Shown piece after piece: positions 1-64,000 of a stretch of DNA of 64,000 bases. The notes below the pieces were generated by a model that was not told the origin of the DNA, did not search any database, and worked only from the letters and a program-made list of their open reading frames with translations. The translations under genes and the position numbers were made by a program. The number at the start of each line of letters is the position of its first letter. Positions within the stretch are counted from its first letter, which is position 1. This stretch comes from Pontibacter rufus. GTDB taxonomy: Bacteria > Bacteroidota > Bacteroidia > Cytophagales > Hymenobacteraceae. The DNA lies in NCBI RefSeq assembly GCF_015694705.1, contig NZ_JADQDR010000006.1, positions 248,001-312,000 of the forward strand, read 5' to 3'.

Positions 1-1310
1 ACGAACAGCCAGAAAAACCATTTGCCCTGCTTTTCAGGAATAATCTTCCCGCTCATCTTCGGAAACCAGTAAAAGAGGCCGGCCAGCAGCCCGAATAAAC
101 TGCCGCCCACAAACACGTAATGCAGGTGCGCCACCACGTAATAGGTATCCGTTAGTTGCCAGTCGATGGGTACGATGGCAAAAGAAACGCCGCTCAACCC
201 TCCGATAGTAAACTCTACCAGAAAGGCAGTGGCAAACAGCATGGCCGTGGTAAAGCGCAGCGAGCCGCCCCACATGGTGCCCAGCCAGCTGAAGATTTTC
301 ACGCCTGTCGGGATGCCGATGAGCAGGCTGCTGGCCGAAAAAAAGCCGTTCACCGTAATCCCCAGGCCGGTAGCAAACATGTGGTGAATCCATACGCCAA
401 AGGCCAGCAGCGCGATGGCCATGCCCGAGCCCACAATAAAGGCGTAGCCGAAGATCGGCTTCCTGGAGAACACCTGAAACACCTCCGATAAAATACCGAA
501 AGCCGGCAGGATGAGAATGTATACTTCGGGATGGCCAAAGAGCCAGAAGAGGTGCTGCCACAGCAGCGAAGAGCCTCCCCCGGCAATGTCGAAAAAGTGG
601 GCCTGAAGCTGCCGATCCAGCAGCAGCATGGCCAGCGCCGCGTTCAACGACGGAAAGGCCGCCAGTATCAGGAAGGAATTGATGAGCACCATCCATACGA
701 ACACGGGCAGCTCACGCAGGCTCATACTTGGTACGCGCAGCTTTAGGACGGTTACAATCAGATTAACGGCAGTTGCTACCGTGCCCGAGCCTGCCAGCAG
801 CAGCCCGATGCAGTAATAATCGATGCCGGGGCTGGGGGAATAAGGCCGCTGGTTGAGCGGCGCGTAGTTAAACCAGCCTGCATCGGGGGCGCCGCCTGCC
901 AGAAAGCTGAAGTAGAGCAGAAAGCCGCCACACAGAGCTATCCAGAAGCTGAAGGCGTTCAGGCGCGGGAAGGCCATGTCGTTGGCGCCGATCATCAGCG
1001 GCGACAGGTATACCGAGAAACCCAGTATGGCCGGTGTGGCCACCAGAAAAATCATGGTGGTGCCGTGCATCGTGAAAACCTGGTTATATATCTCCGGGCT
1101 CAGCAAATCGTTGCGGGGCACCGCCAACTGTACGCGCATCAGCAGCGCCCCAAGACCGCCCAGCAGCATAAAGAACAGGGCCATCCACAGGTACATAATA
1201 CCAATCTGCTTATGGTCTACAGACGAGATCCATTGCAGCAGTCCCTGGTTGTCTTCCAGTTCTACGCCGGGCAGCGCCTCTTCCGGTTCGGGTATATGCA
1301 GTTTTCCCAT
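1..1310 (-). CDS. ctaD: cytochrome c oxidase subunit I (3' end outside window)
   Basis: This is the catalytic heme-copper subunit of a terminal oxidase in the cytoplasmic membrane, reducing O2 with electrons from subunit II and pumping protons. The reading frame is open from the ATG at 1308-1310 to the window edge (436 codons seen). Visible family marks are the heme a ligand in MHGTTMIF (His82), the GHPEVY motif with the His-Tyr pair of the CuB site, the CuB histidines in WIHHMFATG, and the late HLHYVFVGG motif with the heme ligands. At least ten hydrophobic segments alternate along the protein. The start lies only 2 bases after the stop of the subunit II gene, so the two are co-transcribed and probably translationally coupled. 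Its C-terminus, and any subunit III gene, lie beyond position 1. Other-frame open stretches over this region (such as 34-696) are shadows. Confidence 0.95.
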   Translation of the reverse strand, partial: MGKLHIPEPEEALPGVELEDNQGLLQWISSVDHKQIGIMYLWMALFFMLLGGLGALLMRVQLAVPRNDLLSPEIYNQVFTMHGTTMIFLVATPAILGFSVYLSPLMIGANDMAFPRLNAFSFWIALCGGFLLYFSFLAGGAPDAGWFNYAPLNQRPYSPSPGIDYYCIGLLLAGSGTVATAVNLIVTVLKLRVPSMSLRELPVFVWMVLINSFLILAAFPSLNAALAMLLLDRQLQAHFFDIAGGGSSLLWQHLFWLFGHPEVYILILPAFGILSEVFQVFSRKPIFGYAFIVGSGMAIALLAFGVWIHHMFATGLGITVNGFFSASSLLIGIPTGVKIFSWLGTMWGGSLRFTTAMLFATAFLVEFTIGGLSGVSFAIVPIDWQLTDTYYVVAHLHYVFVGGSLFGLLAGLFYWFPKMSGKIIPEKQGKWFFWLF

Positions 1311-1312
1311 AC

Positions 1313-2290
1313 TTACTTTAGTCCAGAGATATAGGCCACAAGGGCGTTGATAGAATCCTGTTCAAAAATGAAGCGCGGCATATGCGCTCCCGGCTTTACC
1401 TGCTGCGGGTCCGTGAGCCAGTCCCGCAGGTTGTCCTCGGTGGTAGGCATCATACCGGCCAGCATTTCGGTGCGGCTGGCGAAGTGTGTCAGGTCCGGGC
1501 CCGACTGCCCCTGCGCCGCCGTGCCACGGATGGTATGGCAGTTGCCGCAGGTGGCCAGGTTAAAGATGGCCTCGCCCTTCAGCGCCAATGGATGTTGCGG
1601 CTCCTGCGCCGGCTGGCTTTTCTGCTGCAGCCACCGCTCGTACTCATCCTGGCGCTGGGCCACCACCCGGATGCGCATCCAGGCATGCTGCTCTCCGCAA
1701 AATTCGCTGCAGGCCCCCTCATATACGCCGGGCTCGTTTATGGTGAGCCACAGGTGTGTTTTCCGGCCCGGCATCATATCCATTTTCGGGCCCAGTTCGG
1801 GCACCCACCAGTCGTGAATCACATCGGAAGAGGAGAATTGCAGCAGCACCTTTTTATGCACCGGCAGATGAATCTCGTTCGCCGTAACAGCGCCTGTGCC
1901 CGGATAAGAGGCCTCCCACCACCACTGGTGGCCGGTCACGATTACATCCGGCACCTGATTTCCGGCGGGTGGATGCACTTCCTGCATTACGTTGATAGTA
2001 TAGATGAAAAAGCCCGCCACCATTAAAAAGGGAACCCCAATCATCACGGCCTCCACCTTTTTGTTGCGTCTTACCTGCCTGGGCTCCGCATCACCCGGCT
2101 TTGCTTTAAACCTGAGGATAACGTAGATCAGCAGCCCCGTAACCACCAGCAGAATAAAAGCAGCGGCCACAATGAAATAGTTGGTGAGGGTAGCGATATG
2201 ATCGGCCTGTGAGGAGGCAGGCTGAAAGATGGATAGGGACAGGAAGATCGTGTTGATGTGAGTCAGAACTAATATCATGCGAGTTATCAT
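1313..2290 (-). CDS. ctaC: cytochrome c oxidase subunit II fused to cytochrome c (caa3 type)
   Basis: Subunit II receives electrons through the binuclear CuA centre on the outer face of the membrane and passes them to subunit I. Two hydrophobic segments (about residues 31-60 and 84-103) precede the cupredoxin domain, whose CuA ligands are all visible: His159, Cys194, Glu196, Cys198, His202 and Met205. After about residue 235 a cytochrome c domain follows, with the heme-binding CGNCH at 248-252 and a plausible axial Met304 in AHMPRF. This fusion is the hallmark of caa3 oxidases, which accept electrons from soluble or membrane cytochrome c. The length of 325 residues fits the fused form. The first in-frame ATG is used; a nearby ATG four codons later is also possible. 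It heads the operon with subunit I. Confidence 0.94.
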   Translation of the reverse strand: MITRMILVLTHINTIFLSLSIFQPASSQADHIATLTNYFIVAAAFILLVVTGLLIYVILRFKAKPGDAEPRQVRRNKKVEAVMIGVPFLMVAGFFIYTINVMQEVHPPAGNQVPDVIVTGHQWWWEASYPGTGAVTANEIHLPVHKKVLLQFSSSDVIHDWWVPELGPKMDMMPGRKTHLWLTINEPGVYEGACSEFCGEQHAWMRIRVVAQRQDEYERWLQQKSQPAQEPQHPLALKGEAIFNLATCGNCHTIRGTAAQGQSGPDLTHFASRTEMLAGMMPTTEDNLRDWLTDPQQVKPGAHMPRFIFEQDSINALVAYISGLK

Positions 2291-2678
2291 GCAAGAACTA
2301 CTGCTTATTTATCCTTTCATGCTGCATACAAAATGTCAGGAATTACAGACTTCCGCACGCAGAATGCTGTCCCTGCTACAGCCTCTCCTTATTTTACCAT
2401 ACTAATTGATAAAGGTTGTAGGAAATAGGATTTAACTATATTAAGCCAGGAGAGCGTAAATTATGCAGGTATATGACAACAGTGCACCTGTTTACTGATA
2501 ACAAGGACAACCTTGCACCGGAATGCCATTAAGCAGCTTTATACCTTGGCCAAAGCTGCTAACCTGTATTTTGCAGGGTTTACAACATCTCTATTCCTTC
2601 TGAACAGCTCACAGGATTTTAAGAAAATTCGCTGTATTATTTTGACGTCAACAGAACATTATCTATCATTAAGTTAAA
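2291..2678. other. intergenic region between divergent ctaC and esterase genes
   Basis: About 390 bases with no supportable gene. It must hold the promoters of the divergent oxidase operon and the esterase. The nearest thing to a Bacteroidota -7 box is TATTATTTTG near 2636, upstream of the esterase, but it does not match TAnnTTTG exactly. No hairpin or repeat stands out. Confidence 0.5.
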
Positions 2679-2726
2679 ATGATACAACAAAGATTTACTG
2701 CTCATTTAAAATCAAACATAAAGGAT

Positions 2727-4388
2727 ATGCGCTATTTCGGTATACTTGTTATCGCCCTTCTGCTGGGAACACAATTGCCCCGGCAGGCACAGGCTCAGTC
2801 GGTAAGCAAAGCTACCGGCAAATTAGCTTCTAACCAGGCGAAAACTGCCAATGGCATTGTGGAGGGAGTAACAGAAAAAAGTGGGGTCAAAGCCTTCAAA
2901 GGCCTCCCCTTTGCCGCACCGCCGGTAGGCGATCTGCGCTGGCAGGAGCCACAACCGGTAAAAGACTGGCAAGGTGTGCGGCCGGCAAAGCAGTTTGGCC
3001 CGCGGGCCATGCAACAGGCTCTGTTCGGTGATATGAATTTCCGCTCCGACGGCATGAGTGAGGACTGCCTGTATCTGAATGTATGGACACCAGCCAAATC
3101 AGAAAAAGAGCAGTTGCCCGTGCTGGTATACTTTTACGGTGGCGGCTTTGTAGCCGGCGATGGTTCTGAACCTCGCTACGACGGGGAAAGCATGGCGCAA
3201 AAAGGCATTGTGGCCGTAACGGTTAACTACCGCCTGGGTGTATTCGGCTTCCTGGCTCACCCCGAGCTTACGCAGCAATCAGCCCACCATACTTCGGGCA
3301 ACTATGGCTACCTGGACCAGAGTGCTGCTTTGCGCTGGGTGAAGCAGAACATTGCTGCCTTTGGCGGCGACCCGTCTAAAGTAACTATTGCAGGCGAATC
3401 AGCCGGCTCCATATCTGTGAGCGCGCAAATGGCATCGCCTCTGTCCCGTGATTTAATTGCCGGGGCTATCGGCGAAAGCGGCGCACTTGTTAATTCAGGC
3501 CTTGATCCGGTTCCACTTCCTGAAGCAGAGCAGAATGGTGTGAAGTTCGCCTCCGCCATTGGGGCAAACTCTTTGACGGCGCTTCGTGCCATGCCGGCGC
3601 AGCAACTGCTGGAAGCAGCAGGCAAGCCGGGCGTAGGGCGCTTTTTGCCAACAATCGATAATTACTTCTTTCCGAAAGCGCCTGTAGCTATTTTTGCAGC
3701 AGGTGAGCAGGCGCACGTGCCGCTGCTGGCAGGTTGGAACTCGGAGGAAATGAACTATAAGGCTGTGCTGGGCCAGGAAGCTCCCACCGTAGAAAATTAC
3801 AGAAGTGCCCTACAGCGGCTGTATGGCGATAATGCCGATGAACTACTGAAGCTTTATCCGGCCACGAACAAAGAGGAAGTGATACAGGCCGCTACGGATC
3901 TGGCCGGCGACCGCTTTATAGCTTACAGCACCTGGAAATGGATTGACCTGCACAGCAAAACGGGCGACTCGCCGGTTTACCGCTATTTGTTTTCGCGCCC
4001 GCGCCCGGAGATGACCGCAGAGATGGGCAACGCTTCTGCAGGACTTGCCGGCGGTGTGGTGCAGGAAAAAGCTGATGCGCCTAAAGCGCCCCGAGCCCGC
4101 GGCGCGGTACACTCTGCCGAAATAGAGTATGCGATGGGTAACCTTGCTTCTAATAAAGTTTATGCCTGGGAGCCGGAAGACTACAAAGTATCCGAAATCA
4201 TGCAGAACTACTTTGCCAATTTCATCAAAACCGGTAACCCGAACGGGAAAGGCTTACCCCGCTGGCCGCCGGCAAACAAAGGCGATAAAGTACAGGTCCT
4301 GCACATTGACGTGCATACGGTTGCCAAGCCTGATGTGCTCCGCGCCCGCTACGAACTTCTGGACAAGCTACAGGCAAAGCAGGAATAA
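2727..4388 (+). CDS. secreted type B carboxylesterase (para-nitrobenzyl esterase family)
   Basis: An alpha/beta-hydrolase of the carboxylesterase type B family, hydrolysing carboxylic esters, probably in the periplasm or outside. An ATG at 2679 is in frame, but the ATG at 2727, preceded by AAGGAT, gives a clean signal peptide (hydrophobic run then QAQAQS). Counting from the 2679 ATG, the family signature EDCLYLNVW is at about 128-136, the oxyanion-hole GGGF at 154-157, the nucleophile elbow GESAG with Ser241, and a candidate catalytic His in the AVHSAEIEY motif. The acidic residue is probably in the WNSEE stretch. Length is normal for the family. It is a single gene, convergent with the following TonB receptor and ended by a strong bidirectional hairpin. 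The natural substrate cannot be told. Confidence 0.9.
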   Translation: MRYFGILVIALLLGTQLPRQAQAQSVSKATGKLASNQAKTANGIVEGVTEKSGVKAFKGLPFAAPPVGDLRWQEPQPVKDWQGVRPAKQFGPRAMQQALFGDMNFRSDGMSEDCLYLNVWTPAKSEKEQLPVLVYFYGGGFVAGDGSEPRYDGESMAQKGIVAVTVNYRLGVFGFLAHPELTQQSAHHTSGNYGYLDQSAALRWVKQNIAAFGGDPSKVTIAGESAGSISVSAQMASPLSRDLIAGAIGESGALVNSGLDPVPLPEAEQNGVKFASAIGANSLTALRAMPAQQLLEAAGKPGVGRFLPTIDNYFFPKAPVAIFAAGEQAHVPLLAGWNSEEMNYKAVLGQEAPTVENYRSALQRLYGDNADELLKLYPATNKEEVIQAATDLAGDRFIAYSTWKWIDLHSKTGDSPVYRYLFSRPRPEMTAEMGNASAGLAGGVVQEKADAPKAPRARGAVHSAEIEYAMGNLASNKVYAWEPEDYKVSEIMQNYFANFIKTGNPNGKGLPRWPPANKGDKVQVLHIDVHTVAKPDVLRARYELLDKLQAKQE

Positions 4389-4463
4389 GGCACACAGATG
4401 CCTGCGCCGGATTATACTTATTGCAGCAAAACTCCTGTATACTTCCCCAGAGTTTATACTTCA

Positions 4464-4497
4464 AAAGGCCTGCTTCACGATAGTGTTGCAGGCCTTT
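4464..4497. terminator. bidirectional hairpin terminator between convergent genes
   Basis: A 10-bp perfect inverted repeat, AAAGGCCTGC at 4464-4473 and GCAGGCCTTT at 4488-4497, with a 14-base loop. It lies 75 bases after the esterase stop and 18 bases after the stop of the opposite-strand receptor gene, so it can serve both. The arms start and end in A and T runs. Confidence 0.8.
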
Positions 4498-4515
4498 GCT
4501 GTGGTTCCGGTGGTT

Positions 4516-6954
4516 TTAGTTTGCTCCTGTGCGGTTTAGTTCATCCAGGTTTACATTACGCTTTTTCGACTCGAACTTACTGCCTTTGCTGAAGCGGTAA
4601 CGTATGTCGAAGCGCACGCCACGGGCGCCATGGTACTGCTCTATGCTGTTGATATTGCCGTTCAGGCTGGTGTCCACATTCAGCACACGGCTCTTAAAAA
4701 TATCCGTCACGTTCAGAGTCATCGTCAGTTTATCGTCCAGAAAGCTGCGTTTCAGGCCGGCATCTACCCACCACTGTTCTCCCACATTGTAAAGGCCGTA
4801 TACAGCCGGGCTCTGGTAGCTGCCGCCTACTTCCAGGCGCAGGCTATGGGGCAGCATAATGTTATGCGTAGTTTGCGCAATGGCTGTTACCTGGTCGTTC
4901 ACTACCAGCTTGTCGTCAGACATATTCGTATACTCCTGATACATCAGAATAACGTTGTTGCTGATCTCCCAATTGTTAGAAATATGCACCGGCGCTACCA
5001 ATGTGGCTGTAGCGCTATTTAGATCTTTCACATTCTGCTGCTGGAAAACAGTCGTGTTGTCTTCCGGGTTCTGCTTCGGCACCTCCGCTATAAAATCCTT
5101 GGTAGTGGCATAACCGAGCACCAGGTTGTATGTTTGTTTTAGTGTCTGGATCAGTTCAAAGGAATTGGTATACTGTGGTTTCAGGTTCGGATTGCCCTGT
5201 GCCCAGGTATAAGGATCCAGGTAAAAGATAAACGGATTCAGATTCTCGTAGTCGGGCCTGTTGATGCGGCGGCTATACTTGTAGCTGATCTGGTAATTGT
5301 CGGTTACCTTCTGCTGCACAAACACACTCGGAAACAAATCCAGGTAGCTGCGGTCTGTCTTCTGGTTTTTGGTAAGCGAGTGCCCCTGCGATTCTGTCTG
5401 CTCGGCTCTCAGACCGCCCTGTACCGACCACTTTTTACCCAGGTCTACAGAAAGGCTGGCATAAGCCGCATAAATATTTTCTTTGTAGATAAAGTGGTTG
5501 CTGCGCCGGGGATCCGGAATTTTTGTATTGTCGGAGGTTTCGTAAAAGCGCAGTTCGTTATCCGATACCACATGAGAGGCTTTGGCGCCCAACTCCAGTT
5601 TGGCGGCTTTTGCCAGGGGCTTGGTATAATCCACTTTTGCCGAGTAGATGTTGTAGCCGGTCGGATTTTCGCTCAGCAGCAGTTCCTGTTGTGTCGGTTC
5701 ACTGCCACCAAGAGGCACGTAGCGGTTCTTAAATTCAAAATCGTCGTTGCTTGTGATATGTGCATAGTCCAGGTCGGCAGAGAGGGTAGTACCCAGCGTG
5801 TCGGGTTTGCCTAAATAATGCAGGTTAAAGGTGCTGTTGCCGTAGGTGCCTTCGGCTGTGTTGAGGGCATCGATATACAAATCATTAGCCACATTGCCAT
5901 CGCGCAGGTATGAATCTGTTTGAAAAAGGTTGTCGCTGCGGTTCAGGATAATATTGGCCATTACGCCAAGGCTGTGTTTTTCGTCGAAATCATAATCGGT
6001 ACCCAGGCGCAGCGATGGTTCTGCACGCTCCACCTCTTCATAGCCGGTCTGGTCGAAACTGCTTTTGCTGCCATCTTCATTCAAAAAAATGCGCTTCATC
6101 TCCATATTACGGTAACGCATGCGGCGGGCAGCATCCACGCCTGCAAAGGAGTTCCATTTGCCACTCTTGTAGCTCACTTCGCCGCCGGCAGTATACGTGC
6201 TCAGGTTGTTGTACTGATAACCAGCATATACGCTGCCATTTATACCTGTCTGCAGGTTTTTTTTCAGGTTGATGTTGATTACGCCGGAGGCTCCCTCGGC
6301 ATCATACCTGGCAGATGGATTGGTAATAATTTCCAGATCTTTGATGTTCTCGGCAGACATGCCCTGCAACAGGTTTTGCAAATCTTTACCAGACAGGTAA
6401 GAGCGCTTGCCATTAATCATGACCTGCACTCCGGCTTTGCCGTTCAGCTGAATGTTGCCATCCTGATCTACCCATACGCCAGGCGACTTAGTCAGCACTT
6501 CGTAAGCGGTGCTGCCGCCGGCCAGCGCGGTTCCCTCAACGCTTACTACCATCTTATCCGCCTCCGTTATAACTGTAGGGCGCATCGTCTGCACCTGCAC
6601 CTCCTTCAGGGCTTTTACATCCTGCTGTAGTTGCAGCTTGCCGAAATCTTTGGAGAAGCCGGCGCCTGTTACCTCAAAAGGAGCTGTCCGCATCTCCACG
6701 TAACCCAGCGCGCTTAACCTGAGCAGGTATTTACCCTGAGCGGGCACCGTGATTGCGAAATTCCCGTTCATATCGGCAATAGCGCCGGTTATAACCTTGT
6801 CTGTAGCGGCTTCCAGCACGGCTACGTTCACGAAACCTACAGGCTGTTCTTTTTCATCTGTTATAGTGCCCGTCAGCATTCCGGCGGATTGGGCAAAAGT
6901 ATAACTGTTACAAAGCAGCAGTATGAATAGTAATACAATGGAAATTCTTTTCAT
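4516..6954 (-). CDS. TonB-dependent outer membrane receptor, OMP beta-barrel family
   Basis: An outer membrane protein of the TonB-dependent type with the 'outer membrane beta-barrel family' C-terminus. A signal peptide (1-21) is followed by a carboxypeptidase-regulatory-like beta-sandwich (about 25-105, GTITDEKEQPVGFVNVAV), then a plug-like domain (about 120-235, with the KSPGVWVDQDGNIQLNGK and NPSARYDAEGASGVINI motifs), then a long barrel rich in alternating aromatic residues. It lacks the SusC-type TonB box EVVVxGYG and stands without a SusD partner, so it is not a classical glycan importer. Members of this family often import metals or peptides or are simply unassigned; the ligand is unknown. 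A good promoter lies at 6998-7028. It is convergent with the esterase. Confidence 0.88.
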   Translation of the reverse strand: MKRISIVLLFILLLCNSYTFAQSAGMLTGTITDEKEQPVGFVNVAVLEAATDKVITGAIADMNGNFAITVPAQGKYLLRLSALGYVEMRTAPFEVTGAGFSKDFGKLQLQQDVKALKEVQVQTMRPTVITEADKMVVSVEGTALAGGSTAYEVLTKSPGVWVDQDGNIQLNGKAGVQVMINGKRSYLSGKDLQNLLQGMSAENIKDLEIITNPSARYDAEGASGVININLKKNLQTGINGSVYAGYQYNNLSTYTAGGEVSYKSGKWNSFAGVDAARRMRYRNMEMKRIFLNEDGSKSSFDQTGYEEVERAEPSLRLGTDYDFDEKHSLGVMANIILNRSDNLFQTDSYLRDGNVANDLYIDALNTAEGTYGNSTFNLHYLGKPDTLGTTLSADLDYAHITSNDDFEFKNRYVPLGGSEPTQQELLLSENPTGYNIYSAKVDYTKPLAKAAKLELGAKASHVVSDNELRFYETSDNTKIPDPRRSNHFIYKENIYAAYASLSVDLGKKWSVQGGLRAEQTESQGHSLTKNQKTDRSYLDLFPSVFVQQKVTDNYQISYKYSRRINRPDYENLNPFIFYLDPYTWAQGNPNLKPQYTNSFELIQTLKQTYNLVLGYATTKDFIAEVPKQNPEDNTTVFQQQNVKDLNSATATLVAPVHISNNWEISNNVILMYQEYTNMSDDKLVVNDQVTAIAQTTHNIMLPHSLRLEVGGSYQSPAVYGLYNVGEQWWVDAGLKRSFLDDKLTMTLNVTDIFKSRVLNVDTSLNGNINSIEQYHGARGVRFDIRYRFSKGSKFESKKRNVNLDELNRTGAN

Positions 6955-7352
6955 GTTTTATTTTGTGTAATGGTGTTGATGTAGTGGAACGATGATGCAA
7001 ATTTAGACTTTAGTACTTTGTATAACAAGGTACTGTTAGTATTTCCATGCACCTTTTAGACAAACTGCCATATTCTTTCTTTTAACACCTGCTATACATA
7101 GATCAGCGCCGTGCTCAGCAGAAGTATGGCAAGAGACTTTGCGTATCAGATGAAGTTATGGCAGGAATGGTTGCCTGATGGAAGCTTTGGGGTGATAAAA
7201 TTCGTCCTATATATGTCTGGCTCAGGCAGGCTTTTGCTAAGCTCAAAACGCATCGTAAGCAAAAGGAAAAACCGCTATCTTGCTTTTTACCCAAAAGAGG
7301 CCGCTGTTATTTGAAGTTTTTACTATCTTAGCACACGTATATTATTAGAATT
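6955..7352. other. intergenic region between divergent receptor and DUF1080 genes
   Basis: About 400 bases. Apart from the receptor promoter at 6998-7028 I see nothing firm. A 67-codon open frame at 7111-7314 on the plus strand has no recognisable domain, no signal peptide and no promoter, and I do not call it a gene. Confidence 0.5.
6998..7028 (-). promoter_or_regulatory. Bacteroidota-type promoter of the TonB receptor gene
   Basis: Read on the minus strand, TTG (complement of 7026-7028) is followed after 20 bases by TAAATTTG (complement of 6998-7005), a full match to the TAnnTTTG -7 box. Transcription would start about 35-40 bases before the ATG at 6954. Confidence 0.6.
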
Positions 7353-8072
7353 ATGAAGAAAATACTGATCGTTTTTACAGCCCTTGCGCTGTTATGCAGT
7401 GCTGCTATGGCACAAAAGCCCAATACGCTGACAAAAAAAGAAAAGGAAGAGGGCTGGAAATTATTGTTTGACGGCAAAACCACCGATGGCTGGCATACCT
7501 ATCTTAAAGATTCGGTGGGCTCCAAGTGGCAGGTAAAGGACGGAACACTAACCTTTGATCCAAGCCAGCCAAAAGAAGGCGGCGGAGATATTGTAACTGA
7601 TGAGGAGTACGAAAATTTTGAGCTTGCGCTGGAATGGAAAATCTCAAAAGGCGGAAACAGCGGCATCATTTTCGACATCCAGGAAGACCCTAAATTCGGA
7701 GCTACTTACCTGACCGGGCCCGAAATGCAGGTTTTGGACAACATCAACGCAGAGGATAATAAAAAAGAAAATCACCTGGCTGGCTGTTTGTATGACATGG
7801 CAGGCGATGCTTCCGTTTCCAAACCCAAACCTGTTGGTGAATGGAACCAGGTCAGGATTATACAGGATGAGGGAAAACTTACTTTCTGGCTCAATGGCAT
7901 CAAAACATTTGAAGGGCAGATAGGAAGCGAAGAATGGAACAACATGGTTGCCAACAGCAAGTTCAGCAACAAGGCCTTTTCTAATTTTGCTAAAGTTGCC
8001 AAAGGTAAAATTGCTTTACAGGAACATCCCGGCTCCAGCCAATGGAGAAATATCAAGATCCGTGTCTTATAG
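7353..8072 (+). CDS. secreted DUF1080 protein (3-keto-disaccharide hydrolase domain)
   Basis: A signal peptide (1-20, ending SAAMAQ) is followed by a single DUF1080 domain. Family marks are the GWKLLFDGKTTDGWH opening at about 34-48, the ISKGGNSGIIF strand, the YLTGPEMQVLDN segment, the WNQVRII stretch and the closing EHPGSSQWRNIKIR. The fold is a concanavalin-like jelly roll. Some members hydrolyse 3-keto-glycosides, in pathways where a GMC or GFO/IDH oxidoreductase first makes the 3-keto sugar; no such partner is seen here. The 239-residue length is typical for a one-domain member. It is monocistronic, ending before the strong hairpin at 8184-8224. The substrate is unknown. Confidence 0.88.
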   Translation: MKKILIVFTALALLCSAAMAQKPNTLTKKEKEEGWKLLFDGKTTDGWHTYLKDSVGSKWQVKDGTLTFDPSQPKEGGGDIVTDEEYENFELALEWKISKGGNSGIIFDIQEDPKFGATYLTGPEMQVLDNINAEDNKKENHLAGCLYDMAGDASVSKPKPVGEWNQVRIIQDEGKLTFWLNGIKTFEGQIGSEEWNNMVANSKFSNKAFSNFAKVAKGKIALQEHPGSSQWRNIKIRVL

Positions 8073-8183
8073 TTTCTCTGCAAAACCGGCTTAAATACCT
8101 GAGCTAAAGTTTACTTTTCAGCTGGTCTGTGCAAAGCGGAGCGGTGCAGATCTTTGGTAAATTGATTTAAGATTTTTCCGCTA

Positions 8184-8224
8184 AATAAAAGAGCCCTCAG
8201 CTGCAGCTGAGAGGCTCTTTTATT
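8184..8224. terminator. bidirectional hairpin terminator
   Basis: A 12-bp outer stem (AATAAAAGAGCC at 8184-8195, GGCTCTTTTATT at 8213-8224) encloses the palindrome CTCAGCTGCAGCTGAG at 8196-8211. It lies between the convergent DUF1080 gene and the histidine kinase gene, and A/T runs on both sides suit either direction. Confidence 0.85.
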
Positions 8225-8339
8225 CTTTCTAAACGTCATCAAACCGCAAGCTATAAACATACTTTAAGGCACCTGTTCTTTCTTGTTTTCACAGGAAAGA
8301 TATACCTGTCTGAAACTGCTGGCAGCATCCCTTAAAATA

Positions 8340-9476
8340 TCAATACGGAGTATCTCCCTGGTTGAAATATATAGTAAATACAGATCCCTTACCTACCTGA
8401 CTTTCAACAGCAATTCTATCGCCGGAGTTATCCAGTATTTTCCTGACTAAGTATAGGCCAATACCTGAGCCTTCCACATGGTCATGAAACCGTTTAAACA
8501 TCGTATACATTTTACTTATCTGGTTACTTTCTACCCCCAAGCCATTATCAGCAACTGATAGCACATGTTCGCCTGCAGCTGAAAGCGACGTTTTTATACT
8601 GATTTTGGGCGTCCTTGATGGGTCGGCATACTTGATGGCATTAGAAACAAGGTTGTATACAATGCTACGCAAATTCTTGCGCGCGTATTTGAGGCTTTCG
8701 AAGCCCGAAAAGTCAGCTTCTATATCGGCTTTACTGGCCTGGATCATCCCATGTAAATTTTCCCTAATCTCAACCAACAACTCCGGAATATTTACAATCT
8801 CCGGCATTTCTTCCTGCTGTTGCAGTTTAATGACTTCCGCTAAATCGGCAACAACTTTTTTAAGATTCGTAATCGAATCTCCCATCCTGGACATAATTTC
8901 TTTATGCTTCTCCTCGTCAGGCCCTAAATCCTCCTTCAAGGCAATCAACAACCCTTCGAGGTTGGTGATAGGTGATTTCAAATCATGCGAAGCGGTATAA
9001 ACAAAGCTATCCAGATCATTATTAATCCTGACCAGTTCCTTATTTTTCTGCATCAGTTCTTCGTTGCGGCGGCGTTCGGTCAGGTCGCGGGTGATTTTGG
9101 CAAAGCCCAGCAACACATTATCTGCGTTGTAAATAGGCGTGATCACCACATTTGCCCAGAAAATTGTTTTATCTTTCCGCAGGCGCCAGCCTTCATCTTC
9201 AAAACGGCCAACTGTTCTTGCCTGCTTTAACTCGTACGCAGGATAGCCTTGCTGCCTGGCTTCTGCAGTATAGAACTCACCAAAGTATTTTCCTATGATT
9301 TCGTGCGCCCCGTAGCCTTTCATCTTTCTGGCACCCTCGTTCCAGGTAGCCACATTGCCGGCGGGGTCAAGCATAAAAATGGCGTAGTCAGTAATGCTGT
9401 CAACCAATAGCCGGTAATGATCTTCAGTTGATAAATCGCGGTGCACACTTGAAATTTTATCCTGTTCTGAATTCAT
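8340..9476 (-). CDS. PAS-domain sensor histidine kinase
   Basis: A cytoplasmic two-component sensor kinase without membrane segments. A PAS domain spans about 20-135 (DYAIFMLDPAGNVATWNEGA, then a PAC-like end ITRDLTERRRNEEL). The dimerisation/phosphoacceptor motif SHDLKSPI places the phosphorylated histidine at His164. The ATPase domain shows the N box with Asn279, the G1 motif DNGLG (310-314) and the G2 motif GSGIG (336-340). The PAS signal is not evident from sequence; flavin and heme pockets cannot be judged. No response regulator is nearby, so it is an orphan that probably signals to a regulator elsewhere. It is monocistronic, convergent with the DUF1080 gene. Confidence 0.92.
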   Translation of the reverse strand: MNSEQDKISSVHRDLSTEDHYRLLVDSITDYAIFMLDPAGNVATWNEGARKMKGYGAHEIIGKYFGEFYTAEARQQGYPAYELKQARTVGRFEDEGWRLRKDKTIFWANVVITPIYNADNVLLGFAKITRDLTERRRNEELMQKNKELVRINNDLDSFVYTASHDLKSPITNLEGLLIALKEDLGPDEEKHKEIMSRMGDSITNLKKVVADLAEVIKLQQQEEMPEIVNIPELLVEIRENLHGMIQASKADIEADFSGFESLKYARKNLRSIVYNLVSNAIKYADPSRTPKISIKTSLSAAGEHVLSVADNGLGVESNQISKMYTMFKRFHDHVEGSGIGLYLVRKILDNSGDRIAVESQVGKGSVFTIYFNQGDTPY

Positions 9477-9798
9477 GCTGATTGCTAATGTTTGTAATAT
9501 TACTTTTGTCTAATTCCGGCAAGATAAATAATTAAGCCTTGTAAAAAAACGTGTCCCTGCATCGGGCAAGTATATGGGCTACTCCGTAAAGGAAGCTCCT
9601 TATACGAAACGCCGGTTATTTGCGAGCATCGGGCGATAAGTATAAATAAAAACTAATGCCGCCGCTTTGATCCTTACGGGATAATTTAATGAGCTGGTTT
9701 TTGATGGGCACCGCTTCGGCAGCTATACACCCAGGGCAACTGGTTAGCAACCCGGCATTCTGATTGTGTTGCCTGCAGCTCTATTTTATATGCTGCTC
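9477..9798. other. intergenic region, no firm gene
   Basis: About 320 bases between the kinase start and the end of the efflux operon. The minus strand holds an open stretch (about 9620-9770) without a usable ATG that I could not match to any family. The motif AAGTATA occurs twice (near 9558 and 9637). No clear terminator for the efflux operon is visible. Confidence 0.4.
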
Positions 9799-10920
9799 TT
9801 AGCTCGTCTTCCTGTAATTCAGAACAGCCCAGCCATTCAGTACCACTGCAAAAAGGCAGATAACCAGGAAGTGAAATTTTATATCGGCAAAACCGCTTCC
9901 CTTTAGTACTACCATCCGCATAACCTCTATAAAGTATGTGGCAGGGCTCAGGTATGCGATGGCTTTAGCCCAGTCAGGCATGCTGTCGATGGGCGTAAAC
10001 AGTCCGCTCATCATCATCATAATCATGATAAAGAAAAAAGCAAGCGACATGGCCTGCTGCTGTGTGTCGCAGAAAGTTGAAATAAGCAGCCCAAAGCCTA
10101 GCACCGCCAGCAGGTACACCGCCAGCACGCCATAAAGCAGAAGTATACTTCCCTGCGGCGTTATCCCGTAGACTTGCCAGGCAATCACACCAAGCCCCAT
10201 CGTAAATATAAACATGCCTATCACCCAGAACGGAATGAGCTTCCCTAGTATAAAGTGATATTTCCTGACGGGTGAAACGTTGATCTGCTCAATAGTTCCG
10301 ATTTCTTTTTCCTTCACAATATTCAGCGCTGTCATGTAGCCGCCTATCATCGTAACGAGCACCGCCAGGATGGCCGGCACCATAAAAAAGTTATAGTTCA
10401 TGAATGGGTTATACCAGTTAGAGCTGACCACCTCTATTGCAGGCGCCGGTTCAAACCGCGGTGATTGTATCCACTCCATCCGCACGCCGGCATTAAAATC
10501 TCTGATAATGCTGCCTAAATAAGCTGCGCCCAGCCCTGCCTTGGCGCCATTTATTGCATTTACTGCCACAAAAAGCTGCTGCTGACCTTCGCGTACCAGG
10601 TTGCGCTCAAAAGCTGCGGGTATCTCCAGTACCAGGTCTGCCCTGTCCTTTTCTACCAATGCAAAAGCTTCGGAGTATGAGTTGTAATAGCCGGCCAGCC
10701 TGAAATAACCTGAAGCAGTTATTTTGGAAACGAGCCGCTGCGAATAAGAGGAATGGTCATGGTCAACAACGGCTATGTTGATGTTCTTTACCTCATAGTT
10801 TGCTGCCAGCGGAAGTATAAGCAACTGCAACAGCGGCGCCACAAATATCATGGGCAGCAGGGATTTATTGCGGAATATCTGGCGGAACTCTTTCCGCAGC
10901 AGAAACAGGAGCGTTCTCAT
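9799..10920 (-). CDS. ABC-2 type transporter permease
   Basis: A membrane component of an ABC exporter, YbhR/YbhS-like. The N-terminus has the amphipathic FLLRKEFRQIFRNK stretch and a first transmembrane helix. A large extracytoplasmic loop follows (about 45-170), then five hydrophobic segments in the C-terminal half. The family motif VKEKEIGTIEQINVSPV, about residues 200-220, is clear. Length 373 is normal. Its start overlaps the stop of the neighbouring permease by four bases (ATGA at 10917-10920), indicating translational coupling. It is the last gene of the operon, and would pair with the second permease, which is interrupted. It probably exports a drug or hydrophobic compound, together with the HlyD and TolC proteins. 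Confidence 0.9.
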   Translation of the reverse strand: MRTLLFLLRKEFRQIFRNKSLLPMIFVAPLLQLLILPLAANYEVKNINIAVVDHDHSSYSQRLVSKITASGYFRLAGYYNSYSEAFALVEKDRADLVLEIPAAFERNLVREGQQQLFVAVNAINGAKAGLGAAYLGSIIRDFNAGVRMEWIQSPRFEPAPAIEVVSSNWYNPFMNYNFFMVPAILAVLVTMIGGYMTALNIVKEKEIGTIEQINVSPVRKYHFILGKLIPFWVIGMFIFTMGLGVIAWQVYGITPQGSILLLYGVLAVYLLAVLGFGLLISTFCDTQQQAMSLAFFFIMIMMMMSGLFTPIDSMPDWAKAIAYLSPATYFIEVMRMVVLKGSGFADIKFHFLVICLFAVVLNGWAVLNYRKTS

Positions 10921-12023
10921 CCTAAACGAATTTTGAATTTTTTAAGGCTCAATGCCAGCAAAAACAAGGTCATGCCCAGCAGGATAAGCGTTTCCTTCCA
11001 GATAGCCGAAAAGCCCAGGCCTTTGATCATAATAGATTTGACAACCACGTAATACCACCTGGAAGGGACTATATTAGAAAAAACCTGCAGCGGCAGCGGC
11101 ATATTCTCGATAGGAAACATGAAACCGGAAAAGAGCATAGTAGGCAGCAGCATTCCCATCAACGACAGCAGCATGGCTGTTTGCTGCGAAGCCGTAACAG
11201 TCGAAATCAATAATCCTATTGACAAAGCGGTGATAATAAACAAGGTACTCTCTGCAAAAAGCAGCAGTATGCTCCCGTTTACAGGCAGGCCCAGGACAAA
11301 CACGCTCAGCAACAATATCACGATAAGATTAACCAGGGAAAGCAACAGGTAAGGGACAGCTTTTGACAGGATAACAAGTATGGGCCGGAAGGGAGATACC
11401 AGCAGTACTTCCATGGTGCCCAGTTCTTTTTCCCTGACAATGGAAATGGACGTCATCATCACACATACCAGCATAAGCACCAGCGCCATTACGCCCGGCA
11501 CAAAGTTAGGGGCTCCCTTCAGTTCCGGGTTGTAGAGCATGCGTATTTCCGGCACAATGCGGTAAGAAACTGATTGTGTCTGGTTAAGTTGCTGCTGGTA
11601 ATCGCCTATAATGGAAGCAAGATAGTTCGTTAAGGTAGTGGCCGTATTGGGGTCAGAGGCGTCGGCGATGATCTAGACCTGTGCCTTGTTGAGATGCAGC
11701 AGATCATGGTTGAAATTGGCCGGAAAGATAATGGCTGTTTTTGCCCTGCCCTGCCGGAAAGCTTCTTCAATTTTACTGTTACTTAAAGGTGCCTCCTCTA
11801 TTTCGAAGAAAGTGCTGGCCGCAATCCTGGTGATAATCTGTTGTGAGGCATTGTCTCTGGCATGGTCTACCACCACTATTTTAGAATTTCTAATCTCGTT
11901 GCTCAGGGCGAATCCAAAAAGTATAATAAGCACAATGGGTAGCCCGAACAGCATCAGCAGCGTTTTCCTGTCCCGGAAAACATGCAGGAACTCTTTTCTG
12001 GCAAAAGTGACAAACTGGTTCAT
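10917..12023 (-). pseudogene. ABC-2 type transporter permease interrupted by an in-frame amber codon
   Basis: Two open pieces, 11673-12023 (116 residues) and 10917-11555, are in the same frame and together make one 368-codon permease, the same size as its 373-residue partner. The only break is TAG at 11673-11675, in the context AQV-stop-IIADASDP. In this family the corresponding position reads Gln-Ile-(I/V)-Asp-Ala, so a single C-to-T change (CAG to TAG) explains it. Everything after the stop remains open and family-like, including the IVREKELGTMEVLL motif, so the lesion is recent, or a base-call error, or suppressed. The distal ATG at 11555 is mid-domain and unlikely to rescue a working protein. 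The gene sits between the ATPase gene (18-base gap) and the second permease (4-base overlap). Confidence 0.85.
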
Positions 12024-12041
12024 TTCGCTGTTTCTTTAGGG

Positions 12042-12785
12042 CTAATCGGCTTTGCGTTGCGCTCCCCTTGCAAGCTGATAAAATACTTCATCCATTGTAC
12101 CCGCCGAGAATTGCTGCTTTAAGTTAGCGGGCGTATCCAGCGCTTCTATCCTGCCGTCTACCATAATGGAAACCCGGTTACAGTATTCCGCCTCATCCAT
12201 GTAGTGTGTGGTCACAAATATGGTTACTCCCCTTTCTGCTGCATCATAGATCAAATCCCAGAACTGCCTGCGCGTAACAGGATCAACGCCTCCGGTGGGT
12301 TCATCCAGAAAAACAATCCTGGGCTGGTGCAGCACCGCCACCGAAAATGCCAGCTTTTGTTTCCAGCCCAAGGGCAGGCTCCCCACCAAAGTTCCGGCAA
12401 CATTTTGCAAGCCAAGCTGCCGGATAAGGTCTTCGCTTTTCTCCTTTAACTGCTTATTGCTCAGGCCATAGATGCCGCCGAAGAAACGGATATTCTCAAG
12501 CACAGTCAGGTCTTCGTAGAGCGAGAATTTCTGGCTCATATAGCCAATGTTCTTTTTGATTTCCTCTGCCTGTTTAAAAACGTTAAACCCTGCTACGCGG
12601 GCCTGCCCGGATGTAGGCACAGATAAACCGCAAAGCATGCGCATAGCGGTTGTTTTACCTGCTCCGTTTGCGCCCAGAAATCCGAATATCTCGCCTGCCT
12701 TCACCTCAAAGGTAATGTGGTCTACTGCTTTAAAATCTCCAAACTGCTTGGTCAGGCCGTTGCAGCTTATGGTGGCTTCGTTCAT
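12042..12785 (-). CDS. ABC transporter ATP-binding protein
   Basis: A nucleotide-binding subunit of the exporter. The Walker A motif GANGAGKTT (about 38-46), Walker B IVFLDEPTGGVDP (about 155-167) and the H-loop TTHYMDEAE are present. The signature motif reads LPLGWKQK instead of LSGGxxQ, a departure seen in one half of two-domain ATPases of the YbhF kind. With the next gene upstream it seems to form the equivalent of a YbhF ATPase split over two genes. It lies 18 bases before the interrupted permease. Confidence 0.92.
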   Translation of the reverse strand: MNEATISCNGLTKQFGDFKAVDHITFEVKAGEIFGFLGANGAGKTTAMRMLCGLSVPTSGQARVAGFNVFKQAEEIKKNIGYMSQKFSLYEDLTVLENIRFFGGIYGLSNKQLKEKSEDLIRQLGLQNVAGTLVGSLPLGWKQKLAFSVAVLHQPRIVFLDEPTGGVDPVTRRQFWDLIYDAAERGVTIFVTTHYMDEAEYCNRVSIMVDGRIEALDTPANLKQQFSAGTMDEVFYQLARGAQRKAD

Positions 12786-12810
12786 GGTGCTTCTCCGTAA
12801 TAACTGAAAC

Positions 12811-13758
12811 TTAAACAGCAGGCTGCCGGCCGGCCTGCGACATCAGCTTTATAAAACAATCTTCTATGGTTGGTGCTACCGGCTCCACGACTAAATCGCC
12901 CTTGTAGCCTTTTCCGGTCAGGTAATCTTTCAGTTCTGAGAGCTGATTTTGATAGGATGTGTTGTCCTTAAGCGTCAGATGATGATACTCCCCGAAAGTA
13001 TAGCAACTGGCGGTGTCCGGGTATTCCCGCAGATCCTGCAGCAACTGTATCATCTGGTTGCTTTTTACTGCCAGCAAAAGCTCCCCGAACTGCTTTATGA
13101 TCCCTTCAGGCGTATCAACCGACATAATCCTGCCCCCCTGAATCAAAGCAATCTTATCGCACAGCGTGGCCTCGTCCATGTATGGCGTAGATACCAGAAT
13201 TGTAATACCCTGATCTCTGAGCCGGTTGAGCATATGCCAGAATTCCTGCCTCGAAACCGGGTCTACACCAGTGGTGGGTTCGTCTAAGAACAACACAGTG
13301 GGCTTATGGATGAGGGCGCAGCACAGTGCCAGCTTTTGCTTCATACCGCCCGACAGCTTGCCCGCCCTGCGATCCTTAAAGGGTTCTATCTGTACATAGA
13401 TGTCTTTTATAAGGTCATAGTTCTCCTGGATGGTTGTGCCAAATAGCGTGGCGAAGAAGTTCAGGTTTTCTGCTACGGTCAGATCCTGGTAGAGCGAAAA
13501 CCTGCCCGGCATATAGCCCACCTTGCGGCGTATGGACTGATAATCTTTCACCACATCTTCCCCGTTTACTATAGCTGTTCCGCCATCCGGCACCAGCAGC
13601 GTGGTAAGTATACGGAACAGACTTGTTTTGCCGGCCCCGTCAGGGCCAATCAACCCGAAAAGCGCTCCTTTGTCTACCGCAAAAGAAACAGCATCCAGCG
13701 CCAATACTTTGCCCTTGTTATAGGTCTTGGTGATATTTTCCAGTATTACATCTGCCAT
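12811..13758 (-). CDS. ABC transporter ATP-binding protein
   Basis: The second nucleotide-binding subunit, 315 residues. Walker A is GPDGAGKTS (about 38-46), the signature LSGGMKQK is canonical, and Walker B VLFLDEPTTGVDP is followed by the H-loop STPYMDEA, in which the usual His is replaced by Pro-Tyr. A C-terminal extension of about 80 residues follows the ATPase core. The GPDG variant of Walker A is what I recall from the N-terminal half of YbhF. Canonical signature here and divergent signature in the partner suggest an asymmetric heterodimer with one competent ATP site. The gap to the HlyD gene is 6 bases. Confidence 0.92.
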   Translation of the reverse strand: MADVILENITKTYNKGKVLALDAVSFAVDKGALFGLIGPDGAGKTSLFRILTTLLVPDGGTAIVNGEDVVKDYQSIRRKVGYMPGRFSLYQDLTVAENLNFFATLFGTTIQENYDLIKDIYVQIEPFKDRRAGKLSGGMKQKLALCCALIHKPTVLFLDEPTTGVDPVSRQEFWHMLNRLRDQGITILVSTPYMDEATLCDKIALIQGGRIMSVDTPEGIIKQFGELLLAVKSNQMIQLLQDLREYPDTASCYTFGEYHHLTLKDNTSYQNQLSELKDYLTGKGYKGDLVVEPVAPTIEDCFIKLMSQAGRQPAV

Positions 13759-13764
13759 AGGCTT

Positions 13765-14664
13765 TTATAACTTTACCTCTGCATACATACCGCGCTTCAA
13801 CTGTCCGTCGTTCTGCACGCGAATTTTAACAGCATACACCAGGTTGGCCCGTTCGTCTTTCGTCTGGATGGTCTTGGGTGTGAATTCTGCTTTGTCGCTA
13901 ATCCAGGTGATTGTGCCCTGATATGTTTTATATGCTTCTTCGCCGGCGCCCACCAATATGTCCACTTTCTGGCCCAGTTCTACCTGCGGGAGCTGGCTTC
14001 CGGTAATGTATGCCCGAAGCGTCATCGTTGATAAATCTGCTATCCGGTACAGCGGTTTACCCGGCGCAGCCATTTCATTTGCTTCTGCATACTTGGTCAG
14101 CACTGTTCCGTTAACGGGATTCACCAGGCGGCTTTTCGCCAGCTGATCGTTTACCTGTTCTACCTGCACCTGCAGCGCAGCGGTTTCCTGCGTAATGCCC
14201 TGCGTCGAGTTGCCAAGTGAGGACTTTTGGGCTGCTATTTGGCTTTTGAGCACCTTCACCTGCGCGCTTATTTCATCCAGCTGGCGGGGTGTGGCGGCAT
14301 CAGCGGCTACCATGCTGCTGATACGTTTCTGCTCTGTTCGGGCTGCGCTGAGCTGCTCCTGCAACGCAGCAAGCTGTGCAGCAACATCGGGCTTTTTGCT
14401 AAGCACCGCCGCTATCTGCGCCTCCAGCTGTTTCTTTTTCAGGTGCAATTGCAGGCTGTCAATATAGCCGATGTACTGACCGGCCTTAAGTTGTTGCCCT
14501 TCCTGCACCTCAAATTCTTCGATAGTGCCAGCAGTTTCTGATGAGATGATGGTTTCTTCCGCTTCGAAAGTGCCTGATGCATCAAACCCATCTTCCTGCT
14601 TATTGCAGGAAGCAGTTACAAGCATCAGAAAAAACAGGAAGGCTGGAAAAAGTCTTATGTCCAT
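13765..14664 (-). CDS. HlyD-family periplasmic adaptor lipoprotein
   Basis: A membrane fusion protein bridging the inner-membrane ABC exporter and the TolC-like channel. The signal ends in a lipobox, VTASC with Cys20, so it is lipid-anchored. A biotinyl-lipoyl half (ETAGTIEEFEVQEGQQLKAG, about 43-62) is followed by a long alpha-helical hairpin (about 75-160, rich in Ala, Gln, Leu and Lys), the second lipoyl half (SRLVNPVNGTVLTKYAEA) and a beta-barrel domain. The order of domains and the 299-residue length match YbhG/HlyD_D23-type adaptors. It is the second gene of the operon, 4 bases after the TolC-like gene. Confidence 0.9.
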   Translation of the reverse strand: MDIRLFPAFLFFLMLVTASCNKQEDGFDASGTFEAEETIISSETAGTIEEFEVQEGQQLKAGQYIGYIDSLQLHLKKKQLEAQIAAVLSKKPDVAAQLAALQEQLSAARTEQKRISSMVAADAATPRQLDEISAQVKVLKSQIAAQKSSLGNSTQGITQETAALQVQVEQVNDQLAKSRLVNPVNGTVLTKYAEANEMAAPGKPLYRIADLSTMTLRAYITGSQLPQVELGQKVDILVGAGEEAYKTYQGTITWISDKAEFTPKTIQTKDERANLVYAVKIRVQNDGQLKRGMYAEVKL

Positions 14665-14668
14665 TTTC

Positions 14669-15937
14669 TTAGAGTTCGTTAATACCTGAAATGGTGTTAT
14701 AGTTATGTTCTGCCATCAGCAATTGCATCTGATGCAACAGCAGGCTTTGCCTGGCCTGGTCTTCTGCGTTTACCTCCCGCAAATAATCCCTGGCGGTAAT
14801 AGCGCCATTCTCCAGTTGCACCTTTGCGGTGTTCATGATGGCAGTGCGCAAGGCAATAATCTCTTCGTCTGTTCCGATAAACTGCCGCAGTTTGTTGATA
14901 TCGGCCAGTTGCTGCCGCAGCAGCTGATTCGTGTTAAAAAGAAAGACCTCCTGTTGTACATCCAGCAGACTACGGTTTACATCTAGCAGTTCCCGTTCAT
15001 TTTTAGTAGTATACAATCCGCTTAAAGACCAGTTGAGGCGCACTCCGCCGATGTAGTAAAAATCAAATGCATTGCTGAGCATGTTCAGACCCGGCCTTCC
15101 GTAGCCACCCTGCAGAAAGAGTCCCGCCTTAGGTAAGTTTTTGGCTGAGATAAGTTCGTTCTGTACGTCAGCTATATTTTTCTGATAAGCGTAGAGCTGC
15201 AGTTCCGGTCGGTTTATACTTGCGGAGAGGGCCATATGATGTGGTCTGGCTAAAGCAGCATTCTCATCAAGCGGTATATTTATAAACTGCCCCAGCATGT
15301 CCAGGTAAGCTTTTCTTGTTACCTGCAGCCCAATCGTTTTCTGGTTAGCCTGCAGCAGGTCGGCCTGTAGCACCTGTGCGCTGCTTTTTAAAGCCGCGCC
15401 ATTGGCAATAGCAGCATTCACTTTGCCCAGCCCCAGCCTAATGTTATTCTTCAGCAACTCCGATTGTTTCAGTTGCGCTTCTATGAGCAGAATGCCGAAA
15501 TAAAGCTGGTTTATACGCTCCTTCAGCTTGTAAAGCTCCACTGCTACCTGCTGTTCCTGTACTGCCGCATTTGCCTCTATCAAGCGTTGCTGCTGCCTGA
15601 TTACACCACCCTCAAACAGGTTCTGGCTAATTTCTCCTGCCACTTTATACTGGTCTTTAGCCGGCGAAACGATAGGCATGTTCGGAAGCTCAATAGGCAC
15701 CCTGGTAACTTCCGACTGGTAAGTAGCCTGGCCCATGATATTAACCTGCGGCAGGTACCCTTTTGCCGCATTTTCTACAGAATAATTCCTGCTCTGCTCT
15801 ATTAATGCTTTCTGCCTGCTGAGCGGGTAATGCTGCCGGGCCAGCGCATAGCATTCTTGCAATGAGAGGCTGTCTGCCTGCCCGTGTGCCAGCCATGGCA
15901 ACAGCAGGAAGGATAATAACAGGTGTATACTTTTCAT
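14669..15937 (-). CDS. TolC-family outer membrane efflux protein
   Basis: An outer membrane channel protein. A signal peptide (about 1-19, ending AHGQ) leads into the two repeated OEP halves, starting LSLQECYALARQHYPLSRQ and again about residue 240 onwards (NRPELQLYAYQKNIADVQNE), with the long helices typical of TolC tunnels. Length 422 is normal. It is the first gene of the efflux operon; a palindrome at 15949-15968 just 12 bases upstream of its ATG matches the core of the TetR operator at 16593-16634, so it is probably repressed by the TetR protein encoded next to it. Confidence 0.92.
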   Translation of the reverse strand: MKSIHLLLSFLLLPWLAHGQADSLSLQECYALARQHYPLSRQKALIEQSRNYSVENAAKGYLPQVNIMGQATYQSEVTRVPIELPNMPIVSPAKDQYKVAGEISQNLFEGGVIRQQQRLIEANAAVQEQQVAVELYKLKERINQLYFGILLIEAQLKQSELLKNNIRLGLGKVNAAIANGAALKSSAQVLQADLLQANQKTIGLQVTRKAYLDMLGQFINIPLDENAALARPHHMALSASINRPELQLYAYQKNIADVQNELISAKNLPKAGLFLQGGYGRPGLNMLSNAFDFYYIGGVRLNWSLSGLYTTKNERELLDVNRSLLDVQQEVFLFNTNQLLRQQLADINKLRQFIGTDEEIIALRTAIMNTAKVQLENGAITARDYLREVNAEDQARQSLLLHQMQLLMAEHNYNTISGINEL

Positions 15938-15948
15938 CTTAGCTCAAC

Positions 15949-15968
15949 GGTTTAACTAATTGGTTAAT
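15949..15968. promoter_or_regulatory. probable TetR operator upstream of the efflux operon
   Basis: GGTTTAACTAATTGGTTAAT contains TTAAC-N6-GTTAA, an imperfect palindrome centred at 15959.5. The same core and spacing form the centre of the 42-bp palindrome upstream of the TetR gene. It lies 12-31 bases before the TolC-like ATG, where it would block transcription start or early elongation. Confidence 0.7.
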
Positions 15969-15984
15969 ACAGACGCAAAAATTT

Positions 15985-16593
15985 TTAAAGTCTCAGAGCA
16001 TTAATAACAAAAGCGCTTACTTCTGTTTTTCTTTGCGCTAAAAGCGTGCTGAATTGCTTATCGTCTATTGAGAGGACCATTTGAAACATGGGCTTGCCTA
16101 TGTAAGGAAATATACAGAGCGACATGATGTTCATGAGCAGGGTAGCCGGGTGTATCGGCCTGATATTGCCCTTCTCCGCTTCTTCCTGTATCTGCGCTAC
16201 GAGTTTCCCAACCTTAGGTCCTCCATCTGTAGCCGAAAAAACTTTCTGGATGAATTTTTCAGGATGCCGTGTCAGTTCGTGAAGCACAAAGAGCGGCACC
16301 ATCGGGTCAGCATTAATGGCGACAATGTATTCGCCGACAAACTTCTCAATTTTCTCAAAGAGCGGAGCGTCAGACTGGGCAATCAGGTTTATTTTCGGAA
16401 TAATTTTCTGGAAGCTTTCCATAAAAATGATATCGAAAAGCTTGTCCTTGCTGCGGTAGTAATAGTGTAACAGCGCCTTGTTTATTCCAGCCTTGTCGGC
16501 AATATCCTGCATCCGGGCACCGGAAAATCCCTTCTCCAGAAATACTTTCTGCGCGGCAGCTTTAATTTTAGCCTCTGTAGTAGTTACTTCCAT
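15985..16593 (-). CDS. TetR/AcrR-family transcriptional regulator
   Basis: A one-component repressor of 202 residues. The N-terminal TetR helix-turn-helix is clear (about 8-55: AAQKVFLEKGFSGARMQDIA then AGINKALLHYYYRSKDKLF). The C-terminal ligand-binding half is variable, as expected. It lies directly upstream of, and in the same direction as, the efflux operon, only 47 bases from the TolC-like start. A 42-bp perfect palindrome abuts its own ATG and a matching half-length operator precedes the efflux genes, so autorepression and repression of efflux are both likely, relieved by an exported substrate. Confidence 0.93.
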   Translation of the reverse strand: MEVTTTEAKIKAAAQKVFLEKGFSGARMQDIADKAGINKALLHYYYRSKDKLFDIIFMESFQKIIPKINLIAQSDAPLFEKIEKFVGEYIVAINADPMVPLFVLHELTRHPEKFIQKVFSATDGGPKVGKLVAQIQEEAEKGNIRPIHPATLLMNIMSLCIFPYIGKPMFQMVLSIDDKQFSTLLAQRKTEVSAFVINALRL

Positions 16594-16634
16594 TATACTT
16601 TTGGTTTAACCATATGGTTAAACCAAAAGTATAA
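16593..16634. promoter_or_regulatory. 42-bp perfect palindrome, TetR operator and tetR promoter
   Basis: The sequence is a perfect inverted repeat of 42 bases centred between 16613 and 16614 (central CATATG), with half-site TATACTTTTGGTTTAACC. Its left edge includes the A of the TetR start codon. On the minus strand it contains TACTTTTG (complement of 16624-16631), a full match to the TAnnTTTG -7 box, so repressor bound here would cover the promoter. The core TTAAC-N6-GTTAA recurs at 15952-15967. Confidence 0.8.
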
Positions 16635-17060
16635 AACAGGCTCTTTAAATCCTACTTTTATCAGTCATTTTTTACTGCATGTATGGCTCCCTACTGCAGT
16701 GAGCAGGTATAAGTAATCTCATTTATCTGCCCCGGATGCTGCCACTTATAAGTATACTGCAAAGCTTAGTCTTAACCGAATATAATCAGCAGGTTAAACT
16801 TAACCATCCTCTTAATGTTTGCGATCTCAAGTATGATGGCATACATGATTAATGTAAAGTATAGCCTTTAAAACACAGCAAATATTAACCACAGTAACAC
16901 ACTTGTTTTACAACAGGATAAGTAATACTATGACAAAGAATAATTTACGCAATGAAAAGCTCCTGCCTTAAGCAGCATCTGCTGAATCTCCCTTTAACCA
17001 GGATCTTTTCAGTATAAGTATGAGCTTAGGCTGAGCTTATTTCTTACACTTGCTTAATTT
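16635..17060. other. intergenic region, no gene seen
   Basis: About 430 AT-rich bases upstream of the TetR gene. Only a 13-codon open frame (ATG at 16930) is present, which I do not call. Three copies of AAGTATA or close variants occur. Confidence 0.4.
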
Positions 17061-17104
17061 AACTAAATAGCCTGCACCACTTATGGTGCACAGGCTATTT
17101 AGTT
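17061..17104. terminator. hairpin terminator downstream of the MFS gene
   Basis: AACTAAATAGCCTG at 17061-17074 pairs with CAGGCTATTTAGTT at 17091-17104, and an inner CACC/GGTG pair closes the loop. It lies about 130 bases after the MFS stop (17236) and has A/T-rich flanks suitable for either direction. Confidence 0.75.
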
Positions 17105-17235
17105 ACTTATAAATCAAAACTTTGATTACAGGGCTTGTGGGCTCCGAAGAGAAAAGCATAGATTGTACCCCATAATGTGGCCACAATGCACCCTGTCGAA
17201 ACAGGTCGCATCGCGGGAACCGGCGGTTCTACATA

Positions 17236-18492
17236 TTAATAATCCCCGGCCAATTCTCTTGTTCCCTCTAAGTCTAATTCCGGCGCTCTTTTTGAATTCT
17301 TTTGCCAAAAGTAGAAAATAGTAAATAACACAATTAAGGTAGCAGGAATAACCAAAATTTTTCCCAGGGTATCCTGACCAGTCGCCAATTCCAAAGCATC
17401 TCCAGTTAATCCGGTTGCGGAATATTCTGTTCTGGCACTATCGATTAAGCTACCAATAAACGGCATGGCAATACCGCTGGAAAACATGCCTATGCCACCA
17501 ATAATCGACATTCCCAGGGCACCGCTCAGGGGAGCCCGCTGGGCTGTTGCGCCAATCATTACCGGCCAGAAATAACATATACCTAAGGCAAATATAATGG
17601 CTGCCACATAGGCGAGAGGGCCTGTAACCTGGCTGAACATGTAAACACCAATAGTTGCTAAAATAGCGCCTGCTAAGAGCACACCTGTTTGGCCCAGCGC
17701 ATGCACAACCGGTCCGGCATTAAACCTGCCAACTGCCATTAACCCACTGGTAAGGGCTAAAATCAGCATGGGACTAGCGCCACTGCTGGCCAAGATAATG
17801 CCTACCCATTGATTAACACCAAACTCTGTAACAGCCGTTAACATCATGGCAACAAACAAGAATATAAAGACAGGTGTAATCATAGCCTTAAAGTTATTGC
17901 TGAGCGAGGTGACGCCTTCCACTTTGGGTTTAGGAAAGGTTTTTCCGAAAAACAGAATGGCATAAATAACTGTAGGAATCAGGGTAACCCACATCTGCGC
18001 TTCCCAACCCAAGTTCATTTTGGTCATGAATAGGGAGATGAGAGAACCAACAAGTATCCCGCCGGGAAACCACATGTGGAACCTGTTTAGCATTTTGTCC
18101 ATTTTTACCCCGGAATACATATCAGCAATCATGGGGTTACAGGCAGCCTCGGTACAGCCATTACCAAAACCGATAAATAGGGTAGAAATAAGCAACCCGG
18201 TATATCCTCCGGCATAAATAGTGGTTAATATACCAATGGTATGGGTTACAAATGCTACTAGCATGATGTTTTTAGCTCCAAAAGTATGATAAACCAATCC
18301 CCCGATAATCATGGAAATAGGAAACCCTAAAAAGAACATAGAGTTAATAAATCCTAATTGTTCGGCAGTAAGGCCAAAATCCCTACCTAGCTCAGGCAGA
18401 ATCCCTGCCCTGATAGAAAAGGTAAAGGCAGTAGTGGTAACTGCAAAGCAACTTCCTAAAAATAAAGCGCTTTTGTTAACGTTCTCGTTCAT
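17236..18492 (-). CDS. MFS transporter, sugar-porter like (FucP/FHS-type)
   Basis: A 12-helix major facilitator protein of 418 residues. Hydrophobic segments occur regularly through the sequence; the first half has the SMFFLGFPISMIIGGLVYHTFGAKNI stretch (helix 2-loop-helix 3, the place of the MFS signature), and GFGNGCTEAACNPMIADMY resembles the region typical of fucose/hexose type porters. I infer uptake of a monosaccharide by proton symport; the substrate cannot be read from sequence. It is monocistronic, with a candidate promoter at 18513-18540 and a terminator at 17061-17104. A sugar role would fit the glycan-degrading genes further on, but it is 24 kb from them. Confidence 0.82.
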   Translation of the reverse strand: MNENVNKSALFLGSCFAVTTTAFTFSIRAGILPELGRDFGLTAEQLGFINSMFFLGFPISMIIGGLVYHTFGAKNIMLVAFVTHTIGILTTIYAGGYTGLLISTLFIGFGNGCTEAACNPMIADMYSGVKMDKMLNRFHMWFPGGILVGSLISLFMTKMNLGWEAQMWVTLIPTVIYAILFFGKTFPKPKVEGVTSLSNNFKAMITPVFIFLFVAMMLTAVTEFGVNQWVGIILASSGASPMLILALTSGLMAVGRFNAGPVVHALGQTGVLLAGAILATIGVYMFSQVTGPLAYVAAIIFALGICYFWPVMIGATAQRAPLSGALGMSIIGGIGMFSSGIAMPFIGSLIDSARTEYSATGLTGDALELATGQDTLGKILVIPATLIVLFTIFYFWQKNSKRAPELDLEGTRELAGDY

Positions 18493-18512
18493 TTAATTTA
18501 GTGTTTAGGTTT

Positions 18513-18540
18513 TAAATGTAGAAGTATAAGGCGAATCAAA
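18513..18540 (-). promoter_or_regulatory. candidate promoter of the MFS gene
   Basis: On the minus strand TTTG (complement of 18537-18540) is followed after 16 bases by TACATTTA (complement of 18513-18520), which matches TAnnTTTG in all but the last base. It lies 20-48 bases before the ATG. Confidence 0.35.
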
Positions 18541-18938
18541 GTTAAAGCTGCATATTACTTTTTACAGCCTCTCCGGTAATTGAGGCCTGGACGCTGATAA
18601 AGGAAAGCAATGCGTATTTAATTTATATCTGCAGGCAAAGCTTTTATAGGGTGTAGCTACAGCTCACAAAAGGACTTTTGCATCAAAGCTTTTATCTACT
18701 TCTATTCTGTCAATGCTTTTACCCTGTATTAAGCGCATACCTTAACGCTGCAGAAGTTCTGAAAGCTTTTCCTGTTTGAAATATAGTAAATAAGGCCTGA
18801 AAAACATCAGCTTTTAGCTTTATTATATCAATCCTTTATTCTGCTCAATCAACCATAAGCTAATTCGGCAGTTAAGCAGGTAAACACCACCCTGCATAAA
18901 ACCAACCCTGCTGTTGCAGTTTATGAAGTATAAAAGCC
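18541..18938. other. intergenic region, no gene seen
   Basis: About 400 AT-rich bases between the MFS gene and the stop of the pirin gene. No strong hairpin, repeat or coding potential is visible on either strand. Confidence 0.4.
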
Positions 18939-19853
18939 TCAGGAAAGCGCCTGGGGCGAAGGGTTACCGGCAGGCCGCGAGCGATCCTCAGGGAGCGGGA
19001 CAAATTCCAGGTTGTCTGTTGGTGGTAACAGAATCCTGCCTTGCTGCCAGTCTGCCTTGGCTTGTTCGATGCGTTCCTTTCTGGAAGAGACAAAATTCCA
19101 CCAAATAAACCTTTCTCCCAGCGGCTCGCCTCCTAATAGCATCAGCGTTGCAGTCTCTTTTGCAAGTATCACGGGATCAGCACCCTTCGTAAAGACAAGC
19201 ATCTGCCCTGCTGCATAAGTATGCCCGGAAACTTCTATACTTCCTTTGGCTACATACATACCCCGCTCTGTATGCTCACTGGGAAGTCCGAAACGCGTTC
19301 CGGCATCAAGTATCACATGCAGGTAAAACATGGGAGAATGGGTTTTTACTTTATTTTTCAAGCCGAAAGCTTCTCCCGCTATCAGCCTCATCCATACTCC
19401 GGAGTCTGTAAATACGGGTAGTTGTTCCGGCTTATAGTTGTCAAAAGAAGGCTGTGCTTCTTCATCTTTTTCCGGAAGGGCCACCCAGGTCTGTATCATT
19501 TCCAGCTTTCCGCCAGCCAGGGCTGCCGGGTCTTCAAACCGCTCAGAATGCGCAATCCCGCTGCCGGCCGTCATCCAGTTTACTTCTCCCGGACGGATTA
19601 CCTGTTCCACGCCCAGGCTGTCGCGGTGCGTAACCTGCCCGCCAAACAGGTAGCTTACCGTTGATAAGCCAATATGCGGGTGCGGCAGCACATCCATGGA
19701 ATGTAGTAATTGCGGCTGCACATCTACCGGACCCGCATGATCCATAAAGATAAAGGGGCCGACCATCCTGCGCAGGCGGAAAGGTAGAATCCGGCGCACA
19801 TCCATGCCGGGAGCCAGGGAGGCTTTGCGCGCTTCTATAACGATTTCCAGCAT
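18939..19853 (-). CDS. pirin-family protein
   Basis: A bicupin of the pirin family, cytoplasmic, 305 residues. The frame continues 95 codons upstream to an ATG at 20138, but that extension has no pirin homology; the family N-terminus RRILPFRLRRMVGPFIFMDH begins shortly after the ATG at 19853, which I choose. The metal site of the N-terminal cupin is visible: HPHIGLSTVSYLF supplies two His, HRDSLG the third and GIAHSE the Glu. The C-terminal cupin contains HVILDAGTRFGLPSEHTERG. Some pirins have quercetin 2,3-dioxygenase activity, others are redox-linked regulators; no assignment can be made here. It is monocistronic. Confidence 0.9.
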   Translation of the reverse strand: MLEIVIEARKASLAPGMDVRRILPFRLRRMVGPFIFMDHAGPVDVQPQLLHSMDVLPHPHIGLSTVSYLFGGQVTHRDSLGVEQVIRPGEVNWMTAGSGIAHSERFEDPAALAGGKLEMIQTWVALPEKDEEAQPSFDNYKPEQLPVFTDSGVWMRLIAGEAFGLKNKVKTHSPMFYLHVILDAGTRFGLPSEHTERGMYVAKGSIEVSGHTYAAGQMLVFTKGADPVILAKETATLMLLGGEPLGERFIWWNFVSSRKERIEQAKADWQQGRILLPPTDNLEFVPLPEDRSRPAGNPSPQALS

Positions 19854-20152
19854 AACCAGCTTTCTTTTATTTTCAATATTTAAACGAGTTTTAATAAGCC
19901 GCAGCCAAGTATGAAAATGATTACAACAGATTATTTGGTTGGCGGAGGTGTGCCGGTTATAGGTGCAGGCCTTAAATATGCCGGAGCGCCTTTGGTAGAA
20001 GGAGTAAGCCAAATGTTTAACCGGTTTTAGCAGGAACTGGAGGGCACCGGAAATACAGGTGAGCTTCTTCTCAATCCGCGGATGCAGTATGACCAGGCAT
20101 AAGTTTTTCGAATCCAAAGGATTTTCGAGTGTGAGCAAACAGTACCGGAGGG

Positions 20153-20574
20153 TCAGCCGGAGAACCGACAGGAAAATCCCTGCATCACCTGTGGTTTCAG
20201 AACCAGCCGAAATGTATACCTCATAGGAAGCGGTTTATTGACCTGAGTTTCGATACCGGTGGCAACGCTCCTGCAAGAATAAACAGAGATCGTTATCAAT
20301 GCCGGCTCGCTGCAATCGTCTTCTGAAGTATAAAGCTGCTCTTCTCAGAATACTGGCAACCTTCTCAGGAGCCATTATCAAACCAATATACTTTTGACTC
20401 GGAAACAGCATGCTCTTCATCAAAATTATACTGCACAAATTCGGTTGTACTCTTTTCGAGCTACCAGTGGAAGTATGGAAAATTTGCATCGCCTGAGCTC
20501 AGCGGATCATACTGGTCCTTGAGGATAGCCACCATTCTGGCATAGGGAATTGAGATTATTTGCCTGTTCTCAAG
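20153..20574 (-). pseudogene. decayed C-terminal carbohydrate-binding-like tail of a GH127 protein
   Basis: Directly after the GH127 stop (20576), in the +1 frame, the minus strand still encodes a recognisable domain: DQYDPLSSGDANFPYFHW, then TAG (20461-20463), then TTEFVQYNF and KVYWFDNGS, then TGA (20365-20367), then a further frameshift and a weak FRLVLKP...GFS end. This is the pattern of the C-terminal module of long GH127 proteins (DQ-SSGD-FHWW-WVQY-VYWFDD-LRLEV-GFS), where both stop codons replace conserved Trp codons. So the upstream gene once encoded, or inherited next to it, a longer protein of about 800 residues. The catalytic part remains intact and now ends in KLNY. The relic is not translatable. 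Confidence 0.75.
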
Positions 20575-20575
20575 G

Positions 20576-22540
20576 TTAATAGTTTAGCTTTACATCCGTA
20601 ATCTTTGTGGGTAACCAAACCTGCATCGGCGTTTTGCCGCGATTCGCCCACGAGTAGTAAGGAATGGCCGTTATAACACTTTTTGATGTACTGACTGCTA
20701 GTTTGTTATCCGATACATTTACCACTGGTACTTCCGCCTTCAGGGTTACCACGCCATTTAACAAATCTTTGTTATAGGCTGCTTCAAAAGTCGTGTTTTC
20801 GGGCAAAACAATATTCCAGGCCTCGTCATTGTTATCAACACCCTCCACACAATATACCAGTGGCCCTCTTTGCAAAGCTATCCTGTTGTTGTTGTACTCA
20901 AGGCTGTCTTTGGCGACAATCTTCTTTACCTCCATCGGAAGGTTAAGCTCTACCCGATCACCTTTTTTCCATTTCCTGTCTATAACGGCATACCCTTTGT
21001 CCATTTTATAGGGAACCTCCTTGCCGTTTAGCAGGACAGTGAATTTTGTTGGTTCGGGGTTGATGAAACGGTACAAATCACCAGGAACAGGTTGCCCCTG
21101 CGCCCAACCGGGAATCCGCAGGTGTAGCGCAAATTTGGTTGCCGATTTTGGATTGAGGCTTAAATCCACTTTTCCTTCCCAGGGATAATTTGTCTTCATC
21201 ACAACAGGCACTTCTTTATCACCGATATCGAAAGTTGTTTCGCTTCCTACATACAGGTTCACCCACATACCTTTGTCTGACTGCGCATAAATATAATTTC
21301 CGAGTGAGGCGATGAGGCGGGATATGTTAGCCGGGCAGCAGGCTGTACCAAACCATTCGCTTCGCTGATTATTGCCAACAGAAGCAAGCGGGTTACCATA
21401 AAAGAACCTATCGCCGCTCAGCGACAGGCCATCTAGCGCACCGTTATATAAGCTTCTTTCCAGGATATCGGCATACTTGCTGTCTCCGGTCAGGGTATTC
21501 ATCCGCTGGTTCCAGAAAACCATACCTACCGAGGCACAGGTTTCACAATAGGCCTGTTGGTTTGGCAAATCATAATCCTTTGAAAAGCCCTCATTTCTAC
21601 CTGATGAGCCAATACCGCCTGTAATATACATGTTGCGGTAAACTACATCTTCCCATACATCTTTCATGGCATGGATATAGTCTTTATCGCCGGTAAGGGC
21701 TGCCACATCAGCAGCGCCGGTGTACATGTACATGGCCCGAACGGCATGGCCCGTAATCTGCTTCTGCTGTTTTACTGGCAATACATCCTGCGCATAAGCG
21801 GTATCCTTCCAGTCTGTCCAGGTATAGCCTTTTGCCAGTTGATGTCCGCGTTCTTCCAGCAGCCAGTCTGCCATCTTCAGATACTTCTTGTCTTTGGTTG
21901 TTTTATAGAGCTTCACCAAGGCAAGTTCCAGTTCCTGGTGACCTGTTACCCAATGCCTTTTACCGGGCCCGAACAAAGAAGCGAAATGATCTGCAAACTT
22001 AGTGGCAACGTCCAGCAGTTGCTTTTTACCCGTAGCATCGTAATAAGCAACGGCAGCCTCTATTAAATGTCCGCCATTGTAATCTTCGTGCATACTCATG
22101 TCCGTCCAGCGCTTCTCAGGGAACTGCAGGGTATAATAAGTATTAAGGTAGCCGTCCGGCTGCTGGGCCTTGGCAATGATAGAAATCCATTCGTCTGCTT
22201 TCTGCTCCATTTCCGGATCAGGCTTATTTTTCAGCGAATAAGCCATCGCCTCCAGTGCCTTGTATACATCCGAATCATCGTAGAAAATGCCTTCAAACTT
22301 GCCTTCCTTCAAGCCTGCCGTGATCTCGAAGTTCCGGATGCGGGGCGTTTTTACCTCTGTCTGCTCAATACAGACAGGCAATGTTACGGTTGCCACCTGA
22401 TTGATCCGAGGCTTCCAAAAGGAATCCGTAATCGTAACTTTCGAAAACTTAACGGGCTGTATTTCACTGATGTTTGATTGTGCCATGGCACCCGATAGCA
22501 TCAGCGACAAAGCTATGGCGAAGGTGTATTGCTTGTTCAT
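20576..22540 (-). CDS. GH127 family beta-L-arabinofuranosidase, secreted
   Basis: A retaining glycoside hydrolase that removes beta-L-arabinofuranosyl units, e.g. from arabinose-decorated hydroxyproline or pectic side chains. A signal peptide (1-20, ending GAMAQ) precedes an (alpha/alpha)6 barrel and C-terminal beta-sandwich domains. The zinc-thiolate active site of the family is complete: Glu333 and Cys335 in CETC, and Cys401-Cys402 in TACCPANISR, matching Glu338, Cys340, Cys417 and Cys418 of the Bifidobacterium enzyme HypBA1 (from memory). Length 654 fits the catalytic part only; a decayed C-terminal module follows the stop. A good promoter is at 22659-22686. It stands alone, 20 kb from the main glycan locus. 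Confidence 0.9.
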   Translation of the reverse strand: MNKQYTFAIALSLMLSGAMAQSNISEIQPVKFSKVTITDSFWKPRINQVATVTLPVCIEQTEVKTPRIRNFEITAGLKEGKFEGIFYDDSDVYKALEAMAYSLKNKPDPEMEQKADEWISIIAKAQQPDGYLNTYYTLQFPEKRWTDMSMHEDYNGGHLIEAAVAYYDATGKKQLLDVATKFADHFASLFGPGKRHWVTGHQELELALVKLYKTTKDKKYLKMADWLLEERGHQLAKGYTWTDWKDTAYAQDVLPVKQQKQITGHAVRAMYMYTGAADVAALTGDKDYIHAMKDVWEDVVYRNMYITGGIGSSGRNEGFSKDYDLPNQQAYCETCASVGMVFWNQRMNTLTGDSKYADILERSLYNGALDGLSLSGDRFFYGNPLASVGNNQRSEWFGTACCPANISRLIASLGNYIYAQSDKGMWVNLYVGSETTFDIGDKEVPVVMKTNYPWEGKVDLSLNPKSATKFALHLRIPGWAQGQPVPGDLYRFINPEPTKFTVLLNGKEVPYKMDKGYAVIDRKWKKGDRVELNLPMEVKKIVAKDSLEYNNNRIALQRGPLVYCVEGVDNNDEAWNIVLPENTTFEAAYNKDLLNGVVTLKAEVPVVNVSDNKLAVSTSKSVITAIPYYSWANRGKTPMQVWLPTKITDVKLNY

Positions 22541-22658
22541 ATTTGGAATGTCGGTAAATTAATTGGTGTAATGCCTGTTTCTAAGAATAACAGAAGAAAC
22601 TATCCGAAAGACAGCAGGGCAGCAAATAGAATCAACGATGTTGTGCAGGCCGGAACCC

Positions 22659-22686
22659 CAAATTTATGTTCCGGCAGGTTCATCAA
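22659..22686 (-). promoter_or_regulatory. Bacteroidota-type promoter of the GH127 gene
   Basis: On the minus strand TTG (complement of 22684-22686), 17 bases, then TAAATTTG (complement of 22659-22666), a full -7 match. Transcription would start about 110 bases before the ATG at 22540, leaving a long untranslated leader. Confidence 0.55.
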
Positions 22687-22946
22687 GCCGTTGCGCGTTT
22701 AAAAGCTATTTAATACTGTCAATTCTATAATTGATCAAATAGAAACGTTCAACACGCAACACAAACCTATCCTATAATAAGTTGCTAGTATTACATTATT
22801 TCACCCATTGCTGACACTATACTACCAACTCTCTGCTTTTCGCCGCATGTCTCAACACCATTCTATTCATAACCCTGTAAATTGCCGGGCAGCGGGAGTT
22901 GCCGCCACAAATCTCTCCTATGACCTGATTTTCCTCATTTGTTTCT
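22687..22946. other. intergenic region, no gene seen
   Basis: With 22541-22686 this makes a 406-base gap. Apart from the promoter at 22659-22686 nothing firm is visible; no terminator hairpin for the NSS transporter unit was found. Confidence 0.35.
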
Positions 22947-23108
22947 TTAAGATTTAGGAAGCTGCCGTTCCGGTTCATCATCGTTGTCGATGTAGGAGTC
23001 CGGCTCCGGCCTTGGCGGGGTGCTCAGCACCTTGTAGAAGAAGTATATTGTCAGCCCGGTCACCATGATGATGGTGGTGAGCATGATGATGAGTGCGGAT
23101 GTATTCAT
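22947..23108 (-). CDS. small single-helix subunit of an NSS transporter (MetS-like)
   Basis: A 53-residue protein, MNTSALIIMLTTIIMV at its start, with one transmembrane helix (about 4-25) and an acidic, proline-rich tail (PPRPEPDSYIDNDDEPE). It starts 6 bases after the stop of the large NSS transporter and is therefore co-translated. Small proteins of this kind (MetS in the Corynebacterium MetPS methionine importer) accompany long-form NSS transporters and are needed for full transport. The tail here is longer than in the short MetS proteins I recall. The role is inferred from size, helix and position only. Confidence 0.75.
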   Translation of the reverse strand: MNTSALIIMLTTIIMVTGLTIYFFYKVLSTPPRPEPDSYIDNDDEPERQLPKS

Positions 23109-23114
23109 AGTTTC

Positions 23115-24776
23115 TTAGATTTTCCCTTCTCTCACTCTTTTCTTATAAGCCACATACACCAGCAGCGCAATGCTCAGGAACACGGTAATGAGCAGCACAC
23201 GCGAGGCATTCACATAAAAGAGCGTGTTCTGCAGCCTTTCTACTTCTGCCGGGTTCACTGCCGCAATGGCATCAGCCAGCTCTTTCTTCAAACTGCTGTT
23301 CATCATCTTCTTGATAATAGAGCTGTCGTCCAGTACCCAGTTGCCGGCAAGTGCTGCTCCCCAGTCGCCTCCCTTCGGCGTTACCAGCGAACCGACAAAT
23401 ACCCACAGCAGCAGCAAGGGCGTAATGAACTTGATGATGAACTTGTAAATACCAGGCACTTTGATGTCAGAGCCCGAGGTTATCTCGCGCCAGCCTTTCT
23501 TCATGCCAAACACCCACGCAAAGAGGATAGACTCAAACAGGGCAAAGACTACCAGCGAGACGGTACCCGCCCAGTAGTCATACTCATCAAACACGCCATA
23601 CTTGAAGAAGAGCACTGTCGGCATGCCCAGCACAAACACGATGATACCGAAAGACCAGGCGGAAGCTTTGCGGCCCCAGTTGAACTCGTCCTGCAGGAAG
23701 CCCATCCAGGGGGTGCCCATGGCCAGCGAAGAAGTGATGCCGGCAAAGAAGAGCAGGCCAAACCACATCACCCCTGAAATGGCACCCAGCACATCTCCCC
23801 ACTGGAAGAACAGGTACGGCAGCGTTTTAAAGGCAAGTCCCAGGCCACCCAGCTGCACCAGTTCCGTTACCCGTTCAATACCCAGGTAGCCGATGGAGAT
23901 GGGGATGAGGATGGCCGCGCCGAGCACCACTTCCACAAACTCGTTCATCCAGCCGGCAGACATGGCATTCAGGGCAATGTCGTCTTTGGAGCGCACGTAA
24001 GAAGCGTAGCAATGTATTGTTCCCATCCCCACAGCAAGCGTGAAAAATATTTGTCCGGCAGCAGCCAGCCACACGCTCGGTGACCAGAGCTGCTCGTAAT
24101 TAGGTGTCCACAGATAGTTCAGGCCAACAGAGCTGTCGTTGATGGCTCCGTCCACACCAGCTGTGATGGTCACCCCTTTGTAGGCCAGGAACATGCCGAA
24201 GAGGATGAGCAGGGGCATGCCTACTTTTGCCACGCGCTCTACGCCACCCGAAAGCCCTTGTGAGAGAATGAAGGTGTTGAGCAGCAGGCAGAGCACATAG
24301 AACACGATTGGCTCCAGCGGAATGCCTAAAGTAGACTTGCCGATGCTGATGTAGGAGTTGAAGAAAGCAGCTACTGCATCCTGGTCCATGCCTTCGAAAG
24401 TGCCCACAACAGAGTGCAGCATGTAAGAGAGTGTCCAGGACTCAATGTAGCAGTAGTATGCAGCTATGGCAATGTTGGTCCAGATGCCAAACACACCAAT
24501 GTACTTCCAGAGGCGGTTCTTGTGCATGGTATCCATGATGAAAGGCGTGGAGTGATGCCCGAACTTACCGCCAAAGCGCCCCATCGACCATTCAACCCAC
24601 AGGAGTGGTATCCCAATCAGGAGCAGGCAAACCAGGTATGGTATAATAAACGCACCGCCGCCGTTCTGCACAGCCTGCACCGGAAATCGCAAAAAGTTTC
24701 CGAGCCCCACCGCGTTACCGGCCATGGCTAATACAAGACCCACACGCGAGCCCCAGGATTCTTTGTTAGCGCTCAT
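23115..24776 (-). CDS. sodium-dependent NSS/SNF-family amino acid transporter
   Basis: A secondary transporter of the neurotransmitter:sodium symporter family, 553 residues with about 12 hydrophobic segments. The N-terminal family signature is clear: WGSRVGLVLAMAGNAVGLGNFLRFP, which carries the sodium and substrate binding unwound part of helix 1. Helix 6 appears as LGLAFKTLPYLFFQWG. Bacterial members import amino acids (leucine, tryptophan, methionine, others) with sodium. The ligand is not readable; proline, hydroxyproline or small peptide-derived amino acids would suit the peptidase-rich surroundings but this is inference. It forms a two-gene unit with the small MetS-like protein. Confidence 0.92.
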   Translation of the reverse strand: MSANKESWGSRVGLVLAMAGNAVGLGNFLRFPVQAVQNGGGAFIIPYLVCLLLIGIPLLWVEWSMGRFGGKFGHHSTPFIMDTMHKNRLWKYIGVFGIWTNIAIAAYYCYIESWTLSYMLHSVVGTFEGMDQDAVAAFFNSYISIGKSTLGIPLEPIVFYVLCLLLNTFILSQGLSGGVERVAKVGMPLLILFGMFLAYKGVTITAGVDGAINDSSVGLNYLWTPNYEQLWSPSVWLAAAGQIFFTLAVGMGTIHCYASYVRSKDDIALNAMSAGWMNEFVEVVLGAAILIPISIGYLGIERVTELVQLGGLGLAFKTLPYLFFQWGDVLGAISGVMWFGLLFFAGITSSLAMGTPWMGFLQDEFNWGRKASAWSFGIIVFVLGMPTVLFFKYGVFDEYDYWAGTVSLVVFALFESILFAWVFGMKKGWREITSGSDIKVPGIYKFIIKFITPLLLLWVFVGSLVTPKGGDWGAALAGNWVLDDSSIIKKMMNSSLKKELADAIAAVNPAEVERLQNTLFYVNASRVLLITVFLSIALLVYVAYKKRVREGKI

Positions 24777-24851
24777 AAAGGAAGTAGTGGTTTAAATTCA
24801 GGTTGTAAGGGATAAATGCGAATAGTATGTTGTCGTATTTTAAGTTACTTA

Positions 24852-25778
24852 CTAATGAGTTGATGGACGGAGGTTAAGCCCGTAATAAACATCTGCCGGA
24901 ATGTGGTGCCCCTGATAAACACGTGCTAAAATGCTGTAGAGCGCTGGGTCGTATGCCTTCAAATCATCAGGTGACTGCACGCGGGTTTGTCCGTCATAAT
25001 ATTCGATATTTGACCAGAACCACCATTGGGTACCTTCAGCCCAATACTCGGCGACAGTGTTGATGGCATACTGGCCTTTATAGAGCCCTTTGGACTTAGC
25101 CGCTTCATAAGCAGCGCCGATCTCTTTGTAGAGTGCAGGGTCTGCTGTACGTAGCGCACCCATAATGTTGTGGCTGAACTCATGCACAAGGATGTTCTCG
25201 CCGTAATAGCGGGTGCCCGGATAACCCAGCAAGTTCTCTTCAGCGCAGGAAGTTACAAGGCCTCCCATACCTCGTGCCCGCTTGTTCCAGTACTCCTGGT
25301 CAGACATGCTGGCAATGCCTCCGGGTTTATCATAGTTTTCGCGCTCTCCCGGTGTAAGTCTCCGATCATCCTTCTCAGGCTTTTTCCAGTCGCGCCGCTC
25401 GGGCAGATCAGTTTCCATTTCTGTCTGCGCCATAACAAGCACACGGGCTCCACGTTTAATCAAATCCTCCCGGACATCCATACGCTTCACCAGCATGTAG
25501 TTCACGATATCGCGGGCTACCAACAGCGCTGTGCCGGGTACTTTATCAGATGACACCACCGGAATGCCAAAGGCGTCAGCATATTTTTTATAAAAAGGAT
25601 CGAGACCAAGCGAGGGGGGCGGTACGGTAACCATTGCCTGCTCATAATCCGACAGAAGGGCCTTACCTGGTTGAGATGGTTCCGCCTTATGGGCCATGTC
25701 AGGCTGAGGCTTAGTGGCAGAGCATGAAATCAACAATATCGCCATAAAATAAATGGTGAGCATTTGTGCTAATTTCAT
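24852..25778 (-). CDS. lipoprotein with HExxH metallopeptidase-like motif, unassigned
   Basis: I do not recognise a named family with certainty. The N-terminus is a lipoprotein signal (LLISCSATK, Cys19). The mature part carries HEFSH in ILVHEFSHNIMG (about residues 198-202), the zinc motif of gluzincins, and about 45 residues later AEYWAEGTQWWFW, whose Glu could be the third zinc ligand. A bulky tryptophan/tyrosine-rich stretch follows. Together these suggest a surface or periplasmic zinc hydrolase, perhaps a peptidase, but substrate and fold are unknown. It is a single gene between an NSS transporter and an M1 peptidase. It could instead be a non-enzymatic relative that has kept the motif. 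Confidence 0.65.
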   Translation of the reverse strand: MKLAQMLTIYFMAILLISCSATKPQPDMAHKAEPSQPGKALLSDYEQAMVTVPPPSLGLDPFYKKYADAFGIPVVSSDKVPGTALLVARDIVNYMLVKRMDVREDLIKRGARVLVMAQTEMETDLPERRDWKKPEKDDRRLTPGERENYDKPGGIASMSDQEYWNKRARGMGGLVTSCAEENLLGYPGTRYYGENILVHEFSHNIMGALRTADPALYKEIGAAYEAAKSKGLYKGQYAINTVAEYWAEGTQWWFWSNIEYYDGQTRVQSPDDLKAYDPALYSILARVYQGHHIPADVYYGLNLRPSTH

Positions 25779-25865
25779 GGCTATCTCTGTTAGATGTATT
25801 GTTTCTTACTCAAAAATTTACTGTTCGTGAAGCAATCATACATTGGCCGTTTCGCTTAAGAACAA

Positions 25866-25886
25866 AGCGGCAATATTGTTGCCGCT
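25866..25886 (-). terminator. terminator of the M1 peptidase gene
   Basis: AGCGGCAA (25866-25873) and TTGCCGCT (25879-25886) form an 8-bp stem with a 5-base loop, about 60 bases after the M1 peptidase stop. On the minus strand it is followed by TTTGTTCTT. Confidence 0.7.
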
Positions 25887-25947
25887 CATACCTGTATCTT
25901 CAGCTACAAATGGGGCAACCTTAATTTACTGGCTGTTAATGCAGCAA

Positions 25948-27612
25948 CTACTGACCAGCTGCGTTAGAGGCATTTACATAAAAATTAGGGTCCACTTTCA
26001 GAGTAGTATTTGTTTTAACCCCATTGAGCTCCTGCCAGTCCGTAGTAGGTGTCAGCCATTTTTCTTTACCGTCCAGGTATACTTTTACAGGTATGCTGAA
26101 TCCATCTACACTATTACCCCATTTATACTTTAGCTTGTTACCTGATATCTGGTACACTAATTCCGGAATTCTTACATCGCGCAAATACTGATCAAAAAAC
26201 GCGGAAAGATCACGGCCTACATGCTTGCTAAGGTAATTCTCGATTTGTGCTGTGGTAACAGTCTGATGATAAAAGTCACGGTTGAGTCCCCTGAGAATGT
26301 CGCGCCATTTCTGGTCATCGTTTACAACCTGCCGTAATGTGTGCAGCATGTTGCCGCCTTTCGGATACATATCGCCGGAACCCTTGTCATTTACATTATA
26401 CTTACCGATAATCGGTTTGTCGTTATGAATTCCTTTGCGGGTTCCGATTACGTAGGCGTTACCAGCTTCCTTGCCATAGTAGTATTCTACAAAAAGGCTT
26501 TCTGCGTAGTTTGTAAAGCTTTCATGTATCCACATGTCCGCCATGTCTTTGTAAGTGATGTTGTTAGCAAACCACTCATGGCCTGATTCATGGATAATAA
26601 TGAAATCAAATTTCATCCCCCAGCCGGTGCCGCTCGCGTCTTTTCCTCTATAGCCATTTTTATACCCATTGCCATACGTAACGGCGCTTTGATGCTCCAT
26701 ACCTGTGTAGGGCACTTCTATAAGCTTGTAACCATCCTCATAAAAAGGATAAGGGCCGAACCAGTGCTCAAAAGCACGGAGCATGCGGGGAGCATCCTTG
26801 AATTGTTCTTTTGCTTTTTCCAGGTTTTCCTTCAGTACGTAGTAATTACAATCTAAAGTACCCTTCTCGCCTTTATACTTTTCTGAAAAATGTGCGTAAT
26901 CGCCAATGCTGATGTTTACGCCATAGTTATTGATGGGATTGGACACAAACCAGTGGAACGTCTTTGTGCCGTCGCTGTTCTGGTCTACTTTGCGGAGGCG
27001 CCCGTTAGAAACATCCATCAGTTTTTCGGGTACGGTTACGCTAATCAGCATACTATCCACCTCGTCATACATGTGGTCTTTGCAGGGCCACCACAGGCTG
27101 GCGCCATCTCCCTGATTTGAGTTAGCGATGAACGGATTTCCGTTGCTGTCTTTCTTCCAGGTTAATCCTCCGGCCCAGGGCGGGTTTTTGCTTACGACAG
27201 GCTTGCCACCGTAATGCACATCAACTTCATGTATGTCACCTGTTTTCTGGCTTTCTTTCAGTTGTATAAAATAAGCGTTTCCGTCTCTTCTGAAGGCTAA
27301 CTCACTGCCTTTCTGTACTACCTTATCAATATGCATGGGGGGCTGCAGGTCTATCTGCATCAGCTGGCCGGGTTTCAGCACTTTATACTGTATGGTATTT
27401 ACGCCCTGAATGGTACTATCAGCCGGATCTACCCGAACGTTTAAATGATAATAGGTAAGATCCCACCAGGCCCGCTCATCAGTTATAGAACCCCGCAAAG
27501 TATCCTGATGCGTGAATACAGGACTTTGCGCATAGAGGGTAATACTGCAGGCTAACAGCACGGGAATGAAACACAACCTGCGCATAAATTTTACAGGAAA
27601 TCTGTACTGCAT
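25948..27612 (-). CDS. secreted M1-family aminopeptidase
   Basis: A zinc aminopeptidase that removes N-terminal residues from peptides. A signal peptide (about 1-29, ending TLYAQ) precedes the beta-saddle domain and the thermolysin-like catalytic domain. The substrate-binding motif appears as GMEHQ (304-308, family usual GAMEN), and the zinc site as HESGH (341-345) with the third ligand Glu364 in WIHESFTNYAE. Length 554 shows it lacks the C-terminal helical domain of large M1 enzymes, as is common in Bacteroidota. It is ended by the hairpin at 25866-25886. It is part of a run of peptidases lying beside the hydroxyproline genes. Confidence 0.92.
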   Translation of the reverse strand: MQYRFPVKFMRRLCFIPVLLACSITLYAQSPVFTHQDTLRGSITDERAWWDLTYYHLNVRVDPADSTIQGVNTIQYKVLKPGQLMQIDLQPPMHIDKVVQKGSELAFRRDGNAYFIQLKESQKTGDIHEVDVHYGGKPVVSKNPPWAGGLTWKKDSNGNPFIANSNQGDGASLWWPCKDHMYDEVDSMLISVTVPEKLMDVSNGRLRKVDQNSDGTKTFHWFVSNPINNYGVNISIGDYAHFSEKYKGEKGTLDCNYYVLKENLEKAKEQFKDAPRMLRAFEHWFGPYPFYEDGYKLIEVPYTGMEHQSAVTYGNGYKNGYRGKDASGTGWGMKFDFIIIHESGHEWFANNITYKDMADMWIHESFTNYAESLFVEYYYGKEAGNAYVIGTRKGIHNDKPIIGKYNVNDKGSGDMYPKGGNMLHTLRQVVNDDQKWRDILRGLNRDFYHQTVTTAQIENYLSKHVGRDLSAFFDQYLRDVRIPELVYQISGNKLKYKWGNSVDGFSIPVKVYLDGKEKWLTPTTDWQELNGVKTNTTLKVDPNFYVNASNAAGQ

Positions 27613-28066
27613 TTGTTTATAGTTTATCTGGATTCCTCATCTGAATTCTTAAAGCGGAATAAAACTGTTCACTTCATCATGTTTTATACCTTCTTTTTCC
27701 GGGTAGCAGCTTCGGGGCGGATACAGTTTTGCCGTAAGTATCTTCTATAAGCTGTAATAATAATCGTCAATTTAACAGCTATACTTTGGATAATGCAAGC
27801 TAAATGCAAGAAACAATTTGTTGTTATCCAGAATTAGCTAAATGTAATACGATATGATCTATCCTGAGATCCGGTAAGTTCAATCAGCCCGGCGTATCAA
27901 TACATTCCGGTGGGGCAAAATAGAAGAGATAAATGATTGGATTGCAGAGGTATAGATACCGTTCTATACGGTTACCTATATAGCCAGGTATAAACTTATG
28001 CACCCTGCACATAATACCGGGAGTATATGTTGGAGAAGCTGCGTATGCAATACCTGCAGCGGCGCT
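27613..28066. other. intergenic region, no gene seen
   Basis: About 450 AT-rich bases between the M24 peptidase stop and the M1 peptidase start. No hairpin, exact promoter match or coding sequence was found on either strand. Confidence 0.4.
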
Positions 28067-29458
28067 TTAGCGTTGTTCTCTGAAAGCTTCTATGCCTTCT
28101 ATCATCTTTGGTAAATCCTTTCCTAACAATTGGCTGCCTTGCGCCGTAATCAGGAAATCTTCTTCAATCCGGATGCCTCCAAAAGATTTGTATGCGCTGA
28201 GTTTATCATAGTTAATAAACTGTTCGAACTTCTTGTTTGCTGCCCATAAGTCAATCAGTTCAGGTATAAAGTACAGCCCCGGCTCTACCGTAAGTACAAA
28301 ACCCGGTTCCAGTGCCCGCGCCAGCCGTAACGACTTTAAACCAAATTGCGTGCTTTTCTTTATATCATCAGTATAGCCGACGTATTCTTCCCCAAGGTCT
28401 TCCATGTCATGCGTATCGAGGCCCAGCATATGCCCTAAGCCACAGGGAAAGAATAACGCATGCGCGCCCTGCGCCACTGCTTCTTTGATATCCCCTTTCA
28501 TCAGCCCGACCTGTTTAAGCCCTTCCGCTAATTTTTCGCAGGCCCACAAATGAATATCCCTGTACAGCTTTCCGGGTTCAAGTTTATTTGCAGCCGCCCG
28601 ATGCGCTCCTAAAACAATTTCGTAGATTTCCCTTTGCTGGTCAGTAAACCTGGTATCTACCGGAAAAGTACGCGTAAGATCGCCGGCATAATGCATGGCA
28701 GATTCTGCCCCGCAATCGCACAGTACCATTTGCCCTTCGCCAAGTATAGCACTGCCAAAATGATTATGAAGTATCTGCCCGTTTACGGTTAAGATGATAG
28801 GAAACGCAAGATTGCCGCCAGAACTTACAGCTACTGCCTGCAGCATTCCGGCTACATTTGCTTCTGTCATTCCCTGCCTGGCTGCCCGAATAGCAGTCAG
28901 CTGCATATCGGCCGTTACATTGATTGCTTTCTCAATTTCAGCAACCTCTTCAGCAGATTTTATAGATCGGAGAGCGACTATCGCTTTAATCAGGGTTACA
29001 GAGGCCATACTACTTACAGTAGCCGGTGCAATACTCAACCAGGCACTTAATTTTAATATGTTTTCCGGCCGGTATGGCGGTAAAAAATGAATCTGACGGC
29101 CTTGTTCATGTGCACTTTTAAGTATAAGCTCTATTGCTTTCTGTGCCCTGATAGTATTGATGCCCGACTTTTCTGCCTGCTCCTGCAGCGGAACCTGCGT
29201 ACCAACCCACACAATCTCTTCTACTGAAACATCATCGCCACAGATGACCTCTGTACCACTGTCAACATCAATTATGCCAGCCAATCCAGGGCGATCAAGA
29301 CCAAAGAAGTATAGGAAGGAACTATCCTGCCGGAAACTGTACCAGTTATCTTTATAGCTCATGCTGCTCTCCTCATTCCCGAGCAGCAAAATTATTCCAC
29401 TTCCTACACGCTCCTTTAACTGATGCCTTCTGCGGATATAAACTTCTCTTGGGAACAT
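28067..29458 (-). CDS. M24-family Xaa-Pro aminopeptidase (PepP-like)
   Basis: A dinuclear metallopeptidase cutting the bond between an N-terminal residue and proline, also on Pro/Hyp-rich peptides. No signal peptide, so it is cytoplasmic. The N-terminal creatinase-like domain starts FPREVYIRRRHQL (about 1-130). The pita-bread catalytic domain shows the five ligands: Asp248 (CDCGAES), Asp260 (GDLTRTFPV), His343 (GHMLGLDTHDME), Glu392 (TVEPGLYF) and the Glu pair at 432-433 (GIRIEEDFL). Length 463 fits PepP. It acts downstream of dipeptidyl peptidases in breaking proline-rich peptides and lies on the same strand as the cupin, S9, DUF885 and hydroxyproline genes. Confidence 0.94.
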   Translation of the reverse strand: MFPREVYIRRRHQLKERVGSGIILLLGNEESSMSYKDNWYSFRQDSSFLYFFGLDRPGLAGIIDVDSGTEVICGDDVSVEEIVWVGTQVPLQEQAEKSGINTIRAQKAIELILKSAHEQGRQIHFLPPYRPENILKLSAWLSIAPATVSSMASVTLIKAIVALRSIKSAEEVAEIEKAINVTADMQLTAIRAARQGMTEANVAGMLQAVAVSSGGNLAFPIILTVNGQILHNHFGSAILGEGQMVLCDCGAESAMHYAGDLTRTFPVDTRFTDQQREIYEIVLGAHRAAANKLEPGKLYRDIHLWACEKLAEGLKQVGLMKGDIKEAVAQGAHALFFPCGLGHMLGLDTHDMEDLGEEYVGYTDDIKKSTQFGLKSLRLARALEPGFVLTVEPGLYFIPELIDLWAANKKFEQFINYDKLSAYKSFGGIRIEEDFLITAQGSQLLGKDLPKMIEGIEAFREQR

Positions 29459-29559
29459 TCTGGTCTTTTTAAGCAGTATAAAATTAAATAATACAGGTGT
29501 TTTGCGCTAGTTCTGGCATTGATAAGTTAAGCCCTGATTCATACATCTTACAGCTTTTC

Positions 29560-29916
29560 TTATTCATTTATCCATATAGTTTTGGGTTCCGCATCAGGGA
29601 AAAAGCCTAACATCCGCATTACGCCGTCGCCGGCATTCTGCACTTCATGAACAGTCATGGCCGGTATGATGGCTGTACTTCCCGCAGGGAAATCAAATTG
29701 TTCATCCTTTATGATAATCCGGCCATTACCTTCCAGACACACCAATAATTCTTCTGTATCATGGTAATGTGGCGGCACATACCCTCCCTTGTCGAAGTAG
29801 TTTTCGAGCAGAGCCGTTTGCGTAGTGCCCATTTGCTTGTTAGCCAGCCATTCCCGTGTTCTTCCGGTATTTAGCTTCTCTAACTTCGATGCAGCGCCGG
29901 ATAATATAAAAGCCAT
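29560..29916 (-). CDS. small cupin-domain protein
   Basis: A single-domain cupin of 118 residues. The two cupin motifs are visible: PPHYHDTEELLVCLEG (His, His, Glu metal ligands, about 49-64) and AIIPAMTVHEVQN (about 83-95) with the fourth His. No signal peptide, so it is cytoplasmic. Proteins of this size serve as enzymes or sugar/metabolite sensors; nothing shows which. It lies about 100 bases from each neighbour, between the M24 and S9 peptidase genes, so joint transcription is possible. Confidence 0.85.
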   Translation of the reverse strand: MAFILSGAASKLEKLNTGRTREWLANKQMGTTQTALLENYFDKGGYVPPHYHDTEELLVCLEGNGRIIIKDEQFDFPAGSTAIIPAMTVHEVQNAGDGVMRMLGFFPDAEPKTIWINE

Positions 29917-30021
29917 GATCTGTTGTTTGATATAATGTTTGAATACAGGGTAAGGGAACAGAAGGGACTTGCTGTCGTTTCAGGCATCGTCTAAAGTATA
30001 AATTTAATGCTCCGGATTATT

Positions 30022-32238
30022 TTACCGGCCTCCCGGTGGGCAGTATTGTTTCAGGTAATTGGTGTATAAAGTTGAAAGGTGTTCGCTGGTGCCCTCGCCT
30101 TCTGAAATACTATGCGTACGGTTGGGATAAGGCATTATCTGGAACTGCTTGTTATACTTTATCAATTCATTAACAAGCTGCGCTGCATTGTTATAATGTA
30201 CGTTGTCGTCGCCGGTGCCGTGAATGTACAGCAAGTTTCCTTTCAGGTTCCTGGCGTGGGTTATAGGTGAGCCTTTTACAAAATCTTCAAGGTTTTCCTG
30301 TGGCAGCCCCATGTAGCGCTCCTGGTAAATATTGTCGTATGTCAGTTGGTTGGCTACCGCAGCTATGGCTATACCTGTTTTGTAAATTCCGGGGTACTGG
30401 AAAAGCAGGTTCAGGGTAGCAGAACCGCCGCCGCTCCATCCCCATACAGCCACCCGGCTTGTATCCACATAAGGTAATTTCAGAATTTCCTGCGCTGCCT
30501 GCGCCTGATCGCTTATGTTCAGCATCCCTACTTTGCGGTAAATGCTTTTACGCCAGGCGCGGCCTTTCGGGGCGGGTGTCCCCCTGTTATCAACCGACAC
30601 GTAGAGGTAACCATCATCGGCCATACTGCCTTTGTACAAGCGGTTGCTGCCTGCGCCATAACTGTCTATTACCGTCTGCCCTGCCGGCTCGGTGTATACC
30701 TGGAAAACAACAGGATACTTTTTTGTAGAATCAAAAGCGGTTGGTTTCACCATCCAGGCATCCATCTCTACGCCTTCGCTGGTCTTGATTTTAAAGAAAG
30801 TAACAGGAACGTCTGATTTGTTTGATTGGGCCAAAGCGCTTTCAACTGCACTGTTACCATCCAGCGCTTTGTGGTTGGGCAGCGATATCCAGTCCGAAGC
30901 AGGCTTGGTATAGTAATTTGAAAAACGATGGAAGGCGAACTCACCATTAGGAGACAGCATGTAGGCGTGTGTGCCCGCCTGTGCTGCCGGCGACAGACGC
31001 TCTGGCTTTCCTTTGCCATTAATGCGCGTCCGGTAAAGGTATTGCTGTGTTGCATTGTCTGGCGAGGCCATAAAGTATACGTAGCCATCCGCTTCATCTA
31101 CAACCACAATCTCCATCACATCATAGTTACCTTTGGTGATAAGGCTTTCTTTTTTGCCATCGCGGCTGCGCCTGTATAAATGGCGCCAGCCGTCTTTTTC
31201 GCTAGCCCACAAAAACTCCTTGCCGTTGTTTAACCAATCCCAGCCGCCAAAGCTATACTTGCTGTCCCAGGTAGGCAGGATATCAATCCAGGCTTCATCT
31301 TTCTCAGTATAAATCTGCTTTGCCTGGCCACTGGCAATGTTGCAGAGGTACAGCTTGCTTTCATTCTGCTTACGGTTTAGTTGCTGCAGGATCAGTTCAT
31401 CCGGGTTGGCGGCCCATTCCATACGGGGAACGTAGTGCTGCCGCGGGTCGCCGGGCACATCCATCCATGTTGTTTTTACCGTGGCTACATCTGCCACTCC
31501 AATTTTGTAAGGAGACAGTGCTTCGCCAGCGACAGGGTATTCTACGGGCAACACGCCAGGGTATATGGAATCTGTAAGGTTAACCAGCAGGTAATCTTTC
31601 ACATCTGTGGCATCAATCTGCCAGAAGGCGATCTTCTTGCTGTCGGGGCTCCACCGGAAACCATCGCGGCAGTAAAACTCTTCTTCATAAGCCCAGTCGA
31701 AGGTGCCGTTTATCCGCTTTCTGGTTCCGTCTTTTGTCAGCTGCGTTACTTTTTTAGTTGAAAGGTCCTCGGTATAGATATTGTTTTCACTCACATAAGC
31801 CACCTGCTTGCCGTCGGGCGAGAATTTGGCAAACATCAGCGACGAGGCAGGACGCTCCGTGCCTAACTGCTCCAGTGTCTGGTTTTGTAAGTCATATACC
31901 CAGTAATCACCTCTGGTATCGAGCCGCCATACTTTAACGGTATTGGTATAAAGTAACAGCTTCTGCTCGTCCGCTGAAAATGCAAAACTTCGCACTTTCA
32001 GCGGTTCTGTTTTGCCTGCAGGTACGAGTTTTTCTTTCGCAAGTATAATCTGCTTGCTTCTGGCCGGCAAAGTATACTTTACAATATCACCGCCCTCCTG
32101 CTGTGCATAAGCGTTGCCTGATTTTAACCAATAAACCGCCCCTCTGCTTTGTGCAATGCCTGCAAAGGAACAAAGCACCAGATACAGTGAAAGCAACAGA
32201 AACCATAGTGGCTTTAAGGTCTTCAGAGGTTTGTTCAT
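30022..32238 (-). CDS. secreted S9B (DPP-IV-like) dipeptidyl peptidase
   Basis: A serine peptidase of the prolyl oligopeptidase clan, expected to release X-Pro or X-Ala dipeptides from peptide N-termini in the periplasm. A signal peptide (about 1-29, ending GIAQ) is followed by an eight-bladed beta-propeller (DPPIV_N), with the YEEEFYCRDGFRWSPD region holding the double-Glu motif that grips the free N-terminus. The alpha/beta-hydrolase domain has GWSGGG (Ser602), the acid in GDDNVH (677-678) and His709 in RTHSIS. Length 738 is normal. It lies 40 bases after the DUF885 gene, so the two probably share a transcript. A second enzyme of this type is encoded at 40056-42383. Confidence 0.94.
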   Translation of the reverse strand: MNKPLKTLKPLWFLLLSLYLVLCSFAGIAQSRGAVYWLKSGNAYAQQEGGDIVKYTLPARSKQIILAKEKLVPAGKTEPLKVRSFAFSADEQKLLLYTNTVKVWRLDTRGDYWVYDLQNQTLEQLGTERPASSLMFAKFSPDGKQVAYVSENNIYTEDLSTKKVTQLTKDGTRKRINGTFDWAYEEEFYCRDGFRWSPDSKKIAFWQIDATDVKDYLLVNLTDSIYPGVLPVEYPVAGEALSPYKIGVADVATVKTTWMDVPGDPRQHYVPRMEWAANPDELILQQLNRKQNESKLYLCNIASGQAKQIYTEKDEAWIDILPTWDSKYSFGGWDWLNNGKEFLWASEKDGWRHLYRRSRDGKKESLITKGNYDVMEIVVVDEADGYVYFMASPDNATQQYLYRTRINGKGKPERLSPAAQAGTHAYMLSPNGEFAFHRFSNYYTKPASDWISLPNHKALDGNSAVESALAQSNKSDVPVTFFKIKTSEGVEMDAWMVKPTAFDSTKKYPVVFQVYTEPAGQTVIDSYGAGSNRLYKGSMADDGYLYVSVDNRGTPAPKGRAWRKSIYRKVGMLNISDQAQAAQEILKLPYVDTSRVAVWGWSGGGSATLNLLFQYPGIYKTGIAIAAVANQLTYDNIYQERYMGLPQENLEDFVKGSPITHARNLKGNLLYIHGTGDDNVHYNNAAQLVNELIKYNKQFQIMPYPNRTHSISEGEGTSEHLSTLYTNYLKQYCPPGGR

Positions 32239-32278
32239 AAGTTGGCAGTATGCTTTTGTTCGGGCTTAAAGTTCAGTA

Positions 32279-34024
32279 TTATTTAGCGTAAAATCTCCAG
32301 CTTGTTTTATAATCTTCCGGCAGGTCCTGGTCTGTAAGTATAGCCCGCACCATTTCTACAGGCAGGTTGTTCTGGTGCATTACAGCATCATGGTATTGCT
32401 TGTATGTCATTTTGCCGCTATCTACCAGCTCTTTCTTAAGCGCATCAAACTGCAGGCCGCCCATCATGTAAGCTACCTGGTACAGCGGGCTGTAACGCCC
32501 TTCAAAAGAGCGACGTACTTCACCCGCGGCATTGGCACGCTCATGCCCTACCCGGTCTACCAGAAAATCGATGCATTGCTGCGGCGTCCATTTACCAAGG
32601 TGATAATTGAGTGAAAAGATAATGCGGGCACAGCGGTGCATTCGCCAGAAGAGCATGCCGACTTTATCTTCAGGCGATTGGGGAAATCCCTGATCCCAAA
32701 GCAGCATCTCCCAGTACAAAGACCAGCCTTCGGTCCAGAAAGGAGTATCGAAGTTGCGGTATACTTTGTAGCGGTTGTTCATGAAGCCCTGCAAATGGTG
32801 GCCTGCTATTAGTTCATGGTGCACGGTAGCGCGCGAAAAATGAGGATTGTTGCCCCGCATGCTCATCAGCTTATCTTCCTGAGACATGGAGCTGGTGGGA
32901 TATGAAATGCTAAAAACCTCGCCTCCTGTAAAGAACGGGTTAACCAGCTGGCGTTCGGGCGTCATCATTTCCATCCGCCAGGTTTCCTCCGCCAGTGGCG
33001 GTATGGTAATCAAATCTTTCTTTTTTATAAAATCTACTGACTCGTTATACAACTTCAGCATGGCTTCGGGCTGCTCTCCGGCCGGTACATAAGTGTTTTT
33101 TACCTTTTCCAAAGCCTTGTGCCAATCGTTACCAAAGCCCATCTCCTGCGACGCCTTCAGCATTTCCTTATCGCACCAGGCAAATTCCTTGTTGGCAATG
33201 TCAATCAGCTCTTCCGGCGTATAAGGAATCATTTCATACTGTAACTGCCTGATAAGCTCTTCCTTACCTATAGGGCTACCTACAATGCCACTTGCATCGG
33301 GTTTCTGGTTCTTGCCCAGTACATTTCCCTTTTTCTCTGCCAGCGTAGCATAGGCGGTCAGCAGGCTGTCTACCCGTTTATAGGGCGACGGCACCCACCA
33401 GGTAAATCCGGGGTCATAGTCGTAGTAGAAAGTATAAACACTTTTAAGGCCTTCCTGTAGATCTTTGATGGTGTTTTGTAAACGATACGCCAGGTTTCTG
33501 TCTAACGACGCTTCTTTTTGCAGTGCAGTTGTAGCAGCCTGCAGGCTTTTCCCGATAGCATTCAGCTCAGTGGCCACCTGCTGCCCGTTAACTGTATGAC
33601 CACGCCTGCGGGGTATCTCCAGCGCATAAATCTTATCCGCAAACGGTAGCCATTTCTTTATTTGGTTTGATTCCTGCGATGCGATGCCGAGCAGGCGCAG
33701 TTTATTTTCTAAATCCCGCTTCGTTAACAGGTAGTCTACCCGGCTACCTGTATTCATACTTTCAAAGTTCAGTTTATCCAGTTCCTGCAGGTAATTGTTA
33801 TAGAGTAGCTGAAAGCGTGCGATATACTCCGGTGAGTTTCTCATGAAGTAGAAGCGGTTCAGGCTTCCCTCATCCGCACGCAGCTTCACCATCAGGTTAT
33901 TGACATCACTTGTTTGCAGGTATAAAGAGCTGCTATCCTGTGCCAGAACGGCTTTGGGAACGACAGGTGAAAGGAGCAACAAGAGTAAAGAAAACTTCAG
34001 AATACAAAAGTCCGGTCGTTTCAT
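32279..34024 (-). CDS. secreted DUF885 protein, probable metallopeptidase
   Basis: A protein of the DUF885 family, 581 residues, with an N-terminal signal (about 1-28, ending AVLAQ). The family motif HHELIAGHHLQ is present in the second half (about residue 395), a HExxxGH zinc-binding pattern typical of DUF885 and suggestive of peptidase activity. The RNSPEYIARFQ opening and the repeated helical segments are also family-like. It is mostly uncharacterised; some relatives are annotated as dipeptidases. It lies between the hydroxyproline operon (153-base gap upstream) and the S9 peptidase (40-base gap downstream), which supports a role in peptide breakdown. Confidence 0.88.
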   Translation of the reverse strand: MKRPDFCILKFSLLLLLLSPVVPKAVLAQDSSSLYLQTSDVNNLMVKLRADEGSLNRFYFMRNSPEYIARFQLLYNNYLQELDKLNFESMNTGSRVDYLLTKRDLENKLRLLGIASQESNQIKKWLPFADKIYALEIPRRRGHTVNGQQVATELNAIGKSLQAATTALQKEASLDRNLAYRLQNTIKDLQEGLKSVYTFYYDYDPGFTWWVPSPYKRVDSLLTAYATLAEKKGNVLGKNQKPDASGIVGSPIGKEELIRQLQYEMIPYTPEELIDIANKEFAWCDKEMLKASQEMGFGNDWHKALEKVKNTYVPAGEQPEAMLKLYNESVDFIKKKDLITIPPLAEETWRMEMMTPERQLVNPFFTGGEVFSISYPTSSMSQEDKLMSMRGNNPHFSRATVHHELIAGHHLQGFMNNRYKVYRNFDTPFWTEGWSLYWEMLLWDQGFPQSPEDKVGMLFWRMHRCARIIFSLNYHLGKWTPQQCIDFLVDRVGHERANAAGEVRRSFEGRYSPLYQVAYMMGGLQFDALKKELVDSGKMTYKQYHDAVMHQNNLPVEMVRAILTDQDLPEDYKTSWRFYAK

Positions 34025-34177
34025 GCAAATTAGGTTTTATACTATGAACAAGTACAAGCGCCTGGCGTCCTGCACCTTTATATCAATCAGCTTAAGCCCT
34101 TACCCTCATCTTACCAGGTCTGAATCTTCAGCATGTTCTGCATTACTCATGCATAGACATTCCTCCTGCTTATTCCA

Positions 34178-35425
34178 CTAGCTATATCTGTCCGGAGAGA
34201 AGGCTTCTATTAAGACCGGCGCTTTCCTGTTCATCAGTTGCTCTGCCAGAATCTTTCCGGTGGCCGGCGCTAAACTGATGCCCATCATACTATGCCCCGT
34301 TCCAAACAGTACATTGTCCCAGCGCTGCGTAAATCCGATGTAGGGCAAGCCATCCGGCGAGCAGGGCCGCAGGCCGCTCCATATATTCTTGGCATCAGGC
34401 ATGGGACATTGAAAATCACTATAGTACCTGGAAATGGCGTTATGAATGCCCTTTACGCGGTTGATATTTTTTTTCTGATTGTCGTCCGTAATCTCCATGG
34501 TGCCACCAAAGCGCACTTCTTTGCCGAAAGGTGTTACGGCTACTTTTCCTTCTACAAGTATGGCCGGGCGCTGAATAGCCGGGGAATTTTCTGCCAGGAA
34601 GCTATAACCTTTTCCACCCAGCATTGGCATGTTTATTTGCAGTTTTCTGGCTATCTGTCCAGACGCGGAGCCGGCAGCGATAATAACATAATCGCCGGCA
34701 TAGTCTCCTTTATCAGTTATAACAGCGTTAACCGTGCGGCCAGTGCAGGCAAAATCAAGCACTTCGGCATTCCGTATAATTTTAACGCCCTTGCTTTCCA
34801 GTTGCTTCACCAGGAAATGATTTAACTTGGCAGGGTTCAAATGGGCATCACCCGGGAAAAATACGCCACCCAACACGTCCATACCTGCGTATGGCTCCAG
34901 TTTCTGCACATCCTCCTGCGACAACACCTCTGTTACAAGGCCATGCTGGCTGGCAAGATGGGCAAACTCAATTTCTTCCTGGGCGGCCTCCTCGGTTTTA
35001 TAAAGCATCAGAAGGCCTTTCTCCTCCAGGCCCAGATCAGCGGCAACATGTTGTTCTGCCAGGCTCAGATAAAGGCTTTTGCTGAACAGGCTAAGGCCTT
35101 TAAGGTAAGGAATACTATAAGCTACATGCTTTTTGGTAGCAGACTGATAGAAGAGCAGGCACCATTGCAAAAGCCTCCTGTCTAATTTAGGATGTATATA
35201 AAAGGGGCTGGTGGATGAAAACATCCACTTGAGTCCTTTTCCTATTATGCCGGGCGACGCGAGTGGCACAATATGGCTGGGAACGATCATGCCTGCGTTT
35301 CCGATGGAGCAGTTGGCCGACAAGTCTCCTTTATCCAGTATGGTTACTTCAAAGCCCTCTTCCGATAAATAGTATGCAGTAAATAAACCAATAATACCGC
35401 CTCCGGCTATTACAACTTTGCTCAT
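34178..35425 (-). CDS. FAD-dependent D-amino acid dehydrogenase, probable D-hydroxyproline dehydrogenase
   Basis: A DadA-like flavoprotein that would oxidise cis-4-hydroxy-D-proline to 1-pyrroline-4-hydroxy-2-carboxylate, step two of hydroxyproline catabolism. The dinucleotide-binding motif GGGIIGLFTAYYL (about 7-19) opens the protein, and the ending SGLRPCSPDGLPYIG and GTGHSMMGISLAPATG is typical of DadA/glycine-oxidase enzymes. Length 415 is normal. It starts one base after the stop of the epimerase gene, so the two are translationally coupled. It is the last gene of a four-gene operon. Specificity for hydroxyproline is inferred from the operon, as D-proline or other D-amino acids are possible. 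Confidence 0.9.
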   Translation of the reverse strand: MSKVVIAGGGIIGLFTAYYLSEEGFEVTILDKGDLSANCSIGNAGMIVPSHIVPLASPGIIGKGLKWMFSSTSPFYIHPKLDRRLLQWCLLFYQSATKKHVAYSIPYLKGLSLFSKSLYLSLAEQHVAADLGLEEKGLLMLYKTEEAAQEEIEFAHLASQHGLVTEVLSQEDVQKLEPYAGMDVLGGVFFPGDAHLNPAKLNHFLVKQLESKGVKIIRNAEVLDFACTGRTVNAVITDKGDYAGDYVIIAAGSASGQIARKLQINMPMLGGKGYSFLAENSPAIQRPAILVEGKVAVTPFGKEVRFGGTMEITDDNQKKNINRVKGIHNAISRYYSDFQCPMPDAKNIWSGLRPCSPDGLPYIGFTQRWDNVLFGTGHSMMGISLAPATGKILAEQLMNRKAPVLIEAFSPDRYS

Positions 35426-35426
35426 A

Positions 35427-36428
35427 TTATATCACCTGAAATCCGTGTACATAAGGGTCTGCTTCATCCAGAAATATCGAATTTAGGCCGGTTACAATGG
35501 CCCAGCCTTCAATACCTGGTAATATAGCCGGTTTACCTGCTACCGTTGTTTCTCCCTCAATAGTGCCTTTAAAAATGGAGCCGATGTAGCTTTCGTGTAT
35601 AAACTCCTGCCCTGGTTTTAGCAGGCCTTTGGTATACCACTGGGCCATCCGGGCTGAAGTGCCTGTGCCGCACGGAGAACGATCAATGGCTTTATCGCCA
35701 TAAAAAACAGCATTACGCGCCGTAGAAGTTGGCTGTAGCGTATCGCCTGCCCAGAGGATGTGTGAAAGCCCGCTTATAGTAGGATTCTCCGGGTGCACGA
35801 AGGTGTACTTCCTGTTCATCCTTTCCCGTATCACCCGGCTCCAGGCAATCAACTTATCAGCAGTAAATTCCTGTAGGCCCGGGAAATTCTCCTGGGGATC
35901 GATAATGCCGTAAAAATTGCCACCGTAAGCCACGTCCAGTTTTAGCTCTCCCAATTCCGGACATTCAACCGTTAAATTTTCGGCTTCCAGGTAGGAAGCC
36001 ACATTGGTAAGTTTTACTGTTTTTACCTTGTTCCCCTCCTGGGTGTAGCTTACTTTCACCAACCCTGCAGGTGTTTCCAGGCGCAGCTGACCGGGTACTT
36101 TAGGCGTGATTAATCCCTCCTCTAATGCAATGGTAACGGTTCCGATCGTACCATGCCCGCACATGGGCAGGCATCCGCTGGTTTCAATGTAAAGCACCGC
36201 TATGTCGTTTTCAGGATCGTGCGGCGGGTAGAGTATACTTCCCGACATCATATCGTGGCCACGCGGCTCAAACATCAGCCCTTTCCTTATCCAATCATAC
36301 TCCCGCAAAAAGTGCTGCCGCTTTTCACTCATGTTTGCTCCCTGCAATATCGGGCCGCCGCCTGCTACCAGCCGGACGGGGTTGCCACAAGTATGGGCAT
36401 CGATGCAGAAAAATGTTTTCCTTGCCAT
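35427..36428 (-). CDS. 4-hydroxyproline 2-epimerase (proline racemase family)
   Basis: Converts trans-4-hydroxy-L-proline to cis-4-hydroxy-D-proline in the cytoplasm. The frame runs upstream to an ATG at 36575, but that would overlap the aldehyde dehydrogenase gene by 137 bases; the ATG at 36428 gives the family start (FFCIDAHTCGNPVRLV) and lies 10 bases after the previous stop. Both catalytic cysteines are present, Cys90 in MCGHGTIG and Cys253 in SPCGTGTSA. This marks an epimerase/racemase, not a 3-hydroxyproline dehydratase in which one Cys is Thr. The resulting 333 residues are the family size. It is the third gene of the operon. Confidence 0.92.
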   Translation of the reverse strand: MARKTFFCIDAHTCGNPVRLVAGGGPILQGANMSEKRQHFLREYDWIRKGLMFEPRGHDMMSGSILYPPHDPENDIAVLYIETSGCLPMCGHGTIGTVTIALEEGLITPKVPGQLRLETPAGLVKVSYTQEGNKVKTVKLTNVASYLEAENLTVECPELGELKLDVAYGGNFYGIIDPQENFPGLQEFTADKLIAWSRVIRERMNRKYTFVHPENPTISGLSHILWAGDTLQPTSTARNAVFYGDKAIDRSPCGTGTSARMAQWYTKGLLKPGQEFIHESYIGSIFKGTIEGETTVAGKPAILPGIEGWAIVTGLNSIFLDEADPYVHGFQVI

Positions 36429-36438
36429 AGTAGGGGTG

Positions 36439-37893
36439 CTATATGTTGTCTTTGGTGAGCTTTCCGTCAATGGTACGCCAGATCGATAAAGGGTTATCAT
36501 CCTGTAGTTCCTGCGGCAGCAGTTCCGCTGGCGCAGACTGGAATGTAACAGGCCTTGCAAAACGCTTGATAGCATATGCCCCGACGGAGGTACTGCGGCT
36601 ATCAGTGGTAGCCGGGAACGGACCGCCGTGCGTCATGGCATAGCTTACTTCCACGCCCGTTGGTACTCCCCCGAAAAGTAAGCGCCCGCATTTCTCCCTT
36701 AATGTGTCTGCCAGGCTGCCTGCCTGTATCAGTTCTGATGTGGTACCCCATACCGTACAGGTAAGCTGCCCCTGCAACTTTTCTGCCGCCCTTTCCAGGT
36801 CCTCCAGCCCATGATAAGTTACTACCAGCGTAAAAGGGCCGAATACTTCTTCCTGCAGCGCCTCGTTTTGCAGCCACTGCTCTAACGAAACTTTAGCCAG
36901 GGCTGCATTGCCAACCAACACATCTTCATCCGGTGCCAGCAGCTTTTCAACACCGCCTGCAGCCAGCAACTGATTGACGCCTTTGTAGTAATTGCTGCAG
37001 ATACCTTCGTGCAGCATTTTATTCGTTGGAGCGCTCTCAAGCTTTTCGGAAAGCTCCTGCAGAAAGCTTTCTGTTGTATCATTCTCCGGGTAAAAAATAA
37101 GGCCCGGATTGGTACAAAATTGTCCTACTCCTAACAGTACTGATTGTGCAGCCTGTCCGGCTAACTGCTTACTTTCTGCTTCGGCTTTTTCAGGAAGTAT
37201 AAAAATCGGGTTCACGCTGCCCATTTCAGCATAAACGGGGATAGGTTGTGGCCGCTGGCATGCCTGATCAAAAATGGCTTTACCTCCTTTGTAAGATCCG
37301 GTAAAAGCGACCGCCTTCGCTTCAGGATGCTTTACCAGTTCCTGGCCTATGTCTGCGCCACCGCTCACGTGCTGAAAAACAGCTTCGGGCAAGCCACAAG
37401 CCTGCAGTGCATTCTGAATAGCCTTATACACCAGCTGTGATGTTTTAGGATGTCCTGGATGCTCTTTGTAGATAACGGGGCACCCGGCAGCCAGTGCCGA
37501 AGCTGTATCGCCGCCAGCTGTAGAAAAAGCGAAAGGGAAATTACTGGCCCCGAAAATTACTACCGGCCCTAACGGCACCAGCATTCTGCGCAGGTCGGGG
37601 CGGGGAGCTGGCTGCCGGTCAGGCAGGGCCGTGTCTATCGTTGCTTCCGTCCAGGTGCCCTCGTCTGCCAGGCTGGCGAAAAGCTGCAGTTGGCTTACAG
37701 TCCTGCCCCGCTCTCCTGTCAGGCGGGCAAGCGGCAGGTTAGATTCCTGATGCGCTGTTTGCAGCAATTCGTCGCCAAGTTGCTCTATTTCAGCGGCAAT
37801 GGTTCTTAGTAAATTTGCCTTTTCGCTGGCTGCAACTTTCTTATATACTTTAAATGCTTCTGCTGCTTTATCGAATACCTGGTTAAGTGACAT
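36439..37893 (-). CDS. 2,5-dioxovalerate (alpha-ketoglutarate semialdehyde) dehydrogenase
   Basis: An aldehyde dehydrogenase family enzyme producing 2-oxoglutarate from its semialdehyde, the last step of hydroxyproline breakdown. The catalytic Cys260 is in GQFCTNPG and the general base Glu223 in YAEMGSVNPIF; the nucleotide loop is FTGSYKGGKAIFD. The sequence stretch ASNFPFAFSTAGGDTASAL is characteristic of the NADP-dependent semialdehyde dehydrogenases found with hydroxyproline and sugar-acid pathways. Length 484 is slightly shorter than the usual 500-530. It lies 73 bases after the DapA-like gene and 10 bases before the epimerase. Confidence 0.93.
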   Translation of the reverse strand: MSLNQVFDKAAEAFKVYKKVAASEKANLLRTIAAEIEQLGDELLQTAHQESNLPLARLTGERGRTVSQLQLFASLADEGTWTEATIDTALPDRQPAPRPDLRRMLVPLGPVVIFGASNFPFAFSTAGGDTASALAAGCPVIYKEHPGHPKTSQLVYKAIQNALQACGLPEAVFQHVSGGADIGQELVKHPEAKAVAFTGSYKGGKAIFDQACQRPQPIPVYAEMGSVNPIFILPEKAEAESKQLAGQAAQSVLLGVGQFCTNPGLIFYPENDTTESFLQELSEKLESAPTNKMLHEGICSNYYKGVNQLLAAGGVEKLLAPDEDVLVGNAALAKVSLEQWLQNEALQEEVFGPFTLVVTYHGLEDLERAAEKLQGQLTCTVWGTTSELIQAGSLADTLREKCGRLLFGGVPTGVEVSYAMTHGGPFPATTDSRSTSVGAYAIKRFARPVTFQSAPAELLPQELQDDNPLSIWRTIDGKLTKDNI

Positions 37894-37966
37894 ACTCTGC
37901 TATGTTAAGGTAAGCATCATTATTCTCCAACCCCGCTGCCATACATTATACTTCTACACTCATCTT

Positions 37967-38902
37967 CTAAAAAGTTGGAACTGCCCGGAGCTCCTTTTGC
38001 AACTCAGGCAAAACAGGCCGGTTCTCCAGCGCTTTATTAATAACCGACAAAACGTGCTCCCGCTCATCTCCTTCAAGCGGCATGCGTGGCAGGCGCACGT
38101 TTTCTGTACCAAGCCCGGCTTGCACCTCCGCCAGTTTAATGTTCTGTACCAGCTTTGGATGAACATCAAGCTCAAGCAGCGGAAAGAACCACCTGTTTAT
38201 CTTAACTGCCTCTTCACAACGTCCGGCTTTGATCAATTTGTAAATAGCAACTGTTTCAGCCGGGAAGGCGCATACCAGGCCGGCTACCCATCCGTGTGCA
38301 CCCAAAACCAGGCTCTCCAAAGCTATGGTATCAACCCCGGAAAGAATCTTAAACCTGTCACCAAAACGGTTGATCATTTTGGTAATGTTGGACACCTCCC
38401 GTGTAGATTCCTTTACCGCCTGTATATTACTTATATTTGCTAACTCCTCAAACATATCTAGGGTAACAAGTATGCGGTAATCGATCGGATTGTTATAAAT
38501 CATAATCGGCAGGTCCGTTGACTGAGCTACCGCCTTAAAATAAGCAACCGTCTCTTTATCATCTGCCTTGTACCTCATTGGCGGCAGGAGCATCAGGCCA
38601 CTCACGCCATTTTTGCGGGCAGTATCAGCAACTTCTATTGCTTTAGCTGTTGTTTGTTCGGCAATATTAAGGATTACGGGCACTTTGTTATCAACAAAGG
38701 CAACCGTTTCCTGTACCAGCTTAATTTTTTCTTCATCACTTAATGTACTGGCTTCTCCCAAAGTCCCGCCCAGAATGATTCCATTTACGCCGGCCGCAAG
38801 CTGGGCCTCAATATTTTTTAGGAAAGCCGGAATATCAAGCTCATCTTTATCGGTAAACTTTGTGGTTACGGCCGGAAATACTCCCTCCCATTTTATAGTC
38901 AT
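37967..38902 (-). CDS. DapA-family lyase, probable 1-pyrroline-4-hydroxy-2-carboxylate deaminase
   Basis: A class I aldolase-type (DapA/NanA) TIM-barrel enzyme, 311 residues. The Schiff-base lysine is Lys164 in AVKESTREV, and the conserved tyrosine is Tyr136 in MIYNNP; the GGTLGEASTLS motif (45-55) binds the keto-acid part. In the neighbourhood of an epimerase, a D-amino acid dehydrogenase and a semialdehyde dehydrogenase the natural role is deamination of 1-pyrroline-4-hydroxy-2-carboxylate to 2-oxoglutarate semialdehyde (step three). It is the first gene of the operon, with a -7 box (38911-38918) so close that the mRNA would be nearly leaderless. Confidence 0.9.
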   Translation of the reverse strand: MTIKWEGVFPAVTTKFTDKDELDIPAFLKNIEAQLAAGVNGIILGGTLGEASTLSDEEKIKLVQETVAFVDNKVPVILNIAEQTTAKAIEVADTARKNGVSGLMLLPPMRYKADDKETVAYFKAVAQSTDLPIMIYNNPIDYRILVTLDMFEELANISNIQAVKESTREVSNITKMINRFGDRFKILSGVDTIALESLVLGAHGWVAGLVCAFPAETVAIYKLIKAGRCEEAVKINRWFFPLLELDVHPKLVQNIKLAEVQAGLGTENVRLPRMPLEGDEREHVLSVINKALENRPVLPELQKELRAVPTF

Positions 38903-38910
38903 AGCATTTG

Positions 38911-38918
38911 CAAATTTA
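38911..38918 (-). promoter_or_regulatory. -7 box of the hydroxyproline operon
   Basis: TAAATTTG on the minus strand fully matches TAnnTTTG, but no TTG box lies at the proper distance, as expected of an activator-dependent promoter. It ends only 9 bases from the ATG at 38902, so the transcript would have almost no leader. Confidence 0.45.
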
Positions 38919-38993
38919 GGTGACTGAATTTTATACGATTTGAAATATATGGAACAAAGCTAAGGTGTAGGCACAAAATTTGGGAACAGTATT

Positions 38994-39019
38994 TTATCCA
39001 TTTCTAATACTATACTATC
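38994..39019. promoter_or_regulatory. AT-rich element shared with SusC1 and GH127 upstream regions (copy 1)
   Basis: This stretch, between the divergent hydroxyproline operon and AraC gene, matches 47748-47773 at 21 of 26 positions, including an identical 11-mer CTAATACTATA (39004-39014 and 47758-47768). A binding site for the AraC regulator or a related one is a reasonable guess. Confidence 0.4.
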
Positions 39020-39097
39020 TAAATTGAACCTGATTCTTTAAATTACGGTTAAAATTCGTTAATATACCTGCTGTAAAGCATAAATCAGATTAGTTCT

Positions 39098-39985
39098 ATG
39101 AAACCCGTCCATTTTAAAATCCCACGAACCTCCGGCGAATCTATCCGCGTGCAGTATGAGGAGCAGGAGCACTTCTATGATAATCTTCACTTCCATCCGG
39201 AGGTACAGATTATGTTTATCCATGAAAGTTCCGGCACCCGCCTGGTGGGTGACAGCATTGGCAGTTTTAAACCCGGTGATATTTTGTTATTGGGCCCGGA
39301 CCTGCCGCATGTTTTCCGTAACGATAAAAAGTTTTACGAACCGGATTCCGGTTTAAAGGCGAAGAATACTTCTGTCTTTTTCGATACAGATTCTTTCGGT
39401 GAAAAATTCTTCTCGCTTCCGGAAGTCTATCCTGTCACAAAGCTTTTGCTTAACAGCAAAAGAGGTATAAATGTAAGGGGCGAAACGAAACATACATTAA
39501 ACGGGATGGTACAGGATCTGCCTTTGTATCATGGCTTTAGCAAGCTACTGCAGGTTTTTGCTATTCTCGACCTGCTTGCCCGCTCCAAAGAGCTCGAACT
39601 GCTATCGTCTGTCGGATTTGATGGTCCTCCCAAAGACTCCGACAGCAAAAAAATCAATGATGTATTCACTTACATCATGGACAACTTCTCTGAAGAAATC
39701 AAGCTGCAGGAAGCTGCTGCTGTTGCTAATATGAGCGTAAATGCCTTTTGCAGATATTTTAAGCATCACACCCGCAAAACCTTTTCAACGTTCTTAAATG
39801 AGATTCGCATAGGGCATGCCTGCCGCCTGCTGATAGAAGACAAATGGAATATACGGGAAACTGCCTTTGCGTGCGGTTATGATAACATTTCATACTTTAA
39901 CAGGCAGTTTAAAGATATCACCAACTATACGCCTTCGGAGTACGTGAAAATGCACCGCGAGAAATTTACGCCTCATCTGGTTTAA
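39098..39985 (+). CDS. AraC-family transcriptional regulator with cupin sensor domain
   Basis: A 295-residue regulator. The N-terminal half (about 1-130) is a cupin-like sensor with HFHPEVQIMFIHE and the GDILLLGPDLPHVF turn. The C-terminal half has the double helix-turn-helix of AraC/XylS proteins (about 190-285: EIKLQEAAAVANMSVNAFCR and NIRETAFACGYDNISYFNRQFK, ending in the typical TPSEY). It is divergent from the four-gene hydroxyproline operon with a 195-base gap, so it is probably its activator, with hydroxyproline or a pathway intermediate as ligand. It is the only plus-strand gene between 8 kb and the end of the window. Confidence 0.93.
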   Translation: MKPVHFKIPRTSGESIRVQYEEQEHFYDNLHFHPEVQIMFIHESSGTRLVGDSIGSFKPGDILLLGPDLPHVFRNDKKFYEPDSGLKAKNTSVFFDTDSFGEKFFSLPEVYPVTKLLLNSKRGINVRGETKHTLNGMVQDLPLYHGFSKLLQVFAILDLLARSKELELLSSVGFDGPPKDSDSKKINDVFTYIMDNFSEEIKLQEAAAVANMSVNAFCRYFKHHTRKTFSTFLNEIRIGHACRLLIEDKWNIRETAFACGYDNISYFNRQFKDITNYTPSEYVKMHREKFTPHLV

Positions 39986-40055
39986 AGTGTTTTTGCCGGT
40001 ACAGGTTGAACCCAGGGCTATTTAGATTAAGCCCCGGCTCTGCCTGTACTGTTTG

Positions 40056-42383
40056 TCAGGGCGCCTTCACAATACCGGATTGTCCTTCCCACTCCGGCGG
40101 GTCTACCCCGATAAGATGCTTTACAAAAAAGTCCCGTCGTTTGTGTTCTCCATAGTCTCCTCCCATAGAGTGGCCCATGCCCGGCACCATCAAAAAGTCG
40201 AAGTTTTTATTCGCTTTGATAAGGGCATTCATGAACTGCATGGTAGACGCCGGATCCACATTATCATCCATTTCGCCCAATATCAGTAATAATTTACCCT
40301 GTAGCTTATCTGCATGTGTTACGTTGGAAGATGCGCTATACTGCGGCCCGATAGGGAAGCCCATCCATTGCTCGTTCCACCACATTTTGTCCATGCGGTT
40401 ATCGTGGCACCCCGAAGAAGATACGGCTACCTTGTAGAATTCAGGATGAAACAAAAGAGCGCCCGCAGAACTTTGTCCTCCGGCAGAGTTTCCGAAAATC
40501 CCGACACGGCTTGTATCCATATAAGGATACTTCCGGGCGGCTTCTTTTATCCAGGAGATCCTGTCCGGGAAACCTGCATCCTTAAGATTCTTCCAGCAAA
40601 CGTCATGAAATGCTTTTGAACGGTTAGAGGTACCCATCCCATCCATTTGCACTACAATAAAACCCAGTTCCGCCAATTCGTGCAAAAACTGGTACCGGAA
40701 ATCAGGATTGAATGTTTTCGGCACAAACGAGTCCTGCGGGCCGGCATAGATGTACTCAATCACCGGGTATGTTTTAGAAGCATCAAAGTTTGTGGGCCTG
40801 ATGATGATTCCCCAAATGTCGGTTTTACCATCTCTGCCTTTCGCCGTGAATACCTCCGGCTTTTTCCAACCGGCACCTTCCAGCTTTGTGATATCTGCCC
40901 TTTCCAGTTCCATCAGCACCTTACCGTCGGCGGCACTTCTCAGAACCGTAACCGGCGCCATATCCACCCGCGAATAATTATCTACAAAGTATTTATTATC
41001 CGGGGAGTAGGTAGCCGTATGATTCGCGTTTTCAGTAGTTAAGGGGGTAAGTCCGGTGCCATCAAAGTTTACCTTGTAATACTGGATCAGGTATGGGTCC
41101 TGCCCCTGTTCCCGGCCGCTGCCTTCAAAAACAATCGTTCTGGAAGGTTCATCCACCTGCACCACGTCACGTACTACCCAATCGCCTTTTGTAATTTGGT
41201 TCTTTACTTTCCCGGTTTCACCATTGTACAGGTACAGGTGGTTCCAGCCATCTCTCTCCGAGGCCCATATAATTTCTTTGCCATCTGCTACATCGTAGCG
41301 ATACTTTTTGCCACTGTAGTCGATAAAAGTTTTGCTGGTTTCTTCTACCAGGTCTTTTACTGCGCCTGTAACAGCATCAACCTCCAGCACTTTGTAAACC
41401 TGGTGCCCACGCTGGTTATACTCCACCGTAAAAGCACGGCTGTCTTCCCGCCAGTCTGGGTTTGATATACTATATTGATTCGGAATTAAAGAAGGATCTA
41501 TACTTATGTGTTTCTTAGTATCAACTAGAAAAAGCTGGGGTGTCTTCTGTGGCAGCGCATCTCCCGGTTTAAGATAATTGCGTGAGTGAAGTTTAGGCTG
41601 GAGTTGGTCGTCCGGCGAAGATTCAATCAAATAGACAAGATGCGGCTTATTGGGGCGAACCTTGTTTGTCGCCAATTTCTTGGAATCTGGCGACCAGTTT
41701 ATAAAAGCGGAGTAATATTCACCTGCTGATCCATCATAACTCAACTGATATTCTTCATTCTTATCAGTGGCAGATTGTATATAGACGTCATAGTTTTTAA
41801 TATAGGCAATCCACTTGCCGTCAGGTGAAGGCACAGGTTTATTGTTGAGCTCATCAAAACCGTCCCCCCAATATCTGTTGGACCGCTGCCCCGCCGACGC
41901 TTTGCCCTTATCCTGAATTTTGTATGAGTTTAAGGTGCTGCGCCACTCTTTCCCGTCTACAGTAAACTCTATGGCTTTACCGTTATCTGCAAAAGTGATA
42001 ACAGAAAAAGGGAGATTGTACGGTTCTACTTGCCTGTTCAGTGCGGAGGATAAGCTCCTGGCTAATTTCACCTGGTCAAAAGCCGGTTTGCGTGTCTGCT
42101 TGTGTGCATCTACCAGAATGAACTCCTTTCCTCTTGGCGTAGGATTCAGATACCAGAATTTGCTATCCTTTTCCAGCCAATGAAAATTGCGGGGGGCATA
42201 GAAGACTTTATCTTTTAAGACCTCCTTTAAATCCTCGGCTCTTTGATAATCAGCTTTGGTGCCTTGTGCCTGGATAGTATTTGAAACACCAAGAAGTATA
42301 GCTACAATATAGGCGGCTACAACTGCATAGGCCGGCTTATATTGCCAGGCAGTTTCCCTGTTAGGGTTATTAGGACTAGGCAT
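40056..42383 (-). CDS. secreted S9B (DPP-IV-like) dipeptidyl peptidase, second copy
   Basis: A second prolyl-oligopeptidase-clan enzyme, 775 residues. The signal is N-terminal but preceded by about 15 polar residues (hydrophobic run about 20-35, ending TIQAQ). A propeller domain covers about 60-520. The catalytic triad is Ser633 in GNSAGGQ, an acid in EMDDNVD (706-707) and His738 in GMGHSMGG. The nucleophile context GNSAGG and the FHDVCWKNL segment differ from the enzyme at 30022-32238, so the two are paralogues of different subgroups and probably different specificity. It converges with the AraC gene (70-base gap). Confidence 0.93.
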   Translation of the reverse strand: MPSPNNPNRETAWQYKPAYAVVAAYIVAILLGVSNTIQAQGTKADYQRAEDLKEVLKDKVFYAPRNFHWLEKDSKFWYLNPTPRGKEFILVDAHKQTRKPAFDQVKLARSLSSALNRQVEPYNLPFSVITFADNGKAIEFTVDGKEWRSTLNSYKIQDKGKASAGQRSNRYWGDGFDELNNKPVPSPDGKWIAYIKNYDVYIQSATDKNEEYQLSYDGSAGEYYSAFINWSPDSKKLATNKVRPNKPHLVYLIESSPDDQLQPKLHSRNYLKPGDALPQKTPQLFLVDTKKHISIDPSLIPNQYSISNPDWREDSRAFTVEYNQRGHQVYKVLEVDAVTGAVKDLVEETSKTFIDYSGKKYRYDVADGKEIIWASERDGWNHLYLYNGETGKVKNQITKGDWVVRDVVQVDEPSRTIVFEGSGREQGQDPYLIQYYKVNFDGTGLTPLTTENANHTATYSPDNKYFVDNYSRVDMAPVTVLRSAADGKVLMELERADITKLEGAGWKKPEVFTAKGRDGKTDIWGIIIRPTNFDASKTYPVIEYIYAGPQDSFVPKTFNPDFRYQFLHELAELGFIVVQMDGMGTSNRSKAFHDVCWKNLKDAGFPDRISWIKEAARKYPYMDTSRVGIFGNSAGGQSSAGALLFHPEFYKVAVSSSGCHDNRMDKMWWNEQWMGFPIGPQYSASSNVTHADKLQGKLLLILGEMDDNVDPASTMQFMNALIKANKNFDFLMVPGMGHSMGGDYGEHKRRDFFVKHLIGVDPPEWEGQSGIVKAP

Positions 42384-42731
42384 AAAAGATTGTTTTGGAT
42401 TTCTAATTCATGCAAAAGACGCCTTAAACATTAAAAGCAGCTTGTCATATCATTAAAGTATGGCATTCCCGAGCGAGGCGAAATATTAAGTATAAACAGC
42501 TTAAAGCTAAGGCATGCTCAAAAGCTACATGTTTTATACTTTATCTGTTTTCTTCTTATATTCAGCTAACAAAAATCTTTACTCAGGACAAGTATAAAAT
42601 ATAATTATCAGTGCATGTATAAACCTATAAATAATATCTGGCTCGACATGTACACCTTTATACAAGGAAGTCTGCTCACCGCCTCTGTAGTGCGCAGAAG
42701 CAAATGAGCAGAAACCAACCATCAACAACAA
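42384..42731. other. intergenic region with a weak hairpin
   Basis: About 350 bases between the S9 peptidase and the SusD1 stop. The only structure is an imperfect inverted repeat, AAGTATAAACAGCTT (42488-42502) against the complementary run at 42522-42541, which might end SusCD1 transcription. No gene. Confidence 0.4.
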
Positions 42732-44318
42732 TTAATAACCTGGATTTTGAGTTAAGTTAGGGTTCTTGCTTATTTCACCCTCCGGTATTGGGAACAAGGT
42801 TTTTGTTGGATCGCTCGGCCTGTGGTTGAACCATGCTTTAGTTGAAAATACACCAAAACGAATCAGATCCTGCCGGCGATGTGCTTCTGCCGCAAACTCC
42901 CAGCCCAGTTCATCCAGAAACCGGCCATACTTAATATCGGCTCCCCCCTGTTTATCCGTAATGCTGCCATCTTCTTCCTGATAGCCATACTCATAAGTGC
43001 TTCCCTGCATCAGTTCATCACCCGTTACCACTGCTTTATCAGGGTTGGTAGCCCTGAATGCTCGCTCACGCACCTGGCTTACCAGTTCAGCGGCTTCAGC
43101 AGCTCTTCCGGTTCGCAAGAGGCTCTCCGCTTTCATCATGAGCACATCGGCATACCGGAACATGGGATAGTCATTATCAAGGCCGCCTGTTGCACCCATT
43201 TTGATAGCATACTTGCCAATGCGGTAGCCATCATTAGACTCTGTTCCGGCCATACTTGGCACATCTTTCTGATAGTCAATCACTACTTCGCCGGTTGTAG
43301 CACTTTTTTGCGGGCCCATAATCCAGGTATCCCCTAGCCGGCCATCTTCCTCATCGTAGGTATCGATAAACTGTGGTACGGCACAATTACCACCCCAGGG
43401 GCCTGCCTGCATGGCATACACAAACCGGCTCAGCGGGTCCAGCGTTTTCATATGAACCTGGTTCTGAGGACCGTAAATTTCGTCATAAGGTACCGCGAAA
43501 ATAATCTCTTTTGAATTCTGATTAGTCCAGGTAAATACGTCCGAGTAGTTCGGGTCAAGCACATACTTGCCACTGCTGATAATGTCATTACATTCCTGTA
43601 TGCATTTTTCCCATTGTGGCGTACCGGTATATACTTCCGCATTCAGATAAATTTTTGCCAGCAGGGCTTTAACTCCCCACTTGTTAAGCTGGCCGTAAGT
43701 ACTGGATGGATCGTCGCTCAAGAGTGGCAATGCATCTGTCAGCTCCTTTATCACAAAGTCATATACCTCCTGCCGTGTACTCTGCTTAGGAAGGCTTGCA
43801 TCTCTGTAATCTGTCACGATAGGCACATTGCCGTGGTTATCCAACAAAAGATAATAAGCAAAAGCCCTGGCAGCTTTCAGTTCCGCCATTAAGCTCTCTT
43901 TGCCATTTTCGATGGCAATGTCGCCATCTTCAATCTGTGATATCACCCGGTTAGCCGTTGTTATACTGCGATAAGCGCTCTGCCAGGTGTTTTCGGGTTG
44001 CCATTGCAAAGGGTCCCACCTGTGCTCGTGCATTCGCAGGTACGTACCGCCATCGTACCATCCGTTGGGGCGGGCAGGAGTTATAATGGCATCCGCACTT
44101 TCTTCCTGCAAATCAAAATATCCCTGCCAGCCCATCATTAATCCCCGGAACGACGCATAAACCGGTGCAACAATAGCGGGAATATCTTTTTCGGTGGGGT
44201 GAAAGCTACTGGCAAGTACTTCTGAGTATACTTCCTCGTCCAGGTCAGTACAAGAGCTTATCAGGCCTGTTGCCCCTATCGAAGCAACCAGCATATATAA
44301 AGTAAGTTTCTTTTTCAT
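42732..44318 (-). CDS. SusD/RagB-family nutrient-binding lipoprotein
   Basis: A surface glycan-binding lipoprotein that forms the lid on its SusC partner. The lipobox GLISSC places Cys23 as the anchor. The TPR-rich SusD fold is indicated by LASSFHPTEKDIPAIVAPVY, the AKIYLNAEVYTGTPQWEKC stretch and the FLDELGWEFAAEAHRRQDLIRFG segment, ending in the usual LFPIPEGEISKNPNLTQNPGY. Length 528 is normal. It starts 23 bases after the SusC1 stop, as is usual for the pair. The sugar or peptide bound is unknown; the next genes upstream are GH127 and other glycan enzymes. Confidence 0.94.
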   Translation of the reverse strand: MKKKLTLYMLVASIGATGLISSCTDLDEEVYSEVLASSFHPTEKDIPAIVAPVYASFRGLMMGWQGYFDLQEESADAIITPARPNGWYDGGTYLRMHEHRWDPLQWQPENTWQSAYRSITTANRVISQIEDGDIAIENGKESLMAELKAARAFAYYLLLDNHGNVPIVTDYRDASLPKQSTRQEVYDFVIKELTDALPLLSDDPSSTYGQLNKWGVKALLAKIYLNAEVYTGTPQWEKCIQECNDIISSGKYVLDPNYSDVFTWTNQNSKEIIFAVPYDEIYGPQNQVHMKTLDPLSRFVYAMQAGPWGGNCAVPQFIDTYDEEDGRLGDTWIMGPQKSATTGEVVIDYQKDVPSMAGTESNDGYRIGKYAIKMGATGGLDNDYPMFRYADVLMMKAESLLRTGRAAEAAELVSQVRERAFRATNPDKAVVTGDELMQGSTYEYGYQEEDGSITDKQGGADIKYGRFLDELGWEFAAEAHRRQDLIRFGVFSTKAWFNHRPSDPTKTLFPIPEGEISKNPNLTQNPGY

Positions 44319-44341
44319 AAATATGCATTAAAATTAAAACC

Positions 44342-47341
44342 TTAAAATCTTACACTCAGACCAGCTGTAAACGTGCGGGTTGTAGGATATTTATCACGTT
44401 CATCGTTGCCAGGGTTGAAGCCTGTATAATTTACGCCTTCCGGATCGATGCCCTTATATCCTGTGATAGTAACCAGATTGAGGCCGGATACATAAATTCT
44501 GGCATTCTTGACAAAACTTAGCAGATCAGATGGCAAGGTGTACCCCAGGGTCACATTATCTATTTTCCAGTAATCGCCTTTCTCAATGTACTCGCTTACG
44601 TACACCAAATCGCTATTGAGTCGCTGGCCATAAACCGGATCATAGGCGGTTTTAAGCATATTGTAGGCTGGGTTCTTAGGGTTTTCGTAAAACATTCGCT
44701 GGAAGTTGAGGATTTCATATCCAAATGCACCACGCATGTTTACAGCCAAATCGAAGCTCTTAATTGTGAAGGAGTTATTCCAACCTACTATGTGTTTGGG
44801 TATGCCGTTGCCATAGTATTGTCTGTCTTCCTGCTTGGCATCGTTGATAGGAATTACTTCCCCGTCTTTGCTTTCAATTAACCAGCCTCCGTTCTCGTCA
44901 ACGCCGACAGTTTTCCATACATAAAAGTTCCCGATAGGCTCCCCAACTTCTACCCGGTGTGTATAATCCTGAATAGGTTCTCCTGTGTAGCCTGAAGTAA
45001 AGAAATCGTTCGTAGCTTCGAATTGGTCGTTTGAAAGTGAAACCAGTTTGTTACGGTTTGTGGAGTAGGTCACATTAGAGTTCCAAGTAAAATCAGTATT
45101 CTGAACCGGTACAAAATTTACTAATACTTCCAAACCTTCATTTTGCAGCGTACCGGCGTTAATCAGCATGGAACCAATTAAGTAAGGAGGAGTAGGCACT
45201 TCGAAGTTGTACAGCAGGTCATTTACATGTCTGCGATAAACATCTACTGAACCACTGATCCTATTGTTCAAGAATGCAAAATCCAGACCTGCATTATACT
45301 CTTCTTTCTTTTCCCAGCGAAGATCGGGGTTGAAATTCCGGGCCGGCACAAAGCCTGGCACCCACTGCCCGCCAATATAAGCTCCGTTGCCCCTCGTAAA
45401 ATTGTAGCTGATTTGCGACTGGTAAGGATTGCTGGCGATAGTACCTGTTACACCATAGCCTGCTCTTAACTTCAGGTCAGTAATGGCAGAGACATTTTGT
45501 AAAAAAGGCTCTTTACTGATGCGCCATCCGGCAGAAACAGCAGGGAAGTTACCCCATTGGCTGTTAACGCCAAACTTTGAGGAGCCTTCACGCCGTAAAC
45601 TTGCCATAAAGAGGTATTTATCGTCCCAGCTATAGGTAAGCCGGCCAAACACCCCCGCCAACTGCCATTTTTCCTTATAGCTATCCATATCTGCCTGACC
45701 AGCCTGAAGTGCCTGTCCGGCTCCCAGGTTGTTCCAGCCATAGGCATCTGTAGGGAAATTCCAGTTACTTGACGAAAAACCCTCGCTTATCTCGTCCTGC
45801 CAGCTATAGCCACCCAGGATTGTGAAGCGGTTCCGGCCAATGGATTTAGAGTAGTTGCCTGTTAGTTCCAGCAGGTTTTGCCTGTTTGCGCTAGTTCCCC
45901 TTGACGCATTACTGTTTCTGTTATTTAACCAGGTATCGGTATGGTTGAAAGTTGTGGCATAACCACTTAATGAGCTATACTCGTTATGAGAAACCAGCAG
46001 CTTTAAATCCAGATCCTTTATGAGTGTATAATCCAAACTACCGCTCATCCTCATTTCTCTGACAACATTCTCCGAATTTGCTTCATAAATCCTGGACACA
46101 GGATTTTCGTAGAAGTATCCGTCTCTCTGCTGCCATCCGCCTTCTTCGTTTCTGACATAATCGGTAGGGTTACGAATAATTGCCTGCCGGTATGCATAAC
46201 CATCTGCGCCGCCCTGTTTGGCCGATGTAATACGATTTATAATCTGAATATTTGCTCTCAGTTTATCATCAAACATAGAGTGATTTAAATCTACCCGCCC
46301 TGTGAATCTTTCCTGCCCGGATCTCAGCAGAATACCTTCCCACTTCCGGTAATTAAGGGATGCCGTTAGGTTTGTGTTTGCATTCCCGCCAAAGAACGTT
46401 AAATTATGGTTCTGGCTTACAGGAGTTTGCATGATCTCATCCAGCCAGTCCGTATTTCCGCCATAATCTGTATAGTCGATTCCTTCTTCTTGTATAAGCC
46501 GGCGGTAGTCATCTCCTGTCAGCAATTCCGGTCTCCTGGCAATTGTCTGCACATTTACATAGGTATTATACTCTATGGAACTACGCTCACCCCGGTTTTT
46601 ACGGGTAGTAATTAATATTACGCCCCCGGTGGCTCGTGTTCCATAAATAGCAGCTGCGGAACCGTCTTTCAGCACATCCATCGATTCTATGTCTTCGGGC
46701 GCTACTGTGTTAAGGCTGCCTGGTATGCCGTCTATCAGCACCAACGGATCTGAGGAACCATTGATAGATGTTATGCCTCTCAGGTTAATCTGGGTGTTAG
46801 CGGTAGGGTCTCCACTTGGGGTAGTTACGCGCAAGCCTGCTACTTTTCCCTGTATCAGTTGCGCAGCATCGCGCACAGCCCCTTTTGTAAATTCATCACG
46901 TTTTACACTAGCTACCGAACTGGTTACATCGCCTTTCTTCTGCGTACCATAACCTATCACAACTATCTCCTGCAGTTGCTTTTGATCTGGAAGTAACTTT
47001 ATGTCAAGCTGAGTCCGGCCATTGAGCGGCACTTCCTGGGGAGTAAAGCCAATATAACTAAAAACCAACGTAGCACTTTCAGGAACAGAAATCTCATACC
47101 GGCCTTCCGCATCTGTAGCAGTAGCGGTAGTAGAACCTTTTACCAGTACTGTTACTCCCGGCAGGGGATTACCATCTTCAGAAGAGGTAACTACTCCTGA
47201 AACCTGTACATCTGCTACTGCGACAAACCGGCTGCCGCCACTGTTAGCCAGAGCTGTTCCGCTCCAAATGCAAGGAACTACGTTATACAATAGTACATAG
47301 CTCGACATTGCAAAGATTTGTTTAACCAATTTCCATTTCAT
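44342..47341 (-). CDS. SusC/RagA-family TonB-linked outer membrane protein
   Basis: A TonB-dependent barrel for import of oligosaccharides (or peptides) too large for porins. After an unusual long N-terminal hydrophobic leader come a carboxypeptidase-regulatory-like domain (about 46-120, VSGVVTSSEDGNPLPGVTVLVKG), the SusC TonB box EIVVIGYGTQKKGDVTSSVAS (about 125-145), the plug (AAQLIQGKVAGLRV, VLIDGIPGS, DGSAAAIYGTRATGGVILI) and a 22-strand barrel ending in the typical C-terminal aromatic. Length 999 is normal. It pairs with the SusD at 42732. A 938-base untranslated region with several palindromes precedes it. Confidence 0.95.
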   Translation of the reverse strand: MKWKLVKQIFAMSSYVLLYNVVPCIWSGTALANSGGSRFVAVADVQVSGVVTSSEDGNPLPGVTVLVKGSTTATATDAEGRYEISVPESATLVFSYIGFTPQEVPLNGRTQLDIKLLPDQKQLQEIVVIGYGTQKKGDVTSSVASVKRDEFTKGAVRDAAQLIQGKVAGLRVTTPSGDPTANTQINLRGITSINGSSDPLVLIDGIPGSLNTVAPEDIESMDVLKDGSAAAIYGTRATGGVILITTRKNRGERSSIEYNTYVNVQTIARRPELLTGDDYRRLIQEEGIDYTDYGGNTDWLDEIMQTPVSQNHNLTFFGGNANTNLTASLNYRKWEGILLRSGQERFTGRVDLNHSMFDDKLRANIQIINRITSAKQGGADGYAYRQAIIRNPTDYVRNEEGGWQQRDGYFYENPVSRIYEANSENVVREMRMSGSLDYTLIKDLDLKLLVSHNEYSSLSGYATTFNHTDTWLNNRNSNASRGTSANRQNLLELTGNYSKSIGRNRFTILGGYSWQDEISEGFSSSNWNFPTDAYGWNNLGAGQALQAGQADMDSYKEKWQLAGVFGRLTYSWDDKYLFMASLRREGSSKFGVNSQWGNFPAVSAGWRISKEPFLQNVSAITDLKLRAGYGVTGTIASNPYQSQISYNFTRGNGAYIGGQWVPGFVPARNFNPDLRWEKKEEYNAGLDFAFLNNRISGSVDVYRRHVNDLLYNFEVPTPPYLIGSMLINAGTLQNEGLEVLVNFVPVQNTDFTWNSNVTYSTNRNKLVSLSNDQFEATNDFFTSGYTGEPIQDYTHRVEVGEPIGNFYVWKTVGVDENGGWLIESKDGEVIPINDAKQEDRQYYGNGIPKHIVGWNNSFTIKSFDLAVNMRGAFGYEILNFQRMFYENPKNPAYNMLKTAYDPVYGQRLNSDLVYVSEYIEKGDYWKIDNVTLGYTLPSDLLSFVKNARIYVSGLNLVTITGYKGIDPEGVNYTGFNPGNDERDKYPTTRTFTAGLSVRF

Positions 47342-47675
47342 ATTGTCTTAAAATAAATAATGTTAAAATCTATTTTGAAAAATTACTGAAACAATAGCTT
47401 ACCCAATGAAAAGAGTATAATACACCCCTTGTTAAACATGCTTAGAAACTGCGGGAAATATGGTGTATATATGTTCAAATAAGGCCGAAGCCACGATAGA
47501 AACTAAACAGAAAACCAATGCTTACTATCAGGGGCACAGGCGGCACATACCATATCCTGGCTTGTTTAGTATGTTATCTCTATATAGCTTGCGCCTTGTC
47601 CTTCGGTTCTGTTGCCTTTTATAAGCCTGCACTCATCACTTGAGGGCAGTTAAAAGTCAGATGAATATCTTACGG

Positions 47676-47700
47676 AATAAGTGTTATTGTAACCCTTATT
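47676..47700. promoter_or_regulatory. interrupted palindrome upstream of SusC1
   Basis: AATAAG at 47676-47681 pairs with CTTATT at 47695-47700, and GTT (47683-47685) with AAC (47691-47693), one mismatch between. An operator-like dyad, about 340 bases before the SusC1 ATG. Confidence 0.35.
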
Positions 47701-47747
47701 AACTTATGCTAAAGTAGTAAAGAAAATTACCAGCAAATTCATTAATG

Positions 47748-47774
47748 TTAGCTATTCCTAATACTATATTAACA
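47748..47774. promoter_or_regulatory. AT-rich element shared with two other upstream regions (copy 2)
   Basis: Contains TTAGCT, CCTAAT and AATACTATATTAACA (47760-47774). The last differs by one base from AATAGTATATTAACA at 51082-51096, and the CTAATACTATA part is identical to 39004-39014. It lies within the dyad AATGTTA/TAACATT. Confidence 0.45.
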
Positions 47775-48191
47775 TTTTGGTCATTTTGTAGCTACTTTTA
47801 ATCTATGAAGTATAAAACAGGGAACAAAAGGCTGGATAATGGCCTTCAAAGCATCAAGGAGGCACTCTTTCAATTATATTCGTTCAGCTGCATCCGGAAT
47901 ACATGATAGTGTTTGCAGAAAAAGCAGGCATCAGGCTGTGTTAATAATTGACGGAATAACATCATTGTTGCAACAATTTACAAGAAGCCTCCATGTAGCC
48001 GGAGGATGTTTTACGCCTATCGTTTAAGGTACAGAGACAGCGTTTTATTAATTTAATAAGCTCGTTGCCGTATTATAATTTTTGTAAAGATCTCGTCGAT
48101 ATGGCGGGGTGCCCGGGCGATATTGGAAGAAACCAGCTTCTTTAGCACCAAATTGCCGGATAAGTATAACAAAGGAATTGCTGACAGCTAT

Positions 48192-48235
48192 AAACTTCTA
48201 CTATGATTGTTGCTTTATAATCATAGTAGAAGTTT
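48192..48235. terminator. terminator of the large GH127 gene
   Basis: A 17-bp perfect inverted repeat (48192-48208 and 48219-48235, arm AAACTTCTACTATGATT) with a 10-base loop, 44 bases after the GH127 stop. On the minus strand it ends in TTT. The stem is long and AT-rich. Confidence 0.8.
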
Positions 48236-48279
48236 CGGTTAACCTCATGGGCATATCATGTACTACCGCAACGTGTTCT

Positions 48280-50991
48280 TTATTTTTTTATCCATACAAT
48301 TGAGCTTGGAGTTTTATCAGTTGAATATTGAGGTAACGCAGTCGGTTCGATGCGGTTGAGACGAGTATAATTAGGTATTGCCACAAGTGGGGTTCCGTCG
48401 GCCCACGTTCCCTTAATAGTCATAACGCCTCTCAATAAATCGCCGCGCCATTCCAGAGATAGTGGCGTAGTGCCAATGGACTTACTAATATCCTGGTGAT
48501 CAGCTGTTTCAACATTATACACCAACGGACCATAACGCAGGGCAACCCTATCTTTATCTGCCTCAATTTTATTGCTGGCTGTAATTTTCTGAATTTCCAT
48601 TGGCAATACCAGATCAATCTTATCGCCCTTCTTCCATTTACGCCTGATGATGGCATATCCTTTTTCAATTTCCGGAGTTACAGGCTTCCCGTTCACTTCC
48701 AGTGATGTAAGCCCGCTAACTTGTGGAGTAGGAGTATACAATTCACTCGTCATACGGTTAGGAACACGAACATAAATGGTGAATTCCTTCGATTCCTCAG
48801 GATTTACAGTCATAGAAATGTTACCGCTCCACGGGTAGTTGGTTTTTTGAACCATTTCAACGGTTGTGCCTGCAACTTTATCAACTTTGATTGTACTGCC
48901 AATAAACATATTTACATACAAGCCATCATTCCCTCTCACATATGTCCAGGTAGGCATCATTAGCAGCGTTCTCGGGATGTTACCTACGCAGCATGGGCAA
49001 ACATGCCATTTGTAGCGCGCCTGCGAAGAAGAGAGCGGGTTGGTATAAAAGAAATTTTCACCTTCAAGATCCAATGAGCCCAAGAGCGCATTATACATGG
49101 TCTCTTCATACAAATCGGCATATTTCGCATCATGGTAAGCGAGGTTCATTTTGTACTGGAAAAAAATCAAACCAGCGCTCGAACACGACTCAGCGTATGC
49201 ATTGTTACGAAGAGAATAGTTTGGCCCGAAGCCTTCAGAAGTTTCACCGCTTCCGATACCACCTGTTAAATAATATTTTTTGTTCACCATATTATTCCAC
49301 AGCGACATTACCGCACTTTGGTAATCTATATCACCTGTTTCTGCCGCAACGTCAGCCATACCCGAGTAGTTATAGGTAGCCCGCACCGCATGCCCTACTG
49401 CTTCGTACTGCTGCTGTACCGGTACCTGGCTTTGATCATATTCACTGCCATTGTCGCGGTTATCGAGCAGGAACTTGGCAAGGCTTATGTAACTGTCTCC
49501 GTGGCTGCCTTTGCCTTCCATGTCGTTCACAAAACGGCCGAAGCGCACCAGCGCCTGCTCCATTTCCTGATGACCGTCATACCACGCTTTCTTAACCGGG
49601 CCAGGTCCTATGTTGGCAACCCAGCAGTCGGCCAGCTTCTTTGCAGCATTATATAGCCGCTTATCCTTGCCCTCTGTAAGGGTGTAGTGGTTGATCGCCG
49701 ATTCTATGAAATAACCTGCAGTATAGCCTTCATGATTGCCACGGTTTTCCGGCGACCACTTGTCATGCCACCGGGCTGTATCGCGAAGCGTATAGGCTGT
49801 CTGCAAATAACCATCAGGCTCCTGAGCAGCCAGAATGATGGGAATCCACTCGTCAATGGTCTTCTTCATTTTTTCCTGCGCCGCAATTATTTCCTTATCT
49901 CCCTGCGGATCAACCATCAGCGCCTCGCACATGGATTCAACGGTCTGATGAACCCAGGCATTAGAAAAAACATACCCTTTATGCGAAGCGTGTGGTTCCC
50001 CGCGCAAGGCTTTACCCGCTTCGATGAAATTATCAATACCGCCTTCTCCTGTCGTAAGATCAGTCCGGTTAATCATATCGATGCAATGAGGTATCCAGTT
50101 TACGATCATGGTCTTAGCCCTGTCACTCCACAATTTGCTATCGATTTTATAACGCCTGGTGTATACTACATCAAGACGTGGGGCCGTAGGCGGCTGATGC
50201 ACCCTGACTTTTAAGGTAGACGAAGAACTCCGTTTACCTTCTGTTGCGGCTAATGTGAGAACATAATCGCCGGGTGTGGAAAACAGAGCGGTAGTTTCTT
50301 TCAGACTGGAATTATTGAATTCGACTTCTCCGGGCCCTGATGCTTTGCTCCATAATACTTTATCGACCGGTGTTACAGACTTAACCTCGCCCGTGAGATA
50401 TGTTCTTCCGCCTGCCATCACGTCGCGATCAACTCCGGCGGTAACCACCGGTGGGTAAGCCGGCGAATTATCAGTTTTTAACACGACCCATTCAAGAACC
50501 GCAGCCGATCCCCTGTCAGCTGAATCTAATTGCAATCGCAGCTTTGTTGTTTTTATTTCATCAAAAGTTGTTGTGTTTAACTGTTTATTAATCAAGCCAA
50601 GCCCCGCGGCATTTCTAACCGGCACAAAACTTTTACCATCCCAATACTGCACCCCATATGCTTCGGGCAGGCGAATGCCGTTGTTGTAATTCCACCAATA
50701 TACTGCAATCTCTTTTGTGCTGACAGGCTGAGTCCATTCATATTGCACCCACAGCATCGTGCGCTTTCTGGGCTTGCGACCTCCGCGCATATTTTCAGTA
50801 TTCGTTTCCATAAGGCCGTCATTCAGCGCATCTAAAGATGGACCGTAGCGGGCAGAACTCGAAGGAGTGGCAACAACAGCAAGGTTCTGATAAGAAGTAT
50901 GCGTTGCTTTCTTCTGGCCGAATGCAGGTAAAAATGCGCTCACAATCATATAAGCAACGGCAGTGACACGCAAAAGGCGGGATGCTTTCAT
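48280..50991 (-). CDS. large secreted GH127-type beta-L-arabinofuranosidase with N-terminal binding domains
   Basis: A 903-residue exported enzyme. After a signal peptide (about 1-25, ending AFGQ) comes a discoidin-like module (about 38-172: WVQYEW, AVYWWNY, LRLQL, LEW), then an Ig/PKD-like module (about 180-268: PPVVTAGVDRDV, PGDYVLTLAA), then the GH127 catalytic part. The zinc-thiolate active site is intact: Glu601 and Cys603 in YAESCSS, Cys667-Cys668 in CPCCVGN. It has the DUF1680 features GHQEMEQALVR, GHAVRATYNY and YYLTGGIGS. The module resembling a decayed tail behind the smaller GH127 gene is here N-terminal. Family GH146 is a related alternative. It would remove beta-L-arabinofuranose from plant glycans. 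Confidence 0.9.
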   Translation of the reverse strand: MKASRLLRVTAVAYMIVSAFLPAFGQKKATHTSYQNLAVVATPSSSARYGPSLDALNDGLMETNTENMRGGRKPRKRTMLWVQYEWTQPVSTKEIAVYWWNYNNGIRLPEAYGVQYWDGKSFVPVRNAAGLGLINKQLNTTTFDEIKTTKLRLQLDSADRGSAAVLEWVVLKTDNSPAYPPVVTAGVDRDVMAGGRTYLTGEVKSVTPVDKVLWSKASGPGEVEFNNSSLKETTALFSTPGDYVLTLAATEGKRSSSSTLKVRVHQPPTAPRLDVVYTRRYKIDSKLWSDRAKTMIVNWIPHCIDMINRTDLTTGEGGIDNFIEAGKALRGEPHASHKGYVFSNAWVHQTVESMCEALMVDPQGDKEIIAAQEKMKKTIDEWIPIILAAQEPDGYLQTAYTLRDTARWHDKWSPENRGNHEGYTAGYFIESAINHYTLTEGKDKRLYNAAKKLADCWVANIGPGPVKKAWYDGHQEMEQALVRFGRFVNDMEGKGSHGDSYISLAKFLLDNRDNGSEYDQSQVPVQQQYEAVGHAVRATYNYSGMADVAAETGDIDYQSAVMSLWNNMVNKKYYLTGGIGSGETSEGFGPNYSLRNNAYAESCSSAGLIFFQYKMNLAYHDAKYADLYEETMYNALLGSLDLEGENFFYTNPLSSSQARYKWHVCPCCVGNIPRTLLMMPTWTYVRGNDGLYVNMFIGSTIKVDKVAGTTVEMVQKTNYPWSGNISMTVNPEESKEFTIYVRVPNRMTSELYTPTPQVSGLTSLEVNGKPVTPEIEKGYAIIRRKWKKGDKIDLVLPMEIQKITASNKIEADKDRVALRYGPLVYNVETADHQDISKSIGTTPLSLEWRGDLLRGVMTIKGTWADGTPLVAIPNYTRLNRIEPTALPQYSTDKTPSSIVWIKK

Positions 50992-51064
50992 ATGAAAAAC
51001 CTTTGAAGTAACTGTTATAACTTTCAGTGAGCAAAGTACTTAATAACATTTAGCCGGTTTTTCA

Positions 51065-51096
51065 TTAGCTTACCTAATTGTAATAGTATATTAACA
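51065..51096. promoter_or_regulatory. AT-rich element shared with two other upstream regions (copy 3)
   Basis: TTAGCT (51065-51070), CCTAAT and AATAGTATATTAACA (51082-51096) repeat, with a small internal insertion, the elements at 47748-47774. It lies about 75-105 bases before the GH127 ATG, where an activator site would be expected. Confidence 0.45.
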
Positions 51097-51117
51097 AAAG
51101 AGACTGATTGGTAAAGC

Positions 51118-51149
51118 AAACCCGGTAGATTTTAAAACCTACCGGGTTT
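51118..51149. terminator. hairpin, probable terminator
   Basis: AAACCCGGTAG (51118-51128) pairs with CTACCGGGTTT (51139-51149), 11 bp with a 10-base loop. It lies about 335 bases after the GH105 stop and 127 bases before the GH127 start, so it may insulate the GH127 gene from upstream transcription. Confidence 0.6.
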
Positions 51150-51391
51150 AGAAATACTTACGTCTTCTTTATTTCAATTTAGTATAAGTATGGCAGCAAG
51201 AGTGTTTTGAGGGCATTATATGCGAAATAACTATCTTGAAGAGGTGAAGGAAAAAGAAACAGAAGAATGGCCCGAAAACGGTTTGCTTTACCCCAAAAGA
51301 ACAAAACCGTCAAAATGCGATAGGGCGCCTGCCCCTAGCCCTTGAAGCAGCTCAGCACAAAGATGTTGAAGAACTTCAATCTGGAGTCCAC

Positions 51392-51433
51392 AAACGGCCC
51401 ATTACCATACTTAAGTATGGTAATGGGCCGTTT
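51392..51433. terminator. 42-bp perfect palindrome, probable terminator of the GH105 gene
   Basis: The bases from 51392 to 51433 form an uninterrupted perfect palindrome centred on CTTAAG, with half-site GGCCCATTACCATACTTA. Seven T follow on the plus strand (51431-51437) and three T on the minus strand. It lies 50 bases after the GH105 stop, so termination is the simplest reading. Confidence 0.65.
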
Positions 51434-51482
51434 TTTTGAGAAGACCACATAAAATGCGGCAGTGCATCAATATTGTTCAGCG

Positions 51483-52649
51483 TCAGTTTTTAGCTACATA
51501 GCGATACATCTCAGAGGCTGCCAAAAGGAACGCACCCACACCGAACCCTGATGTAGAGTTAACATCCACTACCTGTCCCGGAATAGCTCTTTCCCCGATT
51601 GGTTGCACGTAGCCTATTTTGCCGCTAGGCTGCAAAGCTACTGTAGTCAGGTAACTATATCCTTTGGCAGCAACTGGCAGGTATTTCTCTTCGTCCAGGT
51701 AGCCGTTATTGATGCCCCAAAGCAGGCCATAGGTAAAGAAAGCTGTGCCACTTGTTTCCGGTCCCGGAGCATGCGCCGGATCTAAAATGCTTCTGGTCCA
51801 GTAGCCCTCCGGCTGCTGAGATTTGGCAATGGCTTCTGCCATACCTTTGTATCTCTCAACAAAGAACTCCCGGTGCGGGGCATTCTTCGGCAAGTCCTGC
51901 AGCACTTTGGCCAGGCCGGCAAACACCCAGCCATCGCCACGCGCCCAGAAATCCTTTTTACCGTTGGCGCTTTTGTGCTTCGGGTAAATATATTTTGCAT
52001 CGCGGTAATAGAGCTGTTCTTCCGGGTCATACATCACAGAGTCGGCATAGCTGTAGTACACATATAGTTTCTCCAGGTACTGCTCGTTGCCTGTTACTTT
52101 ATAGAGCTTCGTCATCACGGGCATTACCATGTACAGGCCGTCGGCCCACCACCAGTAGTCGTTGTTGGGTGTGCTCATCTGGTACTCCATCACCTCTCTG
52201 GCGCGGGCTATCTTTTTCTTATCCTTCACTTTGTCCAGGTTGTACAAGTCTATGTACGTCTGGAAGGCGATTTGCCAGTCGCCAAACAGCACGTGCTCGT
52301 CATCCTCACCATAGGAGTACTTCCAGTTTGCCTTGTCGTTAGACTTGGCTCCCATCCATTGGTTTTGCTCCGCCCATGCTTCAGAGTAGTCTTTGTACTC
52401 CTCGTTCTTCGTTACTTTGTAAGCTTCCATGTTGCCGGTATGGTAGGCGGCAACATCCCAAAAGGCCCGTCCGGGGTTTGGGTTCGTTTTCTGCCAGTAG
52501 GTATTGGCTTTGTTGATGACGTTGATAACAGCCTCTTTCGATTCGGGTATCAGCGGATTCCTGGATTTGGTTACTGTGGGGGTTGCGCATGCATTGAGTA
52601 ACACCATCCATAGCATGAAATAAGCAGACGTTTTGATCTTCATGTGCAA
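51483..52649 (-). CDS. GH105-family unsaturated uronyl hydrolase lipoprotein
   Basis: An (alpha/alpha)6-barrel enzyme that removes 4,5-unsaturated glucuronic or galacturonic acid left at chain ends by polysaccharide lyases. The lipobox NAC (Cys21 after MVLLNA) points to a lipoprotein. The family motif WWWADGLYM contains the catalytic aspartate (Asp170), and the WARGDGWVFAGLAKVL and SGTAFFTYGLLWGIN segments are also GH105-typical. Length 388 is normal. It lies 65 bases after the BNR propeller gene; if that enzyme is a lyase making unsaturated glucuronate, the pairing is functional. Rhamnogalacturonan products are the alternative. Confidence 0.9.
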   Translation of the reverse strand: MHMKIKTSAYFMLWMVLLNACATPTVTKSRNPLIPESKEAVINVINKANTYWQKTNPNPGRAFWDVAAYHTGNMEAYKVTKNEEYKDYSEAWAEQNQWMGAKSNDKANWKYSYGEDDEHVLFGDWQIAFQTYIDLYNLDKVKDKKKIARAREVMEYQMSTPNNDYWWWADGLYMVMPVMTKLYKVTGNEQYLEKLYVYYSYADSVMYDPEEQLYYRDAKYIYPKHKSANGKKDFWARGDGWVFAGLAKVLQDLPKNAPHREFFVERYKGMAEAIAKSQQPEGYWTRSILDPAHAPGPETSGTAFFTYGLLWGINNGYLDEEKYLPVAAKGYSYLTTVALQPSGKIGYVQPIGERAIPGQVVDVNSTSGFGVGAFLLAASEMYRYVAKN

Positions 52650-52714
52650 GTATAATACTGAGGTTATCGTTTTCTTTTATCTTGATCTATAGTATAAGTA
52701 TAGCATTTCTTTCA

Positions 52715-54073
52715 TCAAAAGGTAGGTTTCCACTCCACCACCTGTATGGGCTGGGGTGGAATATTGGCCTGGCCTTCGCCGTCTACCTGCTCGACTTTTT
52801 GCACGAACAGGTTTAGTATCCCCTTTTGTTTCCAGAGCTCTGTATCATACGTTGGCTCCCAGGAGCCCAGCGACTCCTGCGTCAGGTCAACAATATTCCA
52901 CTTCGGGTTTGCCAGCTTATCAATAACAACTGCAGAAGCTTTGTTGCCTCTTTCCACATCCCGGAAAAGCATCAGCACAGATGTTGCGGCTCCGGCATTC
53001 TTTACCAGCACCTGCGGCCTTGCAATAGGTATGCGCTTGGTGCCCGCCCCGCTCAGGCTGAAAGGCGTTGTGCGGAAGTCCAGTTGAAGCGATTGCCAGG
53101 CATTGCTGTTGTGGTACACCAGATGATATTGCGGCACCTCAGAACCAGCCTCCCGCCAGTAGGTGGCGATAAAAGGGTTTCCCTTTTCATCGGCTCCCAT
53201 AGAGGTCTGGTTAATCAGTTCGCTGTTTTGCGGAATAGCCCAGGCTTTTTCTGCGGTAGCTTCTGTGATAGGCAGCGTATACTTTTCCCCATTGGATTTT
53301 TCCCAGGTTTTGCCTCCATCCCTGGAGCGGGCGTAGCTCAGGTCGTGGTTGCTGGCTACATCGGGGCTCTCGCGCCACACCCACGATACATGTATGGTGC
53401 CCAGCCGGTCGATGTACGCCTGCCAGTAAGCATTACGCTTTCCCTCGCCGTCAATGAGGTTGCTGTGCAGTTGAGTCCACTGTTGTGTTTTGGTGTCGTA
53501 GCTATTGATGACCATATTGCCCTGGCCGGAGCCGCCATCGCGGTAAAAGAACATGAGGTTGCCGTTCTGCAGCTTGTAAAACTCCGGGTAAGACACGACA
53601 TTCTCATTCTGGCCCGTCATGGGCATTTTACCCGTCATCTGCAAAGAGCCGGGGCTCACACTGCGGGCGTAGTTCAGCTTGTTGTTGTGGTGGTCCCAGG
53701 AAAGATGCAGGTAGCCGGCTCCATCCACCATCATACTGATGGTATTGTGGGCGTCCGCTGCATTGCCTCTGAAATCTGTCTTCCGGATCTCCCAATTATC
53801 GGAGCCGCTTTTTCTTTTGGCTAGCACAACAAACCGGTCGGCATCATACCAGGCAGCGTACTGCGTGTCCTGAAAGGTGACCAGGGAATTCTTACGGAAC
53901 ACCACCACGTTCACAGAATTATTTGCCCAGCCATCCGCCACCGTGGTAATAGTCGGCTCCGACAGGCGGGCTGTTGTGCAGGCTGTAACGAGTAAGCAGG
54001 CGCAGCATAATAGCCTCACCAACTGCGGCATCTTATAAAAATCCTTGTGAGTCATGTAATAGATTGTGTTCAA
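52715..54073 (-). CDS. BNR-type seven-bladed propeller lipoprotein (PL24/PL25/PL27/GH145-like)
   Basis: A secreted beta-propeller of the BNR_4 superfamily. A lipobox LLVTAC is preceded by a hydrophobic run; ATGs at 54073, 54055 and 54031 are all possible, the last giving the most usual signal length. Propeller strands repeat through the protein (YLHLSWDHHNNKLNYARS, IHVSWVWRESPDVASNHD, PFIATYWREAG, LMLFRDVERG). The WDHHNNKLNYARS segment, with its His pair, recalls the active-site blade of ulvan lyases and of enzymes on rhamnosyl-glucuronate caps of arabinogalactan (families named from memory). Whether it is a lyase or hydrolase cannot be told. It sits between GH105 and GH43 genes. Confidence 0.8.
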   Translation of the reverse strand: MNTIYYMTHKDFYKMPQLVRLLCCACLLVTACTTARLSEPTITTVADGWANNSVNVVVFRKNSLVTFQDTQYAAWYDADRFVVLAKRKSGSDNWEIRKTDFRGNAADAHNTISMMVDGAGYLHLSWDHHNNKLNYARSVSPGSLQMTGKMPMTGQNENVVSYPEFYKLQNGNLMFFYRDGGSGQGNMVINSYDTKTQQWTQLHSNLIDGEGKRNAYWQAYIDRLGTIHVSWVWRESPDVASNHDLSYARSRDGGKTWEKSNGEKYTLPITEATAEKAWAIPQNSELINQTSMGADEKGNPFIATYWREAGSEVPQYHLVYHNSNAWQSLQLDFRTTPFSLSGAGTKRIPIARPQVLVKNAGAATSVLMLFRDVERGNKASAVVIDKLANPKWNIVDLTQESLGSWEPTYDTELWKQKGILNLFVQKVEQVDGEGQANIPPQPIQVVEWKPTF

Positions 54074-54176
54074 ATACCTGTCGCAGTAGTAGCTCCTAAG
54101 TTGGTAAAATCACTGAAAGGAAGCTGCTGATCTGAGCACAAATCAGCACCACTTGTAAGCCTATACTATCCTGCAA

Positions 54177-56405
54177 TTACTGTTTTATACTGATAGCTTC
54201 TATACCCTGATGGGTAGGCTTCACCTGCTTTATACTACCATCGGGGTTAAACTCCAGTTTGTCTATACTTACCTCACGGTTGTAACCGGCTGCGTCTCCC
54301 ATGGTAATCCCTTTCGGGTAGTTAAAGCGATGGTAAACAATGTACCATTCATCTTTGCCAGGAATTTGAATTACGGAGTTGTGGCCGGTGGCATAAATGC
54401 CTGCCGCTTTGTCCTTGGCTATAACTAAATTATTCTCCGGAACCTTTATCTTCCCCAGTGGAGCATCAGAAGTGCCATAACGTACCCGGTAGTTCTCACT
54501 GCGCGTATCGTCTTCAGACCACATGAAATAATAAGTGCCATTCCTGTAAAATACCGTGGTGCCCTCCCGAAAAGTGGCATCAGGCGTGAGAATTTTGGTT
54601 GTGCCTGGTTTAATGGAAGTCATATCTTCATTCAGCTCGGCGCCGGCCATATATCCGTTTCCCCAGTACAGATAACTTTTGCCTGTTTCCGGATCAGTAA
54701 ACACATCCGGGTCTATCTGCTGCCCGTTGTCAATGCCTTCCGGAAACTTATCGATTAATGGCTTTCCGGAATCCACAAAAGGACCGGTGGGATCGTCTGC
54801 CACGGCAACGCCAATTTTCTGGGCAGCCGTGAAGTAATAGAAGTATTTATACTTACCGTTAATTTTCTTTTCGATGATGGCGGGAGCCCAGGCATTTCTC
54901 TTGGCCCAGCTTACATCTTCGGGCAGGTCCAGAATCACGCCTTCATCTTTCCAGTTCACCAGGTCTTCGGAAGAAAAGGTTTTGAAATAAGTGCCCGACC
55001 AGTTGTCAAAACCATCGCTGGTGGGATAGATATAAAACTTACCTGTTTTTTCGGAATACATTACATCGGGGTCGGCGTAAAAGCCTTCCAGCAACGGGTT
55101 ATGGGCTTCTTTTGCAATTACCTGATATGTATGAGGTTCCTGCCCCTGTATGGCTACCGTATAGTTGACCGACCCCGAGGTAAAATCCTGCGTGCCCTTC
55201 GGCGTAACGGATACACCGGGCAGAACAGTGAATTCCGGATCAAACGCCCGCAGGTTAGTTCCGTCTTTTACGGGCAGGTATAATGTATGTGCAGCAGTGT
55301 CGAAAGCAATATTTGTCTTTTTCAGTTCGCTCGCCCCGGCCGACTGTATTACATCGTCTGCAGTGCCCCACTTGCTCATCAGCCTGGCCGCTTCCGCTGC
55401 GGTTATAGGTAGTACTGTACCGTGCCGGGGATGAAAGTTCATACTTACATCTTCGTCAATGACGCTGAAATTCTGTAGATCTTTGCTCCTCGTAAACTGG
55501 TACTTTCCTTTTGTATACACATCATACATCAGGATATAATCTTCGCTGTTGTTAAGCTTAAACACGCCGGACCCTTCTACCGGGTCCTTTGTCTGCTGTA
55601 CATATTTGTCCTGCAGCACATACCCTCCTGTCAGTTGGTCAGAAGTCGCTACTTTTATTCCGGAGCCACTGCCCTCTGTTTTAAAGAACAAATGATATTT
55701 ACCGTCTTTGAAAATAATATCGCCATCAATAGCAGCTCCGTTGGTGGGACTATAGAAGAGTTGCCTGGGAGTGGTTTCGAGGCCGGTGAAGTCTTTGTTG
55801 GCATACGCATAATAGATCTTGTCCGGCTCTTCGCCATGTTTCATCGAAAAGTAGATCATATACTTTCCGGCTTCCGGATCATAAATTGTTTGCGGCGCCC
55901 ACACCCGGAGCAGCTTTTCGTTGCCGGGGAACTGCTCCTGAATGTTCACCACACTGGAAGTCCAGTTGATGAGGTCGGTAGACTTTAGCAGTACCATGGC
56001 CCTGTTAGAATTCCAGCCATTGGCCGACACCATGTCAGTCACCACCATATAAAAGGTTTCTCCATCTGCACCCCGCAGAATATGCGGGTCGCGCACGCCG
56101 CCTGTCGAGCTGATGTCTTTTGAATCAACAACCGGATTGTTGTTATTCAGCGCTCTGAAGGTATACCCGTCATTGCTTAGGGCAAACCGGATTGCTTCTT
56201 CGCTTTTTGTGTTGCCGGTGAAGTAAGTAAATAAGTATGCGCTATACTTCCCGTCACCCTTCTTAACTTCAGCGCTGCTGGTCTTGCTATTAAGGGAAGA
56301 GTTGCCCGTTAGCTGCTGTCCACAAGCTGACATGAGTATACTTAAAGCTATACAAAGACATTTCTGCTTGTATTGGTAGCTGTTATCCAAAATGCTGTAC
56401 GCCAT
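54177..56405 (-). CDS. two-domain GH43-type glycosidase lipoprotein
   Basis: Two five-bladed GH43-like propellers in one chain of 742 residues. The frame starts at 56456, but the ATG at 56405 yields a proper lipoprotein signal (ALSILMSAC), which I choose. The first domain (about 60-330) has GVRDPHILRGADGETFYMV with a GH43-like Asp and INWTSSVVNIQEQF. A linker with KKTNIAFDTAAHTLYLPVKDG joins the second domain (about 435-740), with the strong motifs GFYADPDVMYSEKTGKFY (nucleophile-side Asp), IDPDVFTDPETGKSYLYWGN and FREGTTVFYRNGTYYFMWSE (acid Glu). This second domain is catalytic GH43, active on arabinan, galactan or xylose links. The first may be catalytic or a binding propeller. Confidence 0.85.
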   Translation of the reverse strand: MAYSILDNSYQYKQKCLCIALSILMSACGQQLTGNSSLNSKTSSAEVKKGDGKYSAYLFTYFTGNTKSEEAIRFALSNDGYTFRALNNNNPVVDSKDISSTGGVRDPHILRGADGETFYMVVTDMVSANGWNSNRAMVLLKSTDLINWTSSVVNIQEQFPGNEKLLRVWAPQTIYDPEAGKYMIYFSMKHGEEPDKIYYAYANKDFTGLETTPRQLFYSPTNGAAIDGDIIFKDGKYHLFFKTEGSGSGIKVATSDQLTGGYVLQDKYVQQTKDPVEGSGVFKLNNSEDYILMYDVYTKGKYQFTRSKDLQNFSVIDEDVSMNFHPRHGTVLPITAAEAARLMSKWGTADDVIQSAGASELKKTNIAFDTAAHTLYLPVKDGTNLRAFDPEFTVLPGVSVTPKGTQDFTSGSVNYTVAIQGQEPHTYQVIAKEAHNPLLEGFYADPDVMYSEKTGKFYIYPTSDGFDNWSGTYFKTFSSEDLVNWKDEGVILDLPEDVSWAKRNAWAPAIIEKKINGKYKYFYYFTAAQKIGVAVADDPTGPFVDSGKPLIDKFPEGIDNGQQIDPDVFTDPETGKSYLYWGNGYMAGAELNEDMTSIKPGTTKILTPDATFREGTTVFYRNGTYYFMWSEDDTRSENYRVRYGTSDAPLGKIKVPENNLVIAKDKAAGIYATGHNSVIQIPGKDEWYIVYHRFNYPKGITMGDAAGYNREVSIDKLEFNPDGSIKQVKPTHQGIEAISIKQ

Positions 56406-56498
56406 CTCTATGTTTTTTATCCGATGTAAGTTCTGAAGCTTTATTGTAACTATCAAAATTTCACAGCCCGAACCCTGTGTAATGCCTGTTGAGCACCA

Positions 56499-57767
56499 TC
56501 AATGCAAATCCAGCGCATGATCTGCAGGAAAATCCTGTCCTGTCCAGGCCTTTACCGCTGTCCAGGGAGCAGCTGGCGCTGACCAGAAGGTATCGGTTTC
56601 CGGTAAGCCAAGCGGCAGGAAGATAGTGGCGCAGAGGTATAAGCTCCCAGTTGTGATATAAAAGTCTGCCGCATCCGGCTGGTAACCATACAAACCGATA
56701 TTCAGCCAGCCCTTCTTTGTGAAGGAGGAAGGCGCAGTGAGTGTCTTGTTAATAACTGCTGTTAAGGCGCTCCGAACCTGAGCCGGGCTCAAAGATTCCG
56801 GCAGTTGTTGCCTCATTGCCATATCCGCCAGGTGATGAAAAGCGCCGCCCCGATAAGCTATAGAACGGCCAATGACAGGATAAGAGCCGTCTGTATTGAT
56901 TAGCCGTTCCTGTATCTCCGCATAGCGCTTAGTGATCTTATCGAATTCAGGCGCATAGCCCTTATACCTGTTGCTCTTCTTGCCGGCAACCTCCAGGATG
57001 GTAGCCAGGTATGGCTGGATAACGTAGCTGTTGTAATAATCCAGAGCGAAGTTCATCCCATCAGAATACATCCCATCTCCCACATACCAGTGCTCCGAGA
57101 ATTCCCTGATGCCGTACTCTATCCGGACTGGATCATAGTCCATTCCATAGTTAGCGAAAAAGGCTTCTATCATACCTGAAAACAGAATCCAGTTGCTGTA
57201 AACCGGAACTGTGTTTCGCGTAATCTTAAAAGCCGTTATCACCTGTTCCTGCACTTTCCTATCCAGGTGCTCCCACAGCCAGGGGCATTTTATCAAACCC
57301 AAAGCAAGGAAAGAAGCATCCACCAAAGGCTGCCCTCCTTCCCACTGCATGTAATCTTTAGCTGACGGGTTCACCGCATTGGCAACAGCTTTTAAAGCCC
57401 ACTGCCGATACTGGTTCCGCAGGGCCACTTCTTCTTTCGAACCGCCCTCCAGGTTAAGCCAGGGCCCGATGCCACTCATCACCCTGCCAAAAGCCTCCAG
57501 GTAAGCGACTTTCTCCCGTGAAGCCTTGTTGTCAATCTTTTCAGACAAGGCTACGGGCATTGTCTCTTTCAGCTGATCCGCAGCCAGGTTAGACAAAACC
57601 GGCCTGGCTACTTTATCCATGTAGTGCAGCCATAACTCCCTGTCGCTGCTGCCAGGTTGTTTCTTTTTTTGCGCCACTACCACAGGCACCAGGCTGTCTG
57701 GCACACAGAATAAAAGGAGCAGTAAAATAGTGGTTAATAATTTCGCCTTTTCTTTAAAGAACATCAT
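56499..57767 (-). CDS. secreted DUF2264 protein (GH154-type)
   Basis: A 422-residue exported protein of the DUF2264 family; family GH154, in which I recall beta-glucuronidases, covers part of it. The signal peptide is long and hydrophobic (about 1-33). Typical features are SGIGPWLNLEG (about 96-107), GGQPLVDASFLALGL, RNTVPVYSNWILFSGMIEAF, YGIREFSEHWYVGDGMYSDG and GRSIAYRGGAFHHLADMAM, a pattern of helix-rich toroid proteins. In such a place it should remove glucuronic acid caps from arabinogalactan side chains, working with GH105, the BNR propeller and GH43. Substrate assignment is inference. It lies 93 bases before the GH43 gene and 124 bases after SusD2. Confidence 0.85.
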   Translation of the reverse strand: MMFFKEKAKLLTTILLLLLFCVPDSLVPVVVAQKKKQPGSSDRELWLHYMDKVARPVLSNLAADQLKETMPVALSEKIDNKASREKVAYLEAFGRVMSGIGPWLNLEGGSKEEVALRNQYRQWALKAVANAVNPSAKDYMQWEGGQPLVDASFLALGLIKCPWLWEHLDRKVQEQVITAFKITRNTVPVYSNWILFSGMIEAFFANYGMDYDPVRIEYGIREFSEHWYVGDGMYSDGMNFALDYYNSYVIQPYLATILEVAGKKSNRYKGYAPEFDKITKRYAEIQERLINTDGSYPVIGRSIAYRGGAFHHLADMAMRQQLPESLSPAQVRSALTAVINKTLTAPSSFTKKGWLNIGLYGYQPDAADFYITTGSLYLCATIFLPLGLPETDTFWSAPAAPWTAVKAWTGQDFPADHALDLH

Positions 57768-57791
57768 TGTTGCTTAATCAACTAAAAAGTA

Positions 57792-57856
57792 CTGACTCTG
57801 TGTTCAGGAAATACTTCTAAACAATCTTCAGAGGCACTTCCCGGACACAGAGTCAG
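57792..57856. terminator. long hairpin between SusD2 and the DUF2264 gene
   Basis: CTGACTCTGTGT (57792-57803) pairs perfectly with ACACAGAGTCAG (57845-57856), 12 bp, and the inner part can pair further with wobbles. It sits 35 bases after the SusD2 stop. It could end or attenuate the SusCD transcript, giving more SusCD than enzyme mRNA. Confidence 0.6.
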
Positions 57857-57890
57857 GTTATAGATTTATATACCCTGGAATAGCCAGAAT

Positions 57891-59501
57891 TTAGTAACCC
57901 GGGTTCTGCTCCAGCACCGCGTCCTTGTTCAGGTCAATTTCGTTTTGCGGAATAGGCAGCAACAGGTTATTTTCAGTCAATCCTGTAATCGGATTGATGG
58001 GAGCGTCGTTGTTCAGCCGCGTCGCACGATCTATCAAAGTACCGGTACGCATAAGGGTGAAACGGCGGTTCTCTTCAGCCAGCAATTCACGTGCTCTTTC
58101 ATCCAGGATAAAGTCTAACGTAATATCCGCGGCACTTACGTGTGGCGCATGGGCTCTGTCGCGCAGCACGTTAATGGATTCGGCGGCTTCCTCCAGCTTG
58201 CCCTGCTTAAACTCCGCCTCTGTGCGGAACAAGTAGGTTTCGCCTAGGCGCATCAGGATAAAGTCCTTCCACATGCCGTAGCCGAACACGTCCAGCGGGT
58301 CAAACTGGCCCCATTTCATGGTGTAAGGGCAGATGATATAAAGAGTGTCCGGGCCTTCATAAGGCACTTCCGTTTTATAGATGTTGCTGTATTTTGGGGC
58401 TGGGTCATTGTACCAGAGATGCCTGTTGATGTTATACTCTGAATTGCGCATATCGCCCTCCGGATACAGGTCATACAGCACCCAATTGTTCAGCCTGATG
58501 CGGGCCACGCCCCTGCCACCGAGTGAATCAGCAGGTACCATGCCAGCCCTGTTGTGGTAAGCAGCCTGCCAGACACGGCGCTGCTGCGGGTTATCCGTCA
58601 TGCCGCCGGGCACATTTCGGGGGTTCTCCGCCTCCATAACCCAGATAGCCTCGGTGTTGCCCTGGCTTCGGCGCTCGTTGCCATAGATAAACATGTCAGA
58701 GAAAGGGTCACCCGGCTGGTTAGCCTTGAGACCATAACGCTGGGTGATGAGGCTGAACCGGCCGCTGTTGATCACAACATCAGCCTGCTCTTCCGCCTTG
58801 GCGTTATCGCCGGTGCGAAGGTATACTTCGGACAGCAAGTGGTTGGCCATGTACTTGTTGGCCCGGGCCTGCCTGTCAGCAGGCAAATCAGCTATGTCCG
58901 GCAGGTTCTCGGCTGCAAACTGCAGGTCCGACACAATAAGGCTGTTCACATCCTCCAGCGGCGCCCGCACAAAATCTGTCTTTGGGGCGGTAAGCGGCTC
59001 GGTAACGATTGGCACCCCGCCAAAGGCGGTAGCCAAAACGTTGTAGGCTAAGCCCCTGAAAAACCGTGCCTCGGCTTCAATACGGCTCTTGTTCTCGTCT
59101 GTGATGCTGGTAATGTCTGGATTTTTGATGTTCTGGATGATGATGTTGGCATTGTTGATCATCGTATAGGACCAGTTCCAGGTATAATCTGCGGCACCGT
59201 CTGTGGAGTTCAAACGGCCGTAATCAAAGTATGGCGCCTCAATGCCCTGCGGCTGTACGGGCCACACAATGTCGGTGCCCACCTGCCACACAGCCGGCCA
59301 GCCCTGCGCCCAGCTCACGGAATAGAACGTGCTGTTGTGATTGTAAAGACCTATAAGCGAGGCCTCAAAGCCCGCCTCATCTGTCAGGGTGGAAGGGGCG
59401 TAGTTGCTGAGTACCTCTTCGTCCAGGAAAGAATCATCACAGGCTGTAAACAGTTGCAGCCCCATGCAAGCGCAGACGAATATCTTTATATGCTTTTTCA
59501 T
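57891..59501 (-). CDS. SusD/RagB-family nutrient-binding lipoprotein
   Basis: The lid lipoprotein of the second SusCD pair, 536 residues. The frame extends to 59672 inside the SusC2 gene, but the ATG at 59501 gives a lipobox (LQLFTAC, Cys21) and lies 25 bases after the SusC2 stop; I choose it. Family traits include DEAGFEASLIGLYNHNSTFY, INNANIIIQNIKNPD, ANKYMANHLLSEVYLRTGDN and the end LLLPIPQNEIDLNKDAVLEQNPGY. It binds the substrate at the cell surface. With SusC2 it should serve the glycan opened by the downstream GH105, BNR, GH43 and DUF2264 enzymes, which follow on the same strand. Confidence 0.94.
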   Translation of the reverse strand: MKKHIKIFVCACMGLQLFTACDDSFLDEEVLSNYAPSTLTDEAGFEASLIGLYNHNSTFYSVSWAQGWPAVWQVGTDIVWPVQPQGIEAPYFDYGRLNSTDGAADYTWNWSYTMINNANIIIQNIKNPDITSITDENKSRIEAEARFFRGLAYNVLATAFGGVPIVTEPLTAPKTDFVRAPLEDVNSLIVSDLQFAAENLPDIADLPADRQARANKYMANHLLSEVYLRTGDNAKAEEQADVVINSGRFSLITQRYGLKANQPGDPFSDMFIYGNERRSQGNTEAIWVMEAENPRNVPGGMTDNPQQRRVWQAAYHNRAGMVPADSLGGRGVARIRLNNWVLYDLYPEGDMRNSEYNINRHLWYNDPAPKYSNIYKTEVPYEGPDTLYIICPYTMKWGQFDPLDVFGYGMWKDFILMRLGETYLFRTEAEFKQGKLEEAAESINVLRDRAHAPHVSAADITLDFILDERARELLAEENRRFTLMRTGTLIDRATRLNNDAPINPITGLTENNLLLPIPQNEIDLNKDAVLEQNPGY

Positions 59502-59526
59502 TTTCGCTATTTTATAACAGTAGTGA

Positions 59527-62481
59527 TTACAGGGCCAGGTTAAGTCCGAAAGAAATGGATCTGACCAGCGGATAGTTGTTTGTCCAATCGCCGGAGCCCC
59601 TGGAAGACTGGTTGCTCTCCGGATCCCAGCCGATCCAGTCGGTGAAAGTATACAGGTTACGACCGGCTGCATAAAGCGTCAGCCCCTGCACGTTATACTT
59701 GTCCAGGAAAGAGGCCGGAACGGTATAACTCAGCCTGGCATCTTTGATGCGGACATAGCTGGCGTCTCTCGGGAATCCGTAGCCGATGTTGCGATAGCTA
59801 AGCGACGGCCACTCGTTGCTTCGGTTTTCCGGGGTCCAGTAACCGATCTCTGCGGGGATGTTTCTGCGGCCGGCCTCATCACCGTAGAAGATGTCCGGGT
59901 CGTTTTTCAATGATCCGTGCGACGCCTGCAGGAACACGCTCAGATGGAAGTTGCCATAGTTAAAGGTGTTGGTCAGGCCGCCATACCACTTGGGCAGCGT
60001 AGAACCCAGAATCATCTCGTCATCGCTGTTGATCACGCCGTCGCCGTTCACGTCCTCAAACTTCAGGTCGCCCGGCTTGGCGCTCATCGTAGACGGAATG
60101 TCATCGCCCTCCTGCCACACACCCAGCCAGTTATAGTCGTATATAATGCCAACAGGTTCGCCTATAAACCATCTGTTGCCCACGTCGCTTTTCTTGTCTC
60201 CGTACAGATCCACAATCTCGTTTTTGTTGGAACTGATGTTAAAGTTGGTTTCCCAGGAGAACTTGCCCGACTGTATGTTTATAGTATTAAGCGTCAGCTC
60301 AATGCCTTTGTTCTTCAGTTCACCCAGATTGTCCCACACTTGTGAGTAGCCTGTAATGTTAGGGATACCTCTCAGCAACAACAGATCCTCGGTTCTGGCC
60401 TTGTACACCTCAATCGTACCATTAATCCTGTTGTTCAGGAAGCCGAAGTCCAGGCCCAGGTTGGCGGAGGTGGTCGTCTCCCAGTTCAGATCCGCATTTC
60501 CAAGCCTTCCGGCCAGCACCCCAATAGAGCTGGAACCGCCAAATGGAAAGCGAACGGTGTTTTCCAGAGTAGAAGTCTGGTTAGGCGAAATGGCCTGGTT
60601 GCCGGACTGTCCATAAGAGAACCGCAGCTTCAGCTGTGTGATATAGCTGGCGTCCTTCAGGAAATCTTCGTTGGCAATGTTCCAGCCCAACGCCATGGAC
60701 GGGAAGGTGGCATACTTGTTTGTGTTGACACCGAAGGCGGAATAACCGTCTCTTCGCGCAGTTAAAGTTAGCAAATAGCGGCTGTCATAAGAGTAGTTGA
60801 TTCTTCCCATCTGAGAAAGCAGGCTTGTTCTGTCACTTCTGGAAGAAGAGGACCTGTTCTCGCCGGCGCCCAGGTTGTAGAAGGACAGCTGGTCGTTGAT
60901 GAACGTGTTAGCAGAAGCTCCTGACTCAAAATAATCGGTCGCCTGTGCGCTGTAAAGCCCGGTAAAGAAGATGTGGTGCTTGCCGAAGTCTCTCTCATAA
61001 GAGAGGATGTTCTCCAGCACCCACTCGTTGGTTTCGTTGTTGTTGGCGTAAGCAGAACCTACCAAATCGTTTGCCTGCCGGCCCGTGTAGCCGTCCTGGC
61101 GCCCAATCTCATAAGTATAAGAGGCGTTCAACCGATATTTCAGACCCTTCAGGAAGTTAGGGGCAACCTCTACATAGCCCGTGCCGCTAATGTACTTTCT
61201 CCTGTCCACCCGGTCCGTCGTCAGGCCCAGCAGCGGGTTGGCAAACAGCAATTCCGGGTACATCGGGTAAATCTCATACTTGCCAAATTCGTCATATACT
61301 TGCCCGTAGGGGCTCATGGCGGTGGCGAGCAGCATGTTGGCGCGGCCGCCGTCGGAGTTGTGGTCTGCAAAGTATAGCGAGGTACCGGCTTTCAGGTAGT
61401 CGGTCAATGTTGCGTCGATGTTAGAGCGGATACTCGCCCGCTGAAACTCATACCCTTTGATAACACCCTTTTGGTTCAGGTAGCCGCCTGTTACATAATA
61501 CTGCAGGTTGTCCGTCCCGCCGGAGATGCTCAGGTTGTGCTCTGTAATCCTGCCGGGTTGGGTGGCCATATCCAGCCAGTCAGTTGTTTTGCCCGCATTG
61601 TAGTTTTCCACCTCGTTGGTGTTTGGCAATACCTGCGTCTGCGTCAGCCCCTGGGCAATCAGGTAGTCCTTATACTTCTGCACGTATGCTTCTGCGGTGC
61701 CCGGCGTCAGTTCGTGCGAGATATCCTCCACCCCATAGTAGCCGCTGTAGCTGATCCTCGGTTTGCCAGTTGTTCCTCTTTTTGTGGTTATCAGGATCAC
61801 ACCGTTTGATCCCCTGGTTCCGTAAATGGCCACAGCAGAGGCGTCTTTCAGGATCTCGATAGAGGCAATGTCGTTGGCGTTAATGTCATTGATTTCCCCT
61901 AAAAACGGTGCCCCATCTACCACAATAAACGGCGATGTATTCGCACTAAGCGAGTTTATCCCTCTTATTCTCATCGAACCGGAACTGCCCGGCACAGAGG
62001 AACCCTGCGAGATGTTCAGACCTGCCGTGGTGCCCTGAATGGCTTGTGTCAGGTCTGTTACCGGAAGGTTAGAGAGCCTGTCTTTTGGCACTGAGGCTAC
62101 CGAGCCGGTGATATCGGATCGCTTCTGCGTGCCGTAGCCCACCACCACTACCTCGTCCAGCGCCTCAGCGTCAGCCCCCATCTGTACATCAATGGTTGCT
62201 CTGTTGTTGATGGGTACTTCCTGTGTTTCAAACCCGATATAAGAAAAGCTTAAGGTGCCATTACCGGATGGCACATTGATGGAATACATGCCGTCTGCTC
62301 CTGTAGGGGCAGCAATGGTGGTTCCTTTCAGCAGAACAGTTACTCCCGGCAGGCCGGTGCCATTCTCATCCGTTACCTTGCCCTGCACTGTCAGCCCCTG
62401 CGCGAATGCCGCAGCAACAGTGAAAAACAATAGCGGTAGAACCAAAAAGTATTTCAGTTCTTTAAGTAAGTAGTGTTGCAT
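59527..62481 (-). CDS. SusC/RagA-family TonB-linked outer membrane protein
   Basis: The importer of the second SusCD pair, 984 residues. A signal peptide (about 1-28, ending AAAFAQ) is followed by a CarboxypepD_reg-like domain (GKVTDENGTGLPGVTVLLKG, about 34-53), the TonB box LDEVVVVGYGTQKR (about 110-123), plug motifs (LTQAIQGTTAGLN, IVVDGAPF, DASAVAIYGTRGSNGVILI) and the barrel. It shares little identity in the barrel with the SusC at 44342, so the two pairs probably import different oligosaccharides. It begins the transcript that should run through SusD2 into the enzyme genes. Confidence 0.95.
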   Translation of the reverse strand: MQHYLLKELKYFLVLPLLFFTVAAAFAQGLTVQGKVTDENGTGLPGVTVLLKGTTIAAPTGADGMYSINVPSGNGTLSFSYIGFETQEVPINNRATIDVQMGADAEALDEVVVVGYGTQKRSDITGSVASVPKDRLSNLPVTDLTQAIQGTTAGLNISQGSSVPGSSGSMRIRGINSLSANTSPFIVVDGAPFLGEINDINANDIASIEILKDASAVAIYGTRGSNGVILITTKRGTTGKPRISYSGYYGVEDISHELTPGTAEAYVQKYKDYLIAQGLTQTQVLPNTNEVENYNAGKTTDWLDMATQPGRITEHNLSISGGTDNLQYYVTGGYLNQKGVIKGYEFQRASIRSNIDATLTDYLKAGTSLYFADHNSDGGRANMLLATAMSPYGQVYDEFGKYEIYPMYPELLFANPLLGLTTDRVDRRKYISGTGYVEVAPNFLKGLKYRLNASYTYEIGRQDGYTGRQANDLVGSAYANNNETNEWVLENILSYERDFGKHHIFFTGLYSAQATDYFESGASANTFINDQLSFYNLGAGENRSSSSRSDRTSLLSQMGRINYSYDSRYLLTLTARRDGYSAFGVNTNKYATFPSMALGWNIANEDFLKDASYITQLKLRFSYGQSGNQAISPNQTSTLENTVRFPFGGSSSIGVLAGRLGNADLNWETTTSANLGLDFGFLNNRINGTIEVYKARTEDLLLLRGIPNITGYSQVWDNLGELKNKGIELTLNTINIQSGKFSWETNFNISSNKNEIVDLYGDKKSDVGNRWFIGEPVGIIYDYNWLGVWQEGDDIPSTMSAKPGDLKFEDVNGDGVINSDDEMILGSTLPKWYGGLTNTFNYGNFHLSVFLQASHGSLKNDPDIFYGDEAGRRNIPAEIGYWTPENRSNEWPSLSYRNIGYGFPRDASYVRIKDARLSYTVPASFLDKYNVQGLTLYAAGRNLYTFTDWIGWDPESNQSSRGSGDWTNNYPLVRSISFGLNLAL

Positions 62482-63236
62482 AGGTTATTATTGGTTTTGG
62501 TTAGTTGATTTTTCAGTAGTAGTGAGTTTAGAATGCTGATTGGTTTGCCTTTAAATGCTTTGCCATAGTATAGAATTACCTTATTTATAAAAGCCCTGTT
62601 TAAAGGTCCTGCCCATCCAGAATGGTTAAGCTGCCGAAAGTAGTTTCCTGCTGCTTGTGTCAATTATACCGGCGGCAGTTTATCCGCCCGGCAGCTAACA
62701 GGCTGAAGTCTGTGCCTGTCGTCTGCGCCATACTTTCTTCTCAGCTCCAGCCACGCATATCTACAAAGAGATCTTATTCTTAAGGTTTGGACAGACTTAT
62801 CTGCTTTTTTAATAAAAAATCTGTAGCGCATGAGATCAGCCGCGCTGTAGAAATTGCAAAGCCGCTAAAAAGGGCCTTGCAATTTCTACAGCGCGGGCAA
62901 GTCACTACTTTTCTAAGTATAAATGAGTTGCTGTAAAAGTGAAGCTGGAGAAGCTTTAAGAGCAAAGCTATCGGCAAATAGCCTTAGACTGAGAACCTTG
63001 CCTTTCTGATCCCGGATTACAAAGGATGCCTCCTTGTCAGAGCTAAACAAGTATAACGCTCTTACTTAAGAAGCTTTCAGGGACTGGCCGGAGGAGTAAA
63101 TGCAGCAGAAGTATACGCTCAATTAACCAGGAGTTTGCCTGCGCTGTCTGAATGAAATGAAGCTGCTGTAGCAGAGAATAATATACCTTTGTTATAGTGA
63201 GAGATGTTTAACTGAATACGTCCTGACTGCTTATCT
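62482..63236. other. intergenic region upstream of SusC2 with a long hairpin
   Basis: About 755 bases between the partial GH43 stop and SusC2. No gene is supportable. The main structure is the perfect inverted repeat at 62840-62896. AAGTATA occurs at about 62918, 63051 and 63110. No exact -7/-33 promoter match was found upstream of SusC2. Confidence 0.5.
62840..62896. repeat. 20-bp inverted repeat (long hairpin)
   Basis: The arms 62840-62859 and 62877-62896 are perfectly complementary over 20 bases (core GTAGAAATTGCAA and its complement), with a 17-base middle part that can pair three more bases. It lies 340 bases after the GH43 stop and about 360 bases before SusC2. A run of six T follows 22 bases later on the minus strand, so a terminator is possible, but a regulatory RNA or mobile-repeat arm cannot be excluded. 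Confidence 0.6.
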
Positions 63237-64000
63237 TTAATCGTCTGATTCATTTTTCTGCATCAGCGTGTCCAATGTCCATTCTTCCTGCCATTTCAGA
63301 ACAGGTTTGCCGTCCTCAAAAATAAGGGGTAACCAGATATAGCGGCCGTCTATAGGGTTTTTCGGGCGCCATCTATCAGCCATAAAAATAAAGGCATTCT
63401 TCTTTCCCTGAACCGGAAGCACGAAGGTGCTTTGAGACGAGAAGGTAGTATTTTTTTCTTCTTCAGTTCCCCGAACAGGATTTCCGAGTTGCTTCCATCC
63501 CTCCATCATATGCTCACTTACTGCCGAGCGTGCCGCATTAGGTGCCCACCCCGTTAAACCTGAAGTTATCATGAAGTATTTACCGCCTTTTTTGAAAATA
63601 GCCGGGGCTTCATTTCTTCCTCCGGGGAATACACGAACATACTCATCCGTAAATCCTGTATAATCATCCGTCAGCTTGCTGATGTGAAGGGTCCTGTTTT
63701 CCTCAGACGCAGCAATATGATAGGCTGTACCGTCGTCGTCCACAAACAGCGTCATATCCCTGGACATTTGCCCGCCTTCAAAATCCCTTTGTAAAAGGGC
63801 ACCATCCGCCACCTTCTGTTCCCATGCCGGATCATTATCTTTAACTATAACAGGCACCGTTTTATGTGCCTCGGTGGCATTGGCAGGCCATACTCCGGCA
63901 TGCGGGCGGAAACTTTTCAGATAGGTATAGGGCCCTGTTACTTTGTCTGCAACGGCAACGGCTGTCCGGGCAGCATTATACCCCTGCCCTTTCAGCTCCA
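63237..64000 (-). CDS. GH43-family glycosidase, C-terminal part (5' end outside window)
   Basis: The frame is open to the window edge. Going backwards from the seen part, VWPANATEAHKTVPVIVKDN joins smoothly to the region after the GTG at 63857, so that codon is internal, not a start. GGQMSRDMTLFVDDDGTAYHI is the GH43 segment with an acidic residue pair, ENRTLHISKLTDDY and GRNEAPAIFKKGGKYFMITSGLTGWAPNAAR are strongly GH43-typical, with the acid Glu in NEAPAIF. The pattern recalls exo-beta-1,3-galactanases (subfamily 24), which fit arabinogalactan, but I cannot prove the subfamily. The last 40 residues complete the propeller. N-terminal domains and the signal lie beyond position 64000. Confidence 0.88.
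   Translation of the reverse strand, partial: ELKGQGYNAARTAVAVADKVTGPYTYLKSFRPHAGVWPANATEAHKTVPVIVKDNDPAWEQKVADGALLQRDFEGGQMSRDMTLFVDDDGTAYHIAASEENRTLHISKLTDDYTGFTDEYVRVFPGGRNEAPAIFKKGGKYFMITSGLTGWAPNAARSAVSEHMMEGWKQLGNPVRGTEEEKNTTFSSQSTFVLPVQGKKNAFIFMADRWRPKNPIDGRYIWLPLIFEDGKPVLKWQEEWTLDTLMQKNESDD

Follow-up and report, generated by a model that had tools for sequence, protein, structure and literature searches.

Pontibacter rufus carries, within a stretch of 64,000 nt (assembly GCF_015694705.1, contig NZ_JADQDR010000006.1, positions 248,001-312,000, forward strand; hereafter the window), GH127 glycosidases, several peptidases and a hydroxyproline (Hyp) operon, and the question is whether these neighbours serve the use of one molecule. 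An earlier note held that deglycosylation, peptide trimming and Hyp catabolism form a single programme extending over 43 kb. Every gene it named is confirmed by Pfam, and computational support for one programme is strong, as GH127/GH146 genes repeatedly lie close to those for DPP-IV and Hyp catabolism and several transcription units share a predicted operator. The 43-kb extent is not upheld: the predicted co-regulated unit covers about 20.6-51.1 kb together with a distal GH146-like gene on contig C16. With a probability of roughly three in four, this unit is one AraC-controlled regulon using plant (or algal) hydroxyproline-rich glycoprotein, presumably of the extensin type, as a single nutrient. 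Its features are listed in Table 1.

Table 1. Genes and predicted operators of the proposed co-regulated unit (window coordinates).
Feature	Position	Strand	Basis
GH127a, beta-L-arabinofuranosidase-type, signal peptide by eye	20576..22540	-	PF07944 E=3.9e-110
Predicted AraC-type operator, ~260 nt upstream of GH127a	22801..22826	-	score 28.9, window outside training
SNF-family Na+ symporter, candidate amino acid/peptide importer	23115..24776	-	PF00209; NCBIfam Na_transp above cut-off
Lipoprotein, candidate zinc peptidase (HEFSH motif, conserved Glu further downstream)	24852..25778	-	role inferred from motif
M1-family peptidase	25948..27612	-	PF01433
Weaker predicted operator, ~220 nt upstream of M1	27834..27859	-	3 mismatches, score 17.6
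M24 aminopeptidase P-type (X-Pro) peptidase, without signal peptide by eye	28067..29458	-	PF00557, PF05195
DPP-IV a (S9) peptidase	30022..32238	-	PF00930, PF00326
DUF885 protein, candidate peptidase	32279..34024	-	PF05960
DAO-type FAD oxidoreductase, candidate D-cis-hydroxyproline oxidase/dehydrogenase	34178..35425	-	PF01266; role by operon position
HypE, 4-hydroxyproline 2-epimerase	35427..36428	-	NCBIfam equivalog, conserved start at 36428
ALDH, candidate alpha-ketoglutaric semialdehyde dehydrogenase	36439..37893	-	PF00171; role by operon position
DHDPS-family, candidate HypD deaminase	37967..38902	-	PF00701
Predicted operator between Hyp operon and AraC	38994..39019	-	pattern and matrix
AraC-family regulator, divergent from Hyp operon	39098..39985	+	PF12833
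DPP-IV b (S9) peptidase	40056..42383	-	PF00930, PF00326
SusD1	42732..44318	-	PF07980, PF14322
SusC1, outer-membrane importer	44342..47341	-	PF07715, PF13715
Predicted operator, ~400 nt upstream of SusC1	47748..47773	-	score 32.1
GH127b, GH127 with long N-terminal extension	48280..50991	-	PF07944 E=7.4e-70
Predicted operator, ~80 nt upstream of GH127b	51070..51095	-	score 30.7

The Hyp operon is anchored by its epimerase: HypE scores 594.9 bits against the NCBIfam 4-hydroxyproline epimerase equivalog (cut-off 376) and has both cysteine motifs. Pfam finds Pro_racemase, DAO, DHDPS and ALDH domains in the operon, and the last three, in operon order, all recur near HypE in other loci. These three genes score above the cut-off of no NCBIfam model; a DapA identity of the DHDPS-type gene is rejected, its score of 181.1 being below the NCBIfam cut-off of 206.15. 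The four-enzyme Hyp pathway previously proposed is thus secured by equivalog for the epimerase, while the other three members are candidates assigned from domain type and operon position.

GH127a, whose nearest solved structures are 4QJY and 6EX6, keeps Glu317, E333xC335 and C401-C402, and GH127b, nearest to 6EX6, also retains its active-site residues. The Glu acid/base and the Zn-binding ExC...CC residues, with roles as given in the cited part of PMC10850190, are conserved in 31/31 sequences (GH127a, GH127b and 29 from HypE loci). The same part describes XeHypBA1 and Bll4HypBA1 (GH146) as active on hydroxyproline-linked Araf, and places enzymes for the beta-arabinofuranose of arabinan, AGP and RG-II among the GH127/146 families as well. 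Sequence does not reveal specificity within GH127/146; GH127a and GH127b may act on the beta-L-Araf of Hyp glycans.

The SNF symporter, the AraC regulator and the HEFSH lipoprotein were absent from the earlier list of genes. The lipoprotein matches no Pfam family, and its homologues adjoin Hyp genes in four other loci (L027, L131, L133 and L145). Its fold prediction (two sequences, mean pLDDT 44.2) is too poor for use, and its profile yields two rows among solved structures (E 0.0088 and 0.16), neither of them trusted. For DUF5695, the prediction is equally too poor (four sequences, mean pLDDT 43.4), and the profile, aligned without L047 (aligned at 23%), finds no solved structure up to E 0.1. 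SusC1 and SusD1 are separated by 24 bp, with GH127b upstream, so that adjacent SusC/SusD genes and glycosidases occur together as in a PUL. The solved relatives of SusC1 include sugar-type SusC homologues and RagA, and do not separate peptide from sugar.

Elsewhere in the phylum Bacteroidota the same pairing is seen again. The 140 HypE loci analyzed comprise the best 80 of 594 confirmed matches, which are not a random sample, and 60 genomes of a phylum sample (296 genomes, 61 with HypE, the window's own being left out); one identical HypE is common to both sets (L034/L253), and 40 random stretches serve as control. A GH127 or GH146 gene is present within ~10 kb of HypE in 20/80 loci (best of 594), 7/60 sampled genomes and 0/40 random stretches (Fisher, both HypE sets pooled against control, 6e-4). 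In the first 50 named loci (best 80 of 594), whose genomes supply the background, 12 cases are observed where 0.58 are expected; the 60 sampled genomes give 7, with 0.45 expected. Chance adjacency of GH127 is rejected on these counts and on the control stretches. In some loci the GH127 or GH146 gene adjoins HypE within the operon (L080, L081, L021, L112), lying between HypE and the DAO gene in L080. Searching genomes for GH127/GH146, DPP-IV and Hyp catabolism together, as had been suggested, thus reveals a linkage that recurs. DUF885 (42/140) and AraC (76/140) are likewise found near HypE (best 80 of 594 plus 60), versus 0/40 controls for each. SusC and SusD, taken as broad clusters, show no enrichment around HypE (SusC 26/80 in the best of 594, 8/60 sampled, 5/40 control), and GH27, GH51, GH97, GH43, GH2 and DUF5695 are each non-significant there when taken singly. 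The HypE tree gives 18 changes as a raw count. GH127/146 is lacking nearby in 60/80 (best of 594) and 53/60 sampled HypE loci, which indicates that Hyp catabolism is often used without these enzymes; it is also lacking near HypE in 17/26 family relatives within the DNA stretches covered, all 26 HypE-bearing relatives being included, 12 of them as a single 7-20 kb stretch.

A predicted operator is common to the Hyp operon, SusC1, GH127a, GH127b and, weakly, M1. Together with the AraC gene, this direct-repeat site shared by several transcription units has the layout of an AraC regulon, and the AraC protein of the window would be the one to bind it. The 26-bp pattern was designed around the four strong window sites, and their zero mismatches are therefore by construction. 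A matrix trained on relatives only, the window's own sites being left out, scores these four at 28.9-32.2, versus 22.05 for the best of 100 simulated windows; the M1 site, at 17.6, falls below that value. The placement of the operator is near-exclusive: the genome-wide pattern scan returns six matches, five in the locus and one ~235 nt upstream of the unlinked GH146-like gene on C16, a site that scores 23.9, whereas all scores in 10 Mb of simulated sequence stay below 20. Among 14 relatives, 30/33 pattern matches are located ≤28 kb from HypE, the reversed-pattern control giving 1. The pattern has zero matches in G147, G164 and G167, yet the matrix finds sites there; loci L002, L003 and L004 correspond to relatives G104, G129 and G147 and hence are not independent of matrix training. 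The matrix also finds flavobacterial sites before GH146, DPP-IV, SusC and Hyp genes, and in Flagellimonas (L081) sites outside training lie upstream of HypD, at 30 nt, and of the GH146-like gene, at 38 nt. In L131 and L133 a separate operator precedes the SNF symporter, and DPP-IV b has one in relatives and none in the window.

From ~51.4 kb to the window end, Pfam identifies a different PUL comprising GH105, BNR_4, GH43, DUF2264 and SusCD2, its last GH43 extending beyond the window (L082:738-1901). That this PUL serves the same programme, for arabinogalactan proteins, is suggested by its strand, by a SusD gene ~37 kb from HypE in G058, and by enzymes suited to AGP side chains: GH105, GH43, DUF2264 and the BNR_4 protein, which matches 5MUK (E=1.2e-153), a BNR family that we take to be GH145. 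A GH154 assignment and the identity of the whole as a B. thetaiotaomicron-type AGP PUL are likewise presumed. Beyond 51.1 kb, the matrix scan finds no further operator in the window; GH105- and BNR4-type genes occur at 0/140 HypE loci and DUF2264 at 1/140 (best 80 of 594 plus 60). Five relatives have SusD2 as well as HypE, and in them the two are ~326 kb (G077) or ~2.2 Mb (G164) apart, on different contigs (G163, G116), or ~37 kb apart with SusD2 on the other side (G058). The full 43-kb unit is rejected on these grounds as most improbable, and GH105, GH43, DUF2264, the BNR propeller and SusCD2, once counted in the programme, lack support as members of the regulon.

The 20.6-51.1 kb segment could instead serve general scavenging of hydroxyproline and proline peptides (collagen, gelatin, free Hyp), the GH127 genes being unrelated neighbours. 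The many HypE loci without GH127/146 would fit, as would the many Pontibacter-type relatives in which the Hyp operon is accompanied only by M1, DPP-IV or M24; still, this is very unlikely, given that the GH127/146 linkage far exceeds expectation, that the Hyp-type operator precedes GH127a, GH127b and the distal GH146-like gene, and that collagen hydroxyproline is not known to carry arabinose. Co-regulation without a shared molecule is another, unlikely, explanation: a general plant-material signal would induce GH127/146 enzymes acting on arabinan/pectin side chains, with Hyp coming from elsewhere. The presence of arabinan, AGP and RG-II enzymes in these families (cited part of PMC10850190) speaks for it. 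It is opposed by the operons in which GH127/GH146 adjoins HypE and by the six genome-wide matches: as all are accounted for by the locus and one GH146-like gene, the pattern occurs in no separate arabinan/pectin PUL.

If the unit is a single regulon for hydroxyproline-rich glycoprotein, glycopeptides would cross the outer membrane through SusC1/SusD1, and GH127a, GH127b and the distal GH146-like enzyme would remove beta-L-arabinofuranose from hydroxyproline. The X-Hyp/X-Pro chain would be trimmed by putatively exported M1, DPP-IV a, DPP-IV b, DUF885 and HEFSH lipoprotein, the products perhaps being carried inward by the SNF symporter and cytoplasmic M24 cutting X-Hyp/X-Pro. Conversion of trans-4-hydroxy-L-proline to alpha-ketoglutarate would then fall to HypE, the DAO oxidoreductase, ALDH and the deaminase of DHDPS type. 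Hydroxyproline or a derivative may be the signal upon which the AraC protein binds its operator.

The locus resembles several known systems in part. The HypAA-HypBA2-HypBA1 system of Bifidobacterium longum, as described in the cited part of PMC7263609, also relies on GH127 to attack the beta-arabino-oligosaccharides that hydroxyproline-rich glycoproteins carry, and has a dedicated importer. It takes sugar only, via GH43, GH121, GH127 and an ABC importer, and that part describes no peptidases or Hyp catabolism, whereas the window joins SusCD, peptidases and the Hyp pathway. Neither GH121 nor a sugar ABC importer is found among the Pfam-scanned window genes; the locus therefore works partly like the B. 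longum system without being a member of it. The 4HypE neighbourhoods of PMC4113996 similarly combine the epimerase with amino-acid-catabolic genes, and peptidase families are mentioned there beside trans-3-hydroxyproline dehydratase in Bacilli; a word search of its main text returns no glycosidases ('glycos' 0), Bacteroidetes or collagen. With the SusCD PULs of Bacteroidota, the locus shares SusC1/SusD1, exported glycosidases and a local regulator, but it also encodes peptidases and a pathway for breaking down the amino acid that bears the glycan, its proposed substrate being a glycoprotein. Use of extensin/AGP-type hydroxyproline-rich glycoproteins via GH127 has been proposed for Latescibacteria from single-cell-genome gene lists, the cited part of PMC4454575 showing no locus, regulon or Hyp catabolic operon. 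A full-text literature search found no description of a locus of this kind.

Extensins and related proteins are a poorly digestible fraction of the plant wall. If sugar, peptide and hydroxyproline are indeed taken as one meal, the fate of the whole glycoprotein would become testable. The 26-bp operator offers a tool for finding further regulon members, the distal GH146-like gene having been found in this way, and DUF5695 and the HEFSH lipoprotein are flagged as candidate extensin-acting enzymes from undescribed families. We lean towards viewing the unit as a "glycoprotein utilisation locus", in which one regulator and one operator would unite outer-membrane import, deglycosylation, peptide cleavage and breakdown of the amino acid to which the glycan was attached. 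Such a regulon would be old in Bacteroidota, since the operator is common to the window's family and flavobacteria, and would recruit GH127, GH146, GH51, GH97 and GH27 for different extensin-glycan bonds, along with probably undescribed enzymes (DUF5695, HEFSH lipoprotein). If true, this would broaden the PUL concept beyond polysaccharides to entire glycoproteins; the bacterial system described in the papers cited above takes the sugar only.

The gene list of the earlier note was confirmed by Pfam scans of the main genes of the window (G000:C18:248001-312000; genome of 5.0 Mb). On the minus strand, the order from 5' to 3' is SusC2, SusD2, DUF2264, GH43, BNR_4, GH105, GH127b, SusC1, SusD1, DPP-IV b, DHDPS-type, ALDH, HypE, DAO-type, DUF885, DPP-IV a, M24, M1, a lipoprotein, the SNF symporter and GH127a. 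The epimerase HypE passes the NCBIfam 4-hydroxyproline epimerase equivalog, possesses both cysteine motifs and is 90 and 91% identical to its counterparts in one Rufibacter and one Pontibacter record. The lipoprotein, without Pfam family, harbors an HEFSH motif with a conserved Glu further downstream; its homologues adjoin Hyp genes in loci L027, L131, L133 and L145, and it is a candidate peptidase. A separate efflux-type operon is listed in the table.

Features of the window, its genome and the related loci
Feature	Location	Score or content
Predicted site, Hyp operon		matrix score 32.2
Predicted site, SusC1		matrix score 32.1
Predicted site, GH127b		matrix score 30.7
Predicted site, GH127a		matrix score 28.9
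Predicted site, M1		matrix score 17.6
Predicted site, contig C16	C16:16646-16671	matrix score 23.9
Long GH146-like gene	C16:13305-16385	same strand as the C16 site
AraC gene	between DPP-IV b and DHDPS-type	plus strand
Second PUL	51483-64000 and L082:738-1901	GH105, BNR_4, GH43, DUF2264, SusD2, SusC2, further GH43 (L082:738-1901)
HEFSH lipoprotein	24852-25778	
Efflux-type operon	9799-16593	two ABC-2 membrane proteins, two ABC ATPases, HlyD-type and outer-membrane efflux proteins, TetR regulator
Outside-family sites before HypD (DHDPS-type)	L014, L068, L071, L076, L078, L081	
Outside-family sites before DPP-IV	L060, L070, L071	
Outside-family site before SusC	L060	
Outside-family site before GH146-like gene	L081	38 nt
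Outside-family site without fitting gene	L013	
AA_permease_2 (example)	L036:12403-13812	
DUF5695 (PF18951) near Hyp genes	L027:88-2886, L037:113-2875, L073:16791-19568, L075:13839-16589, L154:725-3535	

The AraC-DHDPS intergenic stretch of the relatives and the window contains a conserved site made of two half-sites 21 bp apart. A matrix trained on the relatives' loci only, leaving the window out, identifies sites before five window genes or operons, while the rest of the window scores at most 12.5. Among 100 simulated windows the highest score is 22.05; the M1 site falls below this value and is thus weak on its own. An IUPAC pattern written to cover, and hence fitted to, the four strong sites yields five window matches with up to three mismatches, against 0.02 expected. 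In the whole genome it adds a single match, on contig C16, and the reversed pattern matches nowhere. The C16 site was used for neither pattern nor matrix, and 10 Mb of simulated sequence never reach a score of 20. Given the position and shared strand of the long GH146-like gene (68% identity to its L071 counterpart in a protein search), the site lies ~235 nt upstream of this gene.

When the pattern was widened slightly and applied to 14 relatives, 11 of their genomes gave 33 matches (reversed control, one). Of these, 30 lie within 28 kb of HypE; the remaining three are on other contigs, G116 holding two and G163 one. Beyond the family, the matrix gives 12 sites scoring at least 22 in nine further named loci (of the best 80 of 594 HypE matches), and none of at least 20 in 40 control stretches. 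The Rufibacter-type order is SusC1-SusD1-(GH146)-GH127a-(SNF)-M1-DPP-IV b-[AraC]-DHDPS-ALDH-HypE-DAO-DUF885-DPP-IV a, followed by M24 and another GH127 gene (L135/136, L151-159). Genomes G052 and G123 exhibit shuffled versions, and in G123 (L132) the AraC gene diverges from GH146 with a predicted operator in between. Among the 26 HypE-bearing relatives fetched, GH127/146 is present within the fetched DNA in 9 and absent from it in 17.

Linkage was assessed in 80 named loci (the best 80 of 594 confirmed matches, with flanks of at most 10 kb on either side of HypE), whose ORFs were clustered and counted per locus, in a phylum sample of 296 genomes (close HypE in 61, hence 60 with the window's own set aside), and in 40 random control stretches from that sample's genomes. 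Counts in the best 80 of 594 and in the 60 sampled loci are 20 and 7 for GH127/146, 17 and 12 for DPP-IV, 29 and 13 for DUF885, 9 and 7 for M24, and 44 and 32 for AraC, each with 0/40 in controls. With a background of 190 PF07944 matches in ~298 Mb (genomes of the first 50 named loci), 12 GH127/146-linked loci were seen among those 50, from the best of 594, against 0.58 expected (P=3e-13); the 7/60 within 10 kb in the phylum sample compare with 0.45 (P=2.6e-7). The recurrent linkage of GH127/146 and of DPP-IV with HypE supports the earlier note on a check that it had itself proposed. The association is patchy on the HypE tree (at least 18 changes, 28 linked among 136 rows), and 22 of 29 GH127/146 genes share the HypE strand. 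The broad SusC (26/80 of the best of 594, 8/60, 5/40 controls) and SusD clusters (12/80, 3/60, 3/40) are not enriched.

Other neighbors were also recorded. An AA_permease_2 amino-acid permease (20/80 of the best of 594, 4/60, 0/40) is a candidate hydroxyproline importer at loci without the SNF symporter. DUF5695, to which Pfam gives no function and whose name returned nothing related in a literature search, occurs at 10/140 loci (best 80 of 594 plus 60 sampled) and 0/40 controls, not significantly. A DUF3857/transglutaminase-core pair directly precedes the Hyp operon in six Dyadobacter loci (L013, L017, L018, L025, L026, L030).

The glycosidases near HypE are of three types: GH127a-like (nearest structures 4QJY and 6EX6), GH146-like (the L024 protein matches 5OPJ, which we take to be BT0349, E=2.9e-158) and, in flavobacteria, long GH146-like. 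Glu, ExC and CC residues are kept in all 31 sequences compared. According to PMC10850190, these form the zinc-cysteine active site, and XeHypBA1 and Bll4HypBA1, both GH146, act on hydroxyproline-linked arabinose; the Xanthomonas enzymes are covered there by citation. Hyp genes are also adjoined by GH27 (L008, L009, L011, L019), GH97 (L012, L153) and GH51 (L061, and L028 between permease and HypE). Set against the extensin glycan structure given in PMC7933510 and PMC7263609, such enzymes would fit further linkages of it if GH51 removes terminal alpha-arabinose and GH27/GH97 serine-linked galactose; taken singly, GH27, GH51, GH97 and DUF5695 are not significantly associated with HypE loci.

The inclusion of the second PUL in the joint programme, as the earlier note had it, was not supported. 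The matrix scan finds no operator before SusC2 or from 51.1 kb to the window end. In the five relatives holding both genes, SusD2 lies ~326 kb (G077), ~2.2 Mb (G164) or ~37 kb on the other side (G058) from HypE, or on a separate contig (G163, G116). Among 140 HypE loci (best 80 of 594 plus 60 sampled), GH105 and BNR4 occur in none and DUF2264 in one. One GH43 of the second PUL has a catalytic match within residues 452-741, and the further GH43 extends beyond the window end. Since its BNR_4 protein groups with 5MUK-type proteins, this PUL may serve AGP side chains. GH127b, at its border, is assigned to the Hyp regulon because a Hyp-type site precedes it.

Gene content, recurrent linkage and a common predicted operator support an AraC-controlled regulon joining deglycosylation, peptide cleavage and Hyp catabolism, to which we give a probability of about three in four. 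The divergent AraC would bind the predicted site; signal peptides read by eye suggest the putative compartments; the substrate would be plant (or algal) hydroxyproline-rich glycoprotein and the inducer hydroxyproline or a derivative, extensin as main substrate being the least certain part. In the open-access full texts searched, no locus or regulon uniting glycosidase, peptidase and Hyp catabolism was found; that literature includes a proline racemase neighborhood study (PMC4113996) and a proposal, drawn from genomes, that Latescibacteria use extensin and AGP (PMC4454575). Whereas the bifidobacterial system for hydroxyproline glycans, as described in the texts found, is sugar-only, the window locus would combine glycosidases, peptidases and Hyp catabolism.
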